A stretch of 49,663 nt of DNA from Alicyclobacillus acidiphilus NBRC 100859. GTDB lineage: Bacteria > Bacillota > Bacilli > Alicyclobacillales > Alicyclobacillaceae. The position numbers and the translations under genes were made by a program. The stretch lies in assembly GCF_001544355.1 (NCBI RefSeq), contig NZ_BCQI01000020.1, positions 1-49,663 of the forward strand. Direction: 5' to 3'. Of the stretch, positions 1 through 49,663 are shown one piece after another. Position 1 is the stretch's first letter; every line of letters starts with the position of its first letter. A model generated the notes under the pieces. It had not been told where the DNA came from and did not search any database. It was given only the letters and a program-made list of their open reading frames with translations.

Positions 1-12
1 GGAGGTGCAGGA

Positions 13-206
13 GCAAATAGGCGGCCCAGAGACGCTTATTTCGGTGAAATGGCCGGATCGAGGGAAAATAGGCGGCTCCCAGACGCCTATTTGCCTCCGC
101 CGCCCTCGAAATGGAGGGGGTGCAGCCATTTAAGCGGTCCTCGACCGCTTATTCCGTGCAAATGAGATGATTCGACACACTTAAGCGGCCAGGGGAGGCT
201 TATTTT
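13..206 (+). repeat. Four-hairpin intergenic element, copy 1 (forward)
   Basis: Four short inverted repeats follow each other: hairpin A 15-41, B 66-92, C 129-153 and D 181-205. Each stem is a variant of AAATAGGCGGC / GCCGCTTATTT with a 4-6 base loop. The linkers match those of the other copies: CGGTGAAATGGCCGGATCGA between A and B, CTCGAAATGGAG between B and C, and ATTCGACACAC before D. Stem C reads GCGGT/ACCGC instead of GCGGC/GCCGC, a compensated change. Nothing here encodes a plausible protein. The family is not one I recognise. Confidence 0.85.
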
Positions 207-252
207 CCGCTACCGCTACCGTCACCACTACCATCACTACCATCACCGCTGC
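207..252. repeat. Imperfect short tandem repeat beside element copy 1
   Basis: Degenerate repeats of the type ACCATCACT/ACCGCT directly follow hairpin D. Similar but unrelated simple repeats abut other copies of the element. No gene is visible from here to the promoter near 409. Confidence 0.6.
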
Positions 253-408
253 TCCGATTCGTGTCCACTGAGAACTGTTCCTCTTTCATTTCTACCAAAC
301 GATGACTCTGCATAGCGCTTGCATAGAAGAATACAGCCTATCTCTGTACTCCCTTATGAATCGAAAAAGAAGATGCTCTTACAATCCCACCCTACACCCC
401 CGCGGCGC

Positions 409-438
409 TGGACACGACACTGATCAGTGTCCTATGAT
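409..438 (+). promoter_or_regulatory. Promoter with embedded palindrome for the ArsR-type gene
   Basis: A -35-like TGGACA (409-414) and a -10-like TATGAT (433-438) are 18 bp apart. The perfect 14-bp palindrome ACACTGATCAGTGT (417-430) fills the spacer, about 60 bp before the likely start codon. A dyad between -35 and -10 is the usual position for an autoregulating ArsR-family repressor, so it is a good operator candidate. The regulator-site pairing is inferred. Confidence 0.55.
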
Positions 439-492
439 AAATCATACGTCAATGGGCATTGTTCAAACCGTGGCAGTAAAGGGGGCGTGATT

Positions 493-819
493 TTGAGTCA
501 TACAAAACCCGCGAGGGATGTGTATGAGGCGATTGCCGACCCGACGCGACGGGAATTGCTCCGACTCTTGGCGGATGTGGATGAATCGCCTCTTCACGAT
601 TTAACAGTTCACTTTCAAATGGGGCGAACAGCGGTTTCGAAGCACTTGGCCGTGTTGAAAGAGGCTGGACTAGTGCTGGATCGGAAGGTTGGCAGGGAAA
701 CAAGGTACAAGCTCAATGCTGAGCCGCTCCGAGAAATTCAAGATTGGGTGGCTTTCTACAGCAAGTTTTGGAATTGCAAAATGGCGCGGTTAAACCAACT
801 GCTGCAAGAGGAAGAGTAG
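493..819 (+). CDS. ArsR-family helix-turn-helix transcriptional regulator
   Basis: This encodes about 108 residues, the usual size for an ArsR/SmtB winged-helix repressor. The N-terminal part (ADPTRRELLRLL) and the recognition helix region (GRTAVSKHLAVLKEAGLV), followed by a wing (DRKVGRETRYKL), are typical of the metal-independent SdpR-like subgroup; no CxC metal-sensing motif is present. The TTG at 493 is preferred because AAAGGGGG (478-485) lies 7 bases upstream; the GTG at 487 is too close to it. The ydeI-like gene follows after 54 bp on the same strand, and such regulators often sit beside YdeI or SRPBCC genes. It probably represses its own promoter through the palindrome at 417-430. The true signal is unknown. 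Confidence 0.85.
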   Translation: MSHTKPARDVYEAIADPTRRELLRLLADVDESPLHDLTVHFQMGRTAVSKHLAVLKEAGLVLDRKVGRETRYKLNAEPLREIQDWVAFYSKFWNCKMARLNQLLQEEE

Positions 820-873
820 TTTTTTATTCGATCCCGTGTGGACGGCTGATGAACAGTGGAAGAGGGGTTTTCC

Positions 874-1470
874 GTGGAGACGGATCGCAGACTGAATCCG
901 AAGGTTGATGATTTTTTAAGAAAGTCTAAAAAGTGGAAAGAAGAATATGAGAAGCTGCGGCAGATTGTTCTGGATTGTGGGTTGACGGAAGAATACAAGT
1001 GGATGCATCCATGTTATACATTCGAGAACAAGAACATCGTTTTGATACATGGTTTTAAAGAATATTGCGCGCTTTTGTTTCACAAGGGCGCTTTGTTGAA
1101 AGATCCCTATGGAATCCTCATTCAACAGACGGAAAATGTGCAGGCGGCGCGTCAGATTCGTTTCACGCATGTGCAAGAAATTATCGATATGGAACCCATG
1201 TTGAAAGTCTACATTGAGGAAGCGATTGAAGTTGAAAGATCCGGTTTGGAAATCCAGTACAAAAAGAACACAGACTACGCTATTCCAGAAGAGTTGCACC
1301 ACAAATTCGATGAAATCCCCGGCTTGAAGACTGCCTTTGAAGCCTTGACGCCGGGACGGCAGCGAGCCTACATTCTTTACTTTTCGCAACCGAAACAGCC
1401 CAAGACTCGAGTGTCGAGGGTTGAAAAATACGTAAAGCAAATTCTTGATGGAAAGGGACTCAATGATTAG
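874..1470 (+). CDS. YdeI/OmdA-like protein (DUF1801 family)
   Basis: This roughly 198-residue protein resembles Bacillus YdeI: an N-terminal DUF1801-like domain (with the WMHPCYTFENKN stretch around residue 50), then a C-terminal YdeI/OmpD-associated helical region containing LTPGRQRAYILYF, a well-conserved segment of that family. No signal peptide or membrane segment is seen, so it should be cytosolic. The biochemical role of the family is not established. The GTG at 874 is preferred because AGAGGGG (861-867) sits 6 bases before it; an in-frame GTG at 856 lacks a ribosome-binding site. It is probably cotranscribed with the upstream ArsR-type regulator. Confidence 0.8.
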   Translation: METDRRLNPKVDDFLRKSKKWKEEYEKLRQIVLDCGLTEEYKWMHPCYTFENKNIVLIHGFKEYCALLFHKGALLKDPYGILIQQTENVQAARQIRFTHVQEIIDMEPMLKVYIEEAIEVERSGLEIQYKKNTDYAIPEELHHKFDEIPGLKTAFEALTPGRQRAYILYFSQPKQPKTRVSRVEKYVKQILDGKGLND

Positions 1471-1613
1471 ATCGAGGCTCAAAAACAGGCGTGGACCACG
1501 AAATGGACAGGATGCCGAACACCGCCATGGAACTTCGCTTGTTTGGTGGTGAGAGGCAGGGGCTGGACGCCCCTCCTACTCGATGAGAACAGTTCTGTGC
1601 GAACAGGAACGGG

Positions 1614-2858
1614 TCAGTCCACTTTGTTCGACAGGGTGAAAATCGGACGCAGTCGAACGCCGACTAAGCTGCCGATGAATCCAAAAACTGCCCAAGCCCA
1701 TCCATGCAGGCTGAATGACGCAATTCCGTCAAAATATGCCCCGATGTTGCAGCCAAAGGCGATGCGTGCCCCGTAACCCATCATGATGCCGCCGATGATG
1801 ACGGCGATCGTCATCCGAGTGGGAATACGCCGAAAATACGGTTTTGGAAAACGACCAGACATCGATGCGGCCAACAGCGCGCCCAAGATAATGCTGACAT
1901 CCAATGCCATCGTCGAATTGGCGAAGACATTGGCGTGAAGCGCGTGGGCGTTTGTAGGCGTCTGCCAATATCCCCAATGAGTCACGGGAATGCCGACAGC
2001 CTGTGCGATTTTTGCGCCCACGAGCGCAAAGGCAAAGGTTACGCCCCACGCGTTGCCGGTGATCATCAAAACCACTGCGTTGCCGATGGCCAGGATGACG
2101 CTTCCGGCCAGCAGTGACCAAGGGCCTTTGAACACTCTCCGCCAGCCGAGTCCATCGCCGCTCGCGAGAATCGACTTTACATTGCCGTTTCTGCGGCGTT
2201 CCCACAGCAATGTGCCAAAGAACACAATCGCTAGGAGCAGCAGGTTGAACAGAAAGCCGCCGGCCGCGCCAAACGTTTGGATGAAGGAGATAGGCTGCAA
2301 CTGCCAAGTGGACTGCCACCAGCCAAAGTTCCAACTGCCTAGCACCGATCCGACGATAAAACCAAGGATGGTGAGTGCGCCGCGAACATCTCCACCGCCG
2401 GAGTGAAACAAGGTGCCTGACGCGCAGCCGTCGGCGACTTGCATACCTAAGCCAAACAAGAACGAGCCAGCGAAGACGGACAAACCGACTGGATCGACGG
2501 ATCCCGTCACGGGGTGCCCGAAAATATGTCCACGCAACAGGAGTGGAAGAAACAGAATGTTGGCAATGAAAAACATCACCATATGCGATCGCAGTCCTGC
2601 GCCGCGCCGCGCAACAATGAAATTCCGCCAAGCGCTGGTGAATCCGTAGCGAGCTTGGTACAGCGTGATGCCAAGAATGCCGCCAACCAAAAAGAGCAAG
2701 GCTTGGAGCCAAGAGATGGAAAAGCCAATATACAAAGTACCGACGAGAAACAGGATGATTGCGAATACGAGAAGCCCCTTGTTGGAACCGCGGCGTTCGT
2801 TCACGGATTTCGCCGTTGTCGGTCCGTCAAGGTTGACCACGTGATTGGATACTGCCAA
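1614..2858 (-). CDS. YeeE/YedE family sulfur-compound transporter
   Basis: This is a polytopic membrane protein of about 414 residues with roughly ten hydrophobic segments. Two glycine-rich repeats carry the conserved cysteine motifs of the YeeE/YedE (TsuA, thiosulfate uptake) family: DGCASGT in the middle and FGCNIGAYF near the C-terminus. In characterised members these cysteines relay thiosulfate through the membrane; the substrate here is inferred. The TTG at 2858 is favoured because AGGGGAGG lies 8 bases upstream, whereas the in-frame GTG at 2867 overlaps that site. The gene stands alone, without a TusA- or rhodanese-type partner. A promoter is visible upstream. Confidence 0.82.
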   Translation of the reverse strand: MAVSNHVVNLDGPTTAKSVNERRGSNKGLLVFAIILFLVGTLYIGFSISWLQALLFLVGGILGITLYQARYGFTSAWRNFIVARRGAGLRSHMVMFFIANILFLPLLLRGHIFGHPVTGSVDPVGLSVFAGSFLFGLGMQVADGCASGTLFHSGGGDVRGALTILGFIVGSVLGSWNFGWWQSTWQLQPISFIQTFGAAGGFLFNLLLLAIVFFGTLLWERRRNGNVKSILASGDGLGWRRVFKGPWSLLAGSVILAIGNAVVLMITGNAWGVTFAFALVGAKIAQAVGIPVTHWGYWQTPTNAHALHANVFANSTMALDVSIILGALLAASMSGRFPKPYFRRIPTRMTIAVIIGGIMMGYGARIAFGCNIGAYFDGIASFSLHGWAWAVFGFIGSLVGVRLRPIFTLSNKVD

Positions 2859-2884
2859 AACGTTCACCTCCCCTAACGAACGTC

Positions 2885-2913
2885 ATCTTACAATAAGTAA
2901 GCAATCTAATCAA
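2885..2913 (-). promoter_or_regulatory. Sigma-A-type promoter of the YeeE/YedE gene
   Basis: On the minus strand, TTGATT (2908-2913) and TAAGAT (2885-2890) are separated by 17 bp, a good vegetative promoter. The inverted repeat CTTAC-N5-GTAAG overlaps the -10 side and could bind a regulator. Confidence 0.5.
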
Positions 2914-2956
2914 GTTTAATAATACCGGAATTGTCGGAATTGACCGTTGACGCGAA

Positions 2957-2985
2957 ATCGCCTTGGCGTGAGCAGCCAAGGCGAT
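2957..2985. terminator. Stem-loop between the YeeE and ABC-F genes
   Basis: A perfect 11-bp stem (ATCGCCTTGGC / GCCAAGGCGAT) with a 7-base loop lies just past the stop of the ABC-F gene. No good T-run follows, so it is a weak or RNA-stabilising terminator. Confidence 0.45.
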
Positions 2986-3019
2986 CGAAGTGTCTTGCGG
3001 GGGGCTGCGCGTCATTCGC

Positions 3020-4660
3020 TCAATGACCGGGGGCGATTCGCTTGCTTCGCGCTTCGTCATACCCGCCGAGATACGTTGTCGCAAGGCCGTCTTCCAGCCA
3101 AACCGTGACGTTGCAGACGCGGTTGAGAAAGTGCCGATCATGCGAGACGACCACCAAGGTGCCGTCATAGTCGTCCAGGGCGTCCTCCAAGGCTTCACGC
3201 GAGTCGATATCCAGGTGGTTCGTCGGTTCGTCGAGCAAGAGCAGGTTGACGTCCTGCTGCATCAGTTGTGCCATGCGCAACCGCATCCGTTCGCCGCCGC
3301 TGAGAGACGCATACGATTTGAACACGTCCTCACCGTAGAACAGAAACTTCGCCAGAATGTTGCGCGCCTGTTCTTCGCTGACCGCGACTTCGCTTCGAAA
3401 CATGCCGATCACGCTGGTTCGCAGGGGCTCATCCAGCGCCTGCTGGGACAAGTAGCCGGCGCGAACGGACGAACCCAATCGCACCTCGCCTTCGTCCGGC
3501 TGCAGTTCTCCGATCATCAGCTTCAACACCGTCGATTTGCCAGCGCCGTTGTGGCCGACGATACCCACGCGATTGCCCCAGCGCACTCGCAAATGGACAT
3601 CCATGAGCACGATCCGCTCCCCGAACCGTTTGCCGACACCATGCATCGTCACCACGTCCTGCCCGCTGCGCTCTCCTACCTCAAACCGCGCAGCCATACG
3701 CGCACGCTCCAACACGGGTCTGTCGAGTTTCGCGATCCGATCCATCGCCCGCTGCATATTGGTAGCCCTCCGATGCAGTCCAGCGTTTGGCGGATGGGCA
3801 CGGTTCGCCCATTCACGCAGCCGTTTGATGGCTTTGCGCATCTGTTCCAGCTTTTTCTGCTGCTCCTGATACGCGTGAAATTCGGCGAGCAGTCGCGCTT
3901 CGCGTTGCCGCATCGCACTCGTGTAGTTGCCGTGGTACACTTCCAGCTTGCCAGCATCGAGATCGAACACTTTTGTTGCGACCCGATTCAAAAATTGCCG
4001 ATCATGCGAAACCACCAGCAGCGCCCCACGATAATTGGCCAGAAACGTCTCGAGCCACTCAATGGCGTCGAGATCGAGATGGTTCGTCGGTTCGTCCAGC
4101 AGCAACAGATCCGGTTCGCGCATCAACAGTGCCGCCAGCTCGACTTTGGATCGCTCACCACCGCTCAGCGACACGCACGCGGTGTCCAGCATCGCCTCGG
4201 CAATGCCCAGGCCGCCAGCCGTGGACCGAATTTTCGCGTCCACCTGATAGCCGCCGGCTTCCTCATAGCGTTGCTGCAGCGTCGCGTACTTGGCCAACAG
4301 TCGGTCGAGTTCCCCCGATTCCGCCGCTGGATCGGCCATCTGCGCTTCAACGCGCTCCATCTGCCGCTCGATCTCGCCGATGTCCGCAAACGCCCTCTTC
4401 AATCGCTGCCACACCGTCAAATCCGCGTCATACGCTGGCAGTTGCTGCAGATAACCGATTTCGATGCCGCGTTTCACAGCGACCGTTCCGCCGTCCGGCT
4501 TGCGCTCTCCGGTCAACACCCGCAATAGGGTCGATTTGCCGCAGCCGTTCGGGCCGATGAGTGCGACGCGATCGCGATGGTGAATCTCCAACGAAACGTC
4601 CTCAAACAGCGGCTCTTTGTAAAAAGCCACCCGTACATGTTGTGCCGAACAGTAGATCAT
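3020..4660 (-). CDS. ABC-F family ATPase (ribosome-protection type)
   Basis: This soluble protein of about 546 residues has two ABC ATPase domains and no membrane segment, as in ABC-F proteins that act at the ribosomal E site (VmlR, Vga, Msr, EttA groups). Domain 1 has Walker A GPNGCGKST (K42), signature LSGGERSK and Walker B LLLLDEPTNHLDLD. Domain 2 has GHNGAGKST, LSGGERMR and LLLLDEPTNHLDID. Between them is a charged helical linker (P-site tRNA interaction motif region), of the kind that determines drug specificity. The start at 4660 is set by AAGGAG 9 bases upstream. Expression appears attenuator-controlled through the leader peptide and terminator upstream, which supports an antibiotic-response role. 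Which drug class, if any, cannot be read from sequence. Confidence 0.88.
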   Translation of the reverse strand: MIYCSAQHVRVAFYKEPLFEDVSLEIHHRDRVALIGPNGCGKSTLLRVLTGERKPDGGTVAVKRGIEIGYLQQLPAYDADLTVWQRLKRAFADIGEIERQMERVEAQMADPAAESGELDRLLAKYATLQQRYEEAGGYQVDAKIRSTAGGLGIAEAMLDTACVSLSGGERSKVELAALLMREPDLLLLDEPTNHLDLDAIEWLETFLANYRGALLVVSHDRQFLNRVATKVFDLDAGKLEVYHGNYTSAMRQREARLLAEFHAYQEQQKKLEQMRKAIKRLREWANRAHPPNAGLHRRATNMQRAMDRIAKLDRPVLERARMAARFEVGERSGQDVVTMHGVGKRFGERIVLMDVHLRVRWGNRVGIVGHNGAGKSTVLKLMIGELQPDEGEVRLGSSVRAGYLSQQALDEPLRTSVIGMFRSEVAVSEEQARNILAKFLFYGEDVFKSYASLSGGERMRLRMAQLMQQDVNLLLLDEPTNHLDIDSREALEDALDDYDGTLVVVSHDRHFLNRVCNVTVWLEDGLATTYLGGYDEARSKRIAPGH

Positions 4661-4691
4661 GTTCACGCGCTCCTTGAGCGCCCGCATAAAC

Positions 4692-4722
4692 AAAAAGACT
4701 GTGGGCGTAAGCTCCCACAGTC
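4692..4722 (-). terminator. Rho-independent terminator in the ABC-F leader (attenuator)
   Basis: Reading the minus strand, GACTGTGGG and CCCACAGTC form a perfect 9-bp stem with an 8-base loop, followed at once by TTTTTG. It lies about 35 bases before the ABC-F start codon and after the leader reading frame. A terminator at this place matches the transcription attenuators known for Bacillus and Listeria ABC-F genes. Confidence 0.78.
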
Positions 4723-4762
4723 CATTCAAGTCCGATATCCGCTTGGACGAAGGAAGGCCTGC

Positions 4763-4888
4763 TTATGCCGAGACGCCGATTGTATGATGAAAATTGGACA
4801 AAGCTATCCCGTTCAAGCTGACCGTGCCCAATTTCACGTGGCGTTCACACATGCACCACGCATCAAACAACCTTGCGCTCGTAAGCAT
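4763..4888 (-). CDS. Leader peptide upstream of the ABC-F gene
   Basis: A 41-residue reading frame starting MLTSARLFDAWC begins 5 bases after the strong ribosome-binding site GGAGGAGGTGAAGG and ends with TAA about 40 bases before the terminator hairpin. It lies between the promoter and the attenuator. Its likely role is to place a translating ribosome on the leader: a drug-stalled ribosome would change RNA folding and relieve termination before the ABC-F gene. The peptide sequence is not one I recognise. The mechanism is inferred from known ABC-F and erm leaders. Confidence 0.6.
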   Translation of the reverse strand: MLTSARLFDAWCMCERHVKLGTVSLNGIALSNFHHTIGVSA

Positions 4889-4921
4889 TCCTTCACCTCC
4901 TCCACAAGTTCAATTGTCCCC

Positions 4922-4950
4922 ATTGTATGCGCTCAGTCTCGGCAGCGCAA
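4922..4950 (-). promoter_or_regulatory. Promoter of the ABC-F leader transcript
   Basis: On the minus strand, TTGCGC (4945-4950) and TACAAT (4922-4927) are separated by exactly 17 bp. Transcription would begin near 4914, giving a leader of roughly 250 nt with the peptide and attenuator. Confidence 0.65.
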
Positions 4951-5144
4951 GACCCGTGTATCGTCGTCCCCGCCGCATGACGCTGTAACATCGAACTTTC
5001 ACCGCTGTCCGCCCATTGCCGGACGACAAAGTGTCGGAGGATGCCGTAACATAGTCTCTATGAGAATCGCATGTGCAGAGAGCTTCCATGTGTGACGCAA
5101 CGGGTGCGAAGTGACTGAGGTGTTCGCTGGAGGCAAACGTTCTC

Positions 5145-5249
5145 ATGCCCAATCCAGGAATCGAAGATCCGATGATTGGAAACAAGCACGCAGCTGGCAA
5201 ATATCCCTGTTACAGCGACGGGCTGCAAGTTTGGCCTTACTGGAGATAA
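5145..5249 (+). CDS. Possible small protein, 34 residues
   Basis: An ATG frame starting MPNPGIEDPMIG and ending VWPYWR follows GGAGG by 11 bases. It is rich in aromatic, Gly and Pro residues and has one Cys. It lies in an otherwise gene-free stretch between the ABC-F promoter and repeat element copy 2. I do not recognise it, and chance occurrence is quite possible. Confidence 0.25.
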   Translation: MPNPGIEDPMIGNKHAAGKYPCYSDGLQVWPYWR

Positions 5250-5271
5250 GACGTTCCAATGGGACGGAGAA

Positions 5272-5334
5272 GGAAGCGGAGGAAGCGGAGGAAGCGGAGG
5301 AAGCGGAGGAAGCGGAGGAAGCGGAGGAAGCGGA
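5272..5334. repeat. Seven perfect copies of a 9-bp tandem repeat
   Basis: The unit GGAAGCGGA is repeated seven times without error, about 50 bp from hairpin D of element copy 2. The length (a multiple of three) keeps any frame open and produces artificial Gly-Ser or Glu-Ala repeats; I do not regard it as coding. Confidence 0.9.
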
Positions 5335-5384
5335 GGGTCGCCTGCGCGATCGCGCTGCCGGCCGGGCGATGGGGCGACCGACGC

Positions 5385-5578
5385 GAATAAGCGGCGCTAG
5401 GCCGCTTAAGTGTGTCGAATCGTCTAAGTTGCGACGAATAAGCGGCGCGCAGCCGCTTAAGTGACTGACGCCGCGCCATTCTAAGCGTAACGGAGGCAAA
5501 TAAGCGTCTTTGGGCCGCCTATTTGCTTTTGGTCCGGCCATTTTGCCGAAATTGGCGTCTGAGAGCCGCTTATTTGCC
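5385..5578 (-). repeat. Four-hairpin intergenic element, copy 2 (reverse)
   Basis: In reverse order, hairpins D (5386-5410), C (5436-5461), B (5498-5524) and a degenerate A (5549-5575) are joined by the family linkers, including TGTGTCGAAT after D and the complement of CGGCAAAATGGCCGGACC between B and A. The motif GCGCGATCGCGC stands 31 bp before hairpin D. It lies between the ABC-F gene's promoter side and arsB, with no gene inside. Confidence 0.85.
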
Positions 5579-5613
5579 TGTCACCTTCGACAGCCATCGA
5601 CAGCGGGGCGTCA

Positions 5614-5739
5614 CCCGCGCGATCACGCTACCGTAAGGGAAGATTTGTCCGCTATGTCTCGGGAGTCGCGTGCCCGCCCGCGCGATCACGCCGACGTAAG
5701 GGAAGATTTGTCCGTTATGTCGCGGAAGTCGCCTCGCCG
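5614..5739. repeat. Two copies of a 63-bp direct repeat
   Basis: Copies start at 5614 and 5677. Each begins with CCCGCGCGATCACG and contains GTAAGGGAAGATTTGTCC followed by a C/T-variable TATGTC segment. A GC-rich run of short CCCTTGCGTGCC-like repeats continues to about 5790. The function is unknown. Confidence 0.75.
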
Positions 5740-5818
5740 CCCTTCGCGCCCTTGCGTGCCCTTCGTGCCCTTGCGTGCCCGCCCGCACCTTCGCCGCAAG
5801 GCTGCAACACGTTCAGAT

Positions 5819-5824
5819 TATAAT
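5819..5824 (+). promoter_or_regulatory. -10 box before arsB
   Basis: A perfect TATAAT lies 22 bases before the arsB start codon. No convincing -35 is present at 16-18 bp, so the promoter may be activator-dependent or of extended type. Confidence 0.4.
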
Positions 5825-5846
5825 CCACCGTTGAAGGAGCCTCAGC

Positions 5847-7139
5847 ATGGTTTACTTGGCTGTAACGTTGTTCATCGTCACATTGGTGTTTGTCATTTGG
5901 CAACCGAGGGGCTTGTCCATTGGCTGGAGTGCGATTGGCGGCGCCGTTCTGGCTCTGGTTTTCCACGTCGTGTCGTTTCACGATGTCATTTCCGTCACGA
6001 AGATCGTCTGGGATGCGACGCTCGCATTCGTAGGGATCATCATTACGTCGACCATTCTCGACAAGACAGGGTTCTTCGAGTGGGCTGCGTTGAAGATGGC
6101 GCGGGCGGCGAATGGAGACGGGCGCAGGGTGTTTCTGTTTGTCATTTTGTTAGGGGCGATGGTTTCCGCCTTTTTCGCGAATGATGGTGCTGCCTTGATT
6201 CTGACACCGATTGTGTTGGAGAAGGTCAAGTTGTTGAAGTTTGACATGAAGAAGATGATTCCGTTTATCATGGCGTCCGGATTCGTTGCCGATACCACTT
6301 CGTTGCCGCTGATCGTAAGCAATCTGGTCAACATCGTGTCGGCGGACTACTTTCATGTCGGTTTTCTAACGTACTTGGCGCATATGGTCGTGCCTGATCT
6401 GTTTTCGCTCGGCGCCAGTATGCTCATGCTGTATCTGTTTTTCCGAAGAGACATTCCGGAGAGATACAATCCGAACGATTTGTCCGATCCGTCGAGAGCC
6501 ATCGTCCATCACGGCATGTTTAGGGCTTCCTGGGCGATCCTTGCGGTTCTTCTGGTTGGCTACATATTGACCGAATTGTTGCATATTCCGGTGTCGTCGG
6601 TGGTGGGTGTCATTGCGATCGTGTTTCTTATCGTCGGCAGCCGGACGCGGGTGATTCGACCGTGGAACGTGATCAAGGAAGCTCCGTGGGCAATCGTGGT
6701 CTTCTCGATTGGCATGTATGTGGTGGTCTACGGACTTCGGAATGCGGGATTAACGACGCTTCTCGGTCATGTGATTGAAGGGGCGGCGCATGACGGGTTG
6801 TTTGCCGGAACCATGGCAATGGGCTTCCTTGCGGCGATCCTCTCAAGCGTCATGAACAACCTGCCGACGGTGATGATCGATGCGCTTGCGATCCACTCGA
6901 CGACGGAGACTGCCGCAACGCAGCATGTCTTGGCTTACGCGAATGTGATCGGCTGTGATCTGGGACCGAAAATGACGCCGATTGGTTCGCTGGCAACACT
7001 GCTTTGGCTGCACGTTCTTGGGAAGAAGGGTATCACGATTTCGTGGGGGCGCTATTTTCGAACTGGGATCGTGTTGACGATTCCGACGTTGTTCGTGACG
7101 TTGTCTGGGTTGTATGTGTGGAGCGTCGTGATTGGATGA
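5847..7139 (+). CDS. arsB: ArsB-type arsenite efflux permease
   Basis: This 430-residue, highly hydrophobic protein has the length and about twelve membrane segments of ArsB, the proton-coupled arsenite/antimonite exporter. Supporting stretches are the N-terminal WQPRG segment, DATLAFVGIIITSTILDKTGFFEW, FFANDGAALILTP and the C-terminal region with CDLGPKMTPIGSLATLLWLH. The ATG at 5847 is preceded by AAGGAG at good spacing. No arsR or arsC is adjacent; the ArsR-type gene at 493 is more than 5 kb away and lacks metal-site cysteines. The arsenite substrate is inferred from family membership; related NhaD-type exchangers are the main alternative. Confidence 0.85.
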   Translation: MVYLAVTLFIVTLVFVIWQPRGLSIGWSAIGGAVLALVFHVVSFHDVISVTKIVWDATLAFVGIIITSTILDKTGFFEWAALKMARAANGDGRRVFLFVILLGAMVSAFFANDGAALILTPIVLEKVKLLKFDMKKMIPFIMASGFVADTTSLPLIVSNLVNIVSADYFHVGFLTYLAHMVVPDLFSLGASMLMLYLFFRRDIPERYNPNDLSDPSRAIVHHGMFRASWAILAVLLVGYILTELLHIPVSSVVGVIAIVFLIVGSRTRVIRPWNVIKEAPWAIVVFSIGMYVVVYGLRNAGLTTLLGHVIEGAAHDGLFAGTMAMGFLAAILSSVMNNLPTVMIDALAIHSTTETAATQHVLAYANVIGCDLGPKMTPIGSLATLLWLHVLGKKGITISWGRYFRTGIVLTIPTLFVTLSGLYVWSVVIG

Positions 7140-7224
7140 CTGGGAGGTACGCATGTGGAAGACGAGGGTATTCAGGTGATCACAACCCGTGTCAATAGTG
7201 TATCGTTCGAACGGCGCACGGTGG

Positions 7225-7755
7225 TCAACTCCCTGCGCCGTCATGGAGCGATTCATTTGAGTCGGCGCGTTTCATGAGATAGAAGAACCTGACCCAGGTG
7301 GATTGAACCAAAAGATAAATCACGAACGAGACTTGCAGTTTATAGCCATGATCATAATGGAAAATGCCGATCTTCACTGCAGCCCATTCGCAGCATGTCG
7401 AGATGAGCGCGGAGCACAGAATGTATATGGGAGAGAACTTGGGCTTTACATGGAAACGGTCGTAGACATAAAAAAACAAGTAACTGATGGGCCCGTACAT
7501 CCAGTACGAAATGAAGTCCATGATTTGGAACTGAGATGTGTCGTTGACATCGTAAAAGCTGACCGGCATCACGCTGATGACGTGATCGAAAAGGAACCCA
7601 CAGGTCACGCCGCACATGAAGAAGACGATGGAGAGCTTGCGCGAGAAGCGGCGCGGGAGCAGGTAGATCAATACCAGCCCGACGCAGAGCCCAATCATCA
7701 CGGTCCATTCGTTTTGATTGAATTGAGTATCGTACACTTTCACGGGCTCGTTCAT
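7225..7755 (-). CDS. Small integral membrane protein (CBO0543-like)
   Basis: This 176-residue protein has about five hydrophobic segments, with charged residues clustered at the loops (RRFSRK, DRFHVKPKF). It resembles the uncharacterised CBO0543-type membrane proteins of spore formers, though this rests on general pattern only. Its ATG overlaps the TGA of the upstream gene by four bases (ATGA at 7752-7755), so the two are translationally coupled. No catalytic motif is visible. Function unknown. Confidence 0.6.
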   Translation of the reverse strand: MNEPVKVYDTQFNQNEWTVMIGLCVGLVLIYLLPRRFSRKLSIVFFMCGVTCGFLFDHVISVMPVSFYDVNDTSQFQIMDFISYWMYGPISYLFFYVYDRFHVKPKFSPIYILCSALISTCCEWAAVKIGIFHYDHGYKLQVSFVIYLLVQSTWVRFFYLMKRADSNESLHDGAGS

Positions 7756-8231
7756 AGTTGGACATTCTTCCTGTCAGAGCTTCTGTACCACCGCGTTAAC
7801 CCCCACGAAATGACAATGAATCCCAGATAAACGATGGATGTGGTTAACGCGTGCCAAACAAACGAGTTGCGATATGTGATGATCTTGAGAAGATCGAGCA
7901 CCCAATCGAAAACTGTGAGCACCAGCCATATCGCGATGGCGGTGAGCCAATTTGGTTGCCTCCCTTCAGAGGGCTGTAATGCGTCGACTGCCATCATAAT
8001 AAGCACTGGGATGGTGACCAGTCGAGTTAGAATCGTTGCAAAGGAGATGGAAGGGGCTCTGCTGATCGTTACAACGCGCAGGTTCACATCAAATATGGTA
8101 TACGATGCGGTCGTCAAAATGAAAATGACACAATACAAAAATACGAGGTCCAAAATCGACAACCTCTTTGGGACGATGGAAAAGAGAATGATCGCGAGCC
8201 AGGCGAACAGGGCGCTCAATGCGAGTTGCAT
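7752..8231 (-). CDS. Small integral membrane protein, first gene of a coupled pair
   Basis: This 159-residue protein has four to five predicted membrane helices, including FAWLAIILFSIV near the N-terminus and IYLGFIVISWGLTRW-type segments near the C-terminus. GAGGGG lies 8 bases before the ATG. It is coupled by ATGA to the second membrane protein, and the two are probably distant paralogues or subunits of one complex. No function can be named. A dyad and a -10-like TATACT lie immediately upstream. Confidence 0.6.
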   Translation of the reverse strand: MQLALSALFAWLAIILFSIVPKRLSILDLVFLYCVIFILTTASYTIFDVNLRVVTISRAPSISFATILTRLVTIPVLIMMAVDALQPSEGRQPNWLTAIAIWLVLTVFDWVLDLLKIITYRNSFVWHALTTSIVYLGFIVISWGLTRWYRSSDRKNVQL

Positions 8232-8245
8232 GTGTTAGACCCCTC

Positions 8246-8275
8246 AGTATACCAATGTGTAGGTACCTGTATACT
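8246..8275. promoter_or_regulatory. Dyad and -10 box before the membrane-protein pair
   Basis: AGTATAC (8246-8252) and GTATACT (8269-8275) are inverted copies 16 bp apart. On the minus strand the promoter-proximal arm supplies TATACT as a -10 box, so a repressor bound to the dyad would block transcription. The pairing with a regulator is unknown. Confidence 0.4.
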
Positions 8276-8349
8276 ACCCTTTCCAATCATCCACCATGTA
8301 TGGCAAGGGTACGGATGTTGGATGGAACGAACGCGGGGCTCGTGATCGA

Positions 8350-8383
8350 CAAGGACTGTGGGGCGGTGCCGCCACAGTCCTTG
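8350..8383. terminator. Stem-loop after the S53 peptidase gene
   Basis: A perfect 12-bp stem (CAAGGACTGTGG / CCACAGTCCTTG) lies 47 bp past the peptidase stop. There is no T-run on either strand, so termination efficiency is uncertain. Confidence 0.45.
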
Positions 8384-8429
8384 CGCAAACAGAGCGATTG
8401 TCTTTACCTCAGCGGCCGATTCCGCACGC

Positions 8430-10046
8430 TCACTGGTACATTTGGCCGTTGTAGATCACGAAGCCGAATGGGTGGTGCGTTTCGTCGATCACGGCGTATC
8501 CAGGATTCGCCGCGCTCGGATACGCGTCGGCTGCGGGAATGTAGCGGCCTTGCAGCGTGATCGACTGCCCCGGCGCGAGTCCAGGCACTTGGCTCGGCAG
8601 CCCGTCGGCGTCGCCGTAGCGAATGGCGACGTACGCTTGGCTGTCGATATCCTCCTGTGTGCCATTCCACACCTTCAGCACCTGGACGTCCCGGACCAGG
8701 AGCTGTTGGTGGCTGCCGTCGCTGGTGTGTTCATCCGCTTCCACCTTGTCGATCACGGCCTCCACACGCACCAGCACTCCCTTGTCGCTTCGCGGCGGCG
8801 AAGGCAGTGTGGGATTCGCGCCGCCGTCTCCGCGCAGCGGTGCCGGTTCGGGAGTCGCTGGTTCCGGATTGCTTCCGGACGGATTCGATGACGTGCTTGG
8901 GGCAGGCGAGGTCGGCGTGCGTCCAACGTTCGGCTGGCTCAGGTAGTTGATAAGCGCTGTCGCGTCGAACGAGCCGAACCCGGTGCAGGCGTCCCATCCG
9001 GGCGCAGCGTCGTAACCCTGCACACCGTTGAACGAGTTGTTGCCTGTCGTAATATCGCGGAACGCCGACTGCGCTTCCGATGCGTAGAGGGCACAAGCCA
9101 CACCGGACAAAGGTGGCAGTCCGTTTTGCTCGCGCTGTTGATTCGCGAGCGCAATGACCGCCGCGAACACAGGGCACGACACCGAAGTGCCGCCGACGAC
9201 AGCAGGCTGCCTTTGGAAGATGATTTGATATCCGGTCGCTGGATCGGCGTTGCACGCGATGTCAGGCAAGCCTCGCATCGAACCGGAAATGCCGTTTTGA
9301 TACGCGGGTTTGTCGAAAATGGCGCTGAAGCCGCCGCCAGTCGCTCCGCCGTTTTGCGGACCGAGGTAGGTCCATGCGGTCTCCGTGCCGTTCGGGTTGA
9401 GAGATGTGCCGCCGACCGCGATTGCGAAGGGCAGCGAAGCTGGTGCATCCGCATGCCGCGTTTTCGGCCCGGTCGTATCGTGCAAGCCGTACGCGCCCTG
9501 ATCGCCCGAGGAAATGCAGACGGTCACTCCTTTGGCGTCCAGTTGCTGAATCAACCGCGCCCACGCGTCCATATCGCTTTGCTCGAAGGAAGATTCGCCG
9601 TCGCCGTAGGAAATCGACAGAACGCTCGGTTGGTACTGCGTATCGTCGAGGATATATTGCAGCGTGCGCGTGATGGCAGCCGCAAATTCCGCATACGTGC
9701 TGCCGCCGTTCGCTTCGTATACCACGATGTGCGCGCCCGGCGCGATTGCGCCAGCCCATTGGAGGTCGAGCGTCGCTTCTTCATCGTCCGGACTGGACCC
9801 GTTGTCGTTGCGAGTGCCATCGACGGAGACAAACGAGACCTTCGGCGGCGTGATGCCGTGGCTTTGCCAGAACTGCGTAGCGTCTCGAAGGTTGTAGCCG
9901 TTGGAGAATTCCAGGATGCCGATGGTCTGGCCGCTGCCGTCCAGATTGGAGGGAATGTTGTACGCTTTCTTGATGTCGGCGGGGAAATAGCCCTGCCCAC
10001 CGTTGGGTGCGGCAGCGTCACCAAACAAAATCGTGCGTCGCGTCAT
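8430..10046 (-). CDS. S53 (sedolisin/kumamolisin-like) serine-carboxyl peptidase without propeptide
   Basis: The 538-residue product contains a complete sedolisin catalytic domain beginning near residue 20 (FPADIKKAYNIP). The Glu-Asp pair is E90/D94 (EEATLDLQWAGA), the oxyanion Asp is D182 (SSGDQGA) and the nucleophile is S288 (GGTSVSCP); the calcium-site region (FRDITTGNNSF to PGWDACTG) follows. Known kumamolisins carry a long N-terminal propeptide; here only about 20 residues precede the domain and there is no signal peptide. After the catalytic domain come a Pro/Ser/Thr-rich linker (about 365-430) and a roughly 110-residue beta-rich C-terminal domain ending near DETHHPFG-FVIYNGQMY, resembling DUF3465 OB-fold proteins. 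The start at 10046 is set by AAGGAGG 11 bases upstream. Acid-active proteolysis is the family role; secretion route is unclear. Confidence 0.87.
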   Translation of the reverse strand: MTRRTILFGDAAAPNGGQGYFPADIKKAYNIPSNLDGSGQTIGILEFSNGYNLRDATQFWQSHGITPPKVSFVSVDGTRNDNGSSPDDEEATLDLQWAGAIAPGAHIVVYEANGGSTYAEFAAAITRTLQYILDDTQYQPSVLSISYGDGESSFEQSDMDAWARLIQQLDAKGVTVCISSGDQGAYGLHDTTGPKTRHADAPASLPFAIAVGGTSLNPNGTETAWTYLGPQNGGATGGGFSAIFDKPAYQNGISGSMRGLPDIACNADPATGYQIIFQRQPAVVGGTSVSCPVFAAVIALANQQREQNGLPPLSGVACALYASEAQSAFRDITTGNNSFNGVQGYDAAPGWDACTGFGSFDATALINYLSQPNVGRTPTSPAPSTSSNPSGSNPEPATPEPAPLRGDGGANPTLPSPPRSDKGVLVRVEAVIDKVEADEHTSDGSHQQLLVRDVQVLKVWNGTQEDIDSQAYVAIRYGDADGLPSQVPGLAPGQSITLQGRYIPAADAYPSAANPGYAVIDETHHPFGFVIYNGQMYQ

Positions 10047-10150
10047 GTTCGAGCCAACCTCCTTGGGGATCGAAAAGTTTGGGACTGCGTGTCCCATATA
10101 TACGAATTCGATCACGCCGACAGAATTGTGTTGGATCTGTTCCGGGTTTT

Positions 10151-10267
10151 CTAAAAATGGGCGTGCGGCGAGGCCGCGGGGCCTTCGTCTGTAAGCGTCC
10201 AGGAAGCCGATGGGACGTTGTAATCCACGTGTACTGCCGCGTGGCGAACGACATACAATTTTGCCAT
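10151..10267 (-). pseudogene. Histidine phosphatase family remnant (5' end only)
   Basis: GGAGG stands 7 bases before an ATG whose 38-residue frame begins MAKLYVVRHAAVHVDY and continues with SWTLTDEG before a stop codon. This is the recognisable N-terminus of a phosphoglycerate-mutase-like histidine phosphatase: the first strand, the catalytic RH motif and the W-L-T-EG segment. The remaining roughly 150 residues, including the second catalytic His, are absent. The gene has been cut by a deletion, leaving its start region 105 bp upstream of the S53 peptidase gene on the same strand. It may now act only as leader sequence. Confidence 0.65.
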
Positions 10268-10332
10268 ATGGGCACCTCCAGACGGATTCCGACGATTTCG
10301 AAGAATTCGTGCTCGTTTCGAATTCTATGCGG

Positions 10333-10338
10333 TATACT
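10333..10338 (+). promoter_or_regulatory. -10 box before gtrA
   Basis: TATACT lies 43 bp before the gtrA start. The -35 region is not convincing. Confidence 0.3.
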
Positions 10339-10381
10339 GTAGCTCGGCCGTAGTCTTGCGGTCGAACTCAGGAGGAAACCT

Positions 10382-10846
10382 ATGATTGTCCGAGTGCTGC
10401 GGAAGTACGTGTTCCGTCGCTATGCGAAGTTTCTTCTCATCGGTGTGGTGAACGCGTGTATCGATTTGATCGTGCTGAACGGGTTGTTGTTTTTGATTCC
10501 CGTGCGATCCAGTTTTCTACTAACCATGTACAATACGATTGGCGTCATCTGCGCCATCTTGAATAGCTACTTCTGGAATCGATATTGGGCCTTCAAGGAC
10601 ATCGCCCGCGGCGGTCGCACGGAAAGGTTCAAGTTTTTCGCTCAGGCTCTGATCAATATTGCGCTGAATGACGTGATTGTCGTGGTTGCGACGAAATACC
10701 TCACGGCGAACCGCTCCATCCCCTTCGTGGTCAGCAGCGATCTCGCCAAAGGCCTCGCCATGCTCCTCTCATCGTCACTCACTTACATACTTCTCAAGTA
10801 TGTCGTTTTTCGCGGCGCGCGTACATCGGGAGCGCGGAAAGATTGA
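10382..10846 (+). CDS. GtrA family membrane protein
   Basis: This 154-residue protein has the four-helix layout of the GtrA family (YAKFLLIGVVNACIDLIVLNGLLF at the N-terminus, then a central NSYFWNRYWAFKD motif and two C-terminal helices). GtrA proteins are thought to flip undecaprenyl-linked sugars during cell-wall or teichoic-acid glycosylation. AGGAGG lies directly upstream of the ATG. No glycosyltransferase is adjacent, so the sugar pathway is not identified. Confidence 0.85.
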   Translation: MIVRVLRKYVFRRYAKFLLIGVVNACIDLIVLNGLLFLIPVRSSFLLTMYNTIGVICAILNSYFWNRYWAFKDIARGGRTERFKFFAQALINIALNDVIVVVATKYLTANRSIPFVVSSDLAKGLAMLLSSSLTYILLKYVVFRGARTSGARKD

Positions 10847-10943
10847 GCCGTTTTGTTATGATGGTGGTACAAAGGCGGCCGGACATCGCCGTCACAGGCA
10901 CGATGCTGCACATTCACTTGTTTCTCAGAGGGAGGGCATTCCT

Positions 10944-11726
10944 ATGGATCTAGGCGTGAAGGGCAAGGTCGCTCTCATCACCGGCGGCAGCAAAGGCATC
11001 GGTTTCGCGACCGCGCTGGAATTGGCGAAGGAAGGTGCGCGAGTTGCCATCTGCGCGCGAACGGAGGCTGATTTACAGAGGGCGGCGGCCGAGATTCAAT
11101 CCGCGGCACATGGCGACGTGTTTTACGTGCCGGCTGACGTGCGCCAGGCGGACGATTGCGCGCGGGTTGTGCAGGCGGTCTTCCATCACTATGGCCGCCT
11201 GGATATCTTGATCAACAATGCAGGCACGTCGAACGCTCGACCGTTTACCGAGGTCGGCGAGGAAACGTGGCGGGACGACATCGATTTGAAGGTGTTCGCG
11301 GCTATCCACTGTTCGAAGGCGGCAGTGCCCCTGATGAGGCAAAACGGCGGCGGATCGATTGTCAATGTGACGGCCATCGGCGGCAAGGCGCCGTCCGCGA
11401 GCTCGGTGCCGACGTCGGTCAGCCGCGCCGCAGGGCTTGCGTTGACGAAGGCGATGAGCAAGGATCTGGGACCCGATGGCATCCGTGTGAACGCGGTGTG
11501 CATCGGTTTGGTTCGATCCCATCAAATCGAAAAGATGGCGGCGCGGACGTACCCGGATCTCGCGTGGGAAACGTATGCCCGCTTGCCCGAACATGGGGTG
11601 CCGCTCGGCCGCATCGGCGATACGGAGGAAGCGGCGCGCGTGATTGCGTTTCTTGCTTCCGACGCCGCGTCGTACGTGTCAGGCACCGCGGTGAACATCG
11701 ACGGCGGCAAAGCGGCCGTCTTGTGA
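10944..11726 (+). CDS. Short-chain dehydrogenase/reductase with altered catalytic motif
   Basis: The 260-residue product has a classical Rossmann N-terminus: TGGSKGIG (T13-G20), the NNAG strand, and a C-terminal SGTAVNIDGG typical of FabG-like SDRs. In place of the YxxxK catalytic pair the sequence reads PTSVSRAAGLALTKA, so Tyr and Lys appear to be Thr and Arg; the preceding Ser region (VTAIGGKAPSASS) is partly kept. Some SDR subgroups lacking Tyr are known and may be inactive or use another mechanism. GGGAGG precedes the ATG. purN follows 37 bp downstream. The substrate cannot be predicted. Confidence 0.83.
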   Translation: MDLGVKGKVALITGGSKGIGFATALELAKEGARVAICARTEADLQRAAAEIQSAAHGDVFYVPADVRQADDCARVVQAVFHHYGRLDILINNAGTSNARPFTEVGEETWRDDIDLKVFAAIHCSKAAVPLMRQNGGGSIVNVTAIGGKAPSASSVPTSVSRAAGLALTKAMSKDLGPDGIRVNAVCIGLVRSHQIEKMAARTYPDLAWETYARLPEHGVPLGRIGDTEEAARVIAFLASDAASYVSGTAVNIDGGKAAVL

Positions 11727-11763
11727 CACGGCCTACATCCAAGTACAGGAGCGTCGATAGCGA

Positions 11764-12372
11764 GTGACTTTGAGAATCGGATTTCTGGCGTCGCACAACG
11801 GATCGAGCATGCGAACCATCCTGCAAGCCATCGACGACGGCGCCATCGACGCGCAGCCGACCATCTGCATCAGCAACAACGCGTCGTCCGGGGCCATCGC
11901 TTATGCCAAGGATCGAGGCATTCCGACGCGCTGCCTGAACGCGAAGGTTTGCGGCGGTGAGGAAGCGGTGGATCGAGCCATCCGCGACGCCCTTCAAGCG
12001 GTGCGTACAGACTACGTGATTCTGTCTGGGTATATGAAGCGAATCGGTCTGCTTACGCTCGCCGCGTTTCCGGATCGGATCTTCAATATTCATCCCAGTC
12101 TCCTGCCCGCGTTTGGCGGCGAAGGCATGTATGGCATGAACGTGCATCGCGCCGTGCTTGCCGCAGGCGTCCCTGAAACGGGAGCGACGGTTCACGTCGT
12201 GGACGAGGTGTACGATCACGGCCGCATTCTAGCCCAAGTTCGCGTCCCGGTTCTCCCGGACGATACCGAAGAGACCATCCGCGCAAGGGTGGCCGCCGAA
12301 GAAGGACCATTGTACGTCAAGGTGTTGACCGAATTGGCGAAAGGCGAAAACGCCCAAAATATGTTAAGCTGA
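11764..12372 (+). CDS. purN: Phosphoribosylglycinamide formyltransferase (PurN-type)
   Basis: This 202-residue protein matches formyltetrahydrofolate-dependent GAR transformylase. The catalytic Asn-His-Asp set lies in NIHPSLLPAFGG and in VDEVYDHGRIL, with the NNASSGAIAYAKDRGIP substrate-loop region before it. It would transfer a formyl group to GAR in step three of purine synthesis. GTG is the start, with AGGAG about 12 bases upstream. It stands outside any purine cluster, between an SDR gene and a quinone oxidoreductase gene, so a related formyltransferase activity is an alternative. Confidence 0.85.
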   Translation: MTLRIGFLASHNGSSMRTILQAIDDGAIDAQPTICISNNASSGAIAYAKDRGIPTRCLNAKVCGGEEAVDRAIRDALQAVRTDYVILSGYMKRIGLLTLAAFPDRIFNIHPSLLPAFGGEGMYGMNVHRAVLAAGVPETGATVHVVDEVYDHGRILAQVRVPVLPDDTEETIRARVAAEEGPLYVKVLTELAKGENAQNMLS

Positions 12373-12419
12373 TTCGGAATCTGGAAACGTGTTGACCTGC
12401 GTGATGGGAGGTTGCGAAT

Positions 12420-13403
12420 ATGCTGGCAATTACCACGCCATCTTTCGGCGCTCCGGAGGTGCTCACCATCGCCGAGGTGGAGACACCTCGGCCCATGCCC
12501 GGCGAAGTGTTGGTACGCGTTCGTGCGACCGCGCTGAACCGTGCAGATCTGCTGCAGCGACGGGGGCTGTATCCGCCGCCCAAGGGCGCGACAGACATTC
12601 TCGGCCTGGAGATGGCGGGGGAAGTGGCTGAAGTCGGCGAGGGAGTTGGTGGTGTGGCCAATGGAGATCGCGTCATGGCCCTGTTGCCAGGAGGCGGTTA
12701 CGCCCAGTACGTCCCAGTGCCGGCCGGCATGCTGATGAAACTGCCGGATTCCATGACTTTTGCCCAAGGCGCAGCCATCCCGGAAGCGTTTTTGACGGCT
12801 TATCTCAACTTGTTCCCAATCGGTCGGCTGTCGCCAGGCGAAACCGTGTTGGTGCACGCTGGTGCAAGCGGCGTCGGGACGTCCGCGATTCAGTTGATCC
12901 GGCTGGCGGGGGCGAGATCGATTGTCACAGCCGGCTCCGAGTCGAAGATCGAACGTTGCTTGGCCCTGGGTGCTGAGGCCGGTTGGAACTACCACGACGG
13001 ATCGTTCAGATCCTTCGTCGAGGAGCAGACGGCAGGTGAAGGTGTCAACGTGATCTTCGACTTCATCGGGGCGCCGTATTTCGCGGACAACCTGGCGTCG
13101 CTCGCCGTCGACGGCCGTCTGATCATCATCGGCACGATGGGCGGAACACAGGTCGAAGACATCAATCTCGGCATGCTCCTGTCGCGGCGTTTGGAAGTCA
13201 TCGGGACGGCGTTGCGATCCAGATCGCTCGCCACCAAAATCGAACTGACCGCGGCGTTTCAGACATTCGCCGGGGATGCCTTGGCGCGTGGGGAGATTGC
13301 GCCGGTGATTGATTCGGTCTTTGACTGGAAAGACGTGCAGGAAGCGCACCGATATATGGAGTCGAACAAAAATGTCGGCAAGATTGTGCTGGCTGTCGAC
13401 TGA
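12420..13403 (+). CDS. NAD(P)H-quinone oxidoreductase (zinc-free MDR, PIG3-like)
   Basis: This 327-residue medium-chain reductase has the GroES-like N-terminal domain (with LQRRGLYPPPKGATDILGLE, typical of the PIG3/quinone reductase subgroup) and a nucleotide-binding domain with the HAGASGVGTSAIQL motif. Zinc-binding cysteines are absent. Such enzymes reduce quinones or other electrophiles with NADPH. GGGAGG lies 8 bases before the ATG. It follows purN by 47 bp and is closed by a terminator at 13414-13451. Confidence 0.87.
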   Translation: MLAITTPSFGAPEVLTIAEVETPRPMPGEVLVRVRATALNRADLLQRRGLYPPPKGATDILGLEMAGEVAEVGEGVGGVANGDRVMALLPGGGYAQYVPVPAGMLMKLPDSMTFAQGAAIPEAFLTAYLNLFPIGRLSPGETVLVHAGASGVGTSAIQLIRLAGARSIVTAGSESKIERCLALGAEAGWNYHDGSFRSFVEEQTAGEGVNVIFDFIGAPYFADNLASLAVDGRLIIIGTMGGTQVEDINLGMLLSRRLEVIGTALRSRSLATKIELTAAFQTFAGDALARGEIAPVIDSVFDWKDVQEAHRYMESNKNVGKIVLAVD

Positions 13404-13413
13404 CGCCTGACAG

Positions 13414-13451
13414 TGAGGGCTGACCGATGACCGGTCGGCCCTCAGCGTTTT
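13414..13451 (+). terminator. Terminator after the quinone oxidoreductase gene
   Basis: TGAGGGCTGACC and GGTCGGCCCTCA form a near-perfect 12-bp stem, followed by GCGTTTTT. The stop codon of the convergent ECF gene lies inside the stem. Confidence 0.8.
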
Positions 13452-15169
13452 TCACACACCGACAAGACCAGTACGGCGGTCGTCGCGACAAGACCGAATG
13501 CGGTGAACCCAACATCGCGCCATGTCCACCGTCGCCGCGGCGCCGCGTTGGTTGGGAACGGTCGAATAAAGATCAGGCGGGCCGCCATCGCGTCCGCGGT
13601 CGTCTCGCCAAATTGGATGAGGCGAATCACCAACGGCGTCAAGATATGGACGATGCGCAGCCACGCCCACGCCCGTGATGTTCCGCGCGCGTGCGAACGG
13701 CGGCCCAGCGTGCGTGCCTCGTAGGCGCGAACCTGTTGGCGATACATCGCGTCGATGGCCGATATATACCGCGTCACCAGCATGGCGATCACGCCGGTCG
13801 TCCGCTGCCATGGCTGTGGCAGACGCAGTGCGCCGAACGTCCGAGCAAAGAGCGCGCCGACTTCGAGTGGTGTGAACCCGGTCACGTACAATTGGCTGAA
13901 TTGCAGATAGCACCAGTACGGGACGATTTCGCGCAGATCCTGGACTGCAGCCTGCGCATGAAACGCGGGGTGCGCATGAAACGGCGGACCGAGCTGCAAG
14001 GCGCTTACGGCGAGCGTGAGTATGGCGAAAACGGCCCAGCCAGCGGTCAAGCGCATGGTCCTTCGCAATGGAGTTCGCAAGGCGATGAGGATACCGATGG
14101 TGGCCGCGACCGCTACAGCCAGCGGGGCAGGCTTGCCCGCGCAGGCGATCGCGATGGTCAATGCGGTCAGAACGAGCCAGCGCAGTCGAATGTCGATGTC
14201 GGCCGCAGGTGTTCGGCGGCCCTCGCCGCCCTCGCGGTCGTCGGGATCGGACCACCGCTCTCCGCGATCCAGCGGCTGCGGCACGGCTTTCGACCTTGGC
14301 GCCTGAAAGTCTCCGCTCGCCAAGGCAATCCGGAGCTTGGCGCCGAGTTGCTCTGGCGCGGCGTCGTCCAGTGTTCCCGCTGTATCGCCGGGCAGCAGTC
14401 CGGTCTCGCGGAGCATCGCGCGCAGTCGCAGGCCAGGTGAGAGGCCAACGCCCGCTTCAAGCAATCGTTCCGGCTCCGCGCAGATTGCCTCCGGTGGGCC
14501 GTCGAACACGATGCGGCCACCATCCAGCAGCCAGACTCGGGTTGCCATGGGCAGGAAGTCGTCGAGATCGTGCGTGCTGACAATTGCCGTTTGCCCGTTC
14601 GCCACCTGTCGCTGCAACTGGCACAGCACGGCTGATCTCGCCTTCGCATCCAATCCGGCCGTCGGCTCGTCGAGGAGCAAATACTTGGCCGACTGCGCCT
14701 CGGCCAAGGCATACGCGAATTTTCGTTTCGTCCCCGTACTCCACGTCGGCGGCAGCGAGGTCGGCGACACATCCAGCAGTCCGAGCGGCGACAGCGATTT
14801 CGCCTGGACGATTGGCCATTGTCGCACGATCTCGTCGACCGATCTCCGCAGCGTGAACGCGAATTCTTCGCTGGCATTCGTTCCGAACAGGCTCGTTTCC
14901 GGCGTCTGGTAGAGATAGGCGAGCGAGGTGTTCGATGAAGGCGGCCTTGTTGACGCGTCGGGACCAGTTGTGTCGTCGCCGTGATGAAGCGTGATCGAGC
15001 CCTCCGTGGGTGCGGAAAGCCCTGCCAATACGTCGAGCAGGGTTGATTTGCCCGCACCGTTCGCGCCAATCACGACGACCAGTTCACCCAGCCCCACACT
15101 CAGCTCCGGTACGTCCAGGCGAACTTTTCCATTCGTTGTGACGCGAACCTGCTCAAGCTTGATGGCCAT
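13442..15169 (-). CDS. ECF transporter ATPase-EcfT fusion protein (biotin uptake)
   Basis: A single 575-residue chain joins an ABC ATPase (about 1-245; Walker A GANGAGKST, Walker B YLLLDEPTAGLD, switch His in STHDLDD) to an EcfT-type membrane protein (about 320-575) with five hydrophobic segments and the ARTLGRRSHARGTSR-type coupling region. The canonical signature is not clear: an LPPTWSTGTKRK-type stretch occupies its place. In ECF transporters EcfT links two ATPases to a substrate-binding S component. GGAGG is 9 bases before the ATG, which overlaps the upstream ATPase gene by 17 bp. The divergent bioY and BirA operator point to biotin. A-T fusions of this kind are unusual. Confidence 0.85.
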   Translation of the reverse strand: MAIKLEQVRVTTNGKVRLDVPELSVGLGELVVVIGANGAGKSTLLDVLAGLSAPTEGSITLHHGDDTTGPDASTRPPSSNTSLAYLYQTPETSLFGTNASEEFAFTLRRSVDEIVRQWPIVQAKSLSPLGLLDVSPTSLPPTWSTGTKRKFAYALAEAQSAKYLLLDEPTAGLDAKARSAVLCQLQRQVANGQTAIVSTHDLDDFLPMATRVWLLDGGRIVFDGPPEAICAEPERLLEAGVGLSPGLRLRAMLRETGLLPGDTAGTLDDAAPEQLGAKLRIALASGDFQAPRSKAVPQPLDRGERWSDPDDREGGEGRRTPAADIDIRLRWLVLTALTIAIACAGKPAPLAVAVAATIGILIALRTPLRRTMRLTAGWAVFAILTLAVSALQLGPPFHAHPAFHAQAAVQDLREIVPYWCYLQFSQLYVTGFTPLEVGALFARTFGALRLPQPWQRTTGVIAMLVTRYISAIDAMYRQQVRAYEARTLGRRSHARGTSRAWAWLRIVHILTPLVIRLIQFGETTADAMAARLIFIRPFPTNAAPRRRWTWRDVGFTAFGLVATTAVLVLSVCEKR

Positions 15170-15977
15170 GCACGAGTACCTCCACCAGTTGTTCTTCCGA
15201 CAACGGCGACACCTGCCGCGCCCACACGGGGTGGATGCTTTTCGCCACCCGCACGAGATATGGCGGCTCGAATCCCCACTGTTCGCAGGGCGACTCGCCG
15301 TAGAAAAACTCCGCGGGTGTCCAGTCGCCGACCATCGTTCCCGCGTGGAACAGCAGCACTCTGTCGCAGGCGAGCACGTCTTCCATGTGGTGCGTGATCG
15401 ACAAAATCGTCTTGCCCGATTGCGTCAGTTGTCGCAACAGGACGGATATCCTGGCGCGCGCGGCGGGATTAAGTTCCTGCAGGGCTTCGTCGAGGATCAG
15501 CACGTCCGCCCCGGACATGATGCACTGTGCAATGCACAAGCGGGCGAGCTGTCCGCCGGACAGATGATGGATTGGGGTGTCGAGCGGAATGTCGAGATCG
15601 AAGTCGCGGCAGATGCTCCGGACCGCTTCAGGCCGAACCTGTGCCTCCGAGGATGCGGGGGAGGCTGCCAAGGTCATCGCCAATTCTTCATAGACTGTCG
15701 ATCCCAGGACCTGCGCCGCCGGCGGTTGAAACACCATCTGGACGCGAGCGCTCGGCTGCCGCCGGATGGGTTCGCCGAATACGCTCACGTCGCCGGATGC
15801 GAGCGGGATCAACCCAGCCAGCACCCTCGCGAACGTCGTCTTGCCTGCGCCATTGTGTCCGCAGATCGCCACGAACTGACCCGCGTCCACCCGCACATTG
15901 ACGCGTTGGAGTGTCGATTTTTGCTGACCGATTCGACGCACCACCGCGTCCCGAACTTCAATCGCGATTTCTCCCAA
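15153..15977 (-). CDS. ECF transporter ATPase (EcfA-type)
   Basis: The 274-residue product is an ABC ATPase with Walker A GHNGAGKTT, signature LSGGQLARL, Walker B VLILDEALQ and switch His in SITHHMED, as in ECF ATPases; Walker B continues DEALQELNP instead of the usual DEPTxGLDP. It would pair with the ATPase half of the fusion protein. The start is TTG at 15977, with GAGGGA upstream. Its promoter must overlap the BirA site shared with bioY, so biotin probably represses both directions. Confidence 0.85.
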   Translation of the reverse strand: MGEIAIEVRDAVVRRIGQQKSTLQRVNVRVDAGQFVAICGHNGAGKTTFARVLAGLIPLASGDVSVFGEPIRRQPSARVQMVFQPPAAQVLGSTVYEELAMTLAASPASSEAQVRPEAVRSICRDFDLDIPLDTPIHHLSGGQLARLCIAQCIMSGADVLILDEALQELNPAARARISVLLRQLTQSGKTILSITHHMEDVLACDRVLLFHAGTMVGDWTPAEFFYGESPCEQWGFEPPYLVRVAKSIHPVWARQVSPLSEEQLVEVLVHGHQA

Positions 15978-16016
15978 ACCTATTCCCTCGTTTACGTCTC
16001 TATGGTATTCTTTCGA

Positions 16017-16048
16017 TTGTTAACTTTACGTATATAATAAGTTAACAA
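16017..16048. promoter_or_regulatory. BirA (biotin repressor) operator between bioY and the ECF genes
   Basis: TTGTTAAC (16017-16024) and GTTAACAA (16041-16048) form a perfect inverted repeat with a 16-bp spacer, matching the Bacillus BirA operator. A -10 box TATAAT (16033-16038) for bioY lies inside it. Biotinyl-AMP-bound BirA would therefore block bioY and very likely the divergent ECF genes. Confidence 0.9.
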
Positions 16049-16075
16049 TATGGATTCAGTAAAGGAGAATGACCA

Positions 16076-16651
16076 TTGCGATATCGAGGTCTGATCTTCT
16101 CGACACTGTTCGCGGCTTTGTTCGCGGTCTTGAGTCTGGTCGAGATTCCCATCGGCACTGTGCCGATCTCCCTCGAAACACTCATCGTCATGATCGCCGG
16201 GGGCCTGCTCGGACCTTGGTACGGAGGGCTCACATTTCTCATCGTGATCGGCCTCGATCTCGCCGGCCTTCCGCTCATCGCCGGCCACGCTGGCCCGAGC
16301 TTCCTCGTCAGCGCCACTGCCGGCTATATCTGGGGGTGGCCGTTCTGCGCCTTCTTCGCAGGACTTGCTGTCCGACGGGTACGCGTCGGAGCAAGAGGCG
16401 AGTGGATTTGGCTGCTGCTGATTCTCTTTTTTCTCGGCGACTTTCTCTGCTACTTTTCGGGGGTGCTGTGGCTGCGCCACGTCGTCGCGGCGGTTCGTCC
16501 GTGGGGATCCGCCTTGGCGGCAGGCTTCTGGCCTTATCTCCCAGGGGATGCGGCCAAGGCCGTGATCGCAGCCATCATCGTCGCGCGCGTTCGCCGCATC
16601 TATCCGATGGACTCCATCACGCGCGGCGAGCAGTTCGTTCAAGGCGATTGA
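16076..16651 (+). CDS. bioY: BioY, biotin-specific S component of an ECF transporter
   Basis: The 191-residue protein has six hydrophobic segments and BioY hallmarks: an N-terminal strand-like VPISLETLIVMIAGGLLGPWYGG segment and AGHAGPSFLVSATAGYIWGWP. BioY binds biotin in the membrane and works with EcfT and two ATPases, encoded divergently next door. The start is TTG at 16076 behind AAAGGAG. Control by BirA is read from the operator 28 bp upstream. A stem-loop without a T-run follows at 16700-16739. Confidence 0.9.
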   Translation: MRYRGLIFSTLFAALFAVLSLVEIPIGTVPISLETLIVMIAGGLLGPWYGGLTFLIVIGLDLAGLPLIAGHAGPSFLVSATAGYIWGWPFCAFFAGLAVRRVRVGARGEWIWLLLILFFLGDFLCYFSGVLWLRHVVAAVRPWGSALAAGFWPYLPGDAAKAVIAAIIVARVRRIYPMDSITRGEQFVQGD

Positions 16652-16699
16652 GCAGAATTGGTGTTGACGGACAAGGGGCGGAGCGCCGCCCTGATCCAG

Positions 16700-16739
16700 G
16701 TGACTGGCGGCGGATGAGAGGTTGACCTCCGCCAGTCAC
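16700..16739. terminator. Stem-loop downstream of bioY
   Basis: GTGACTGGCGG and CCGCCAGTCAC pair around an 18-base loop. No T-run follows on either strand; it may serve as a shared weak terminator for bioY and the convergent gene. Confidence 0.4.
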
Positions 16740-16770
16740 GAGTCCTCAGCAAACTCGACTATCGATTGCA

Positions 16771-17397
16771 TCATTCTGCGGAATTCGCGTACTGGTAGAA
16801 TCCTTTACCTACGCGTTGAATGAGACCGTTTGACTTGATCATTAAGTTGGACAATTTCACAGCTGGATTACTGCCCCATTTGATTTCAGGCAACAGAGAA
16901 CGCAACTCGCCCGCTTTCACCGGGCGGCGAATTTCCTTCAATACTTTGAGAAGAGCCGATAGTTCTTCAGTAAGTCGATCACTTTTTTCAGCGTTCATAC
17001 CGGTGCTAGGTTTGTCCGCCACCGGCCCCCGAACCTCTTTCGCATGTTCCCTTGAAACAGCTCGATCCGCGCTTTCTCGCGATTGCGAAGTCAACATGCT
17101 CCGGAGCTCTTGGATTTCTTCTCGCAACGAAATCATCTCTTCGCGCAACTTGGCGTCGACAGCCTTTTCGATCACCTCAGGCAGAACTCGGGAGATGGCA
17201 GCCTCCACGGACGTTGCAAATATCTTGGAGAAGGTTTCCAATCCTTCCTGGGTAAACGTCGCAGCGACATTGTCCGTTCTTGCACTGCGCGGATTGCCGC
17301 TGTCCTTTTGACTTGAATGACGAGAGTTCGGCGTATTTGTTCGCTGATTGGCATTGCCCAAGTTCGCTTTTGAATTTGGCCCATTTGTCCAACTCAC
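16771..17397 (-). CDS. Hypothetical protein with coiled coil and winged-helix-like C-terminus
   Basis: The 208-residue product has a polar, Asn/Ser-rich N-terminus (about 1-45), a helical stretch with a likely coiled coil (about 65-105, EKAVDAKLREEMISLREEIQ), a second polar linker, and a compact C-terminal domain (about 140-205) with a helix-turn-helix-like pattern ending VGKGFYQYANSAE. The C-terminal part resembles small HARE/winged-helix domains, with low certainty. GTG at 17397 is 9 bases from AAGGGAG; two ATGs in another frame lie closer to that site, so the true 5' end or a small frameshift is open. I do not recognise the gene. Confidence 0.55.
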   Translation of the reverse strand: MSWTNGPNSKANLGNANQRTNTPNSRHSSQKDSGNPRSARTDNVAATFTQEGLETFSKIFATSVEAAISRVLPEVIEKAVDAKLREEMISLREEIQELRSMLTSQSRESADRAVSREHAKEVRGPVADKPSTGMNAEKSDRLTEELSALLKVLKEIRRPVKAGELRSLLPEIKWGSNPAVKLSNLMIKSNGLIQRVGKGFYQYANSAE

Positions 17398-17604
17398 TCA
17401 TCATGACTCCCTTAGTATTTTGTCATCCATCGTACCATAAGAAAGTCAGTCATTGGCGACAGATTCGCACGGTGCGCCAGAAATAGGTTTGTCGATTCTA
17501 TGCGGAAAGGCCCGTGAAGGCGCAGGGAGTTGATGTATACTGGTTTTGCAAACCGTTCAATTTTTCTAGACTCTCATATCTAGCGGACAGGGGCGACAAC
17601 CAGA

Positions 17605-18975
17605 GTGGAAGTCCGGGATTTTTTAGCGGGGCTGCTGTTTGCGTACATACCACTTATTTTGTGTGAATTTTGGTATACCAGAAGAGCGCACGCACCCTCT
17701 ACAAGGTATTTGACAAGTTCGGGTTTGGTCGTGTTGATCGGCGTTTTTTCGTCATTGTGCACTTTGTTTACGTTTCAAATCGGGCCAGGTACACCGCTGA
17801 ATTTCGCCTTGGTGTGTCTGACATGGGGATTCTTCCTGCTCCCTTGGAGCAGAGCGCTCGTATCCCTAGTGATATACATGCTGTGCCAAATCACCATGTC
17901 GTTTGTGTTACTCACGGAAAAAGGCGATTCTGCGCAACAAGTGACGCACATCGTCGTATCCGGGTTAAAACACTCGATTCTCACCGTGATCGTGTTTGCT
18001 GTATTCATGTCGATCACGTCCTGGATCCTGCGCAATCAGTCCGCATTTTACAGAGGCATGGGCATGGTCGTCGCTTTATGTTGTTACGGCGCTTTTGATT
18101 ACATTTATACCATGCGCACGTTGATGCGCGCTCCGTTGAATGCGGGCGATTTTGCTTGGTTTCTTGCGATCGTAGGTGCGGCGGTTGCGAGCGCCGTGAG
18201 GGTGACCGTAGGAGGTTACAACGCGCGGATCATGGCGGAGAATCAAGTGCGTCTGGAGAAATCCGAGCTAGTAAGCCAATTGGCGGCGTCGGTTGCTCAC
18301 GAGATACGGAATCCCATCACCGTCGTTCGTGGATTTACTCAACTCCTCGCGAGCAAGGAGTTTGACCGTAAAACGGCAGTCGGTTTTTACAGCACGATGG
18401 TGGAAGAACTGGACCGGGCGGAGTCTATCATTGGCGAATATTTGAACATCGCGAAATCGCCTCTCAGTGATGACGAAACCAATGTCAATTTGTCCGTCTT
18501 GGTAACAGGTGCCGTTCAGGCATTACAGCCGTATGCCTTGAACAAGAATGTGGATCTTCAGTCGACAGTGTGTGAAGAAGCGGTGATTCGCGGGAATTAT
18601 TCGACGATCTTACAGGCGGTTATCAATGTGATCAAAAATGCGATTGAAGCATGCACGGACAAAGAGTCCGCGTCCGTCAAAGTCCATTTAAGCAAGGTGA
18701 AGGCGAAGGCTGAACTGACCGTGGTGGATACAGGCAGTGGCATGTCCAAAACGACGTTGGACAAGCTGGGCCAGCCGTACTACTCAACAAAGTCTCAGGG
18801 AACGGGTCTCGGGTTGACATTGACCTATAAGGTAATTCACGAACTGGGCGGCAAAATCGTTGTCCACAGCGAAGTAGGGCTGGGAACGACATTCTCAATC
18901 ATCTTTCCATTGGCTGAAAACGTCTTGTTCAAGACGGCCAGTGTAGGCGTCGCTCAATTGCAAGCGGACAGCTAG
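17605..18975 (+). CDS. Membrane sensor histidine kinase, orphan (KinB-like)
   Basis: The 456-residue protein has six hydrophobic segments in residues 5-215, then a HisKA domain with phospho-acceptor His in SVAHEIRNPITVVRGF and a HATPase domain (NVIKNAIEA N-box, DTGSGM G1-box, GTGLGLTLTY G2-box). There is no extracellular sensor domain, PAS or HAMP, an architecture like Bacillus KinB or BaeS-less sporulation kinases. No response regulator is adjacent, consistent with feeding a Spo0F-type phosphorelay. The start is GTG at 17605 with a weak AGGGG upstream. The signal is unknown. Confidence 0.8.
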   Translation: MEVRDFLAGLLFAYIPLILCEFWYTRRAHAPSTRYLTSSGLVVLIGVFSSLCTLFTFQIGPGTPLNFALVCLTWGFFLLPWSRALVSLVIYMLCQITMSFVLLTEKGDSAQQVTHIVVSGLKHSILTVIVFAVFMSITSWILRNQSAFYRGMGMVVALCCYGAFDYIYTMRTLMRAPLNAGDFAWFLAIVGAAVASAVRVTVGGYNARIMAENQVRLEKSELVSQLAASVAHEIRNPITVVRGFTQLLASKEFDRKTAVGFYSTMVEELDRAESIIGEYLNIAKSPLSDDETNVNLSVLVTGAVQALQPYALNKNVDLQSTVCEEAVIRGNYSTILQAVINVIKNAIEACTDKESASVKVHLSKVKAKAELTVVDTGSGMSKTTLDKLGQPYYSTKSQGTGLGLTLTYKVIHELGGKIVVHSEVGLGTTFSIIFPLAENVLFKTASVGVAQLQADS

Positions 18976-19104
18976 TCGACGTTCTGCGATTCGGTATCCG
19001 AGATAGTTCTTGATCCCGGTGGCGGGCAAGAGGTCGTACGTGCCCTAAGTCGGCATCGAGATCGCCTGCCCGCGACTTTCTCGGAGGACAAAGGAGTGGA
19101 CGTG

Positions 19105-20403
19105 TCACACAAGGCCATAATGTTCTCGCAATGTGGTCCCTTCGTATTCCGTACGGAATAGCCCGCGTCGGCGCAACTCCGGAATAATATGCTCTATGAA
19201 CTCTTCGAGTCCTCCAAACATGAGCTGGGGCATAACGTTGAACCCATCCGCTGCACCATCACAGAACCACCGCTCCATCTCGTCGGCAATATCCTTCGGG
19301 GTGCCCGTGATGGTCTTGTGCCCTCTGCCACCCGCCAGGCGAACAAGTAAATCGCGAATCGTCAGGTTTTCCCTCTTCGCTAAATCAGCGATCAATTCCG
19401 ATCGACTTCGATGCCCCTCGACCTTATCCATGGGCAGCTCAGGAAACGGGCCGTCTAAAGGATACGGAGATAGATCGAATCCAATCCGGTTCGATAACTG
19501 CGATAAACTGTATTCTGGCGTTGTTAAGGTGTGTAGTCGGCGCTCCTTCGCTTTCGCCTCAGATTTTGTGGTACCAATGATTGGGCAAATGCCAGGCAAT
19601 ACTTTCACTCGGGCTGGATCTCTGCCCGCCTGGGCGACGCGGGTTTTTATGTCTGAATAAAACTTTTTCGCGTCGTCGAATGTTTGCTGAGCCGTAAATA
19701 TTGCTTCCGCCCACTTCGCAGCAAATTCCTTCCCATCCTCGGAAGAGCCAGCCTGTACGAGCAGCGGTCGTCCTTGAGGCGAACGCGGCATGTTTAAAGG
19801 ACCACGCACAGCGAAATACGTGCCTCGGTGCTGAATTTCACGTACGCGATTCGGATCGGCGAATACTCCATTCTGTTGATCGAGAATCAGGGCGTCAGGA
19901 GACCAACTGTCCCACAATTTTAATGCTACCTCAACAAATTCATTTGCGCGTTCGTATCGCTCACGGTGCAATGGACTTGAATCGTAGCTGAAATTTTGCG
20001 CTTCTACGTCGGTTCCGGAAGTCACGATATTCCAACCAACTCGTCCCATGCTCAATCGATCAATTGACGAAAATCTCCTGGCGAGATTGAATGGGTCGTT
20101 GAACGACGTCGACACAGTTCCGATCAGGCCGATCCGATGGGTTACCACAGCGAGCGCAGACATCAGGGTGAGAGGCTCATAGCCAGATGCAGCGCCATGC
20201 GCGACTGCTTGCGGGGATATGGATAATCGATCCGCAAAGAAGATCGAATCAAATTTCGCTTCCTCAGCCAACTGTGTAAGACGCTGGTAATGATCAAATT
20301 TGTAAATTTGCGACAAGTCCGTGTCGGGATGTCTCCACGCTGCTTCGTGATGTCCGACATGGGTCAGGAACAGGTTCAAGTGCATAGTCCGTAAGGCAGT
20401 CAT
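19105..20403 (-). CDS. Flavin-dependent monooxygenase (LLM class, NtaA/SnaA/DszA group)
   Basis: This roughly 432-residue protein has the luciferase-like TIM-barrel pattern of the nitrilotriacetate monooxygenase subgroup: N-terminal FLTHVGHHEAAWRHP, FDSIFFADRL, the MSALAVVTHRIGLIGTVSTSF segment and GRVGWNIVTSGTD. Such enzymes use reduced FMN from a separate reductase to oxidise N- or S-containing organics; no reductase is nearby. GAGGAGG lies 7 bases before ATG 20403. A terminator separates it from the upstream S9 peptidase gene. Sulfur or nitrogen scavenging is a reasonable guess. Confidence 0.83.
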   Translation of the reverse strand: MTALRTMHLNLFLTHVGHHEAAWRHPDTDLSQIYKFDHYQRLTQLAEEAKFDSIFFADRLSISPQAVAHGAASGYEPLTLMSALAVVTHRIGLIGTVSTSFNDPFNLARRFSSIDRLSMGRVGWNIVTSGTDVEAQNFSYDSSPLHRERYERANEFVEVALKLWDSWSPDALILDQQNGVFADPNRVREIQHRGTYFAVRGPLNMPRSPQGRPLLVQAGSSEDGKEFAAKWAEAIFTAQQTFDDAKKFYSDIKTRVAQAGRDPARVKVLPGICPIIGTTKSEAKAKERRLHTLTTPEYSLSQLSNRIGFDLSPYPLDGPFPELPMDKVEGHRSRSELIADLAKRENLTIRDLLVRLAGGRGHKTITGTPKDIADEMERWFCDGAADGFNVMPQLMFGGLEEFIEHIIPELRRRGLFRTEYEGTTLREHYGLV

Positions 20404-20448
20404 CGGTTTTCCTCCTCGACAGGAATGGATGCGCGAGAACTTCATGCA

Positions 20449-20504
20449 ATCAAAAAAGACTTCCCTGATCGCGCTCCAGGCGGCGCGATTTGAGGGGAGT
20501 CTTT
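20449..20504 (-). terminator. Rho-independent terminator between the S9 peptidase and monooxygenase genes
   Basis: On the minus strand a long stem pairs AAAGACT-CCCT-ATCGCGC with GCGCGAT-AGGG-AGTCTTT, with small bulges, and is followed by TTTTTTG. It ends the peptidase transcript; as it sits 46 bp before the monooxygenase start it could also attenuate that gene. Confidence 0.75.
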
Positions 20505-20542
20505 GGACGACCAATCGACTCGGCTCAATTTACTTGAAAAAT

Positions 20543-22411
20543 CTACCTATGCTTATCAAACCAACTTACAATGTGTTGTAAACGTTCCACTCGATGGCGG
20601 GGTCTTCCGCGGGTTGCTAACCCATGGTGTTCATTCGGAAAGCGGACAAATTCGACATCCACGTTACCCAATCGCTTCAACGCCACGAACCATTGCTCAG
20701 CTTGTTCAATGGGACATCGGTGGTCTAGTTCGCCGTGGATGATTTTCACATCGGCAGTAACGCGGTCTGCATAACGTATTGGTGAACGCGACATGATGAA
20801 CTCCTCGTCGCTCCACAACTCCGCATCTGCCAATTCGGATTTATTTGTGTAAAAGCCGTTGTCACTTGTTCCATATTTGCTGTACAGATTACATATCGAA
20901 GCTTGCGCGACCGCAGCGCGAAACAGATTCGTTTGAGAAACGAGCCAGTTCGTCATATAACCACCGTAACTCGCCCCGGTGACGTACAAGCGATTTGAAT
21001 CCACAAACGGCAGATTTGCAACCTGATGGATGACACACAGCAGATCTTGATAGTCTCGTCCTCCCCGACTCGATAGGAATTGAAATTCGTGATGAAAATT
21101 GTATCCGTAAGCGACGTGTGGTCCTCCGTGAATTTCTAAAACCACTGGATACTTTTTTCCTGGCTCGAAATCCACGGGCTTGATCAACCAGGTATCTATC
21201 GCTGTACCATCTTCTGCGATGATCTCCACGGGTTCAGGTGCGACGATACTCATCTCGTTTAGGTACGATTCATTGTATCGAGTCAGTGCCACACTCTTCC
21301 CGTGATTCAGCCAACGTAATTCGCCGACTGACGCAGCTTGCTCCAAGATGTACACCAGGGTGTCATACTTCACGTCGAAGGAGGAGACGACAAATTCTTC
21401 ACCAGGGATCTCTTTGCGCAATTGCGCATCCAGCGATGTACTGAAGAGAAAAACGTTTCCCCGATCTGTGACGGGGAAATAGATTCTGTCACTGCTTGCT
21501 GACCATACTGGACGGGCAATGCTCAAATCGTACCTCGCGTCTGTCCCTACATAATTACCGACAGGTCTATCGAGTGCCGACGTTACATTGCGCGGTTCTC
21601 CGCCGGCAGACGGTATGATCCACAGGTGATTGTTGTAGGAGGTGGTTTCACCGTGCGTGTGGCCGAAGTAAGCAATCCAATTGCCATCTGGGGAAAACGA
21701 GGGAGCAGAGATCACGCCGTCGACCTCTATGAGAAGATGCAGACTATGCGTGGATATATCCGCAGTATAGAGTGCTGGCCTCAATTTGGATTCGTCCTGA
21801 CCGTCAAACGAGACAAATGCGATTGTCCTGCCATCCGGGGAAAACGCTGGCTCGTGCGCGGCGTATATCCCTTGTGTCAACTGGCTGGTTTGTCCTGATT
21901 CGATATCCACAAGCCATAAATGCGTGGGAGCGTCACCGAAAATCCCCTCTCCATTCAGCTTATAGCGCAACCGACGAATGACCTTCACATCGGAAGAAGA
22001 TTCTGGCGCGACACGTGCGACTACGACCAACGATTTCCCATCAGGGGCCCACTCAAACGACTTGACCCCATTCGGAAAATCTGTCACCTTTCGAGGCTCG
22101 CCGACCGTCCATGGCATGACATACACCTGGGGTTTCCCGGATCGCGTAGATAAAAACGCAAGTCGAGAACCATCTGTTGAAAATTTCGGTGAATAATCGC
22201 GAACCATTTCCATATTCGGGCCGATCCCGTGTGTGACTACCGTGTCTTGCCTGGTCGCGAGGTCGATCTTATGTATCGAGGATTGATACCGATCTTCTTG
22301 CAGAAGAAGCTTGGTGCATACATAGATGACCTCTTTCGCATTGGGTGCGATTTGCGGTTCTCCAATGAACACGAAGGATTCGAGCGAACTTTCGAGAACA
22401 GGCTTCCCCAT
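20543..22411 (-). CDS. S9 family prolyl-oligopeptidase-like peptidase
   Basis: The 622-residue protein has an N-terminal beta-propeller built from TolB/WD40-like repeats (PQIAPNAKEVIYV, PKFSTDGSRLAFLS, PAFSPDGRTIAFVS, PSFSPDGNWIAYFG) and a C-terminal alpha/beta-hydrolase with nucleophile GASYGGY and a catalytic-His region FPNEHHGL. This is the acylaminoacyl-peptidase/S9C layout: it removes N-terminal residues from short peptides. No signal peptide is seen. ATG at 22411 is preferred, with TGGGGTGAT upstream and an N-terminus that starts where family members do; an upstream in-frame GTG lies at 22498. The divergent peptide importer supports a role in peptide use. Confidence 0.85.
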   Translation of the reverse strand: MGKPVLESSLESFVFIGEPQIAPNAKEVIYVCTKLLLQEDRYQSSIHKIDLATRQDTVVTHGIGPNMEMVRDYSPKFSTDGSRLAFLSTRSGKPQVYVMPWTVGEPRKVTDFPNGVKSFEWAPDGKSLVVVARVAPESSSDVKVIRRLRYKLNGEGIFGDAPTHLWLVDIESGQTSQLTQGIYAAHEPAFSPDGRTIAFVSFDGQDESKLRPALYTADISTHSLHLLIEVDGVISAPSFSPDGNWIAYFGHTHGETTSYNNHLWIIPSAGGEPRNVTSALDRPVGNYVGTDARYDLSIARPVWSASSDRIYFPVTDRGNVFLFSTSLDAQLRKEIPGEEFVVSSFDVKYDTLVYILEQAASVGELRWLNHGKSVALTRYNESYLNEMSIVAPEPVEIIAEDGTAIDTWLIKPVDFEPGKKYPVVLEIHGGPHVAYGYNFHHEFQFLSSRGGRDYQDLLCVIHQVANLPFVDSNRLYVTGASYGGYMTNWLVSQTNLFRAAVAQASICNLYSKYGTSDNGFYTNKSELADAELWSDEEFIMSRSPIRYADRVTADVKIIHGELDHRCPIEQAEQWFVALKRLGNVDVEFVRFPNEHHGLATRGRPRHRVERLQHIVSWFDKHR

Positions 22412-22555
22412 GCGATCACCCCACTCTGGAATGAGTAGAATACTGAGAATCGGGTCGCGTAACGTAGCGTTGTGGAATGTTACTTCTTCGTGGGTCACTA
22501 CGCTACATCAACAATTTCAATTTTGTCAAGCGAACACAATCCTCTCGCAATTGGA

Positions 22556-22585
22556 TTGACAATGGCAAATTGGCGATATTAAGAT
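22556..22585 (+). promoter_or_regulatory. Promoter of the peptide importer operon
   Basis: TTGACA (22556-22561) and TAAGAT (22580-22585) are 18 bp apart. Transcription would begin about 45 bases before the terminator hairpin in the leader. Confidence 0.5.
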
Positions 22586-22636
22586 AGCCATGGAATATTG
22601 CTCGTTCCGAAAAACGGTGAGTCGACTGTAGACACA

Positions 22637-22675
22637 GAGACCCAGACTGCATCTTGCAGTTTTGGGTCTCTTTTT
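22637..22675 (+). terminator. Terminator hairpin in the leader of the peptide-binding protein gene
   Basis: GAGACCCA-ACTGC and GCAGT-TTGGGTCTC form a 13-bp stem with one bulge, followed by TTTTT. No forward gene lies upstream, so this is an attenuator in the operon leader. I see no T-box, S-box or leader peptide that would explain its control. Confidence 0.75.
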
Positions 22676-22727
22676 GTTTATGGTCCGTCGTCACTGACCA
22701 GTACAATTCTAGGGGAGTGGATCGACA

Positions 22728-24413
22728 TTGAAACAGACACTTCTGGTTTCCGGGATTGCCGCAATTTTTGCCACTTCAATGTCTTTTGGTGAAGTTTCTG
22801 CGGCAACGACAACATCCCAGGGGGGCATCGTCGAGGCCTTGCCGGCACTGACGGATATCAATTGGTATCTGCCTTTGCGCCCGAATTCCACCAACACAGT
22901 TTACAATGCGTGGGCTTCATCACTCATGTACCAAGATCTTTTGAACATCGGACCAAATGGTAAATTTGATTTCTCGCAGAGCGTCGCGAAGAGTGTGCAG
23001 TGGAATTCGAAGGGTACGGTTTATACGGTCCAGTTGAACCCGAAGTGGCACTGGTCCAATGGCAAGCCAGTCACGGCAAACGACGTCGAGTTTACGTGGA
23101 ACCTAATCAAGGCCGCATCCTCGCCGAAGGCGCCAGCCCCATGGCCCTATGCAGGCGCGGACACAGGTGGGGTTCCAAATATGATCAAGTCGTTTAAAGT
23201 GGTGAATTCATATGAATTCCAAATTACGCTGAACCAATCGGTCAATCAGCAATGGTTCGAATACAATGGTTTAACGGATTTCGTGCCTCTCCCTGAAGCC
23301 TCATGGAACAAATATCCGAACGACGTAAACAAAGAGCTCAGCTACCTGGCGTCCAATGCGAACAACCCCAAATTTTTCACCGTGATCGATGGGCCTTTTG
23401 AAATGAGCTCAGTCGTACCAAATGTTTCGTGGAAATTTGTACCTAATCCGAAATACGATGGGCATAAAGCATCGATCACCAGCTTCACCTTGGCGTACGA
23501 AACATCTGATTCGGCTGAGGTCTCGGCGCTGCGTACCGGGACGGTTCAAATCGGCTATCTCCCTTCCTACATGTACGCGAGCCGATCCCAATTGTCCGGC
23601 ACGGATACGCTTATTCCTAGCTACAGTTTTGCCATGGCGGTTACGAGGCTGGATTTTAAAAATCCCAAGTTGGGCAAAATCTTTGACGAGCTGCCCGTGA
23701 GGCAAGCATTGCAAATGGGGATCGATCAAAACAGCATTATCAAAGATTTGTATAATGGCATGGCTGTGCCCGGCACAGGCCCGGTACCGCAAAAACCTTC
23801 TACATTTCTAGCCCCGCAGCTAAAATCGCCCTTGTATAAATTTAATCCGGCCGCCGGAAAAGCGTTGCTTGAGAAAAATGGCTGGCATGAGGTCAACGGT
23901 GTCATGACCAACGCGAAAGGCCAGCAGCTTGCGTTTGTCGACCAATATCCATCTGGCAATACAACGACAGCGGCGTTAGTACAGCTATTACAGCAAGATT
24001 GGGCGAAGGAGGGGATCAAAGTCACACTGCAACCTCTCCCGTTCGCGACGCTGGTCCAATATCATCAAAATCCGGCCCAGTGGGAGGTTCAAACCGGAAT
24101 CAGTTGGAATTACGGAGGGAGCTATCCTTCGGGAGATGGCATTTATCAAACCAATGGGGGCTACAACTTTTTTGGATACAGTAACGCACACATGGATCAA
24201 TTGATTAAGGCAACACTCCAACCGCACGCGACGGCAGCGGAAGCTCAAAAGGACCTCGACGCATACCAAATCTATGCTGCCCAGCAACTGCCCAATCTTT
24301 GGATGCCGCTCGCAGCCTCACTGACAGAAATATCAAAATCGCTGCATGGATATGAGCAAGCTGTGAACTCGTTCACAGGTGGAATTTCCCCTGAGTTCTG
24401 GACCATCTCGTAA
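22728..24413 (+). CDS. Peptide ABC transporter substrate-binding protein (family 5)
   Basis: The 561-residue protein has an N-terminal signal peptide (hydrophobic VSGIAAIFATSMSF, cleavage near VSA-AT) and a family-5 (DppA/OppA) fold with VTANDVEFTWNLIKAA and VRQALQMGIDQNSIIKDLYNGMAVPG-type stretches. There is no lipobox cysteine, which is unusual for a Gram-positive binding protein; it would be released or held another way. The start is TTG at 22728 with GGGGAG 9 bases upstream. It heads an operon with two permease genes. Oligopeptide or related substrate is inferred. Confidence 0.87.
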   Translation: MKQTLLVSGIAAIFATSMSFGEVSAATTTSQGGIVEALPALTDINWYLPLRPNSTNTVYNAWASSLMYQDLLNIGPNGKFDFSQSVAKSVQWNSKGTVYTVQLNPKWHWSNGKPVTANDVEFTWNLIKAASSPKAPAPWPYAGADTGGVPNMIKSFKVVNSYEFQITLNQSVNQQWFEYNGLTDFVPLPEASWNKYPNDVNKELSYLASNANNPKFFTVIDGPFEMSSVVPNVSWKFVPNPKYDGHKASITSFTLAYETSDSAEVSALRTGTVQIGYLPSYMYASRSQLSGTDTLIPSYSFAMAVTRLDFKNPKLGKIFDELPVRQALQMGIDQNSIIKDLYNGMAVPGTGPVPQKPSTFLAPQLKSPLYKFNPAAGKALLEKNGWHEVNGVMTNAKGQQLAFVDQYPSGNTTTAALVQLLQQDWAKEGIKVTLQPLPFATLVQYHQNPAQWEVQTGISWNYGGSYPSGDGIYQTNGGYNFFGYSNAHMDQLIKATLQPHATAAEAQKDLDAYQIYAAQQLPNLWMPLAASLTEISKSLHGYEQAVNSFTGGISPEFWTIS

Positions 24414-24425
24414 TGTTCGTGTTTC

Positions 24426-24456
24426 GAAGAACCCGGCTCACAATACCGGGTTCTTC
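24426..24456 (+). terminator. Intercistronic hairpin between the binding protein and permease genes
   Basis: A perfect 11-bp stem (GAAGAACCCGG / CCGGGTTCTTC) with a 9-base loop lies 13 bp past the stop. The following bases are TCCTGCTT, so it would terminate partly or protect the upstream mRNA, giving more binding protein than permease. Confidence 0.6.
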
Positions 24457-24488
24457 TCCTGCTTCATTTGTTTGTGAGAGGTGACCTG

Positions 24489-25409
24489 ATGAATACGCAA
24501 CTACGAACACAGCGCAAGGATGGCATAGTCAATCTGGCGATCCCCGCCAGTTCTTCAGCAGGATGGTTCCGACTGGCTTTGCGACGCTACGCTCAATCGT
24601 CTCTTGGACGTGTCGGCGCCTGCCTTCTGGTGGTCTTGGTTCTATTCTGCTTTCTGGGACCAGTCCTTGATCCGGCCTCTCCGAATCAAATCAATTTGAT
24701 TGCTATTCTCCATCCACCTACATGGGCGTTTCCTTTTGGGACTGATGAACTCGGGAGAGATCTTCTGATTCGAACGATGATAGGAGGACAAGCGTCGTTA
24801 GAAGTCGGGTTCGCCGCAGCGATCGCCTCTATGGCTGTGGGAATTTTCTACGGGCTCGTCTCGGGGTATTTTGGAGGCTGGCTCGATCACCTGATGATGC
24901 GCATCGTCGATGTTTTGCGTGCAGTTCCCACACTGTTTCTGCTGGTGTTTTTCGACTCGGCATTTCGGCCGAATGTGGGTCTTCTCATTTTCCTGATTGC
25001 GATCACGTCGTGGCATGGGGTCAGTCGCTTGGTGCGAGCGGATGTACTGGCAGTTCGGCAAATGCTGTACGTCGATGCCGCGAAAATAAGCGGAGCATCT
25101 CATTTTCGCATCTTGGTACGTCACATTCTGCCGAATATCATGGGAACCGTACTGGTTTCGTCCACGTTTATGGTTGGCGACGCCGTGCTGCTCATTGCAA
25201 GCTTAAGTTTTCTAGGTCTTGGCCTTCCGCCTCCGGCTCCAAATTGGGGTTCCATGCTATCAGACTCGATGTCGTACTTCTCGCAAAATTGCTGGTGGTT
25301 AATTTATGCTCCCGGTGCCGCTATTCTAACCACGGTGCTCGCGATCAATTTTATTGGAGATGCGCTTCGAACCGCGTTTGACATGAGATTAGAACAGGAG
25401 GGGGATTGA
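24489..25409 (+). CDS. Peptide ABC transporter permease (DppC/OppC-type)
   Basis: The 306-residue protein has the OppC N-terminal region (LDPASPNQINLIAILHPPTWAFPFGTDELGRD, typical of OppC), six membrane segments and the EAA loop (DAAKISGASHFRILVRHILPN). It forms the membrane channel with the next permease. ATG at 24489 follows GAGAGGTGA. The gene order is binding protein-C-B; in most operons B precedes C. Confidence 0.88.
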   Translation: MNTQLRTQRKDGIVNLAIPASSSAGWFRLALRRYAQSSLGRVGACLLVVLVLFCFLGPVLDPASPNQINLIAILHPPTWAFPFGTDELGRDLLIRTMIGGQASLEVGFAAAIASMAVGIFYGLVSGYFGGWLDHLMMRIVDVLRAVPTLFLLVFFDSAFRPNVGLLIFLIAITSWHGVSRLVRADVLAVRQMLYVDAAKISGASHFRILVRHILPNIMGTVLVSSTFMVGDAVLLIASLSFLGLGLPPPAPNWGSMLSDSMSYFSQNCWWLIYAPGAAILTTVLAINFIGDALRTAFDMRLEQEGD

Positions 25410-25413
25410 TTCC

Positions 25414-26373
25414 GTGGTTCATTACGTCATCCATAGAATATTGCAAGCCATCCCTACCATGTTTGGAATCACGGCGCTAAGTTTCCTTCTTATGCATATC
25501 ATTCCAGGCGGACCCGCTGTCGTGATGTTGGGAGATAAGGCTACCCCACAGTTGATTGCGCAAATTAATCGCTCGTTAGGTCTAGATAAACCGCTGTATG
25601 TTCAATATGCTATTTGGCTTTGGCATCTTCTGCACGGCAACTTTGGTTATTCCTATACGTATCATCAAAATGTGATCAGTCTTATCGTGGAAAATCTGCC
25701 TCGTACGCTCATTTTGGTTGTCGTTGCGATCACGCTTTCCCATATTGTTGCAATTGGTTTAGGTGTGATTCAAGCAATACGGCGAGAGAAAATCGTCGAC
25801 AACCTAATCACGATCGTCGTCTACTTTCTCTATTCCATGCCGACGTTTTGGCTTGGAATGATTCTCATTTCCATCTTTTCAATCAACCTGCATTGGTTGC
25901 CGTCAGGCGGTGTAGCCAATTCGCCAGAACAAAATCCAACCTTGCTTTCCGAGCTCGATCACATCGTCCTTCCAGGCGTGGTGTTGATTTTGGTTACCAT
26001 CCCTGGATGGAGCCGATATCTTCGTTCGTCGATGATTGAAACGTTAATTCAGGACTACATCAGGACAGCGCATGCGAAGGGACTGAAGCGCTCCCAGGTA
26101 TTGTTGAAGCATGCGTTGCGCAACTCCCTGCTCCCGTTGGTTACACTCGCCGGGATGAGCGTGCCGTCATTATTTAGTGGGGCGCTCATCATTGAGATGA
26201 TTTTTAATTACCCTGGCATGGGGCTCCTATTCTGGAATGCAGCTCAAAATCGGGATTACCCTATTCTGTTGGGCATTGTAACGCTGGTTGGTGTGATGAC
26301 GATCGTAGGGAATCTTTTAGCGGATTGTGTATACAGCGTCTTGGATCCGAGAATCAAGTACAGTCATCAGTAA
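25414..26373 (+). CDS. Peptide ABC transporter permease (DppB/OppB-type)
   Basis: The 319-residue protein has the OppB pattern: MVHYVIHRILQAIPTMFGIT, a GLDKPLYVQYAIWL segment, six helices and the EAA loop (RTAHAKGLKRSQVLLKHALRNSLLP). GTG is the start with AGGAGG upstream, 4 bp after the previous gene. No DppD/DppF-type ATPase follows; the next gene is ribokinase, so the ATPases must be encoded elsewhere. Confidence 0.88.
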   Translation: MVHYVIHRILQAIPTMFGITALSFLLMHIIPGGPAVVMLGDKATPQLIAQINRSLGLDKPLYVQYAIWLWHLLHGNFGYSYTYHQNVISLIVENLPRTLILVVVAITLSHIVAIGLGVIQAIRREKIVDNLITIVVYFLYSMPTFWLGMILISIFSINLHWLPSGGVANSPEQNPTLLSELDHIVLPGVVLILVTIPGWSRYLRSSMIETLIQDYIRTAHAKGLKRSQVLLKHALRNSLLPLVTLAGMSVPSLFSGALIIEMIFNYPGMGLLFWNAAQNRDYPILLGIVTLVGVMTIVGNLLADCVYSVLDPRIKYSHQ

Positions 26374-26463
26374 CGTGAAGCTTGAACCGAGGTTCCTATC
26401 GGTGTTAGCATGATACGGAATTGACATTCAAACACTGGCATGAACCGAGGATTGGGTGAGTTT

Positions 26464-27375
26464 ATGAGAATTGCTGTCGTTGGCAGTCTGAACATGGACA
26501 TTGTAAATCGGGTTGAGAGAAATCCAGTGCCTGGGGAAACTTTGAAAGCGGAATCGACGGAGTACATGAGCGGTGGCAAAGGCGCCAATCAGGCTGTTGC
26601 AGCCGCCCGGGCAGGGGCAGATGTGATCATGGTCGGCGCTGTAGGGACTGATGGGTTCGGCGGGGAATTATGCGACTCGTTGAATCGCGAGGGCATTGAT
26701 ACTCAATATGTCTTCAAGAAACCGGGCAGTTCAGGACTTGCGTTTATCACCGTAAATGCGGATGGAGAAAACAGTATCATTTTGTCCGAAGGGGCGAATG
26801 GAAAACTCGACAAGACCGATGTTTTCATGGCGGAATCCGTCCGAAACGCGGATGCCATGTTGGTGCAAAATGAGATCCCCATGGACACGGTACAAGCGGC
26901 GATTGAATTGGCGCGCCAAAATGGGATTCGGGTATTTTATAACCCTGCGCCAGCAAGTGCAGCCTCGAAATCTTTCATAAACGGGATCGACGTATTGATT
27001 TTGAATGAAAGTGAAGCTAATATCATCTTGCAACGAAATTTGTCGAATCAAAGCGACTTGGAAGATGCGGTGCATCAACTGTTGCATTTGGGCGCGAAGT
27101 CGGTTGTTTTGACACTCGGGGCGCAAGGACTCATGTATGGTGACTCAAGAGCGATTGTCCGACTGCCTGCGTTTTCTGTGAACGCGCTTGATACGACTGC
27201 CGCAGGAGATACGTTCGCTGGCTATTTTGCCACGGTGTTCAACGTCGAAAATGCGATGGAAGCGCTAAGAATGGCTTCGGCAGCGTCGGCGATTTGCGTC
27301 ACTAGAAAAGGCGCCCAGAGGTCAATTCCATATTGCGACGAGGTTTCGGCTTTCTTGGAAACGAACTCTATGTAG
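26464..27375 (+). CDS. rbsK: Ribokinase
   Basis: The 303-residue protein shows both PfkB signatures: SGGKGANQAVAAARAGADV near residue 35 and DTTAAGDTFAGYFA with the catalytic Asp near residue 245, plus the N-terminal VVGSLNMDIV. It phosphorylates ribose to ribose-5-phosphate. ATG 26464 follows GGGTGAG; an in-frame ATG at 26440 has no good ribosome-binding site. It lies upstream of rbsR rather than inside the rbs transport operon, and a ribose-type operator lies just after its stop. Confidence 0.9.
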   Translation: MRIAVVGSLNMDIVNRVERNPVPGETLKAESTEYMSGGKGANQAVAAARAGADVIMVGAVGTDGFGGELCDSLNREGIDTQYVFKKPGSSGLAFITVNADGENSIILSEGANGKLDKTDVFMAESVRNADAMLVQNEIPMDTVQAAIELARQNGIRVFYNPAPASAASKSFINGIDVLILNESEANIILQRNLSNQSDLEDAVHQLLHLGAKSVVLTLGAQGLMYGDSRAIVRLPAFSVNALDTTAAGDTFAGYFATVFNVENAMEALRMASAASAICVTRKGAQRSIPYCDEVSAFLETNSM

Positions 27376-27384
27376 TTTGTGCGG

Positions 27385-27402
27385 TGTGGAAACGTTACCA
27401 CA
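27385..27402. promoter_or_regulatory. LacI-family operator 1 (ribose regulon)
   Basis: TGTGGAAACGTTACCACA, a near-perfect palindrome, lies 10 bp after rbsK in front of the decayed copy of the rbsR 5' end. Its reverse complement is the exact sequence of operator 3. Confidence 0.85.
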
Positions 27403-27415
27403 GGCCCTGCGGCGG

Positions 27416-27545
27416 TTGATGATTGGTCAAAGAAGTTGCTCGAATCGCCGATGTGTTTGCTTCTCCATGGTGCCAGCGTCATTCATGAGAGCGGATACTT
27501 GGAAATCAAAGGCGCTTTCGGGCTGTTTAAAACGACCGTTGTTGG
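27416..27545 (+). pseudogene. Decayed duplicate of the rbsR 5' end
   Basis: This stretch aligns with the start of rbsR about 229 bp downstream, including the preceding operator. Shared blocks are TCAAAGAAGTTGC, a TCTCC/TCTAC helix-turn-helix region and GAGAGCGGATAC. Conceptually it encodes VKEVARIADV, then a one-base insertion and a stop where rbsR continues. It is a remnant of a tandem duplication of the repressor's promoter, operator and DNA-binding region. The duplication may also keep a second operator for looping. Confidence 0.75.
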
Positions 27546-27612
27546 AGAGAACTGTTCGGGGATTTCGCGAACGTTCCGGCTACCTTGGTCGCGAACTCAT
27601 TTTATCTCGCGA

Positions 27613-27630
27613 TATGGAAACGTTACCACA
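27613..27630. promoter_or_regulatory. LacI-family operator 2, before rbsR
   Basis: TATGGAAACGTTACCACA lies 14 bp before the rbsR start codon and overlaps its ribosome-binding region, indicating autoregulation. Confidence 0.85.
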
Positions 27631-27644
27631 GGGGGTGTGAGGTC

Positions 27645-28613
27645 TTGGCGACAATCAAAGAAGTTGCCCGACTCGCTGGTGTATCTGTTTCTACGGTGTC
27701 TCGCGTGATTAATGAGAGCGGATACGTGGAGAAGAAGACGAAGCAAAAGGTCTTGAGTGTGATGAGGGACCTGCGCTTTACCCCGAGTTCTGTGGCAAGG
27801 GGATTGGTTAGCGGGAAAACTTCTACGATTGGTCTGTTGATTCCGGACGTCTCCAACCCGTTCTTCGCGGAAGTCGCTAGAGGCAGTGAAGACGCAGCGA
27901 TTGAGGCCGGTTTTACGGTGTTTCTTTGTAACACGGATTGGAAATTAGAGCGAGAAGAAATGTATTTACAGGTTTTGAAAAACAAATCTGTCGAGGGCAT
28001 CGTATTTCTCGGAAATCGATCCGACGAAAGCACACTACTGAAATCTGTCGGGGACATACCTTGTGTTTTTGTGGACAGACGGCTGTCCAAGCAGAGGAAC
28101 TATATCTGGGTCGATCATGAGTACGGGGCTAGGTTGGCAACCGAAAAACTGATTTCGATTGGGTGCAAACGCATCGTCCATATTTCAGGCCCGGAAAATT
28201 CCAATTCAGCAAAGCTTCGAGAGCGGGGCTTCACTAAAACCGTAAAAGAGCATGGTCTAGATAATTGGCAAGTCGTTCAGGGGGATTTCTCCTTTGCGGG
28301 CGGTTACGATGCGGCCAAAATCCTTCTGTCGGGCGATAATCCTCCGGATGGAGTCTTTGCGGGAAATGACATGATGGCATTTGGCTTCATTCGAGCGGCG
28401 AACGAACTGGGTATCCGAATTCCCGATGAGGTGTCTATCATCGGCTACGACGATATCGAGATGGCAAAGTGCGTTTCTCCAGCCCTGACGACGATTCGCC
28501 AACCGGCGTATCAAATGGGACGAACGGCCTTCTTATCGTTGAAGGATTTCGCGAGTTCCGATGTTGTTGAATTCCAACCAGAACTCATCCTTCGGAATTC
28601 AACCAAAGCGTGA
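27645..28613 (+). CDS. rbsR: LacI-family ribose operon repressor
   Basis: The 322-residue protein starts with a LacI helix-turn-helix (TIKEVARLAGVSVSTVSRVINESGYVE) and continues with a periplasmic-binding-protein-like sensor domain (GLLIPDVSNPFFAEVARGSEDAA). The start is TTG at 27645, 7 bases after GGGGGTG. Three matching operators (before the decayed copy, before itself and before rbsD) and its position identify it as the regulator of the ribose genes. Ligand identity (ribose or ribose-5-phosphate) is inferred. Confidence 0.88.
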   Translation: MATIKEVARLAGVSVSTVSRVINESGYVEKKTKQKVLSVMRDLRFTPSSVARGLVSGKTSTIGLLIPDVSNPFFAEVARGSEDAAIEAGFTVFLCNTDWKLEREEMYLQVLKNKSVEGIVFLGNRSDESTLLKSVGDIPCVFVDRRLSKQRNYIWVDHEYGARLATEKLISIGCKRIVHISGPENSNSAKLRERGFTKTVKEHGLDNWQVVQGDFSFAGGYDAAKILLSGDNPPDGVFAGNDMMAFGFIRAANELGIRIPDEVSIIGYDDIEMAKCVSPALTTIRQPAYQMGRTAFLSLKDFASSDVVEFQPELILRNSTKA

Positions 28614-28629
28614 GCATTTTTACATACGA

Positions 28630-28647
28630 TGTGGTAACGTTTCCACA
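28630..28647. promoter_or_regulatory. LacI-family operator 3, before rbsD
   Basis: TGTGGTAACGTTTCCACA is the exact reverse complement of operator 1 and lies 25 bp before the rbsD start, where a bound repressor would block the transport operon. Confidence 0.88.
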
Positions 28648-28671
28648 TTATTGGGAGAGAGAAGAGAAATC

Positions 28672-29064
28672 ATGAAGCGTAGCGGTATTTTACATGGGAA
28701 GCTTTCTCAGGTGATCGCTGAACTCGGGCACGGACAGACCATCGTAATCGCCGATTATGGATTGCCTGTACCAAAGGGGATTCCATTCATCGACTTGGCG
28801 GTTCGAAAAAATGTCCCGTCCATGACGAGTGTGCTCGAGACAGTGCTTCACGAACTCCGAGTGGAGAAGGCGGTCGTCGCAACTGAATTAGAAGCGACGA
28901 ATCCCGGTTTGCATAAGGAGATCTGTTCCATGCTCGGTATCAATGTGGAACAGGTTTCTCATGATGACTTGAAGGCTATGACCGAGACAGCAAGCGTGAT
29001 CGTTCGAACTGGAGAATGGACGTCTTACGCAAACATCGTGTTATTCGCAGGCGTTGTCTTTTAA
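28672..29064 (+). CDS. rbsD: D-ribose pyranase
   Basis: The 130-residue protein is full length for RbsD, with the family N-terminus MKRSGILHGKLSQVIAELGHG and the DYGLPVPKG active-site segment; the catalytic His (LHG) is kept. It interconverts pyranose and furanose ribose so that ribokinase can use it. ATG 28672 follows GGGAGAGAAG. First gene of the transport operon. Confidence 0.92.
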   Translation: MKRSGILHGKLSQVIAELGHGQTIVIADYGLPVPKGIPFIDLAVRKNVPSMTSVLETVLHELRVEKAVVATELEATNPGLHKEICSMLGINVEQVSHDDLKAMTETASVIVRTGEWTSYANIVLFAGVVF

Positions 29065-29081
29065 CCAGGAGGTGGTCAGGC

Positions 29082-29756
29082 ATGGGACAACTGAAAATGC
29101 AGGGAATCAGTAAAGCGTTTTCGGGCGTACAGGTTTTGCAGGATGTCGAACTTGTCGTGGAAAGTGGAACGGTTCTGGCACTGCTCGGTGAAAACGGGGC
29201 CGGGAAGTCGACACTGATGAAAATCTTGACTGGAGAGTACGAAGCGAGTTCCGGACAAATTTTGATTGACGGCGAACCGGTTCAAATCAAGAACGTCGAT
29301 GACGCTCGCAAGTATGGCATCGGGATGATTCATCAGGAACTCAATTTGTTCCCGAATTTATCGATTGCTGACAACTTTTTGATCGGCAATGAAAGCGATT
29401 TTAACAAATCGGGGTTCCTAGAGGGTAAGAAACTGAACGAAATGGTTGCGAGCGTGCTGAAACGCATCAATCTAGCTCGGCATCCTTCTGAGTTGGTTGG
29501 GAATCTGGGAATAGGCGAACAGCAATTGGTGGAGATCGGGAAATCTCTCCTGCGGGAAGTTCGGTACATGATCATGGACGAGCCAACAGCAGCGCTCACC
29601 GAGAGCGAAACCGAACGGTTGTTTGAAATTATTGAGTCACTCAAGCAACAGGGTGTTGGAATCATCTACATATCCCACCGGATGGAAGAGCTCTATCGGA
29701 TAGCCGATTACGTGTCTGTCTTACGGGATGGCCGTTTCATGCGACGAGGGACATGA
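29082..29756 (+). CDS. rbsA: Ribose ABC transporter ATPase, N-terminal half of split RbsA
   Basis: The 224-residue product contains the first ABC domain of RbsA: Walker A GENGAGKST, a GMIHQELNLFPNLSIADN Q-loop region, signature LGIGEQQLVEIGKSL, Walker B IMDEPTAAL and switch ISHRMEE. It ends RFMRRGT-stop exactly where the linker to the second domain is expected. AGGAGGTGG precedes ATG 29082. The stop overlaps the ATG of the second half (ATGA). One extra base would restore a normal fused RbsA of about 500 residues, so this is either a frameshift (or sequencing error) or a coupled two-piece ATPase. Confidence 0.85.
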   Translation: MGQLKMQGISKAFSGVQVLQDVELVVESGTVLALLGENGAGKSTLMKILTGEYEASSGQILIDGEPVQIKNVDDARKYGIGMIHQELNLFPNLSIADNFLIGNESDFNKSGFLEGKKLNEMVASVLKRINLARHPSELVGNLGIGEQQLVEIGKSLLREVRYMIMDEPTAALTESETERLFEIIESLKQQGVGIIYISHRMEELYRIADYVSVLRDGRFMRRGT

Positions 29757-30580
29757 AGACCGCGGATGAGAAGGAACTCATCGCGATGATGGTTGGACGG
29801 ACAGTCGAAAACCGTTATCCGAGAGTTGCCGCCAACCCAGGCGAAACCATTCTCAAGGCGGTGAATGTGCGGACTGACCGCGTCAAAGACGCTTCCATAG
29901 AACTGCGTGCGGGCGAAATCGTCGGACTTGGTGGATTGATGGGGGCAGGAAGAACGGAGTTCGCAAGGGCGCTTGCTGGCGTTGATCGGGTGCTGAGCGG
30001 AGAAATCGAATTCCGCGGCGAACGGGTGTCGTTTAAAAATCCTGGGGATGCCATTCGCAAAGGCATCGCATTTGTCACTGAAGATCGGAAATCGCAGGGC
30101 GTGATTTTGCAGTTTAGCGTTCGCGAGAACATGGCGTTGCCTACATTGAGCCAGAGACAGCGAATGGGATTTATCAATATGAAACGCGAGCGGACGTTTA
30201 CAGCAGATATGATCGAGAAACTTCACGTTCGCCTAAGTTCGATGGAACAAGCGGTGGAGAGTCTAAGCGGCGGAAACCAGCAAAAGATTGTGATTGCGAA
30301 GTGGCTGGCAAGAGATCCAGCTCTGCTCATTTTGGACGAACCGACACGCGGCATTGATGTGGGCGCGAAACGAGAAATTTACGACTTGATGAACGAGATG
30401 AAATCCGAAGGCAGAGCGATTCTCATGATCTCGTCTGATCTACCCGAACTTCTTGGCATATGTGATCGGATCTACGTCATGCACGAGGGGAAGACAATGG
30501 GTGAGCTCGAAGGCGAGTCCATGAATGAAAGTAACTTTATCAAACTAGCAACGGGGAGAGATTTGGCATGGATTGGGTAA
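29753..30580 (+). CDS. rbsA: Ribose ABC transporter ATPase, C-terminal half of split RbsA
   Basis: The 275-residue product begins MKTADEKELIAMMVGR, the usual RbsA inter-domain sequence, and carries the second ABC domain: the degenerate Walker A GLMGAGRTEFARAL typical of RbsA, signature LSGGNQQK, Walker B LILDEPTRGIDVGAK and the C-terminal ISSDLPELLGICDR. It has no Shine-Dalgarno sequence of its own, only the ATGA overlap, so its translation depends on the first half or on frameshifting. It overlaps rbsC by 13 bp. Confidence 0.85.
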   Translation: MKTADEKELIAMMVGRTVENRYPRVAANPGETILKAVNVRTDRVKDASIELRAGEIVGLGGLMGAGRTEFARALAGVDRVLSGEIEFRGERVSFKNPGDAIRKGIAFVTEDRKSQGVILQFSVRENMALPTLSQRQRMGFINMKRERTFTADMIEKLHVRLSSMEQAVESLSGGNQQKIVIAKWLARDPALLILDEPTRGIDVGAKREIYDLMNEMKSEGRAILMISSDLPELLGICDRIYVMHEGKTMGELEGESMNESNFIKLATGRDLAWIG

Positions 30581-31491
30581 GGAAATACCGCTTAGGGCCA
30601 CTCATTGGTTTCGTTATTTTATTCATTGTTTTATCGATTCTCTCGTCGCAATTTCTCACATTTGACAATCTGCGTAACGTGGCTCTTCAAACCACCGTTA
30701 ACGCTCTGCTGTCAGTAGGCATGACTTTTGTCATCTTAACGTCTGGTATCGATCTCTCAGTCGGCTCAACCCTGGCACTGAGTTCAGCGATCGCAGCGCA
30801 ATTGATGGTTTCTCACGTGAATGTCGCTTTGGCTTGCATAGTCGGAGTGGTCATTGGTGGATTAGCCGGCGCTTTAAATGGACTTTTGGTGTCCTATGGG
30901 AACCTTGCTCCTTTTATCGTAACCCTTGGTACTCAACAGTTGTTTCGAGGTCTGACAGAAGTCTACACGCAAGGTATGCCGATTTATAATTTGCCAACTT
31001 CGTTTACCGACTTTGGAACCGGAACAGTCCTAGGTATACCGATACCTGTCATTCTAGCTGCGATCATGTTCATTGCAGGTTGGATTGTTCTCCGGAAAAC
31101 GGTGATTGGCCGGAAAATCTACGCTTTGGGTGGGAATTTGAAGGTAGCTCACCTGGCGGGCATCAAGGTAAAGCGCTACTTGGTTTGGGTTTACGTGGCG
31201 TGTGGCGTCCTAGCTGCACTTGGAGGCCTGGTGTTGACGGCTCGCCTAGGTTCAGCTGAATCAACCGCCGGCACCGGATACGAACTGAACGCGATCACTG
31301 CGGTCGTTCTCGGTGGTACCAGCTTGCTTGGCGGTGAAGGCAGTGTCATCGGTACGCTGATCGGCGCGCTGATTTTGGGGGTGATTGATGACGGACTTAA
31401 CTTGTTGAATGTGAACTCGTTCTGGCAAGACGCTGTGACTGGTTTGATTATCTTGATCGCGATTCTGTTAGATCGAAAAAAATCACGGTGA
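30568..31491 (+). CDS. rbsC: Ribose ABC transporter permease
   Basis: The 307-residue protein has the hydrophobic profile of RbsC and conserved stretches (GMTFVILTSGIDLSVGSTLALSS, and LGGTSLLGGEGSVIGTLIGALILGVIDDGLNLL). It dimerises to form the ribose channel. The start codon lies inside the end of the second rbsA half; expression is coupled. Confidence 0.92.
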   Translation: MDWVRKYRLGPLIGFVILFIVLSILSSQFLTFDNLRNVALQTTVNALLSVGMTFVILTSGIDLSVGSTLALSSAIAAQLMVSHVNVALACIVGVVIGGLAGALNGLLVSYGNLAPFIVTLGTQQLFRGLTEVYTQGMPIYNLPTSFTDFGTGTVLGIPIPVILAAIMFIAGWIVLRKTVIGRKIYALGGNLKVAHLAGIKVKRYLVWVYVACGVLAALGGLVLTARLGSAESTAGTGYELNAITAVVLGGTSLLGGEGSVIGTLIGALILGVIDDGLNLLNVNSFWQDAVTGLIILIAILLDRKKSR

Positions 31492-31515
31492 AGTTGACTA
31501 AAATTGGGGGAATCA

Positions 31516-32460
31516 ATGATGAAGATGTGGAAGTTGGCTGCGATGAGCACAGTAGCAATTGGAATGCTGGCGACAAGTTTTACGACCGCATATGCTGGAA
31601 CCGCGAAGACCGCCTCGGTGTCGGGCAAAACGATTGGATTTGCTGATTCGACACTGACGAATCCGTACTTTGTCGCACTGCAAAAAGGCGTGGATTCTGA
31701 GGCTAAGAAGTATGGACTCAAGGTCATCAACGACAACGCAAACAACGATGACTCGACTCAGCTCAACCAGGTTGAGGACCTCATCCAACAACACGTCAGC
31801 GTGATTCTTTTGAATCCTGTAGACAGCCAGAGCCTGTCCAGTGCGGTGAAGGCTGCGAATAGCGCTGGAATTCCAGTCATCACGCTGGATCGCAGCGTCA
31901 ACAGCGGCAAGGTTGCGACGTTTATCGCCTCCGACAGCGTCCTGGCGGGCAAGATGGCCGCCCAAGAACTGATCAAGGCACTGCATGGCAAGGGCACGGT
32001 CGTCGAGCTTCAAGGGATCCTGGGCGAATCAGCTGAGATTGACCGGGAGCAAGGATTCGATAAGGAAATTGCAACCGCTCCTGGAATCAAGGTGGTCGCG
32101 AAGCAAAGCGCCAATTTTGACCGCGCTACGGCCATGAACGTGATGCAAAACATCTTGCAGGCGCATCCGACTATCAACGGCGTGTTCGCTCAGAACGATG
32201 AGATGGCTCTGGGAGCTCTCGAAGCGATTCAGCAGGCCGGCAAGAAGAATATCAAGGTTGTCGGCATCGACGGGGAACAAGAAGCGATTAACGATGTGAA
32301 TAAAGGAACGATGTATGCAGACATCGCTCAGCAACCCACAGAAGAAGGTGTGCTTGGCATCGACTACGCTGTCAAGCTGCTGAAGGGCCAAAAGATTCCG
32401 AGCAAAGTCAATTCGCCTTTGCATCTTGTGACGAAGGGCTCCAAGTTCAAAGGTTTCTAA
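31516..32460 (+). CDS. rbsB: Ribose ABC transporter substrate-binding protein
   Basis: The 314-residue protein has a signal peptide (KLAAMSTVAIGMLATSFTTAYA) and a type-I periplasmic-binding fold (GFADSTLTNPYFVALQKGVDSEAKK; ITLDRSVNSG; VFAQNDEMALGALEAI). As with the peptide-binding protein at 22728, no lipobox Cys follows the hydrophobic segment. GGGGGA precedes two adjacent ATGs (31516, 31519). Last gene of the operon, followed by a terminator. Confidence 0.9.
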   Translation: MMKMWKLAAMSTVAIGMLATSFTTAYAGTAKTASVSGKTIGFADSTLTNPYFVALQKGVDSEAKKYGLKVINDNANNDDSTQLNQVEDLIQQHVSVILLNPVDSQSLSSAVKAANSAGIPVITLDRSVNSGKVATFIASDSVLAGKMAAQELIKALHGKGTVVELQGILGESAEIDREQGFDKEIATAPGIKVVAKQSANFDRATAMNVMQNILQAHPTINGVFAQNDEMALGALEAIQQAGKKNIKVVGIDGEQEAINDVNKGTMYADIAQQPTEEGVLGIDYAVKLLKGQKIPSKVNSPLHLVTKGSKFKGF

Positions 32461-32485
32461 TCACCATGCGGAGCGTTTGATGAGA

Positions 32486-32524
32486 ACCATCCTCGCCTGA
32501 ACGACACGGGCGGGGATGGTTTTT
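32486..32524 (+). terminator. Terminator after rbsB
   Basis: AACCATCC-CGCC and GGCG-GGATGGTT form a 12-bp stem with a bulge, followed by TTTT. Confidence 0.85.
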
Positions 32525-32559
32525 GCTTTGATCGCAAGTCAAAATCTCCTGTCGTCCGC

Positions 32560-33669
32560 TCATTTCGGGAGGGGAGATTGGTGGATGAGATCTGTTAAAG
32601 CGCGATGCCACGCTACATCTCTCCACATTCCGACAAACTGAGGGCCGCAGAAGTTGCTCGTCGCCATCGCCATCCAACGGCCTGTGCCTGCGGCGGAGCG
32701 AACGCCTGCCTCGCATAGTTCTTTCACCCAGTCCCATTTCAGAAGAGGCCAGTCTTTGTAGTCGACGACTCCCCAGCATTCGGTGGTGACAAGCGGTTTT
32801 TGGCTGGCGATGGACCATTTTGCAATCTGTTGGATTTGCTGTTCGAGACAGCCGATCCAATGAGCTGGATTACTGCGATAGAGCTGTTCGGCAGATGCGA
32901 CCAAGTTCTCGTAGCCCGTCATGGAAAAGCGTTCGTAGTGATATCCGACGCGATCGTAGAAATCGCTCGCTTGAGCCATCCAGATGTGCGGCTCCAAGAG
33001 ATCCATAAAGGAAACATCTTCGGTCGCGAGTGTATCGTATTCGGACGTGATCGAATAGCAGTAACGCAATTGTGGATATTTCGCGCGTACGAGATCGATG
33101 GAGGTCTTCATCCAAGCGTTTCCTTCTGGCGTATTTCGCCTCACTTCTGTGCCAACCGGTTTGCCAAGCGCGGGGGCAAGGAACGGGGCCCAGCAGCTGA
33201 GAGGAAATTCGTTGCAGAGATCGACATAGAGAATGTGATCCAGAAGTCCAGCGTCGGCAACGTGGTCGAGGGTTCGAATCCATCGGGTTGCCATGTCCTC
33301 CGGCGAGTGAATGTTCATCCTGTGATTCTCCAGGTCTTCGCGGAACCACGTGGACAGCGCGACATAGATGTTCCGCTGAGCACACTTCGAAATAAACTCA
33401 ATCAGATGATCCTTGAGGTGATGGATTGTGTTCAACGCGGGCGATCCCCAGTCTTGCACGCTCCATTCCGGCTTCAGGGTCCATGGTCGATCGGGATCGA
33501 CAGCGATCAGGTGGGGGAACGCGTCGATGCGCACAGCGTCGTAGCCCCGCTCCTGAAGTTCGTCCAACACTTGGTCCCAATCTTCGTAACCGGCTCCCGG
33601 CCAGCGCCGCTCAATCCAGGAAAAATCCCACATGGTGATGGCTAGTGGATGTTTGATGGCCATGGTCAT
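32560..33669 (-). CDS. Cellulase-like clan-A glycoside hydrolase, cytoplasmic
   Basis: The roughly 369-residue protein has a (beta/alpha)8 glycosidase pattern: strand-1 MWDFSWIERRWPGAGYED, GYDAVRIDAFPHLI, an NE acid/base motif (DLCNEFPLSCW, near residue 158) and a nucleophile strand TTECWG (near residue 308). This matches the cellulase-like families of clan GH-A. No signal peptide is present, so the substrate would be an imported small glycoside. ATG at 33669 follows GGGGAG. It converges on the rbs operon and is not obviously part of it. The substrate is unknown. Confidence 0.75.
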   Translation of the reverse strand: MTMAIKHPLAITMWDFSWIERRWPGAGYEDWDQVLDELQERGYDAVRIDAFPHLIAVDPDRPWTLKPEWSVQDWGSPALNTIHHLKDHLIEFISKCAQRNIYVALSTWFREDLENHRMNIHSPEDMATRWIRTLDHVADAGLLDHILYVDLCNEFPLSCWAPFLAPALGKPVGTEVRRNTPEGNAWMKTSIDLVRAKYPQLRYCYSITSEYDTLATEDVSFMDLLEPHIWMAQASDFYDRVGYHYERFSMTGYENLVASAEQLYRSNPAHWIGCLEQQIQQIAKWSIASQKPLVTTECWGVVDYKDWPLLKWDWVKELCEAGVRSAAGTGRWMAMATSNFCGPQFVGMWRDVAWHRALTDLIHQSPLPK

Positions 33670-33726
33670 ATTCGCAGGCTCCCCTCGTCCTTGTTGAACT
33701 TGCCTCCCACGCATTCCGCACCGACA

Positions 33727-33968
33727 CTACGGCTGCAATGGGAGCCGCAAACGACCGAGTGTCAGGTGGGGGATATAGGGGCGCGATCGATCCAGATACG
33801 ACTCCAATACTCCGGTGTACAGTCGATCATGCAAACTCATGATGTCATCTTTGCCAAAGTCACGTGAGGGGGAATCAAATCCGCGAGCGGATCGTACTTG
33901 GCCCTCAGCGTATGAAGGGATTGGGCATTCGGAAATTCCGGAAACAGATGGATTGCCCTCAGAACCAT
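33727..33968 (-). pseudogene. 2'-5' RNA ligase family gene with internal deletion and frameshift
   Basis: Two short frames together give a broken 2H-phosphoesterase. The first (33968 to 33837) reads MVLRAIHLFPEFPNAQSLHT, then RAKYDPLADLIPPHVTL with the first HxT motif. The second, in another frame (33840 to 33727), reads SLHDRLYTGVLESYL and YIPHLTLGRL with the second HxT motif. In intact LigT/YjcG-like proteins the two motifs are about 80 residues apart with a full domain between; here that middle is missing. The remnant lies between the glycosidase and EamA genes on the same strand. Confidence 0.75.
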
Positions 33969-33995
33969 ATTACATCACCACTATCGCGCTTTTTG

Positions 33996-34898
33996 TCAAG
34001 CCGTGGGCGCGGACTTCGAACGACTGGCAGGACGCGGCCGATTGACGAAGTAGATACTCGCAAGGATGAGCAAAAGGCCAAGGATCAGCGAAATGGTCAC
34101 CCGTTCGTGCAAAAAGACAGCGCTCACGAGTGCGGAAATGAGAGGAATCAGGAAGGTGAAAGAGCCGACTTTCGTCGCTTCGCCTGATCCAATCAGCGTG
34201 AAGTAGACGAGCCATCCCGCGGCGATCACGAGCAGCGCAATCACAAGCAACAACCAAATGAACGCGCCGGTCCAGTGAATCGCCGACCACCGCTCCACAC
34301 CCGTTCCGATCCCAGTCATGAACAGTCCTCCGACGATCAACTGCACCGTCACGAGCCATAGTGGTTCGATGTGCTGTGCCGCCTTCTTGACGTACACGGT
34401 ACCGATGGCCCAGGCGAAGGACGTCCCGAGCGCAAGAACGATGCCAATGGGCGAACTCACACCGGCGAGGCTGCCGAGGCTGATGACGGCGACGCCAACC
34501 ACACCGAGTACAAGGCCAACGATTTTGAGCCCGTGCATGCTCTCGCCGAGCCACAACCAGGCCATGATACCAAGTAGGACCGGCTGCAGGAACACGATGG
34601 CGGAGAACAGTCCGGCTGGCAAATAACCCAGGCCCACCGTCTGCAATCCATAGAACAGGACGATATTGAGCAGGCACGAAATCAGGTATATATACCAATT
34701 TTCTCGAAAGCGAAGCGATTTTAGGCGCGGCAACGCGATGATCAGGAGGGCAAGCCCGCCGAGCAACGTTCGAATGCCGGCGAACAGAATAGGCGGCGTA
34801 TATTGCAAGGCTGTTTTCGACAACGGCCAGTTGATGCCCCACATCACGACGAGAAAAGCGACGAGCAGCACGGTTTGCTTGGTGGAAATCTGCTTCAT
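33996..34898 (-). CDS. EamA/DMT family transporter
   Basis: The 300-residue protein has ten hydrophobic segments arranged as two EamA repeats (first starting VLLVAFLVVMWGINWPLSKTAL, second near SFAWAIGTVYVKKAA). Members export amino acids, metabolites or nucleosides. ATG 34898 follows AAGGAGG by 7 bases. Substrate cannot be assigned. Upstream lies repeat element copy 3. Confidence 0.85.
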   Translation of the reverse strand: MKQISTKQTVLLVAFLVVMWGINWPLSKTALQYTPPILFAGIRTLLGGLALLIIALPRLKSLRFRENWYIYLISCLLNIVLFYGLQTVGLGYLPAGLFSAIVFLQPVLLGIMAWLWLGESMHGLKIVGLVLGVVGVAVISLGSLAGVSSPIGIVLALGTSFAWAIGTVYVKKAAQHIEPLWLVTVQLIVGGLFMTGIGTGVERWSAIHWTGAFIWLLLVIALLVIAAGWLVYFTLIGSGEATKVGSFTFLIPLISALVSAVFLHERVTISLILGLLLILASIYFVNRPRPASRSKSAPTA

Positions 34899-35049
34899 GC
34901 CCCAGCCTCCTTCTATCTCTAACTTGAGTATCATAGCGCGATTGTGCCGGGATCGGAAATCGGAATGGGGTCGGGCAGGGGGCGAAGGCGGCCTGTGCCG
35001 CCGCAAGGGACAAAAGTTCCCTTGCGGCGGCGCGATCGATGGGGTGGCG

Positions 35050-35103
35050 GTGAGGGTGGCGCGGTGAGGGTGGCGCGGCGAGGGTGGCGCGGTGAGGGTG
35101 GCA
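35050..35103. repeat. Four copies of a 14-bp tandem repeat beside element copy 3
   Basis: The unit GTGAGGGTGGCGCG is repeated four times (the last partial) and abuts hairpin A of element copy 3. Confidence 0.85.
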
Positions 35104-35292
35104 GATAAGCGTCCCTCAGCCGCTTATTTCGGATAAATCGCCGGACCGAAGGCAAATAGGCGGCCCCAGGCCGCTTATTTGCCTCGCTGCTTCCAAAATG
35201 GGGCGGCAACAGCCGATTAAGCGGCTGTGGACCTCTTATTCGTCGCCAATCTGCGGATTCGACACGAATAAGCGTCCTGGGGCCGCTTATTC
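35103..35292 (+). repeat. Four-hairpin intergenic element, copy 3 (forward)
   Basis: Hairpins A (35103-35129), B (35154-35180), C (35216-35240) and D (35266-35292) occur in the standard order with linkers CGGATAAATCGCCGGACCGAAGG and GCGGATTCGACACG. Here D has AATAAGC instead of TTAAGC in its left arm. Different tandem repeats flank both ends. Confidence 0.87.
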
Positions 35293-35295
35293 GCC

Positions 35296-35465
35296 CCGCC
35301 CCATCTCCGCCCCACCTCCACCCCCGCCCCATCTCCGCCCCACCTCCGCCCCATCTCCGCCCCATCTCCACCGCACCTCCACCGCACCTCCACCGCACCT
35401 CCACCCCGCCTCCACCCCGCCTCCACCCCGCCTCCACCCCGCCTCCACCCCGCCTCCACCCCGCC
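35296..35465. repeat. Degenerate 11-bp minisatellite beside element copy 3
   Basis: About fifteen copies of an 11-bp unit, grouped as CCGCCCCATCT, CCACCGCACCT and CCACCCCGCCT types, follow hairpin D. The minus strand is rich in GGGG runs and could form G-quadruplexes. Confidence 0.88.
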
Positions 35466-35540
35466 CTCGCGCTGGCGCAATAGTGACACCTCTGGCAAGA
35501 TGATACAGTATAACCGAGAAGAATGAGGAGGCAGATGGCT

Positions 35541-36500
35541 ATGAGACATCGCTGCGCGGTTCTGGATGATTACCAAGGCGTCGCCTTGGCGATGGCAGAT
35601 TGGTCGTCCCTGGCGGCAGAGGTCGACGTGCGAGTGTACCGGGAGCGCTTTGAGACGCCGGAGAAGCTGATTGACGCTGTACACGATTGCGACATCATCG
35701 TCGCCATGCGGGAACGGACGCCGTTTTCGGATGACGTCATCGCGCGGTTGCCCAACCTGCGCCTGCTTGTCTCCACGGGCATGCGCAACGCTTCTATCGA
35801 TCTCGACGCCGCACGAGACCATGGCGTCACGGTCTGCGGCACCGCGAGTCAGTCCGAGCCGCCCGCCGAGTTGACCTGGGCGCTCATCCTCGGGTTGGCC
35901 AAGCATGTGATGGTGGAGGCGCAGGCGATGCGGACGGACGGGCCGTGGCAGCAAACCATCGGGATCGATCTCTGCGGCAAGACACTCGGCCTGCTCGGAC
36001 TGGGCAAGATTGGCGCCAAGGTGGCGCGGATTGGCCAAGCGTTCGACATGCGTGTCATGGCATGGAGCCAAAATTTGACGCGGGAACGCTGCGATCAACT
36101 CGGCGTCGAGTATGCCCGGACCAAAGAAGCGTTGTTGGAAGCGAGCGATATCGTGTCGATCCACTTGCAGCTGAGCGATAGGACGCGCGGTCTGGTGACG
36201 AAGGAGGATTTGCGACGGATGAAGTCGACCGCCTTTCTCATCAATACGTCTCGCGCACCGATTGTCGACGGGGCCGGATTGATGGAGGCTTTGCAGGCAG
36301 GTTGGATCGGCGGGGCAGGACTCGACGTTTACGAGGAAGAACCGCTGCCAGATGGCCATCCGCTGCGCCAAATGCCGAATGTGCTGGCAATGCCGCATGT
36401 CGGCTATGTGACCGAGGCCAATTACCGAACATACTACGGCGAGGCGGTGGAAGATATTGCGGCGTTTTTGGCGGGAGCGCCCATCCGGGTGATGAGCTAG
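35541..36500 (+). CDS. D-2-hydroxyacid dehydrogenase family protein
   Basis: The 319-residue protein has a Rossmann cofactor domain (GKTLGLLGLGKIGAKVARIG) within a substrate domain. The catalytic Arg-Glu-His set is visible in NTSRAPIVD, DVYEEEPLP and MPHVGY. It belongs to the NAD-dependent phosphoglycerate/glycerate dehydrogenase-like group; the substrate is open. AGGAGG (35526-35531) favours ATG 35541 over the closer ATG 35535. Its stop codon overlaps the convergent kinase's stop in a shared CTAG. Confidence 0.87.
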   Translation: MRHRCAVLDDYQGVALAMADWSSLAAEVDVRVYRERFETPEKLIDAVHDCDIIVAMRERTPFSDDVIARLPNLRLLVSTGMRNASIDLDAARDHGVTVCGTASQSEPPAELTWALILGLAKHVMVEAQAMRTDGPWQQTIGIDLCGKTLGLLGLGKIGAKVARIGQAFDMRVMAWSQNLTRERCDQLGVEYARTKEALLEASDIVSIHLQLSDRTRGLVTKEDLRRMKSTAFLINTSRAPIVDGAGLMEALQAGWIGGAGLDVYEEEPLPDGHPLRQMPNVLAMPHVGYVTEANYRTYYGEAVEDIAAFLAGAPIRVMS

Positions 36501-37882
36501 TCGTGAATGGGCAATGTGACCTTGACGGTTGTGCCGTGCCCCACTTCGCTGGAAAATTCGATTCGACCATTGTGGCTCTGCACGATGTTCATACAAACCA
36601 CCAAGCCCAGTCCGGTGCCGGATTCCTTGGTCGTCATGAACGGCGTGCCGAGCTTCGCAATGCGTTCGGGCGGAATGCCTTCGCCCTCGTCCTGGAAGAC
36701 AATCGCCGCGTTGTCACCTTCGCGATCGATACGGACCGTCAGCGTACCGCCTTGTGGCATCGCCTCGATGGCATTCTTCATGAGGTTGACGAACACTTGC
36801 GTCAAGCCGTGGGCGTCGCACAGCAGAGTCGGAACCGGGGCGACGTGTGTGGCCAGTTGCACGTTTCGCAGAGCCATCTCCGGCTCAATCAGCGTGACGG
36901 CGCTGCGCAAAATATCCTCGACATCAACAGGCGCTTTCCGTCTGGTATGCGGCTTTGACAGTGTCAGCATCTCGGAGGACAACAACTCAATCTGCTCGAT
37001 CTCGTTCTTGACGAGCCGGAGCAGGTCCGGTGTCAGCTCGATGGAGTCGTCCGCGAGCATCTGGAAAAAACCTTTGATAAATGTGAGTGGATTGCGCACT
37101 TCATGGGCGATGCCAGCCGCCAATTCACCCACGATGGATCGCCGCTCGGCGCTGACAAATTTCGTGATGTCGGCGGATCGATAGACCGCCAGCGGCCTTC
37201 CCGAGATGATCAGTTGAGTTCGCTTGACATCGATCACACTGCCATCAGGCGCCGAATAGGTGAAATCGTGGTTGGCCAACAGCTTGGTCTTCTCAACAGT
37301 TCCTAAGTGGCGCCTGAATGACTCGTTCTCGTAGACGATCGATTCGCCCTGAGTCATGCAGTAACCCATCGAGGATTGATCGATCAAACTTCGAAACAAC
37401 ACTTCGTTTCGTTGCCTTTCGAGCGACCATGACAAGAGGCCCGCGAGCGACTCGACCAACGCGATCTCGTCCCGCGTGAACGGATGTGGCGTAAAGCCGA
37501 ACAGGCACAGGGCACCGTACGCATCTTCGTTTGACCAACGAATCGGAACGCCGAGGAAACAGCCCCGCAGGGGCAGTCCAGCCCAAGGTTGATTCGGCAG
37601 GGACTCGGATAAATCGGGAATCACAACGGCTCGCGGGGATTCGGATCGACCTCCGTGAGCCAGGCTGCAAACGTGATCGATCAACGGACGCAGGTCGCCC
37701 AACGGCGCGGCCACTTCACTATGATGGCTGACGATGGCTACAGAGTTCGTCTCACCGTCGCGTTTGGCAACAAAAATCGAGTCGACGTGGACGTAGGCGG
37801 ACAACGCACGCAGCATCCCGTTCGTTATTTCGAACAACTCCGACTCTTCGGCAGTCCACACTTCCGTTTCCCGACGGTCCAT
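36497..37882 (-). CDS. GAF-PAS sensor histidine kinase, soluble, orphan
   Basis: The 461-residue protein has a GAF-like domain (about 20-170), a PAS-like region (about 175-245), a HisKA domain with IAHEVRNPLTFIKGFFQML, and a HATPase domain (NLMKNAIEA, QDEGEGIP, GTGLGLVV). There are no membrane segments. This resembles cytosolic Bacillus sporulation kinases (KinA/KinE/KinC catalytic domains), and no response regulator is adjacent. ATG 37882 lies 6 bases after GGGGGA. It ends in the CTAG shared with the convergent dehydrogenase gene. Confidence 0.83.
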   Translation of the reverse strand: MDRRETEVWTAEESELFEITNGMLRALSAYVHVDSIFVAKRDGETNSVAIVSHHSEVAAPLGDLRPLIDHVCSLAHGGRSESPRAVVIPDLSESLPNQPWAGLPLRGCFLGVPIRWSNEDAYGALCLFGFTPHPFTRDEIALVESLAGLLSWSLERQRNEVLFRSLIDQSSMGYCMTQGESIVYENESFRRHLGTVEKTKLLANHDFTYSAPDGSVIDVKRTQLIISGRPLAVYRSADITKFVSAERRSIVGELAAGIAHEVRNPLTFIKGFFQMLADDSIELTPDLLRLVKNEIEQIELLSSEMLTLSKPHTRRKAPVDVEDILRSAVTLIEPEMALRNVQLATHVAPVPTLLCDAHGLTQVFVNLMKNAIEAMPQGGTLTVRIDREGDNAAIVFQDEGEGIPPERIAKLGTPFMTTKESGTGLGLVVCMNIVQSHNGRIEFSSEVGHGTTVKVTLPIHD

Positions 37883-38030
37883 GTGCGTCCCCCAGCACAA
37901 ATGTCAGACGTATGTAGATGAAATATATAACAATTATATAGCACACAATTCTGTCTGTAAGCCACTACTTCATCGGTTAAAGGAATGCAGCGAGGGGAAG
38001 CGGCGAGTCTGGGGCTGGGGCGGCGGGGCG

Positions 38031-38056
38031 AATAAGCGGCCTGGGGGCGCCTATTT
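38031..38056 (-). repeat. Single hairpin of the four-hairpin element family
   Basis: AATAAGCGGC-CTGGGG-GCGCCTATTT followed by GCC matches hairpin A or B in reverse orientation. The other three hairpins are missing. It sits beside the 3' end of the decayed methyltransferase, flanked by CCTCCTCGATCGCGCG repeats (38059-38094). Confidence 0.8.
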
Positions 38057-38104
38057 GCCTCCTCGATCGCGCGCCCCCTCCTCGATCGCGCCGCCGCCGC
38101 CCGC

Positions 38105-38590
38105 CCCGGCCCTCGCGCTCCAGCAGGTTTGTGACCCACCCAGATCGTCCATCTGTCGCGATCGACAATCGGCAGTCGCCGTTCAACCGCTCGTCCATGT
38201 ACGAAATCAAATCCTCCAACTCGACGTCTGACAATTCGTGCAGGATCGAGCGGCCCTTGCGAGAGCGGATGTCGTTGAAGAAAGCCTCGCGCGAGGCATA
38301 AACCTGGCGTGTTTCCCAAAGCTGAACCAGCCGCGGATGTGTTCGGCGGAGCCGGGAAGCGAGACGTCCTCCGGGGTTCGATCCTGCACGATCACGAGGC
38401 CGCCTGGCACGAGCAGCCGAAATGCCTCCCGATCCCGACGACTTCGGCCGCGCCGAGATCGAGCCAAGCCTTGGCGTAGATACCACCTCCACAGCCGATA
38501 TCAGCCACGCGCAGACCGTCCGGGGTGATCCATTGGTGCATGGCGTTTTGCCACGTCGCGCAGCCTGACGCATATCCGCGGATGGAATGG
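38105..38590 (-). pseudogene. Decayed SAM-dependent methyltransferase
   Basis: Three frames on the minus strand contribute pieces of one class I methyltransferase. The first carries YASGCATWQNAMHQWI and motif I (VADIGCGGG-IYAKAWLDLGAAEVVGIG). The second carries the later LLVPGGLVIVQDRTPEDV strand and the HIRGWFSF region. The third carries REAFFNDIRSRKGRSILHELSD and ends DERLNGDCRLSIATDG-RSGWV. The part between motif I and the PGG strand is deleted, and at least one further frameshift occurs. No functional product is expected. Confidence 0.75.
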
Positions 38591-38693
38591 CCCTATCGCA
38601 AATCACGATTGCAATTCGATTTCAATTCAATTTCAAACTTTTCAGGCTAGATTGGCAGGAAGACATCCTATGAACTGAGAGGTGAGGTGCGTT

Positions 38694-39878
38694 GTGACGA
38701 AACGGCACCTGTACGAAGTCGACTTCATGCGATCCGCCATCATGTTTGCCGTGGTTTGCGTCCACACAACCACCATGTTCCTATCCATGGAAACGGACAA
38801 GACGAAAGCCTTCTTGGCGTTTGGCGCTCTGATTACCTCCCTTCACTTCACACGCGAATCGTTCATGTTCATTACAGGCCTTGTCCTCGTGTATACATAC
38901 AAGAAACGCACGGATTGGGTGTTTGGGTTCTGGCGAAAGCGGTTTTTCCTCATCTGCATTCCATATCTCACGTGGACCGCTGCGTATATCGTATTCAAAG
39001 GCGTCTATTACTCGATTGGGGATTATTGGAGCCTGACCAATCTCTGGCACACCTTTCGCTATTCCGTTCTGACCGGGTATCAATACTACCTGTACTATTT
39101 ATTTGTCACCATGCAACTTTACGTCGTATTTCCATTGCTCGTGAAGGGACTTCAGAAATTTCGGCGGTATCATTGGGCGATTTTGGTCGGGAGTTTTATC
39201 GTTCAGATGGGCCTCATGGCCTTGTGCAAGTTCGTACTGCCGTTTGTGTCTGTGCAAACACTTCCCGTTTGGCTCGCGCAACTGGACAAATTCCGCGAAT
39301 CCTTCATTGTAACCTACCAATTCTGGTTTGTACTCGGCGGGATCGTGGCGTTCCACTATGAACGTGTCGTCGCCTTCACGGCCCGTCACTCCAAAGCGAT
39401 CATGGCCGCGTTGGTGCTGAGCACGCTTGCCGTCTGGGCGCACTATTTCGTGGATCGGCTGATCGTTGGAGAAGCGGAAGGGCGGGCGCAAATGGTCGTA
39501 CAGCCTATCATGATTCCGTACAGCGCCATTGTGACCATTGCCATGCTCTACGTGGGCTCCTTGATGATGAAGGAGCGCGGCAGGGTGGCTTCAGCAGCGA
39601 TTGGTCGTATCGTGGCGAAAACATCCAACGCGTCGTTCGGCATTTTGCTGTTTCAACCGATTCTGATTGTGCTTGCTCAAGGCGCGATTACTCGATTTGA
39701 TCAGATGGGCATCTCCCGGTGGGTTCACTTTGGCCTTTGGCCAGTGAGCATTCTTTTCATTTATGTCGCGGGCGCACTGTTGTCCGACTTGGTTGGCCGA
39801 ATTCCGTACCTATCCTACATCGTTGGACGAAAGACAAAAGGCATACGGCGATCCGACTCCGCGTCGGCCGCCGCATAA
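38694..39878 (+). CDS. Membrane acyltransferase (acyltransferase_3/OafA-like)
   Basis: The 394-residue protein has about ten membrane segments with the family features: an N-terminal charged motif (YEVDFMRSAIMFAVVCVHTTTMF, with the catalytic-type His in VCVH), a FTRESFMFITGLVL segment and RKRFFLICIPYL. Such enzymes O-acetylate wall polymers or other glycans. The start is GTG 38694 behind GAGAGGTGAGG. The acceptor is unknown. Confidence 0.82.
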   Translation: MTKRHLYEVDFMRSAIMFAVVCVHTTTMFLSMETDKTKAFLAFGALITSLHFTRESFMFITGLVLVYTYKKRTDWVFGFWRKRFFLICIPYLTWTAAYIVFKGVYYSIGDYWSLTNLWHTFRYSVLTGYQYYLYYLFVTMQLYVVFPLLVKGLQKFRRYHWAILVGSFIVQMGLMALCKFVLPFVSVQTLPVWLAQLDKFRESFIVTYQFWFVLGGIVAFHYERVVAFTARHSKAIMAALVLSTLAVWAHYFVDRLIVGEAEGRAQMVVQPIMIPYSAIVTIAMLYVGSLMMKERGRVASAAIGRIVAKTSNASFGILLFQPILIVLAQGAITRFDQMGISRWVHFGLWPVSILFIYVAGALLSDLVGRIPYLSYIVGRKTKGIRRSDSASAAA

Positions 39879-39907
39879 CTTGCCATCGCCGGTACCCTTC
39901 GTCTTTT

Positions 39908-41140
39908 TCAGACTCGCACTTTCAACTCGACGAGAGATCGGAACAATGGCGAAGGGTGCCATTGCACATCGTCTGTCGCGAGCGATATCGCCGCGAATTT
40001 CTGCACCAAGGCTGCAAATGCAATCGCGCCTTCCTTACGGGCCAATGGTGCGCCGAGACAGTAGTGGATGCCTTGGCCAAACGCGAGGTGGCGATTGTTG
40101 GTCCGCGTGATGTCGAAGTGATCTGGGTTGTCGAAGACGGCGGGATCGCGATGGGCGGCAGCCATCCAGACATCCACTAGGTCTGCCCGTTTCAGCAGGT
40201 GGCCCTTGTACTCCATATCCTCGCCGATTGCGCGGCTGGTGAACTGGACGGGCGGTTCGTAACGCAGAACCTCTTCGACGGCGGACTCAGCGAGGTTGGG
40301 GTGTTCACGCAGAAGCGACTGCTGGTCAGGAAATTGGGTGAACAAATAGACGCCGTTGGCGAGCAGATTCGTCGTCGTTTCGTGACCGGCGACGAGAATG
40401 AGGATGCACATGTCGAGGAGTTCTTCTTCCGACAGTCGATCCCCGTCCATACCCACCTGAATCAGTTCGCTGACGAGATCGTTCTGAGGATGGACTCTCC
40501 GTTGGCGCGAGAGCTCGCGGAAGTAATCTCGGAAGTCGATGGTGACGCGCTCACCTTCCATCAACGTGTCCATCGATGGGTTGTAGTCGATGGTGCGGGC
40601 AAACGCGGTCGACCACGCCTTGAACAGGGCCCGATCCTCCGTCGGAACGCCAAGCAGCTCCGCGATCACGATGACTGGCAGCGGTATTGCCACGCTCTGG
40701 ACGAAATCGAACGTCAGGCCAGTCTCGATCGGTCCCAACAACTCGTCGACAACAGCCCGAATGCGAGGTTCCAGGCTCGCCACCATGCGAGGCGAGAACG
40801 CTGTGTTGACCAGGGAGCGCAGGCGGGTGTGATCGGGGGGATCGCGGAACAACAGCATATTGCGCTGCGATGCGCTCAAGGTTTGGAGCTGCGGCGGCGG
40901 GGGAGGCGTTGCGCCATCAGACAGCAGCGTTCTGGAATCACGCACGAAGCGCCGATCCCGAAGTGCGAACAGGACGTCCTCGTACGCAGTGAACACGAAC
41001 GCCGTGCACGCGCGTCCTGCGGAGTTTTCGCCTGGATAGCTGTGAATGGGCGTCGTGCTTCGCAACTCGTTCAGCACCGTATACCGATCTCGCAGAAATT
41101 TCTCCGACTCCGGATCAAATGCAACACTTGGCTGCGTCAA
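39908..41140 (-). CDS. Cytochrome P450
   Basis: The roughly 410-residue protein is a soluble bacterial class P450: I-helix LVAGHETTTN, ExxR in EEVLRYEPP, and heme loop FGQGIHYCLG with the thiolate Cys near residue 361. No ferredoxin or reductase is adjacent, so redox partners must come from elsewhere. The TTG at 41140 is chosen because GGGAGG lies 7 bases upstream; in-frame ATG 41173 has no ribosome-binding site. It diverges from a methyltransferase gene. Confidence 0.87.
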   Translation of the reverse strand: MTQPSVAFDPESEKFLRDRYTVLNELRSTTPIHSYPGENSAGRACTAFVFTAYEDVLFALRDRRFVRDSRTLLSDGATPPPPPQLQTLSASQRNMLLFRDPPDHTRLRSLVNTAFSPRMVASLEPRIRAVVDELLGPIETGLTFDFVQSVAIPLPVIVIAELLGVPTEDRALFKAWSTAFARTIDYNPSMDTLMEGERVTIDFRDYFRELSRQRRVHPQNDLVSELIQVGMDGDRLSEEELLDMCILILVAGHETTTNLLANGVYLFTQFPDQQSLLREHPNLAESAVEEVLRYEPPVQFTSRAIGEDMEYKGHLLKRADLVDVWMAAAHRDPAVFDNPDHFDITRTNNRHLAFGQGIHYCLGAPLARKEGAIAFAALVQKFAAISLATDDVQWHPSPLFRSLVELKVRV

Positions 41141-41274
41141 CGCAAACCCTCCCAACGATAGGATTCGATCCATTCTTGATACGGTCGATGCGAGCAAACT
41201 TTGGTAACATGATATTCAGCAGGTTGGATGTGAAATCCTGCCACTTCGATTGTTACAGAAATGGAGCGAATCAG

Positions 41275-42012
41275 ATGCCGAAAAACGACTGGAACGACGC
41301 GCAGACAGCACAAGCCTGGGACGTCAACGGAGATTCCCGCAATCCTATCCGTGCAGAGCAACTGGACATACTCGTTTCCGTCCTCGCCGACGCTTTGCAG
41401 CCCGACGATTGGTTTGTCGATCTCGGCTTCGGTTCCGGCAAAGTGGAGGAACTGATTTTCTCGAAGATCGCGGGGGTGCGCGGCATCGGGATCGACATGT
41501 CGGAAGCCATGATGAAGTTGGCCGAAGACCGCCTCAAACCGTACCGTGGGCGCTTTGAAACCGTCGCCCGCAATCTCGCCGACTTGTCGACACTGCAGTT
41601 GGATAAGCCAATTCGGGCCGCCGTCGCTGTCCAATCACTGCACCACCTGTCGCAGGAAGCCATGTACGCGGCGTACCAGTGGATCTATCAGACCTTGGAG
41701 CCGGGCGGGGTGTTTTTGCTGTCGGATCGGATGCAGGTGGCCAGCGCGGCCCAGTGGACGTTGCTGCGTTCGCTGTGGAAGCGCCAGGATCGCCTGTACC
41801 ATTCCCATGTGACGCCTCACGAAGGCGACAGTTTTGAGCACCACCAGCAAACCGTGATCGATCGCGGCGATTATCCCATTCCGCTGATCCAACAGTTGAC
41901 GTGGCTGCAGTCCATCGGATTTGACGCCTTTTGTCTGCACGTTCACGCGCACAGGGCATTGATTGCAGCGGTCAAACCCGCAGAGGGGCCCAAGGTCGCG
42001 ACGACGGAATGA
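41275..42012 (+). CDS. Class I SAM-dependent methyltransferase
   Basis: The 245-residue protein has motif I FVDLGFGSGK, the acidic strand GIGIDMSEAMM, a VAVQSLHHLS motif and the late LEPGGVFLLSDR strand, a small-molecule methyltransferase pattern. ATG 41275 has a modest GGAGCG upstream. Its TGA overlaps the ATG of the next small gene, so the two are coupled. The substrate is unknown; it diverges from the P450 gene. Confidence 0.83.
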   Translation: MPKNDWNDAQTAQAWDVNGDSRNPIRAEQLDILVSVLADALQPDDWFVDLGFGSGKVEELIFSKIAGVRGIGIDMSEAMMKLAEDRLKPYRGRFETVARNLADLSTLQLDKPIRAAVAVQSLHHLSQEAMYAAYQWIYQTLEPGGVFLLSDRMQVASAAQWTLLRSLWKRQDRLYHSHVTPHEGDSFEHHQQTVIDRGDYPIPLIQQLTWLQSIGFDAFCLHVHAHRALIAAVKPAEGPKVATTE

Positions 42013-42257
42013 GTGCTGACGAATTGGAACGTCTCCCTTACGCGGGGCGTGATCGACAGAACCCGAGCCTTGGTCCCCAAAACCTTGGTCCCCAAAATTA
42101 CCACTGTTGCGCGACGTGTGAGCACTTCGCAAGCGGCCGCGAAGACGGCCGCGTGTACACGCGCTGTCGGCGGCTTGGCTACGATACGAAGTCGTTCTAT
42201 CGGTTCAATTGCTGGTCACCAAGGCCGGACGTCATCGCCAGGATGAAAGGGCGATGA
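42009..42257 (+). CDS. Small cysteine-rich protein coupled to the methyltransferase
   Basis: The 82-residue protein starts at an ATG overlapping the methyltransferase stop (ATGA, 42009-42012). After a short repeat (LGPQNLGPQN) it has a Cys cluster, YHCCATCEHF, then CRRLGY and NCWSP, giving a possible metal-binding knuckle. The pattern resembles small uncharacterised Bacillaceae proteins. It is followed by a strong bidirectional stem-loop. No function can be named. Confidence 0.7.
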   Translation: MSADELERLPYAGRDRQNPSLGPQNLGPQNYHCCATCEHFASGREDGRVYTRCRRLGYDTKSFYRFNCWSPRPDVIARMKGR

Positions 42258-42262
42258 CGTCG

Positions 42263-42290
42263 GGCGGCAATACGTAATTCGATTGCCGCC
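42263..42290. terminator. Bidirectional stem-loop between convergent genes
   Basis: GGCGGCAAT and ATTGCCGCC form a perfect 9-bp stem. It lies between the small Cys-rich gene and the convergent membrane protein gene; T-runs are poor. Confidence 0.55.
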
Positions 42291-42294
42291 ACAG

Positions 42295-42996
42295 TTATTT
42301 GCCACGGCGATTCGGTTGTCGAAGCAGTGGTATCGCAATCAGGACTGCAAACACAGATGCTATGATGCCAAGCGAGAGTGGACTCGGCACGCCAGAATGA
42401 ATCGTCCAGTGGCGCCACGGGGCGGAGATCGGGATGACGATCACCGCCGCGATCCCGCCAAGGATGAGTCCCAGTACGTTGACGCCCAACCGGCTCGATC
42501 GTCCAGGAATGTGACGTTCGGAACGCCAATCGCTCGCAATGAGCCGCGGCACTCGTCGAACGTGTGCGTACACATGGACCGCAAGCAGTGGGAGCCAAAG
42601 TGCCACGCTTACAGCGTGAATCTTCAGCAGCAGGCCTATGTGAAGAGGTCCAACCAACGCAAGCGCAAATCCACTGATGAAGACCAGCAGCGTGACGACG
42701 ATGAGGAACGGCGCCAGCAATCGCAGCCAGACATTCGGCGCACCCTTTTCGAGAAACGCGGGGTGTCCCGTGTAGAATCGGAAGAAGCGATAGCCGACAC
42801 TGGACATCTTGACCATCAGTGGGCCTGCCAGGAGTACGCCGATGAATATGTGAAATGAGATCAGCGCGTGCAAATTCGCCGTGATCGCAAGTTCTATCAC
42901 AATAAGAACAAGAAGAATAGCGCCCGCGAATGCAGTGAGCCGTTCATTGCGAACGATCACGGTTTGGTTCTTGGTTTGGTTCTTCGTCTGATTCAA
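42295..42996 (-). CDS. Four-helix cytochrome b-like membrane protein
   Basis: The 233-residue protein has an odd N-terminal NQT-KNQT-KNQT repeat, then five to six hydrophobic helices. Histidines lie in membrane positions (NLHALISFHIFIG; LKIHAVSVALWLPLLAVHVYAHVRR), a layout typical of heme-b-binding cytochrome b561/DUF4405-type proteins. It may carry electrons for an unknown partner. The start is TTG 42996 with GGGGTGAT upstream. Confidence 0.65.
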   Translation of the reverse strand: MNQTKNQTKNQTVIVRNERLTAFAGAILLVLIVIELAITANLHALISFHIFIGVLLAGPLMVKMSSVGYRFFRFYTGHPAFLEKGAPNVWLRLLAPFLIVVTLLVFISGFALALVGPLHIGLLLKIHAVSVALWLPLLAVHVYAHVRRVPRLIASDWRSERHIPGRSSRLGVNVLGLILGGIAAVIVIPISAPWRHWTIHSGVPSPLSLGIIASVFAVLIAIPLLRQPNRRGK

Positions 42997-43323
42997 CTGG
43001 CATCACCCCACCTGGATTCAAGTTTATCCGGCTCATATGGAGAAAAGGTTGAGGTGATGTGGTTTTTACGTGCGTGGAACGAGTCAGTATATATTCTTCG
43101 TCAATTGAAATTGGATTTCTCCTATTGAATTTCTCCTTGAAATCGGATCCATCTGTAGGCGTGGACCACGAAATGTTCAAGGTGGTGGGAGAGGCCCACT
43201 CCGAATCCGTGTATGGAAATGTGCCGAAGTCGGGATCGACAAAAGCCAGTGAACACGTGCCAATCAACCGAGCGCGTGGCACGTCGAGAGAATGGACAAG
43301 TCACTGACAGGGCGGGACAGGGT
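42997..43323. other. Intergenic stretch without a recognisable gene
   Basis: Open frames on both strands exist, but none has a convincing start, composition or family resemblance. A minus-strand stretch containing GFGVGLSHHLEHFVVHAYRW looks mildly protein-like and could be a remnant; I cannot assign it. Confidence 0.4.
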
Positions 43324-43541
43324 TTATTTGCGGCGGAGCATCCGCCGCAAATAAGCCCCTCGTGGCCGCTTAAGTGTGTCGAATTGTCTGAGATGGTAGG
43401 AATAAGCGGCCCACAGACGCTTAAATGGCGGCGATCGCTCCATTTCGAGGGTGGGGAGGGCAAATAAGCCGCTCGGCACCGCCTATTTGCCTTCGATCCG
43501 GTCACTTCACCGAAATAAGCGGTTCAGGGCCGCCTATTTGC
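43324..43541 (-). repeat. Four-hairpin intergenic element, copy 5 (reverse), with an extra hairpin
   Basis: Hairpins D (43349-43374), C (43400-43424), B (43462-43488) and A (43513-43539) are in reverse order, with linkers TGTGTCGAAT, CTCCATTTCGAG and CGATCCGGTCACTTCACCG. An additional perfect 14-bp stem (TTATTTGCGGCGGA with its complement, 3-base loop, 43324-43354) overlaps the outer arm of D. GGCGATCGCTCC lies in the B-C linker. Confidence 0.86.
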
Positions 43542-43543
43542 CC

Positions 43544-43583
43544 GTACCCCCGTACCCCCGCACCCCCGTACCCCCGCATCCCC
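43544..43583. repeat. Five copies of an 8-bp tandem repeat beside element copy 5
   Basis: GTACCCCC/GCACCCCC units directly follow hairpin A. Confidence 0.85.
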
Positions 43584-43631
43584 GCCAACCTCCACCGATC
43601 GCGCCCCCCCGCCGTCCGTCTGCCACATCCG

Positions 43632-44744
43632 TTATCCCCAAACGTCGTGCGCGATTTCGACCACCCGTTGCAATTTGGCCCATTGCTCGTCTTCGGTCAG
43701 CAGATTGCCTTCTTCCGTCGACGCGAAGCCGCATTGCGGGCTGAGGCAGAGTTGGTTGATGTCGGCAAACTTGGATGCTTCGTCGATCCGCCGCTTGACG
43801 TCGTCCGCATCTTCCAATTCGCCGAATTTGCTCGTGATGAGGCCAAGCACAATCTGTAAGTCTTTGCGCTTCACGAAGCGCAGCGGTTCGAATCCACCAG
43901 CGCGATCGCTGTCGTATTCCAGGAAGAATCCGTCAATGTCGATGCCTTGGAACAGTCGCTCGGCAACTGGTTCGTAGCCGCCGGACGCAATCCACGTGGA
44001 GCGGAAGTTGCCGCGGCAGATGTGCATCGTGATGGTGAGATCGGCAGGGCGGTCGGCAACAGCCTCGTTGATGGTCTTTGCGTATCGCTCGCCGATTTGA
44101 TCCGGATCGAGCCCATTCGCACGCAACTTACCGCGCTGCTCTTCCGAACACAGGTACGCCCACGCCGTGTCGTCGAGCTGCAGGTAACGGCATCCCGCGT
44201 CGTAAAATGCCGAGATCGCCGATTTGTACGCTTTGGCCAAGTCGGCGAAGAATTCGTCCGCGTCCGGATAGACTTCGGCGTTCATTTCGCCGCGAAAGTG
44301 CAGCATGCTCGGGCTCGGGATGGTCATCTTCGCGACGTGCGATCCGGCGATGCTTCGCAGGAACTTGAAATGATCCAGCATCGGGTGGTTGGAGAAGCCG
44401 AGCTTGTCGATCACGCGGATGGCCCGTGGCTTGGTGGTCACATTGTGGAACTGAATGCCGCCCGTTTCCGCATAGTAACCTTGGACGCCGTCGAGCTCTT
44501 CGAGGAAGTCGAAGTGCCACCACGCGCGGCGAAATTCGCCGTCCGTGACGGCTTGCAGCCCGATTTCCTTCTGCTTGGCGACGACGCGCTCGATTTCTTC
44601 ATGTTCGATTTGTCGCAGATCGTCTGCAGAGATATTGCCAGCTGCGTACCCTTCGCGGGCAGCCTTCAGTCGAGCCGGACGCAGCAAACTTCCTACCTGA
44701 TCCGCGCGGAACGGCGGGCGCTCCCGTGTTGTGTGGTTTGCCAT
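43632..44744 (-). CDS. Cobalamin-independent methionine synthase II family protein (YxjG/YxjH-like)
   Basis: The 370-residue protein resembles the C-terminal catalytic half of MetE: FRADQVGSLLRP at the N-terminus, YLQLDDTAWAYL, zinc-ligand type HICRGN, FLEYDSDRAG and PQCGFAS with the final Cys. Single-domain forms such as Bacillus YxjG/YxjH are thought to methylate homocysteine from a simpler methyl donor. AAGGGTGAT precedes ATGs at 44750 and 44744. No S-box riboswitch is seen upstream, only a terminator hairpin. Confidence 0.88.
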   Translation of the reverse strand: MANHTTRERPPFRADQVGSLLRPARLKAAREGYAAGNISADDLRQIEHEEIERVVAKQKEIGLQAVTDGEFRRAWWHFDFLEELDGVQGYYAETGGIQFHNVTTKPRAIRVIDKLGFSNHPMLDHFKFLRSIAGSHVAKMTIPSPSMLHFRGEMNAEVYPDADEFFADLAKAYKSAISAFYDAGCRYLQLDDTAWAYLCSEEQRGKLRANGLDPDQIGERYAKTINEAVADRPADLTITMHICRGNFRSTWIASGGYEPVAERLFQGIDIDGFFLEYDSDRAGGFEPLRFVKRKDLQIVLGLITSKFGELEDADDVKRRIDEASKFADINQLCLSPQCGFASTEEGNLLTEDEQWAKLQRVVEIAHDVWG

Positions 44745-44768
44745 ATGCATATCACCCTTCTCATGAAT

Positions 44769-44797
44769 CAAAAATATCCGCCCTGGACCGGGCGGAT
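44769..44797 (-). terminator. Terminator between the ring-cleaving dioxygenase and MetE-like genes
   Basis: On the minus strand, ATCCGCCC and GGGCGGAT form a perfect 8-bp stem followed by ATTTTTG. It closes the dioxygenase transcript and lies 25 bp before the MetE-like start, so it could also act as an attenuator for that gene. Confidence 0.75.
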
Positions 44798-44861
44798 CGT
44801 GATCATCCTGAATTTCCATGTCATTTCCGCGATCGATACAAATCGTACCACAAACCAGGAC

Positions 44862-45851
44862 TCAATCGATAGGCTTGAGATTCGCGAGAATCTCCTTGCG
44901 GTGCGGCTCCAATTGGGGCGCTAGAACGACCTTCTCGCCGAGCGTCTCGACATCTTCGTCGACCGCGAATCCTGGTCCTTCCGTGGCGATCTCGAAAAGG
45001 ATCCCGTTGGGTTCCCGGAAGTACAGGCTGCGGAACCAGAATCTATCAACAGGGCCGCTGTTCGGCAGCTTGAACGATCGAATGCGGTGGATCCACTCTT
45101 CGTACTCGTCGTCCGGCGTCCGGAAGGCGACGTGGTGCACGCCGCCCGCCCCCGGCTGCGCGGTGGGCAGTCCAGGCTGCACGGCGACATGCAGTTCCGC
45201 GTGGGCCCCGCCGTCGCCCATTTCGTAAACGTACACGGTGTCGCCGCGATCGACCGGATGCGGATAACTCCGCACCTGCCGCATATTCATGACCGTCGTG
45301 AGCACCACATCGGTGTATTTGAGCTCGGGCACGCTGATCAGAATCGGGCCCTGGCCGCGAATCGTGTGCTCGGCCGGAACAGGGCTTCGTTCCCATGGAT
45401 CTATGGGATCACCCTGACCGCCGTCATCGACGATGGCCAGCCGTTGGCCCTCGGGATCGTCGAAGAGGAGCGTCGCCCGACCGTCGATCACGCCGATCTC
45501 TCCAACCTCGACACCCTTTTCCTTCAGCCACTCGGCCCACCACTGTACACTTGCCGCCCCGTTCACTCGCAGATAGGTGCGCGTGATGCTGTGTGTGCCG
45601 CGCCGCTCCCGCGGAACGTTCCAATCGAAGAAGGTCAGGTCATTGCCGGGGATGCCGCGCTTGTCCCCGCTGTAAAACAGGTGGTACGCGCTGACGTCGT
45701 CCTGATTGACGCTGCGCTTGACAAGCCGCAATCCCATCGTCTTCGTGTAAAATTGATAATTCTCCCGAATCCGTGCGGACACGGCGGTCAAATGGTGAAT
45801 CCCGAGCAAATTGAAATCCTGATGTTCGCGTGATGCCGCTTGGTTGTCCAT
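44862..45851 (-). CDS. Ring-cleaving dioxygenase, glyoxalase superfamily (MhqO/LinE-like)
   Basis: The 329-residue protein holds two vicinal-oxygen-chelate modules. Metal ligands are visible in LLGIHHLT (His), GGVHHVAF (His) and GILFEIATEGPGF (Glu). Related MhqA/MhqO proteins of Bacillus are induced by quinones and cleave hydroquinones. GGAGG lies 7 bases before ATG 45851. A palindrome resembling an MhqR site stands upstream, though no MarR gene is in the window. Confidence 0.85.
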   Translation of the reverse strand: MDNQAASREHQDFNLLGIHHLTAVSARIRENYQFYTKTMGLRLVKRSVNQDDVSAYHLFYSGDKRGIPGNDLTFFDWNVPRERRGTHSITRTYLRVNGAASVQWWAEWLKEKGVEVGEIGVIDGRATLLFDDPEGQRLAIVDDGGQGDPIDPWERSPVPAEHTIRGQGPILISVPELKYTDVVLTTVMNMRQVRSYPHPVDRGDTVYVYEMGDGGAHAELHVAVQPGLPTAQPGAGGVHHVAFRTPDDEYEEWIHRIRSFKLPNSGPVDRFWFRSLYFREPNGILFEIATEGPGFAVDEDVETLGEKVVLAPQLEPHRKEILANLKPID

Positions 45852-45900
45852 GAGTTGTCCTCCAGATACAAATGAGATGGCGGTGGCAGGATCCACTTCC

Positions 45901-45918
45901 TATTTCGCGATCGCGATA
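45901..45918. promoter_or_regulatory. Palindromic operator candidate before the dioxygenase gene
   Basis: TATTTCGCGATCGCGATA has a perfect TCGCGATCGCGA core and matches the general shape of the Bacillus MhqR box (TATCTCGA-type half-sites). It lies about 50 bp before the start codon. A second imperfect dyad, TTAC-N5-GTAA, is at 45951-45963. Confidence 0.5.
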
Positions 45919-46123
45919 GGTACTATGTGAAATGTGAACGAATTACTTACATTAGGTAAACATCTTACTATAGTGTAGACCATTGTCCGATCCGTAGCAA
46001 CGTGCAGATTCCTCGGCATTGCCCAATTCGCGTCCATGTCCCAGGTCTTACGTGGGAGTGTGTGGAAAGATACGTGTGTTCATGTATCATGGAATCGACA
46101 TTTGTGGAAGGAGTTTTTCTGCC

Positions 46124-46693
46124 ATGCAAAACAAATCTGCTCGTACAGCTCTCCTGGTCATGGACATGCAAAATGGCATCGTTTCGAGGTTTGCGCAAGA
46201 TGAGCGTGTGTTACAACCTTTTCAGCGTGCGGTGGACGCGGCTCGCCGCTCCGGCATTCCGGTGATCTTCGTGCGTGTCGCTTTCCGTGAGGGGTATCCA
46301 GAGGTGAGCCCGCGCAACAAGTCGTTTTCGGCGATCTCGACGCGGGGCGGCATGACAGTGGATGACCACGCGACCCAGATCCACGATTCGGTAAAACCGC
46401 AGCCGGGGGAACCTATCGTCACGAAGCTGCGCGTCAGTGCGTTTACGGGCAGCGACTTGGAAGTCATCCTTCGCGCGAAGCAAGTCGAGACGTTGGTTCT
46501 GTGCGGGATCGCGACAAGTGGTGTCGTGCTGTCCACGTTGCGCGAAGCTGCAGATAAGGATTACGAAATCACGGTGCTTTCCGACGCCTGTCTCGACGCT
46601 GATCCAGAAGTCCATCGCGTCCTCACCGAGAAGGTGTTTCCGCGGCAGGCCGATGTGGTCACGGTCGACGAGTGGATCGGTAGAATTGGTTGA
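46124..46693 (+). CDS. Isochorismatase-like cysteine hydrolase
   Basis: The 189-residue protein has the isochorismatase fold and catalytic triad: Asp in VMDMQNG (D14), Lys in IVTKLRVSAF and Cys in LVLCGIATSGVV. Members hydrolyse amides or imides such as nicotinamide. AAGGAG lies 12 bases before ATG 46124. It diverges from the dioxygenase gene across a roughly 270-bp regulatory region. The substrate is not assigned. Confidence 0.87.
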   Translation: MQNKSARTALLVMDMQNGIVSRFAQDERVLQPFQRAVDAARRSGIPVIFVRVAFREGYPEVSPRNKSFSAISTRGGMTVDDHATQIHDSVKPQPGEPIVTKLRVSAFTGSDLEVILRAKQVETLVLCGIATSGVVLSTLREAADKDYEITVLSDACLDADPEVHRVLTEKVFPRQADVVTVDEWIGRIG

Positions 46694-46787
46694 TCCAACG
46701 TGGCATCTGTTCACGCGCACCTGGGAGGCTTCAAGCTTTTTTTGAAGTTGGTCGCATATGTTAGTCTCCTGAGGGGGTGGACGTATT

Positions 46788-46964
46788 ATGAGTCTTCACA
46801 AACATTGGGAAGTCGACTCCGTCTGTCCAAAGTGCGAACAGGTGAATCACGTGACGCTTCCGGAAGGGGAACACGTCGTCCGCGTTCAATGTGTGCATTG
46901 CGAACACGGGTACGAATATACCCACATCGTCCGCGAATACACGGAAGTCGAGGATGAAGAGTAG
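46788..46964 (+). CDS. Small zinc-ribbon protein, 58 residues
   Basis: GAGGGGGTGG precedes an ATG whose 58-codon frame reads MSLHKHWEVDSVCPKCEQVN near the start and QCVHCEHGYEYTH later. The two CxxC pairs, about 20 residues apart, form a zinc-ribbon-like knuckle; the tail is acidic. It is a stand-alone gene 94 bp after the isochorismatase gene, with no signal peptide. Function unknown. Confidence 0.75.
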   Translation: MSLHKHWEVDSVCPKCEQVNHVTLPEGEHVVRVQCVHCEHGYEYTHIVREYTEVEDEE

Positions 46965-46966
46965 TC

Positions 46967-47016
46967 CACATGATGATCTCCATCATGTGAACTTCACTTC
47001 ATGTGAACTTCACTTC
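46967..47016. repeat. Hairpin and two 16-bp direct repeats
   Basis: CACATGATG-N5-CATCATGTG (46967-46989) is a perfect hairpin right after the zinc-ribbon gene. It runs into two exact tandem copies of ATGTGAACTTCACTTC (46985-47016). It may act as the gene's terminator, though no T-run follows. Confidence 0.7.
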
Positions 47017-47068
47017 ATTGCGACGCGATGGCGGCCGGACCACTGGAATCGCTGGCGATTTTTGCAGT

Positions 47069-47584
47069 TCATTGTTCCGGTAAGATCAATTGGTAGAAGT
47101 CCACATCCTGCCATTGGCCAAACTTGTGGCCCACCTCGCGAAACCTCCCGACAAACTGGAAACCCAGTCCTTCGTGCAAGCGAACGCTGGCTTCGTTGCC
47201 GCTTGTAATGCCTGCGATCACCACATGGTGACCGCAGGTTTTTGCACGCTCCAGTATATCCACCATCAACGCTTTTCCAATGCCTTGACCGTGAAACTTC
47301 GGATGTACATACACGGAAGATTCGACAGTCCGGTCATACGCCGCCTTCTCGCGGTAGCGAGACAGTGAAGCGTACCCGGCGATCACGCCGTCCTGTTCCG
47401 CGACAATCAGCGGATAATGGCCGCCGTAGTGGGAGAACCATTCGCGGCGCTCGTCGAGTGTGAATTCGTCGAGATCGAACGTGGCCACGGTTGTGCGAAC
47501 CGCGTGATTGTAGATCTCCAGCAGGCTCGGCAGGTCGTCGATGACAGCGGGCCGGATTTGCCTCCCCGAGACTTCAGGATTCAT
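47069..47584 (-). CDS. GNAT N-acetyltransferase (phosphinothricin acetyltransferase-like)
   Basis: The 171-residue protein has the GNAT acetyl-CoA motif (VHPKFHGQGIGKALM, R/Q-x-x-G-x-G/A type) and the PAT/YwnH features: IRPAVIDDLPSLLEIYNHAVR, TTVATFDLDEFTLDERREWF and ASVRLHEGLGFQFVGRFREVGHKFGQW. Such enzymes acetylate amino-acid analogues or methionine derivatives. Its ATG overlaps the upstream dipeptidase stop (ATGA), so the two are cotranslated. Confidence 0.87.
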   Translation of the reverse strand: MNPEVSGRQIRPAVIDDLPSLLEIYNHAVRTTVATFDLDEFTLDERREWFSHYGGHYPLIVAEQDGVIAGYASLSRYREKAAYDRTVESSVYVHPKFHGQGIGKALMVDILERAKTCGHHVVIAGITSGNEASVRLHEGLGFQFVGRFREVGHKFGQWQDVDFYQLILPEQ

Positions 47585-48945
47585 TGATTCGCCAGCTCCT
47601 CAAACAAGATGCAGAATCCCTCTTGACCCAGCGGAAAATTCTTCAGCTTGAAGAATTCGTTGGGGGCGTGGATATTTTCGTGATCGCCCGAAAAACCATA
47701 CGAAATCGTGTGGACGCCGAGAAGACGGTTCATGATGCCAAGGAATGGAACCGTTCCGCCGCTGCGCGTCAAGACGGGTTCCTGCCCGTTGTAGACGCGT
47801 TTCAACGCGCGAATCGATGCTTGGGCGCCCGGGTGATCCAGCGGGAGCAAGTACGGAAACGCCGATCCCGGCAACCGTGTCACGGTACACTCCACGAGCG
47901 GCGACGCGTGTTTGAGGATGTGTCCTTTCACGCGTTCAAAAATCTGGTCAGGCGTCTGTCCCGGCACAAGACGGCAGGTGATTTTGGCGTGCGCTTCGGC
48001 CGGAATGACCGTCTTCACGCCGTCCTCCTGGAAGCCGCCCCAAATGCCGTTGATCTCCAGCGTCGGCCGCGCGACGCCGCGTTCAGCCGGCGTGTAGGCA
48101 GGCTCGCCAATGGTGCCTTTGATGCCCGCGTACTGCACGAACTCGGCGACGTTGTCATTTGCCGCGATGCGTTTGCGCTCTGCTTCGTCGAGATCGATCA
48201 CGTCGTCGTAGAAACCGTCCACCAGAATGGTTCCATCGGCCGCCCGCATGGAAGCGAGCAACTCGACCAAGGTGTGAATCGAGTTCGGCGCGATGCCGCC
48301 GCCCGAACCGGAATGCAGGTCCGTCTTCGCGCTCCGCACGTCAATTTGCATGCCGACCAAACCTCTCACCCCGTACGGCAGCTCCGGCCCCTTGTCGCTC
48401 TGGCCGGAATCGGCGGAAATGACGAGATCACAAGCCAGCAGGTCCTTGTGGGCCGCGACAAACGACTCCAGGTTTGGCGAGCCAATCTCCTCCTCGGCCT
48501 CAATCAGCAACTTTACGTTGACTGGCAGACGGCCCTCCGCCTTGAGCCACGCTTCACACGCGATCACGGCGGTCAACACGCTGGTCTTCATATCCGAGGC
48601 GCCGCGCGCGTAGATGCGCCCGTCGCGAATGGTCGGCTCAAACGGCGGCGTCTCCCACAGTGCCAGCGGATCGATCGGCTGCACGTCGCAGTGCCCATAG
48701 ATGAGCACCGTCGGCGCGGACGGCGCGTTCAGCCACTGCGCGAAAAGCACAGGATGGCCGCCCGTTTCGAAGATTTGCGTATCGTCAAAGCCAGCTTGTT
48801 TAACGCGATTCTCTGTCCACTCGACCGCCCGTCGGACGTCTCCGGAATGAGCCGGACTCGTGGAAATGCTCGGTATTTTCAAAAATTCGATAAGCTCGTC
48901 GAGAAAGCGCGGCTGCGCCTTCTCCAAATACGTCTTCCAGGACAT
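47581..48945 (-). CDS. M20 family dipeptidase
   Basis: The 454-residue protein has the M20 di-zinc ligands and catalytic residues in order: YGHCDVQP (His and catalytic Asp), RGASDMK (bridging Asp), EAEEEIGS (catalytic Glu plus Glu ligand), ISADSG (Asp) and the C-terminal HAPNEFF (His). Length and motifs match cytosolic dipeptidases of the CNDP/PepV type. GGGAGG lies 7 bases before the ATG. It may degrade imported peptides. The GNAT gene is coupled downstream. Confidence 0.9.
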   Translation of the reverse strand: MSWKTYLEKAQPRFLDELIEFLKIPSISTSPAHSGDVRRAVEWTENRVKQAGFDDTQIFETGGHPVLFAQWLNAPSAPTVLIYGHCDVQPIDPLALWETPPFEPTIRDGRIYARGASDMKTSVLTAVIACEAWLKAEGRLPVNVKLLIEAEEEIGSPNLESFVAAHKDLLACDLVISADSGQSDKGPELPYGVRGLVGMQIDVRSAKTDLHSGSGGGIAPNSIHTLVELLASMRAADGTILVDGFYDDVIDLDEAERKRIAANDNVAEFVQYAGIKGTIGEPAYTPAERGVARPTLEINGIWGGFQEDGVKTVIPAEAHAKITCRLVPGQTPDQIFERVKGHILKHASPLVECTVTRLPGSAFPYLLPLDHPGAQASIRALKRVYNGQEPVLTRSGGTVPFLGIMNRLLGVHTISYGFSGDHENIHAPNEFFKLKNFPLGQEGFCILFEELANQ

Positions 48946-49061
48946 GGTCTGCCTCCCTTGTCTTACGCCGATGAAAGGCGCATCGACCCACTTTGTCCTA
49001 TTCTAGCGGAACGGGCTGCCGAAGGGATAGAGTGCTCACGACAAATGCTTTCGGTTCGGGC

Positions 49062-49096
49062 GGGAAGGGAAGGAGCGGGAAGGAGCGGGAAGGGAG
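49062..49096. repeat. Purine-rich tandem repeat beside element copy 6
   Basis: Repeats of GGGAAGGAGC lie about 33 bp before hairpin A of copy 6, followed by GCGATCGCGAGG. Confidence 0.75.
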
Positions 49097-49097
49097 G

Positions 49098-49429
49098 CGC
49101 GATCGCGAGGGGCGGCGGGGTGACCGAGCAAATAGGCGGCCCAGAGCCGCTTATTTCGGAGAAACGGTGGAATCGAAGGCAAATTAGGCGGCCCCAGGCC
49201 GCTTATTTGCCTCCGGTACCCTCAGAATGGAGTGGTTTCGGCCAAATAAACGGCTGTGGGCCGTTTATTTGGCACCTATTCGATTATTCGACACACTTAA
49301 GCTGCCCCAGGCCGCTTATTTGCCCCCGGTGCCCCGGGCCGCCGCAGAATGGAGCGCCCCCGGGGTCGCTTAACCGTCCCGTTCTCCCCGGTGCGTGGAA
49401 TCATTCACCTGACTGCGGGCAGACGGCAG
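49098..49429 (+). repeat. 332-bp tandem unit 1, containing element copy 6
   Basis: The unit starts at CGCGATCGCGAGGGGCGG and holds hairpins A (49130-49156), B (49181-49208), C (49242-49272) and D (49297-49321), then about 100 bp of GC-rich spacer. Stem C uses AAACGGC/GCCGTTT in place of AAGCGGC/GCCGCTT, a compensated change. Confidence 0.9.
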
Positions 49430-49663
49430 CGCGATCGCGAGGGGCGGCGGGGTGACCGAGCAAATAGGCGGCCCAGAGCCGCTTATTTCGGAGAAACGGT
49501 GGAATCGAAGGCAAATTAGGCGGCCCCAGGCCGCTTATTTGCCTCCACTGCCCTCAGAATGGAGTGGTTTCGGCCAAATAAACGGCTGTGGGCCGTTTAT
49601 TTGGCGTCCATTCGATTATTCGACACACTTAAGCTGCCCCAGGCCGCTTATTTGCCTCCGGTG
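49430..49663 (+). repeat. 332-bp tandem unit 2 (cut by the window end), containing element copy 7
   Basis: This repeats unit 1 with only a few differences: hairpins A (49462-49488), B (49513-49540), C (49574-49604) and D (49629-49653), each shifted by exactly 332 bp. The sequence leaves the window 10 bp after hairpin D, so more units may follow. Confidence 0.9.

Follow-up and report, generated by a model that had tools for sequence, protein, structure and literature searches.

A dispersed palindromic array in Alicyclobacillus acidiphilus represents a seemingly undescribed family of DNA elements that conserves geometry rather than sequence

Introduction

What is the element that recurs, on both strands, along a 49,663-nt stretch of the Alicyclobacillus acidiphilus genome (the window, meaning the whole stretch of DNA that was analyzed)? 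Single-strand hairpins and RAYT transposases are the customary explanation for interspersed palindromic repeats, and the purpose of such repeats and what spreads them are long-standing questions. An initial annotation described an unrecognized dispersed four-hairpin element in the window and suggested three identities: a non-autonomous mobile element, an RNA, or a nucleoid or attachment site. Among these, a DNA site is favored because the palindromes are spaced at near-helical distances and neither strand is preferred, and an RNA is disfavored. The element is unrecognized in the sense that it matched no Rfam family at gathering score and literature searches turned up no comparable element. It is one of a family of non-coding DNA elements in Bacillus-like bacteria that seems not to have been reported before.

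Copies in the window and in the genome

All six copies described earlier, on both strands, are present in the window, as is a lone hairpin. Their boundaries now come from a covariance model, which starts copy 4 at 43343; the earlier start of 43324 was ~20 nt too early. Each copy is ~200 bp long and consists of four imperfect palindromes (H1 to H4).

11..211, + strand: four-palindrome element copy 1 (196.2 bits, covariance model); adjoins the contig end
5262..5345, no strand assigned: 9-bp tandem repeat (AGGAAGCGG) on the H4 side of copy 2
5379..5579, - strand: four-palindrome element copy 2 (199.9 bits, covariance model)
35099..35298, + strand: four-palindrome element copy 3 (194.5 bits, covariance model)
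35296..35472, no strand assigned: C-rich 11-bp tandem repeats abutting copy 3 on the H4 side
about 38027..38060, no strand assigned: solitary hairpin, perhaps a remnant
43343..43543, - strand: four-palindrome element copy 4 (184.3 bits, covariance model)
49126..49327, + strand: four-palindrome element copy 5 (212.4 bits, covariance model)
49130..49156, + strand: palindrome H1 of copy 5, placed by hand from sequence, alignment, and pairs
49177..49212, + strand: palindrome H2 of copy 5, placed by hand from the same sources
49243..49271, + strand: palindrome H3 of copy 5, placed by hand and also detected as an inverted repeat
49294..49322, + strand: palindrome H4 of copy 5, placed by hand from sequence, alignment, and pairs
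49458..49659, + strand: four-palindrome element copy 6, a tandem duplicate of copy 5 (~97% identity, 332 bp apart)

The element is not confined to the window. Querying the genome with the DNA of one copy returned at least 59 matches, counting partial and opposite-strand ones (40 of 118 candidates scored). The covariance model built from the copies, which was searched in the genome and its relatives, gave at least 150 rows in the 3.86-Mb genome (150 of 1193 candidates scored). When rows whose starts lay <100 bp apart were joined, at least 123 places (about 120) remained, some of them partial, overlapping, or at contig ends. Local duplication is frequent: 24 pairs of places lie <450 bp apart, including 3 among overlapping rows on contig C105. 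An alignment of 51 copies was made from 53 matches of >80 bits in fetched stretches, leaving out one contig-end copy and one opposite-strand duplicate. The four stems in fixed order and the three linkers noted in the window hold across all 51, and the conservation of the linkers is confined to this genome.

The description of the copies as lying between genes holds as far as it was tested. ORFs of at least 150 aa, called by a purpose-written script, overlap 12 of the 51 copies, and no Pfam match covers the element. The 10 ORFs involved were all run against Pfam. At E 0.01, seven gave no family; L036, L047, and L037 (a marginal Yae1_N match) each gave one, with the residues matched lying outside the element.

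A spacing rule across genomes

What is conserved beyond this genome? The palindrome cores are 21 bp long, have a TAAG-N13-CTTA-like form, and are spaced 51/61-62/51 bp apart. Relatives within the family, although their linkers are unrelated, show the same spacing, as do other Bacilli. For example, the dominant spacings are 51, 62, 113, and 164 bp in A. acidiphilus and 51, 61, 112, and 163 bp in G040, where the linkers, judged by eye, are unlike each other even among its own subfamilies. The smallest common unit is ~113 bp, two units make the ~200-bp element, and longer arrays occur. In other words, the conserved trait is geometry rather than sequence.

A spacing pattern with 22 fixed bases matched 14 of 398 class genomes, counted without one-by-one inspection, and neither a reversed nor a shifted-spacing control pattern matched any of the 398. 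In a scan of a genome collection, all 80 titled rows among the matches listed carried Bacillota names; two viral matches were discarded because they looked like low-complexity repeats. Six family genomes are pattern-positive (A. acidiphilus, G003, G037, G038, G039, and G040). The 51/62/51 pattern was unmatched in G032, which has 28 covariance-model matches and many 62-bp spacings, and in G018 and G035, which carry other arrays (41/94-bp and 52-bp spacing). G030, G026, and G055 gave single weak model matches each and were not counted as members. A sequence-free scan for palindrome centers was noisy and found exactly four centers in 1 of the 51 copies.

Before spacing served as the search criterion, the family seemed species-specific. 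As a DNA query, the element found no match outside its own genome in a set of 15 genus and 41 family genomes, and a 20-base linker motif gave no match in genome and viral contigs, a collection from which the species' own genome may be absent. Copy number ranges from 0 to >100 among related species; therefore, any role in the host is dispensable.

In a few orthologous comparisons, the palindromes evolved more slowly than the linkers. Across three orthologous sites, changes affected 5 of 186 positions in palindromes (pattern-fixed positions excluded) and 24 of 301 in linkers (p=0.017). By pair, the changes were 2/84 versus 13/100 and 2/84 versus 10/100, and the third pair showed no difference (1/84 versus 1/101). 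As to site orientation, the 14 P. agri clade elements compared have two sites forward and two reverse (similarity of 0.77 for P1 with P2, 0.82 for P1 with reversed P4, and 0.11 for P1 with P4). Direct 113-bp tandem units occur in P. plantiphilus, the P. alba group, and G037, and the orientation is ambiguous in A. acidiphilus.

Helical phasing

Adjacent-site distances of 25-130 bp numbered 450, of which 30 fell outside the main classes. Of these 30, 24 were inside arrays (41, 42, 73, 83, 94, or 95 bp) and deviated from the nearest multiple of 10.4 bp by no more than 1.4 bp; the remaining six (75, 77, 82, 96, 97, and 118 bp) were set aside by inspection as not inside arrays. The 24 exceptional spacings come from only three assemblies with internal repeats (G040, G018, and G037/HSP1.bin40). 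When all 30 off-class distances were scored for periodicity, a 10.4-bp period reached 0.73 (phase 0.1 bp), periods of 10.6 and 11.0 bp both reached 0.81 (phases -1.0 and -3.5), and periods of 9 and 12 bp reached 0.42 and 0.15, respectively. The off-class distances do not pin the exact period, and the spacings 61 and 112-113 lie 1.4 to 2.4 bp below multiples of 10.4 bp.

How could spacing be kept while sequence changes? A fixed spacing near whole helical turns despite sequence change points to a putative protein that would bind one face of the DNA. On this view, the short palindromic sites would line up along one side of the double helix in a modular, non-coding array that recurs around the genome, with two 21-bp sites ~5 turns apart and the next site after ~6 turns. 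A dimer of the putative protein probably occupies each site in its double-stranded form, and neighboring dimers may touch or bridge along that face. The copies may multiply in the genome in a REPIN/BIME-like manner, perhaps helped by the same putative protein. The same-face position, the candidate protein, the bridging, and the mode of multiplication are what we infer from the arrays, and we give an even chance to a dispersed palindromic array on one helix face that is bound by dimers with bridging. A broader proposal is more tentative, possible rather than probable: a class of Bacilli DNA elements inherits helical geometry and not sequence, and its sites, on one face, are read as double-stranded DNA by a putative lineage-specific protein that may organize the chromosome or propagate the arrays. 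The core sequences diverge strongly between lineages, so one conserved binder would need to co-evolve.

Alternative explanations

A miniature mobile element of the MITE or REPIN type, whose hairpins are recognized in trans by a transposase as single-stranded DNA or at the ends, would keep its geometry because the transposase needs it. The copies are dispersed with unrelated flanks and duplicated locally, as noted above, and the layout is that of a quasi-inverted repeat, with terminal inverted repeats as in a MITE; the left arm of H1 pairs with the right arm of H4 in the predicted fold, and the covariance model matches both strands of many copies. The unit length is near that of REPIN doublets, for which one REPIN paper includes simulations of 71 and 110 bp (PMC3116915). 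An element present in G003 is absent from the 417 nt read past apparently the same gene in three congeners; the closest congener, G013, has a different neighbor at the site, and the exact empty-site junction was not obtained. However, a comparison of flanks for target-site duplications found none: the longest shared flank k-mer equaled that of shuffled partners (49 and 101 flank pairs, with approximate element ends), which weakens a MITE with target duplication. Y1 transposases occur in two pattern-positive genomes (4 PF01797 matches in G038 and 3 in G039) but were not matched in the other four of the six, A. acidiphilus included, nor in G018 and G035, and G032 has one partial match. These absences weaken a RAYT-driven REPIN. 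PF01797, which counts RAYT and IS200 together, was found in 17 of 41 family genomes and, as a control, in 5 of 14 known genomes. No linked gene emerged either, since 162 flanking genes formed 9 clusters with at most 3 members. Among 1155 ORFs near arrays in the wider set, the largest cluster (19 ORFs in 12 groups) reads as an ABC-transporter ATPase and no array-linked gene stood out as a candidate autonomous parent; these results weaken a cis-linked gene. Single-stranded hairpins also leave the near-helical steps unexplained. The suggestion of a non-autonomous mobile element thus stands as to dispersal, local duplication, and presence or absence between species, but not as to target-site duplication or a linked transposase, and we regard it as unlikely, though worth keeping in view.

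A structured RNA or mRNA element (a terminator, stabilizer, or sRNA), with four hairpins in transcripts, is improbable. Folding is far beyond chance, but on both strands (z -7.55 and -6.37), and since both fold equally well neither is preferred as RNA. Mismatched cells summed over 56 pairs were G-T in 135 cases versus A-C in 163, and the RNAalifold consensus was weak. None of 4227 Rfam families reached gathering score on the window and the three matches on five fetched loci were all sub-threshold, results that weaken an Rfam RNA as the identity. In the Bacilli set, convergent ORFs flank 32 of 81 usable sites, compared with 75 convergent arrangements among 539 other adjacent pairs (p=2.8e-7), and the median distance from the sites is shorter to 3' ends (164 bp) than to 5' ends (256 bp). 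This preference for convergent genes is missing in A. acidiphilus, where 37 sites comprised 9 convergent, 9 divergent, and 19 codirectional contexts. An RNA also gives no reason for a near-whole-turn spacing. Very improbable is a purely mechanical origin, in which replication slippage or template switching at hairpins produces functionless arrays and flanking micro-repeats. In A. acidiphilus, a short tandem repeat occurs within 100 bp of 42 of the 51 copies, compared with 6.5% for random positions; left-hand repeats are G-rich and right-hand ones C-rich. In G040 the figures are 5 of 14 versus 11.2%; frequent local duplication also fits slippage. The wider set, however, lacks the association (3 of 102 versus 2.0% at random) though the spacing is conserved there, and slippage predicts neither equal spacing in unrelated sequences nor slower change in palindromes.

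Comparison with known repeat systems

A large palindromic family, in genomes that for the most part lack a RAYT-type transposase where tested, keeps its spacing rule across many genera despite sequence turnover. As a result, the role and spread of such repeats become directly testable. Like CRISPR arrays, the element has short palindromic units at regular distances; unlike them, its palindromes diverge within an array, its linkers are related between copies, and there are usually two units per locus, dispersed across the genome. No cas gene was found by Pfam among ten window genes near copies. In phased operator or centromere-type arrays, multiple palindromic sites for protein binding share one face of the helix, as is proposed here, but the present element occupies about 120 dispersed places and no recurrent neighboring regulator gene was found. 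BOX/RUP/bcr1-type repeats are sometimes modular. BOX, RUP, bcr1, and other Gram-positive MITE-like repeats are listed as intergenic stem-loops of 100-200 bp (PMC2267715, PMC3733652); compared by description, the present element differs in not being confined to one species group and in having no detected target duplication.

The initial annotation set the element apart from simple REP sequences, which is only partly right because its two-palindrome ~113-bp unit and ordered tandem arrays recall REPIN/BIME anatomy. REPIN/RAYT systems (in Pseudomonas and others) share short imperfect palindromes in doublets, extragenic tandem clusters, and a spacer length more constrained than its sequence. Their unit is an inverted pair of palindromes, to be compared with the site orientations given above. 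A GTAG or CGTC tag beside the palindrome is given as a feature of those systems (PMC3733652); GTAG is absent from the 51-copy consensus, and CGTC follows H3, as a plurality reading only, but not H1, H2, or H4. Unlike REPIN/RAYT, no Y1/RAYT gene was found in this genome or in three of the five other pattern-positive family genomes, and the common form has four sites at a near-helical spacing common to many genera. In BIMEs, the enterobacterial REP mosaics, short and long linkers alternate between palindromes. The present element shares this alternation and tandem expansion with them, but it is built on a TAAG/CTTA half-site, and its 51/62 spacing is common to many genera despite differing palindromes.

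Copies in the window and in the rest of the genome

The six copies and one lone hairpin described in the window by the initial annotation were present, with small coordinate corrections only. Each copy consists of four imperfect palindromes (H1 to H4) whose right arms (CCGCTTATT) are similar to one another, and an alignment of 51 copies showed that linker length is almost constant. A covariance model made from 51 copies comprised 201 positions and 44 pairs. The search of the same genome with such a model, as that annotation had proposed, extended the element beyond the window and gave at least 150 rows (150 of 1193 candidates scored), including partial, contig-end and overlapping ones (three overlapping on contig C105). 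Merging rows with starts less than 100 bp apart left at least 123 places, 24 pairs of which were separated by less than 450 bp.

Many copies matched the model on both strands, indicating that the layout is nearly dyad-symmetric. Folding was strong for both strands (z of -7.55 and -6.37). Mismatched cells over the 56 listed pairs in 51 copies numbered 135 for G-T and 163 for A-C, and thus the totals favour neither strand; G-T tends to be the commoner in H1 and H2, and A-C in H3 and H4. No at-threshold Rfam match was found anywhere in the window. The ORFs resemble those of a Firmicute of Alicyclobacillaceae type. ORFs of at least 150 aa overlapped 12 of 51 copies. When all 10 copy-overlapping ORFs were compared with Pfam, seven had no family, and the matched residues of the other three did not extend over the element. 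Genes around 37 sites in this genome showed no orientation preference (9 convergent, 9 divergent, 19 codirectional).

The following features of the window lie beside or between copies.

5262-5345 and 35296-35472: locus-specific short tandem repeats next to elements; over the copies as a whole, such repeats are rich in G where they adjoin H1 and rich in C where they adjoin H4
8430-10115, minus strand: ORF resembling a protease, presumably of the sedolisin/kumamolisin type

In this genome, a short tandem repeat lay within 100 bp of 42 of 51 copies, compared with 6.5% of random positions, and the repeats differed between loci. The left 100 bp were G-rich in 47 of 50 copies and the right 100 bp C-rich in 42 of 50. 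The association with tandem repeats was strong here, weaker in the family genome G040 (5 of 14 copies) and absent in the wider Bacilli set. The 300-bp flanks also held 33 occurrences of GCGATCGC, which we take to be the HIP1 palindrome of cyanobacteria, at 1.16 per kb; elsewhere in the fetched DNA it was ten times sparser (39 occurrences, 0.115 per kb).

A spacing rule shared across Bacilli

Neither the 15 genomes of the genus nor the 41 of the family that were searched with a DNA query gave a match outside A. acidiphilus itself. Within the order, the covariance model had matches in 11 of 59 genomes, its own counted in, with 34 matches in G040, 28 in G032, 10 in G038 and 1 to 4 in each of the remaining ones; those in G030, G026 and G055 were single and weak. 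Copies in G040 and in G038/G039 measure about 200 bp and carry four palindromes, and their linkers are unlike those of A. acidiphilus.

TAR-N15-YTA sites were spaced at 51, 62, 113 and 164 bp in A. acidiphilus and at 51, 61, 112 and 163 bp in G040. A pattern with these spacings, in which only TAAG and TA were fixed (22 fixed bases in total), was run on a genome collection and found at least 102 stretches, 80 of them titled. Among the matches listed, all 80 titled stretches bore Bacillota names, including Paenibacillus, Cohnella, Bacillus, Neobacillus, Cytobacillus, Solibacillus, Ureibacillus, Evansella, Peribacillus, Sporolactobacillus, Alicyclobacillaceae and others. The groups named here belong to the Bacilli; the name HSP1.bin40 goes to phylum level only. 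G038 and G037 appear to be the same assemblies as I2511 and HSP1.bin40, two of the named ones, and are therefore not independent of them.

By our estimate, less than one match would be expected by chance in the collection at even base composition. The pattern matched 6 of 41 family genomes and, at the level of raw pattern matches, 14 of 398 class genomes. The reversed pattern matched none of the 41 or the 398, and a shifted-spacing control none of the 398. These two controls are stronger support for the pattern than the chance estimate.

Repeat unit and probable helical phase

Distances of 226, 277 and 339 in the 80 titled loci indicate that the arrays continue, with 51 and 62 bp alternating. 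Several Paenibacillus have an element that is itself a tandem dimer, near-exact, of 113 bp (similarity of first to third linker, 0.80 to 0.81), and in G040 seven overlapping pattern matches followed one another at intervals of 112 to 113 bp. Of the four sites in the P. agri clade, the first two are forward and the other two reverse.

Adjacent-site distances from all fetched sets (n=450, range 25-130 bp) clustered at 41-42, 50-53, 60-63, 73, 83, 94-95 and 112-114 bp, apart from six that were judged to lie outside arrays. For the Bacilli loci, it was the search pattern that selected the 51 and 60-63 classes. The 41, 73, 83 and 94-95 classes were selected by no pattern, come from three assemblies (G040, G018 and G037/HSP1.bin40), and each lie at most 1.4 bp from a multiple of 10.4. 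For 30 off-class distances, the periodicity score was 0.73 at 10.4 (phase near zero), 0.81 at both 10.6 and 11.0 (phases -1.0 and -3.5), 0.42 at 9 and 0.15 at 12. The scores do not single out one exact period. Steps of such size are expected for double-stranded DNA if the sites must share one side.

Other arrays were also observed. Alongside its 51/61 elements, G040 has phased arrays of another kind, in which TAGGGATC/GATCACTA-like half-sites are placed at 41/41/52-bp spacing (L111:879-1116 and L122:109-712). Locus L095 (G035) is a 52-bp tandem hairpin array with GCGCGATCGCG, and L097 (G018) an array of 135-bp units with 41/94-bp spacing.

Conservation and turnover

At three sites the element occurred in two loci with common flanks.

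L134/L197: two Solibacillus species
L137/L142: P. agri and Bacillus sp. FJAT-27264
L157/L227: P. agri in L157

In the linkers of these sites, 24 of 301 positions had changed, versus 5 of 252 in the palindromes (p=0.0017), or 5 of 186 when palindrome positions fixed by the search pattern were left out (p=0.017); two of the three pairs carried the difference. About 340 bp adjoining the element in one Solibacillus (L134:2608-2971) are missing from its relative L197.

The congener G003 has one element, unrelated in sequence, between genes that we take to encode an M23-type peptidase and argS. In G006, G007 and A. acidiphilus, no element was found in the 417 nt past the argS homologue, where the next gene is presumably the same peptidase gene. 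In the Bacilli set, convergent ORFs flank 32 of 81 usable sites (of at least 102) versus 75 of 539 other pairs.

Proposed mechanism and comparison with known systems

What maintains these elements? A Y1 (RAYT/IS200-type) transposase was found in G038 and G039, with one partial match in G032. Of the six family genomes that match the spacing pattern, the other four (A. acidiphilus, G003, G037 and G040) yielded none, and neither did G018 or G035. Target duplications were not found at element flanks, and ORFs near arrays included no array-linked gene. We therefore favour a reading in which the elements are phased sites for a protein in duplex DNA, maintained and multiplying in the manner of REPIN/BIME-like repeats. 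A protein would bind the phased sites, bound sites may be bridged, and a spreading step would multiply the copies.

The family was not described in the papers searched, which included few subscription journals. REPIN doublets are treated as 71 and 110 bp (PMC3116915). Although their defining transposase is missing in A. acidiphilus, REPINs are the system whose anatomy is nearest to that of the element.
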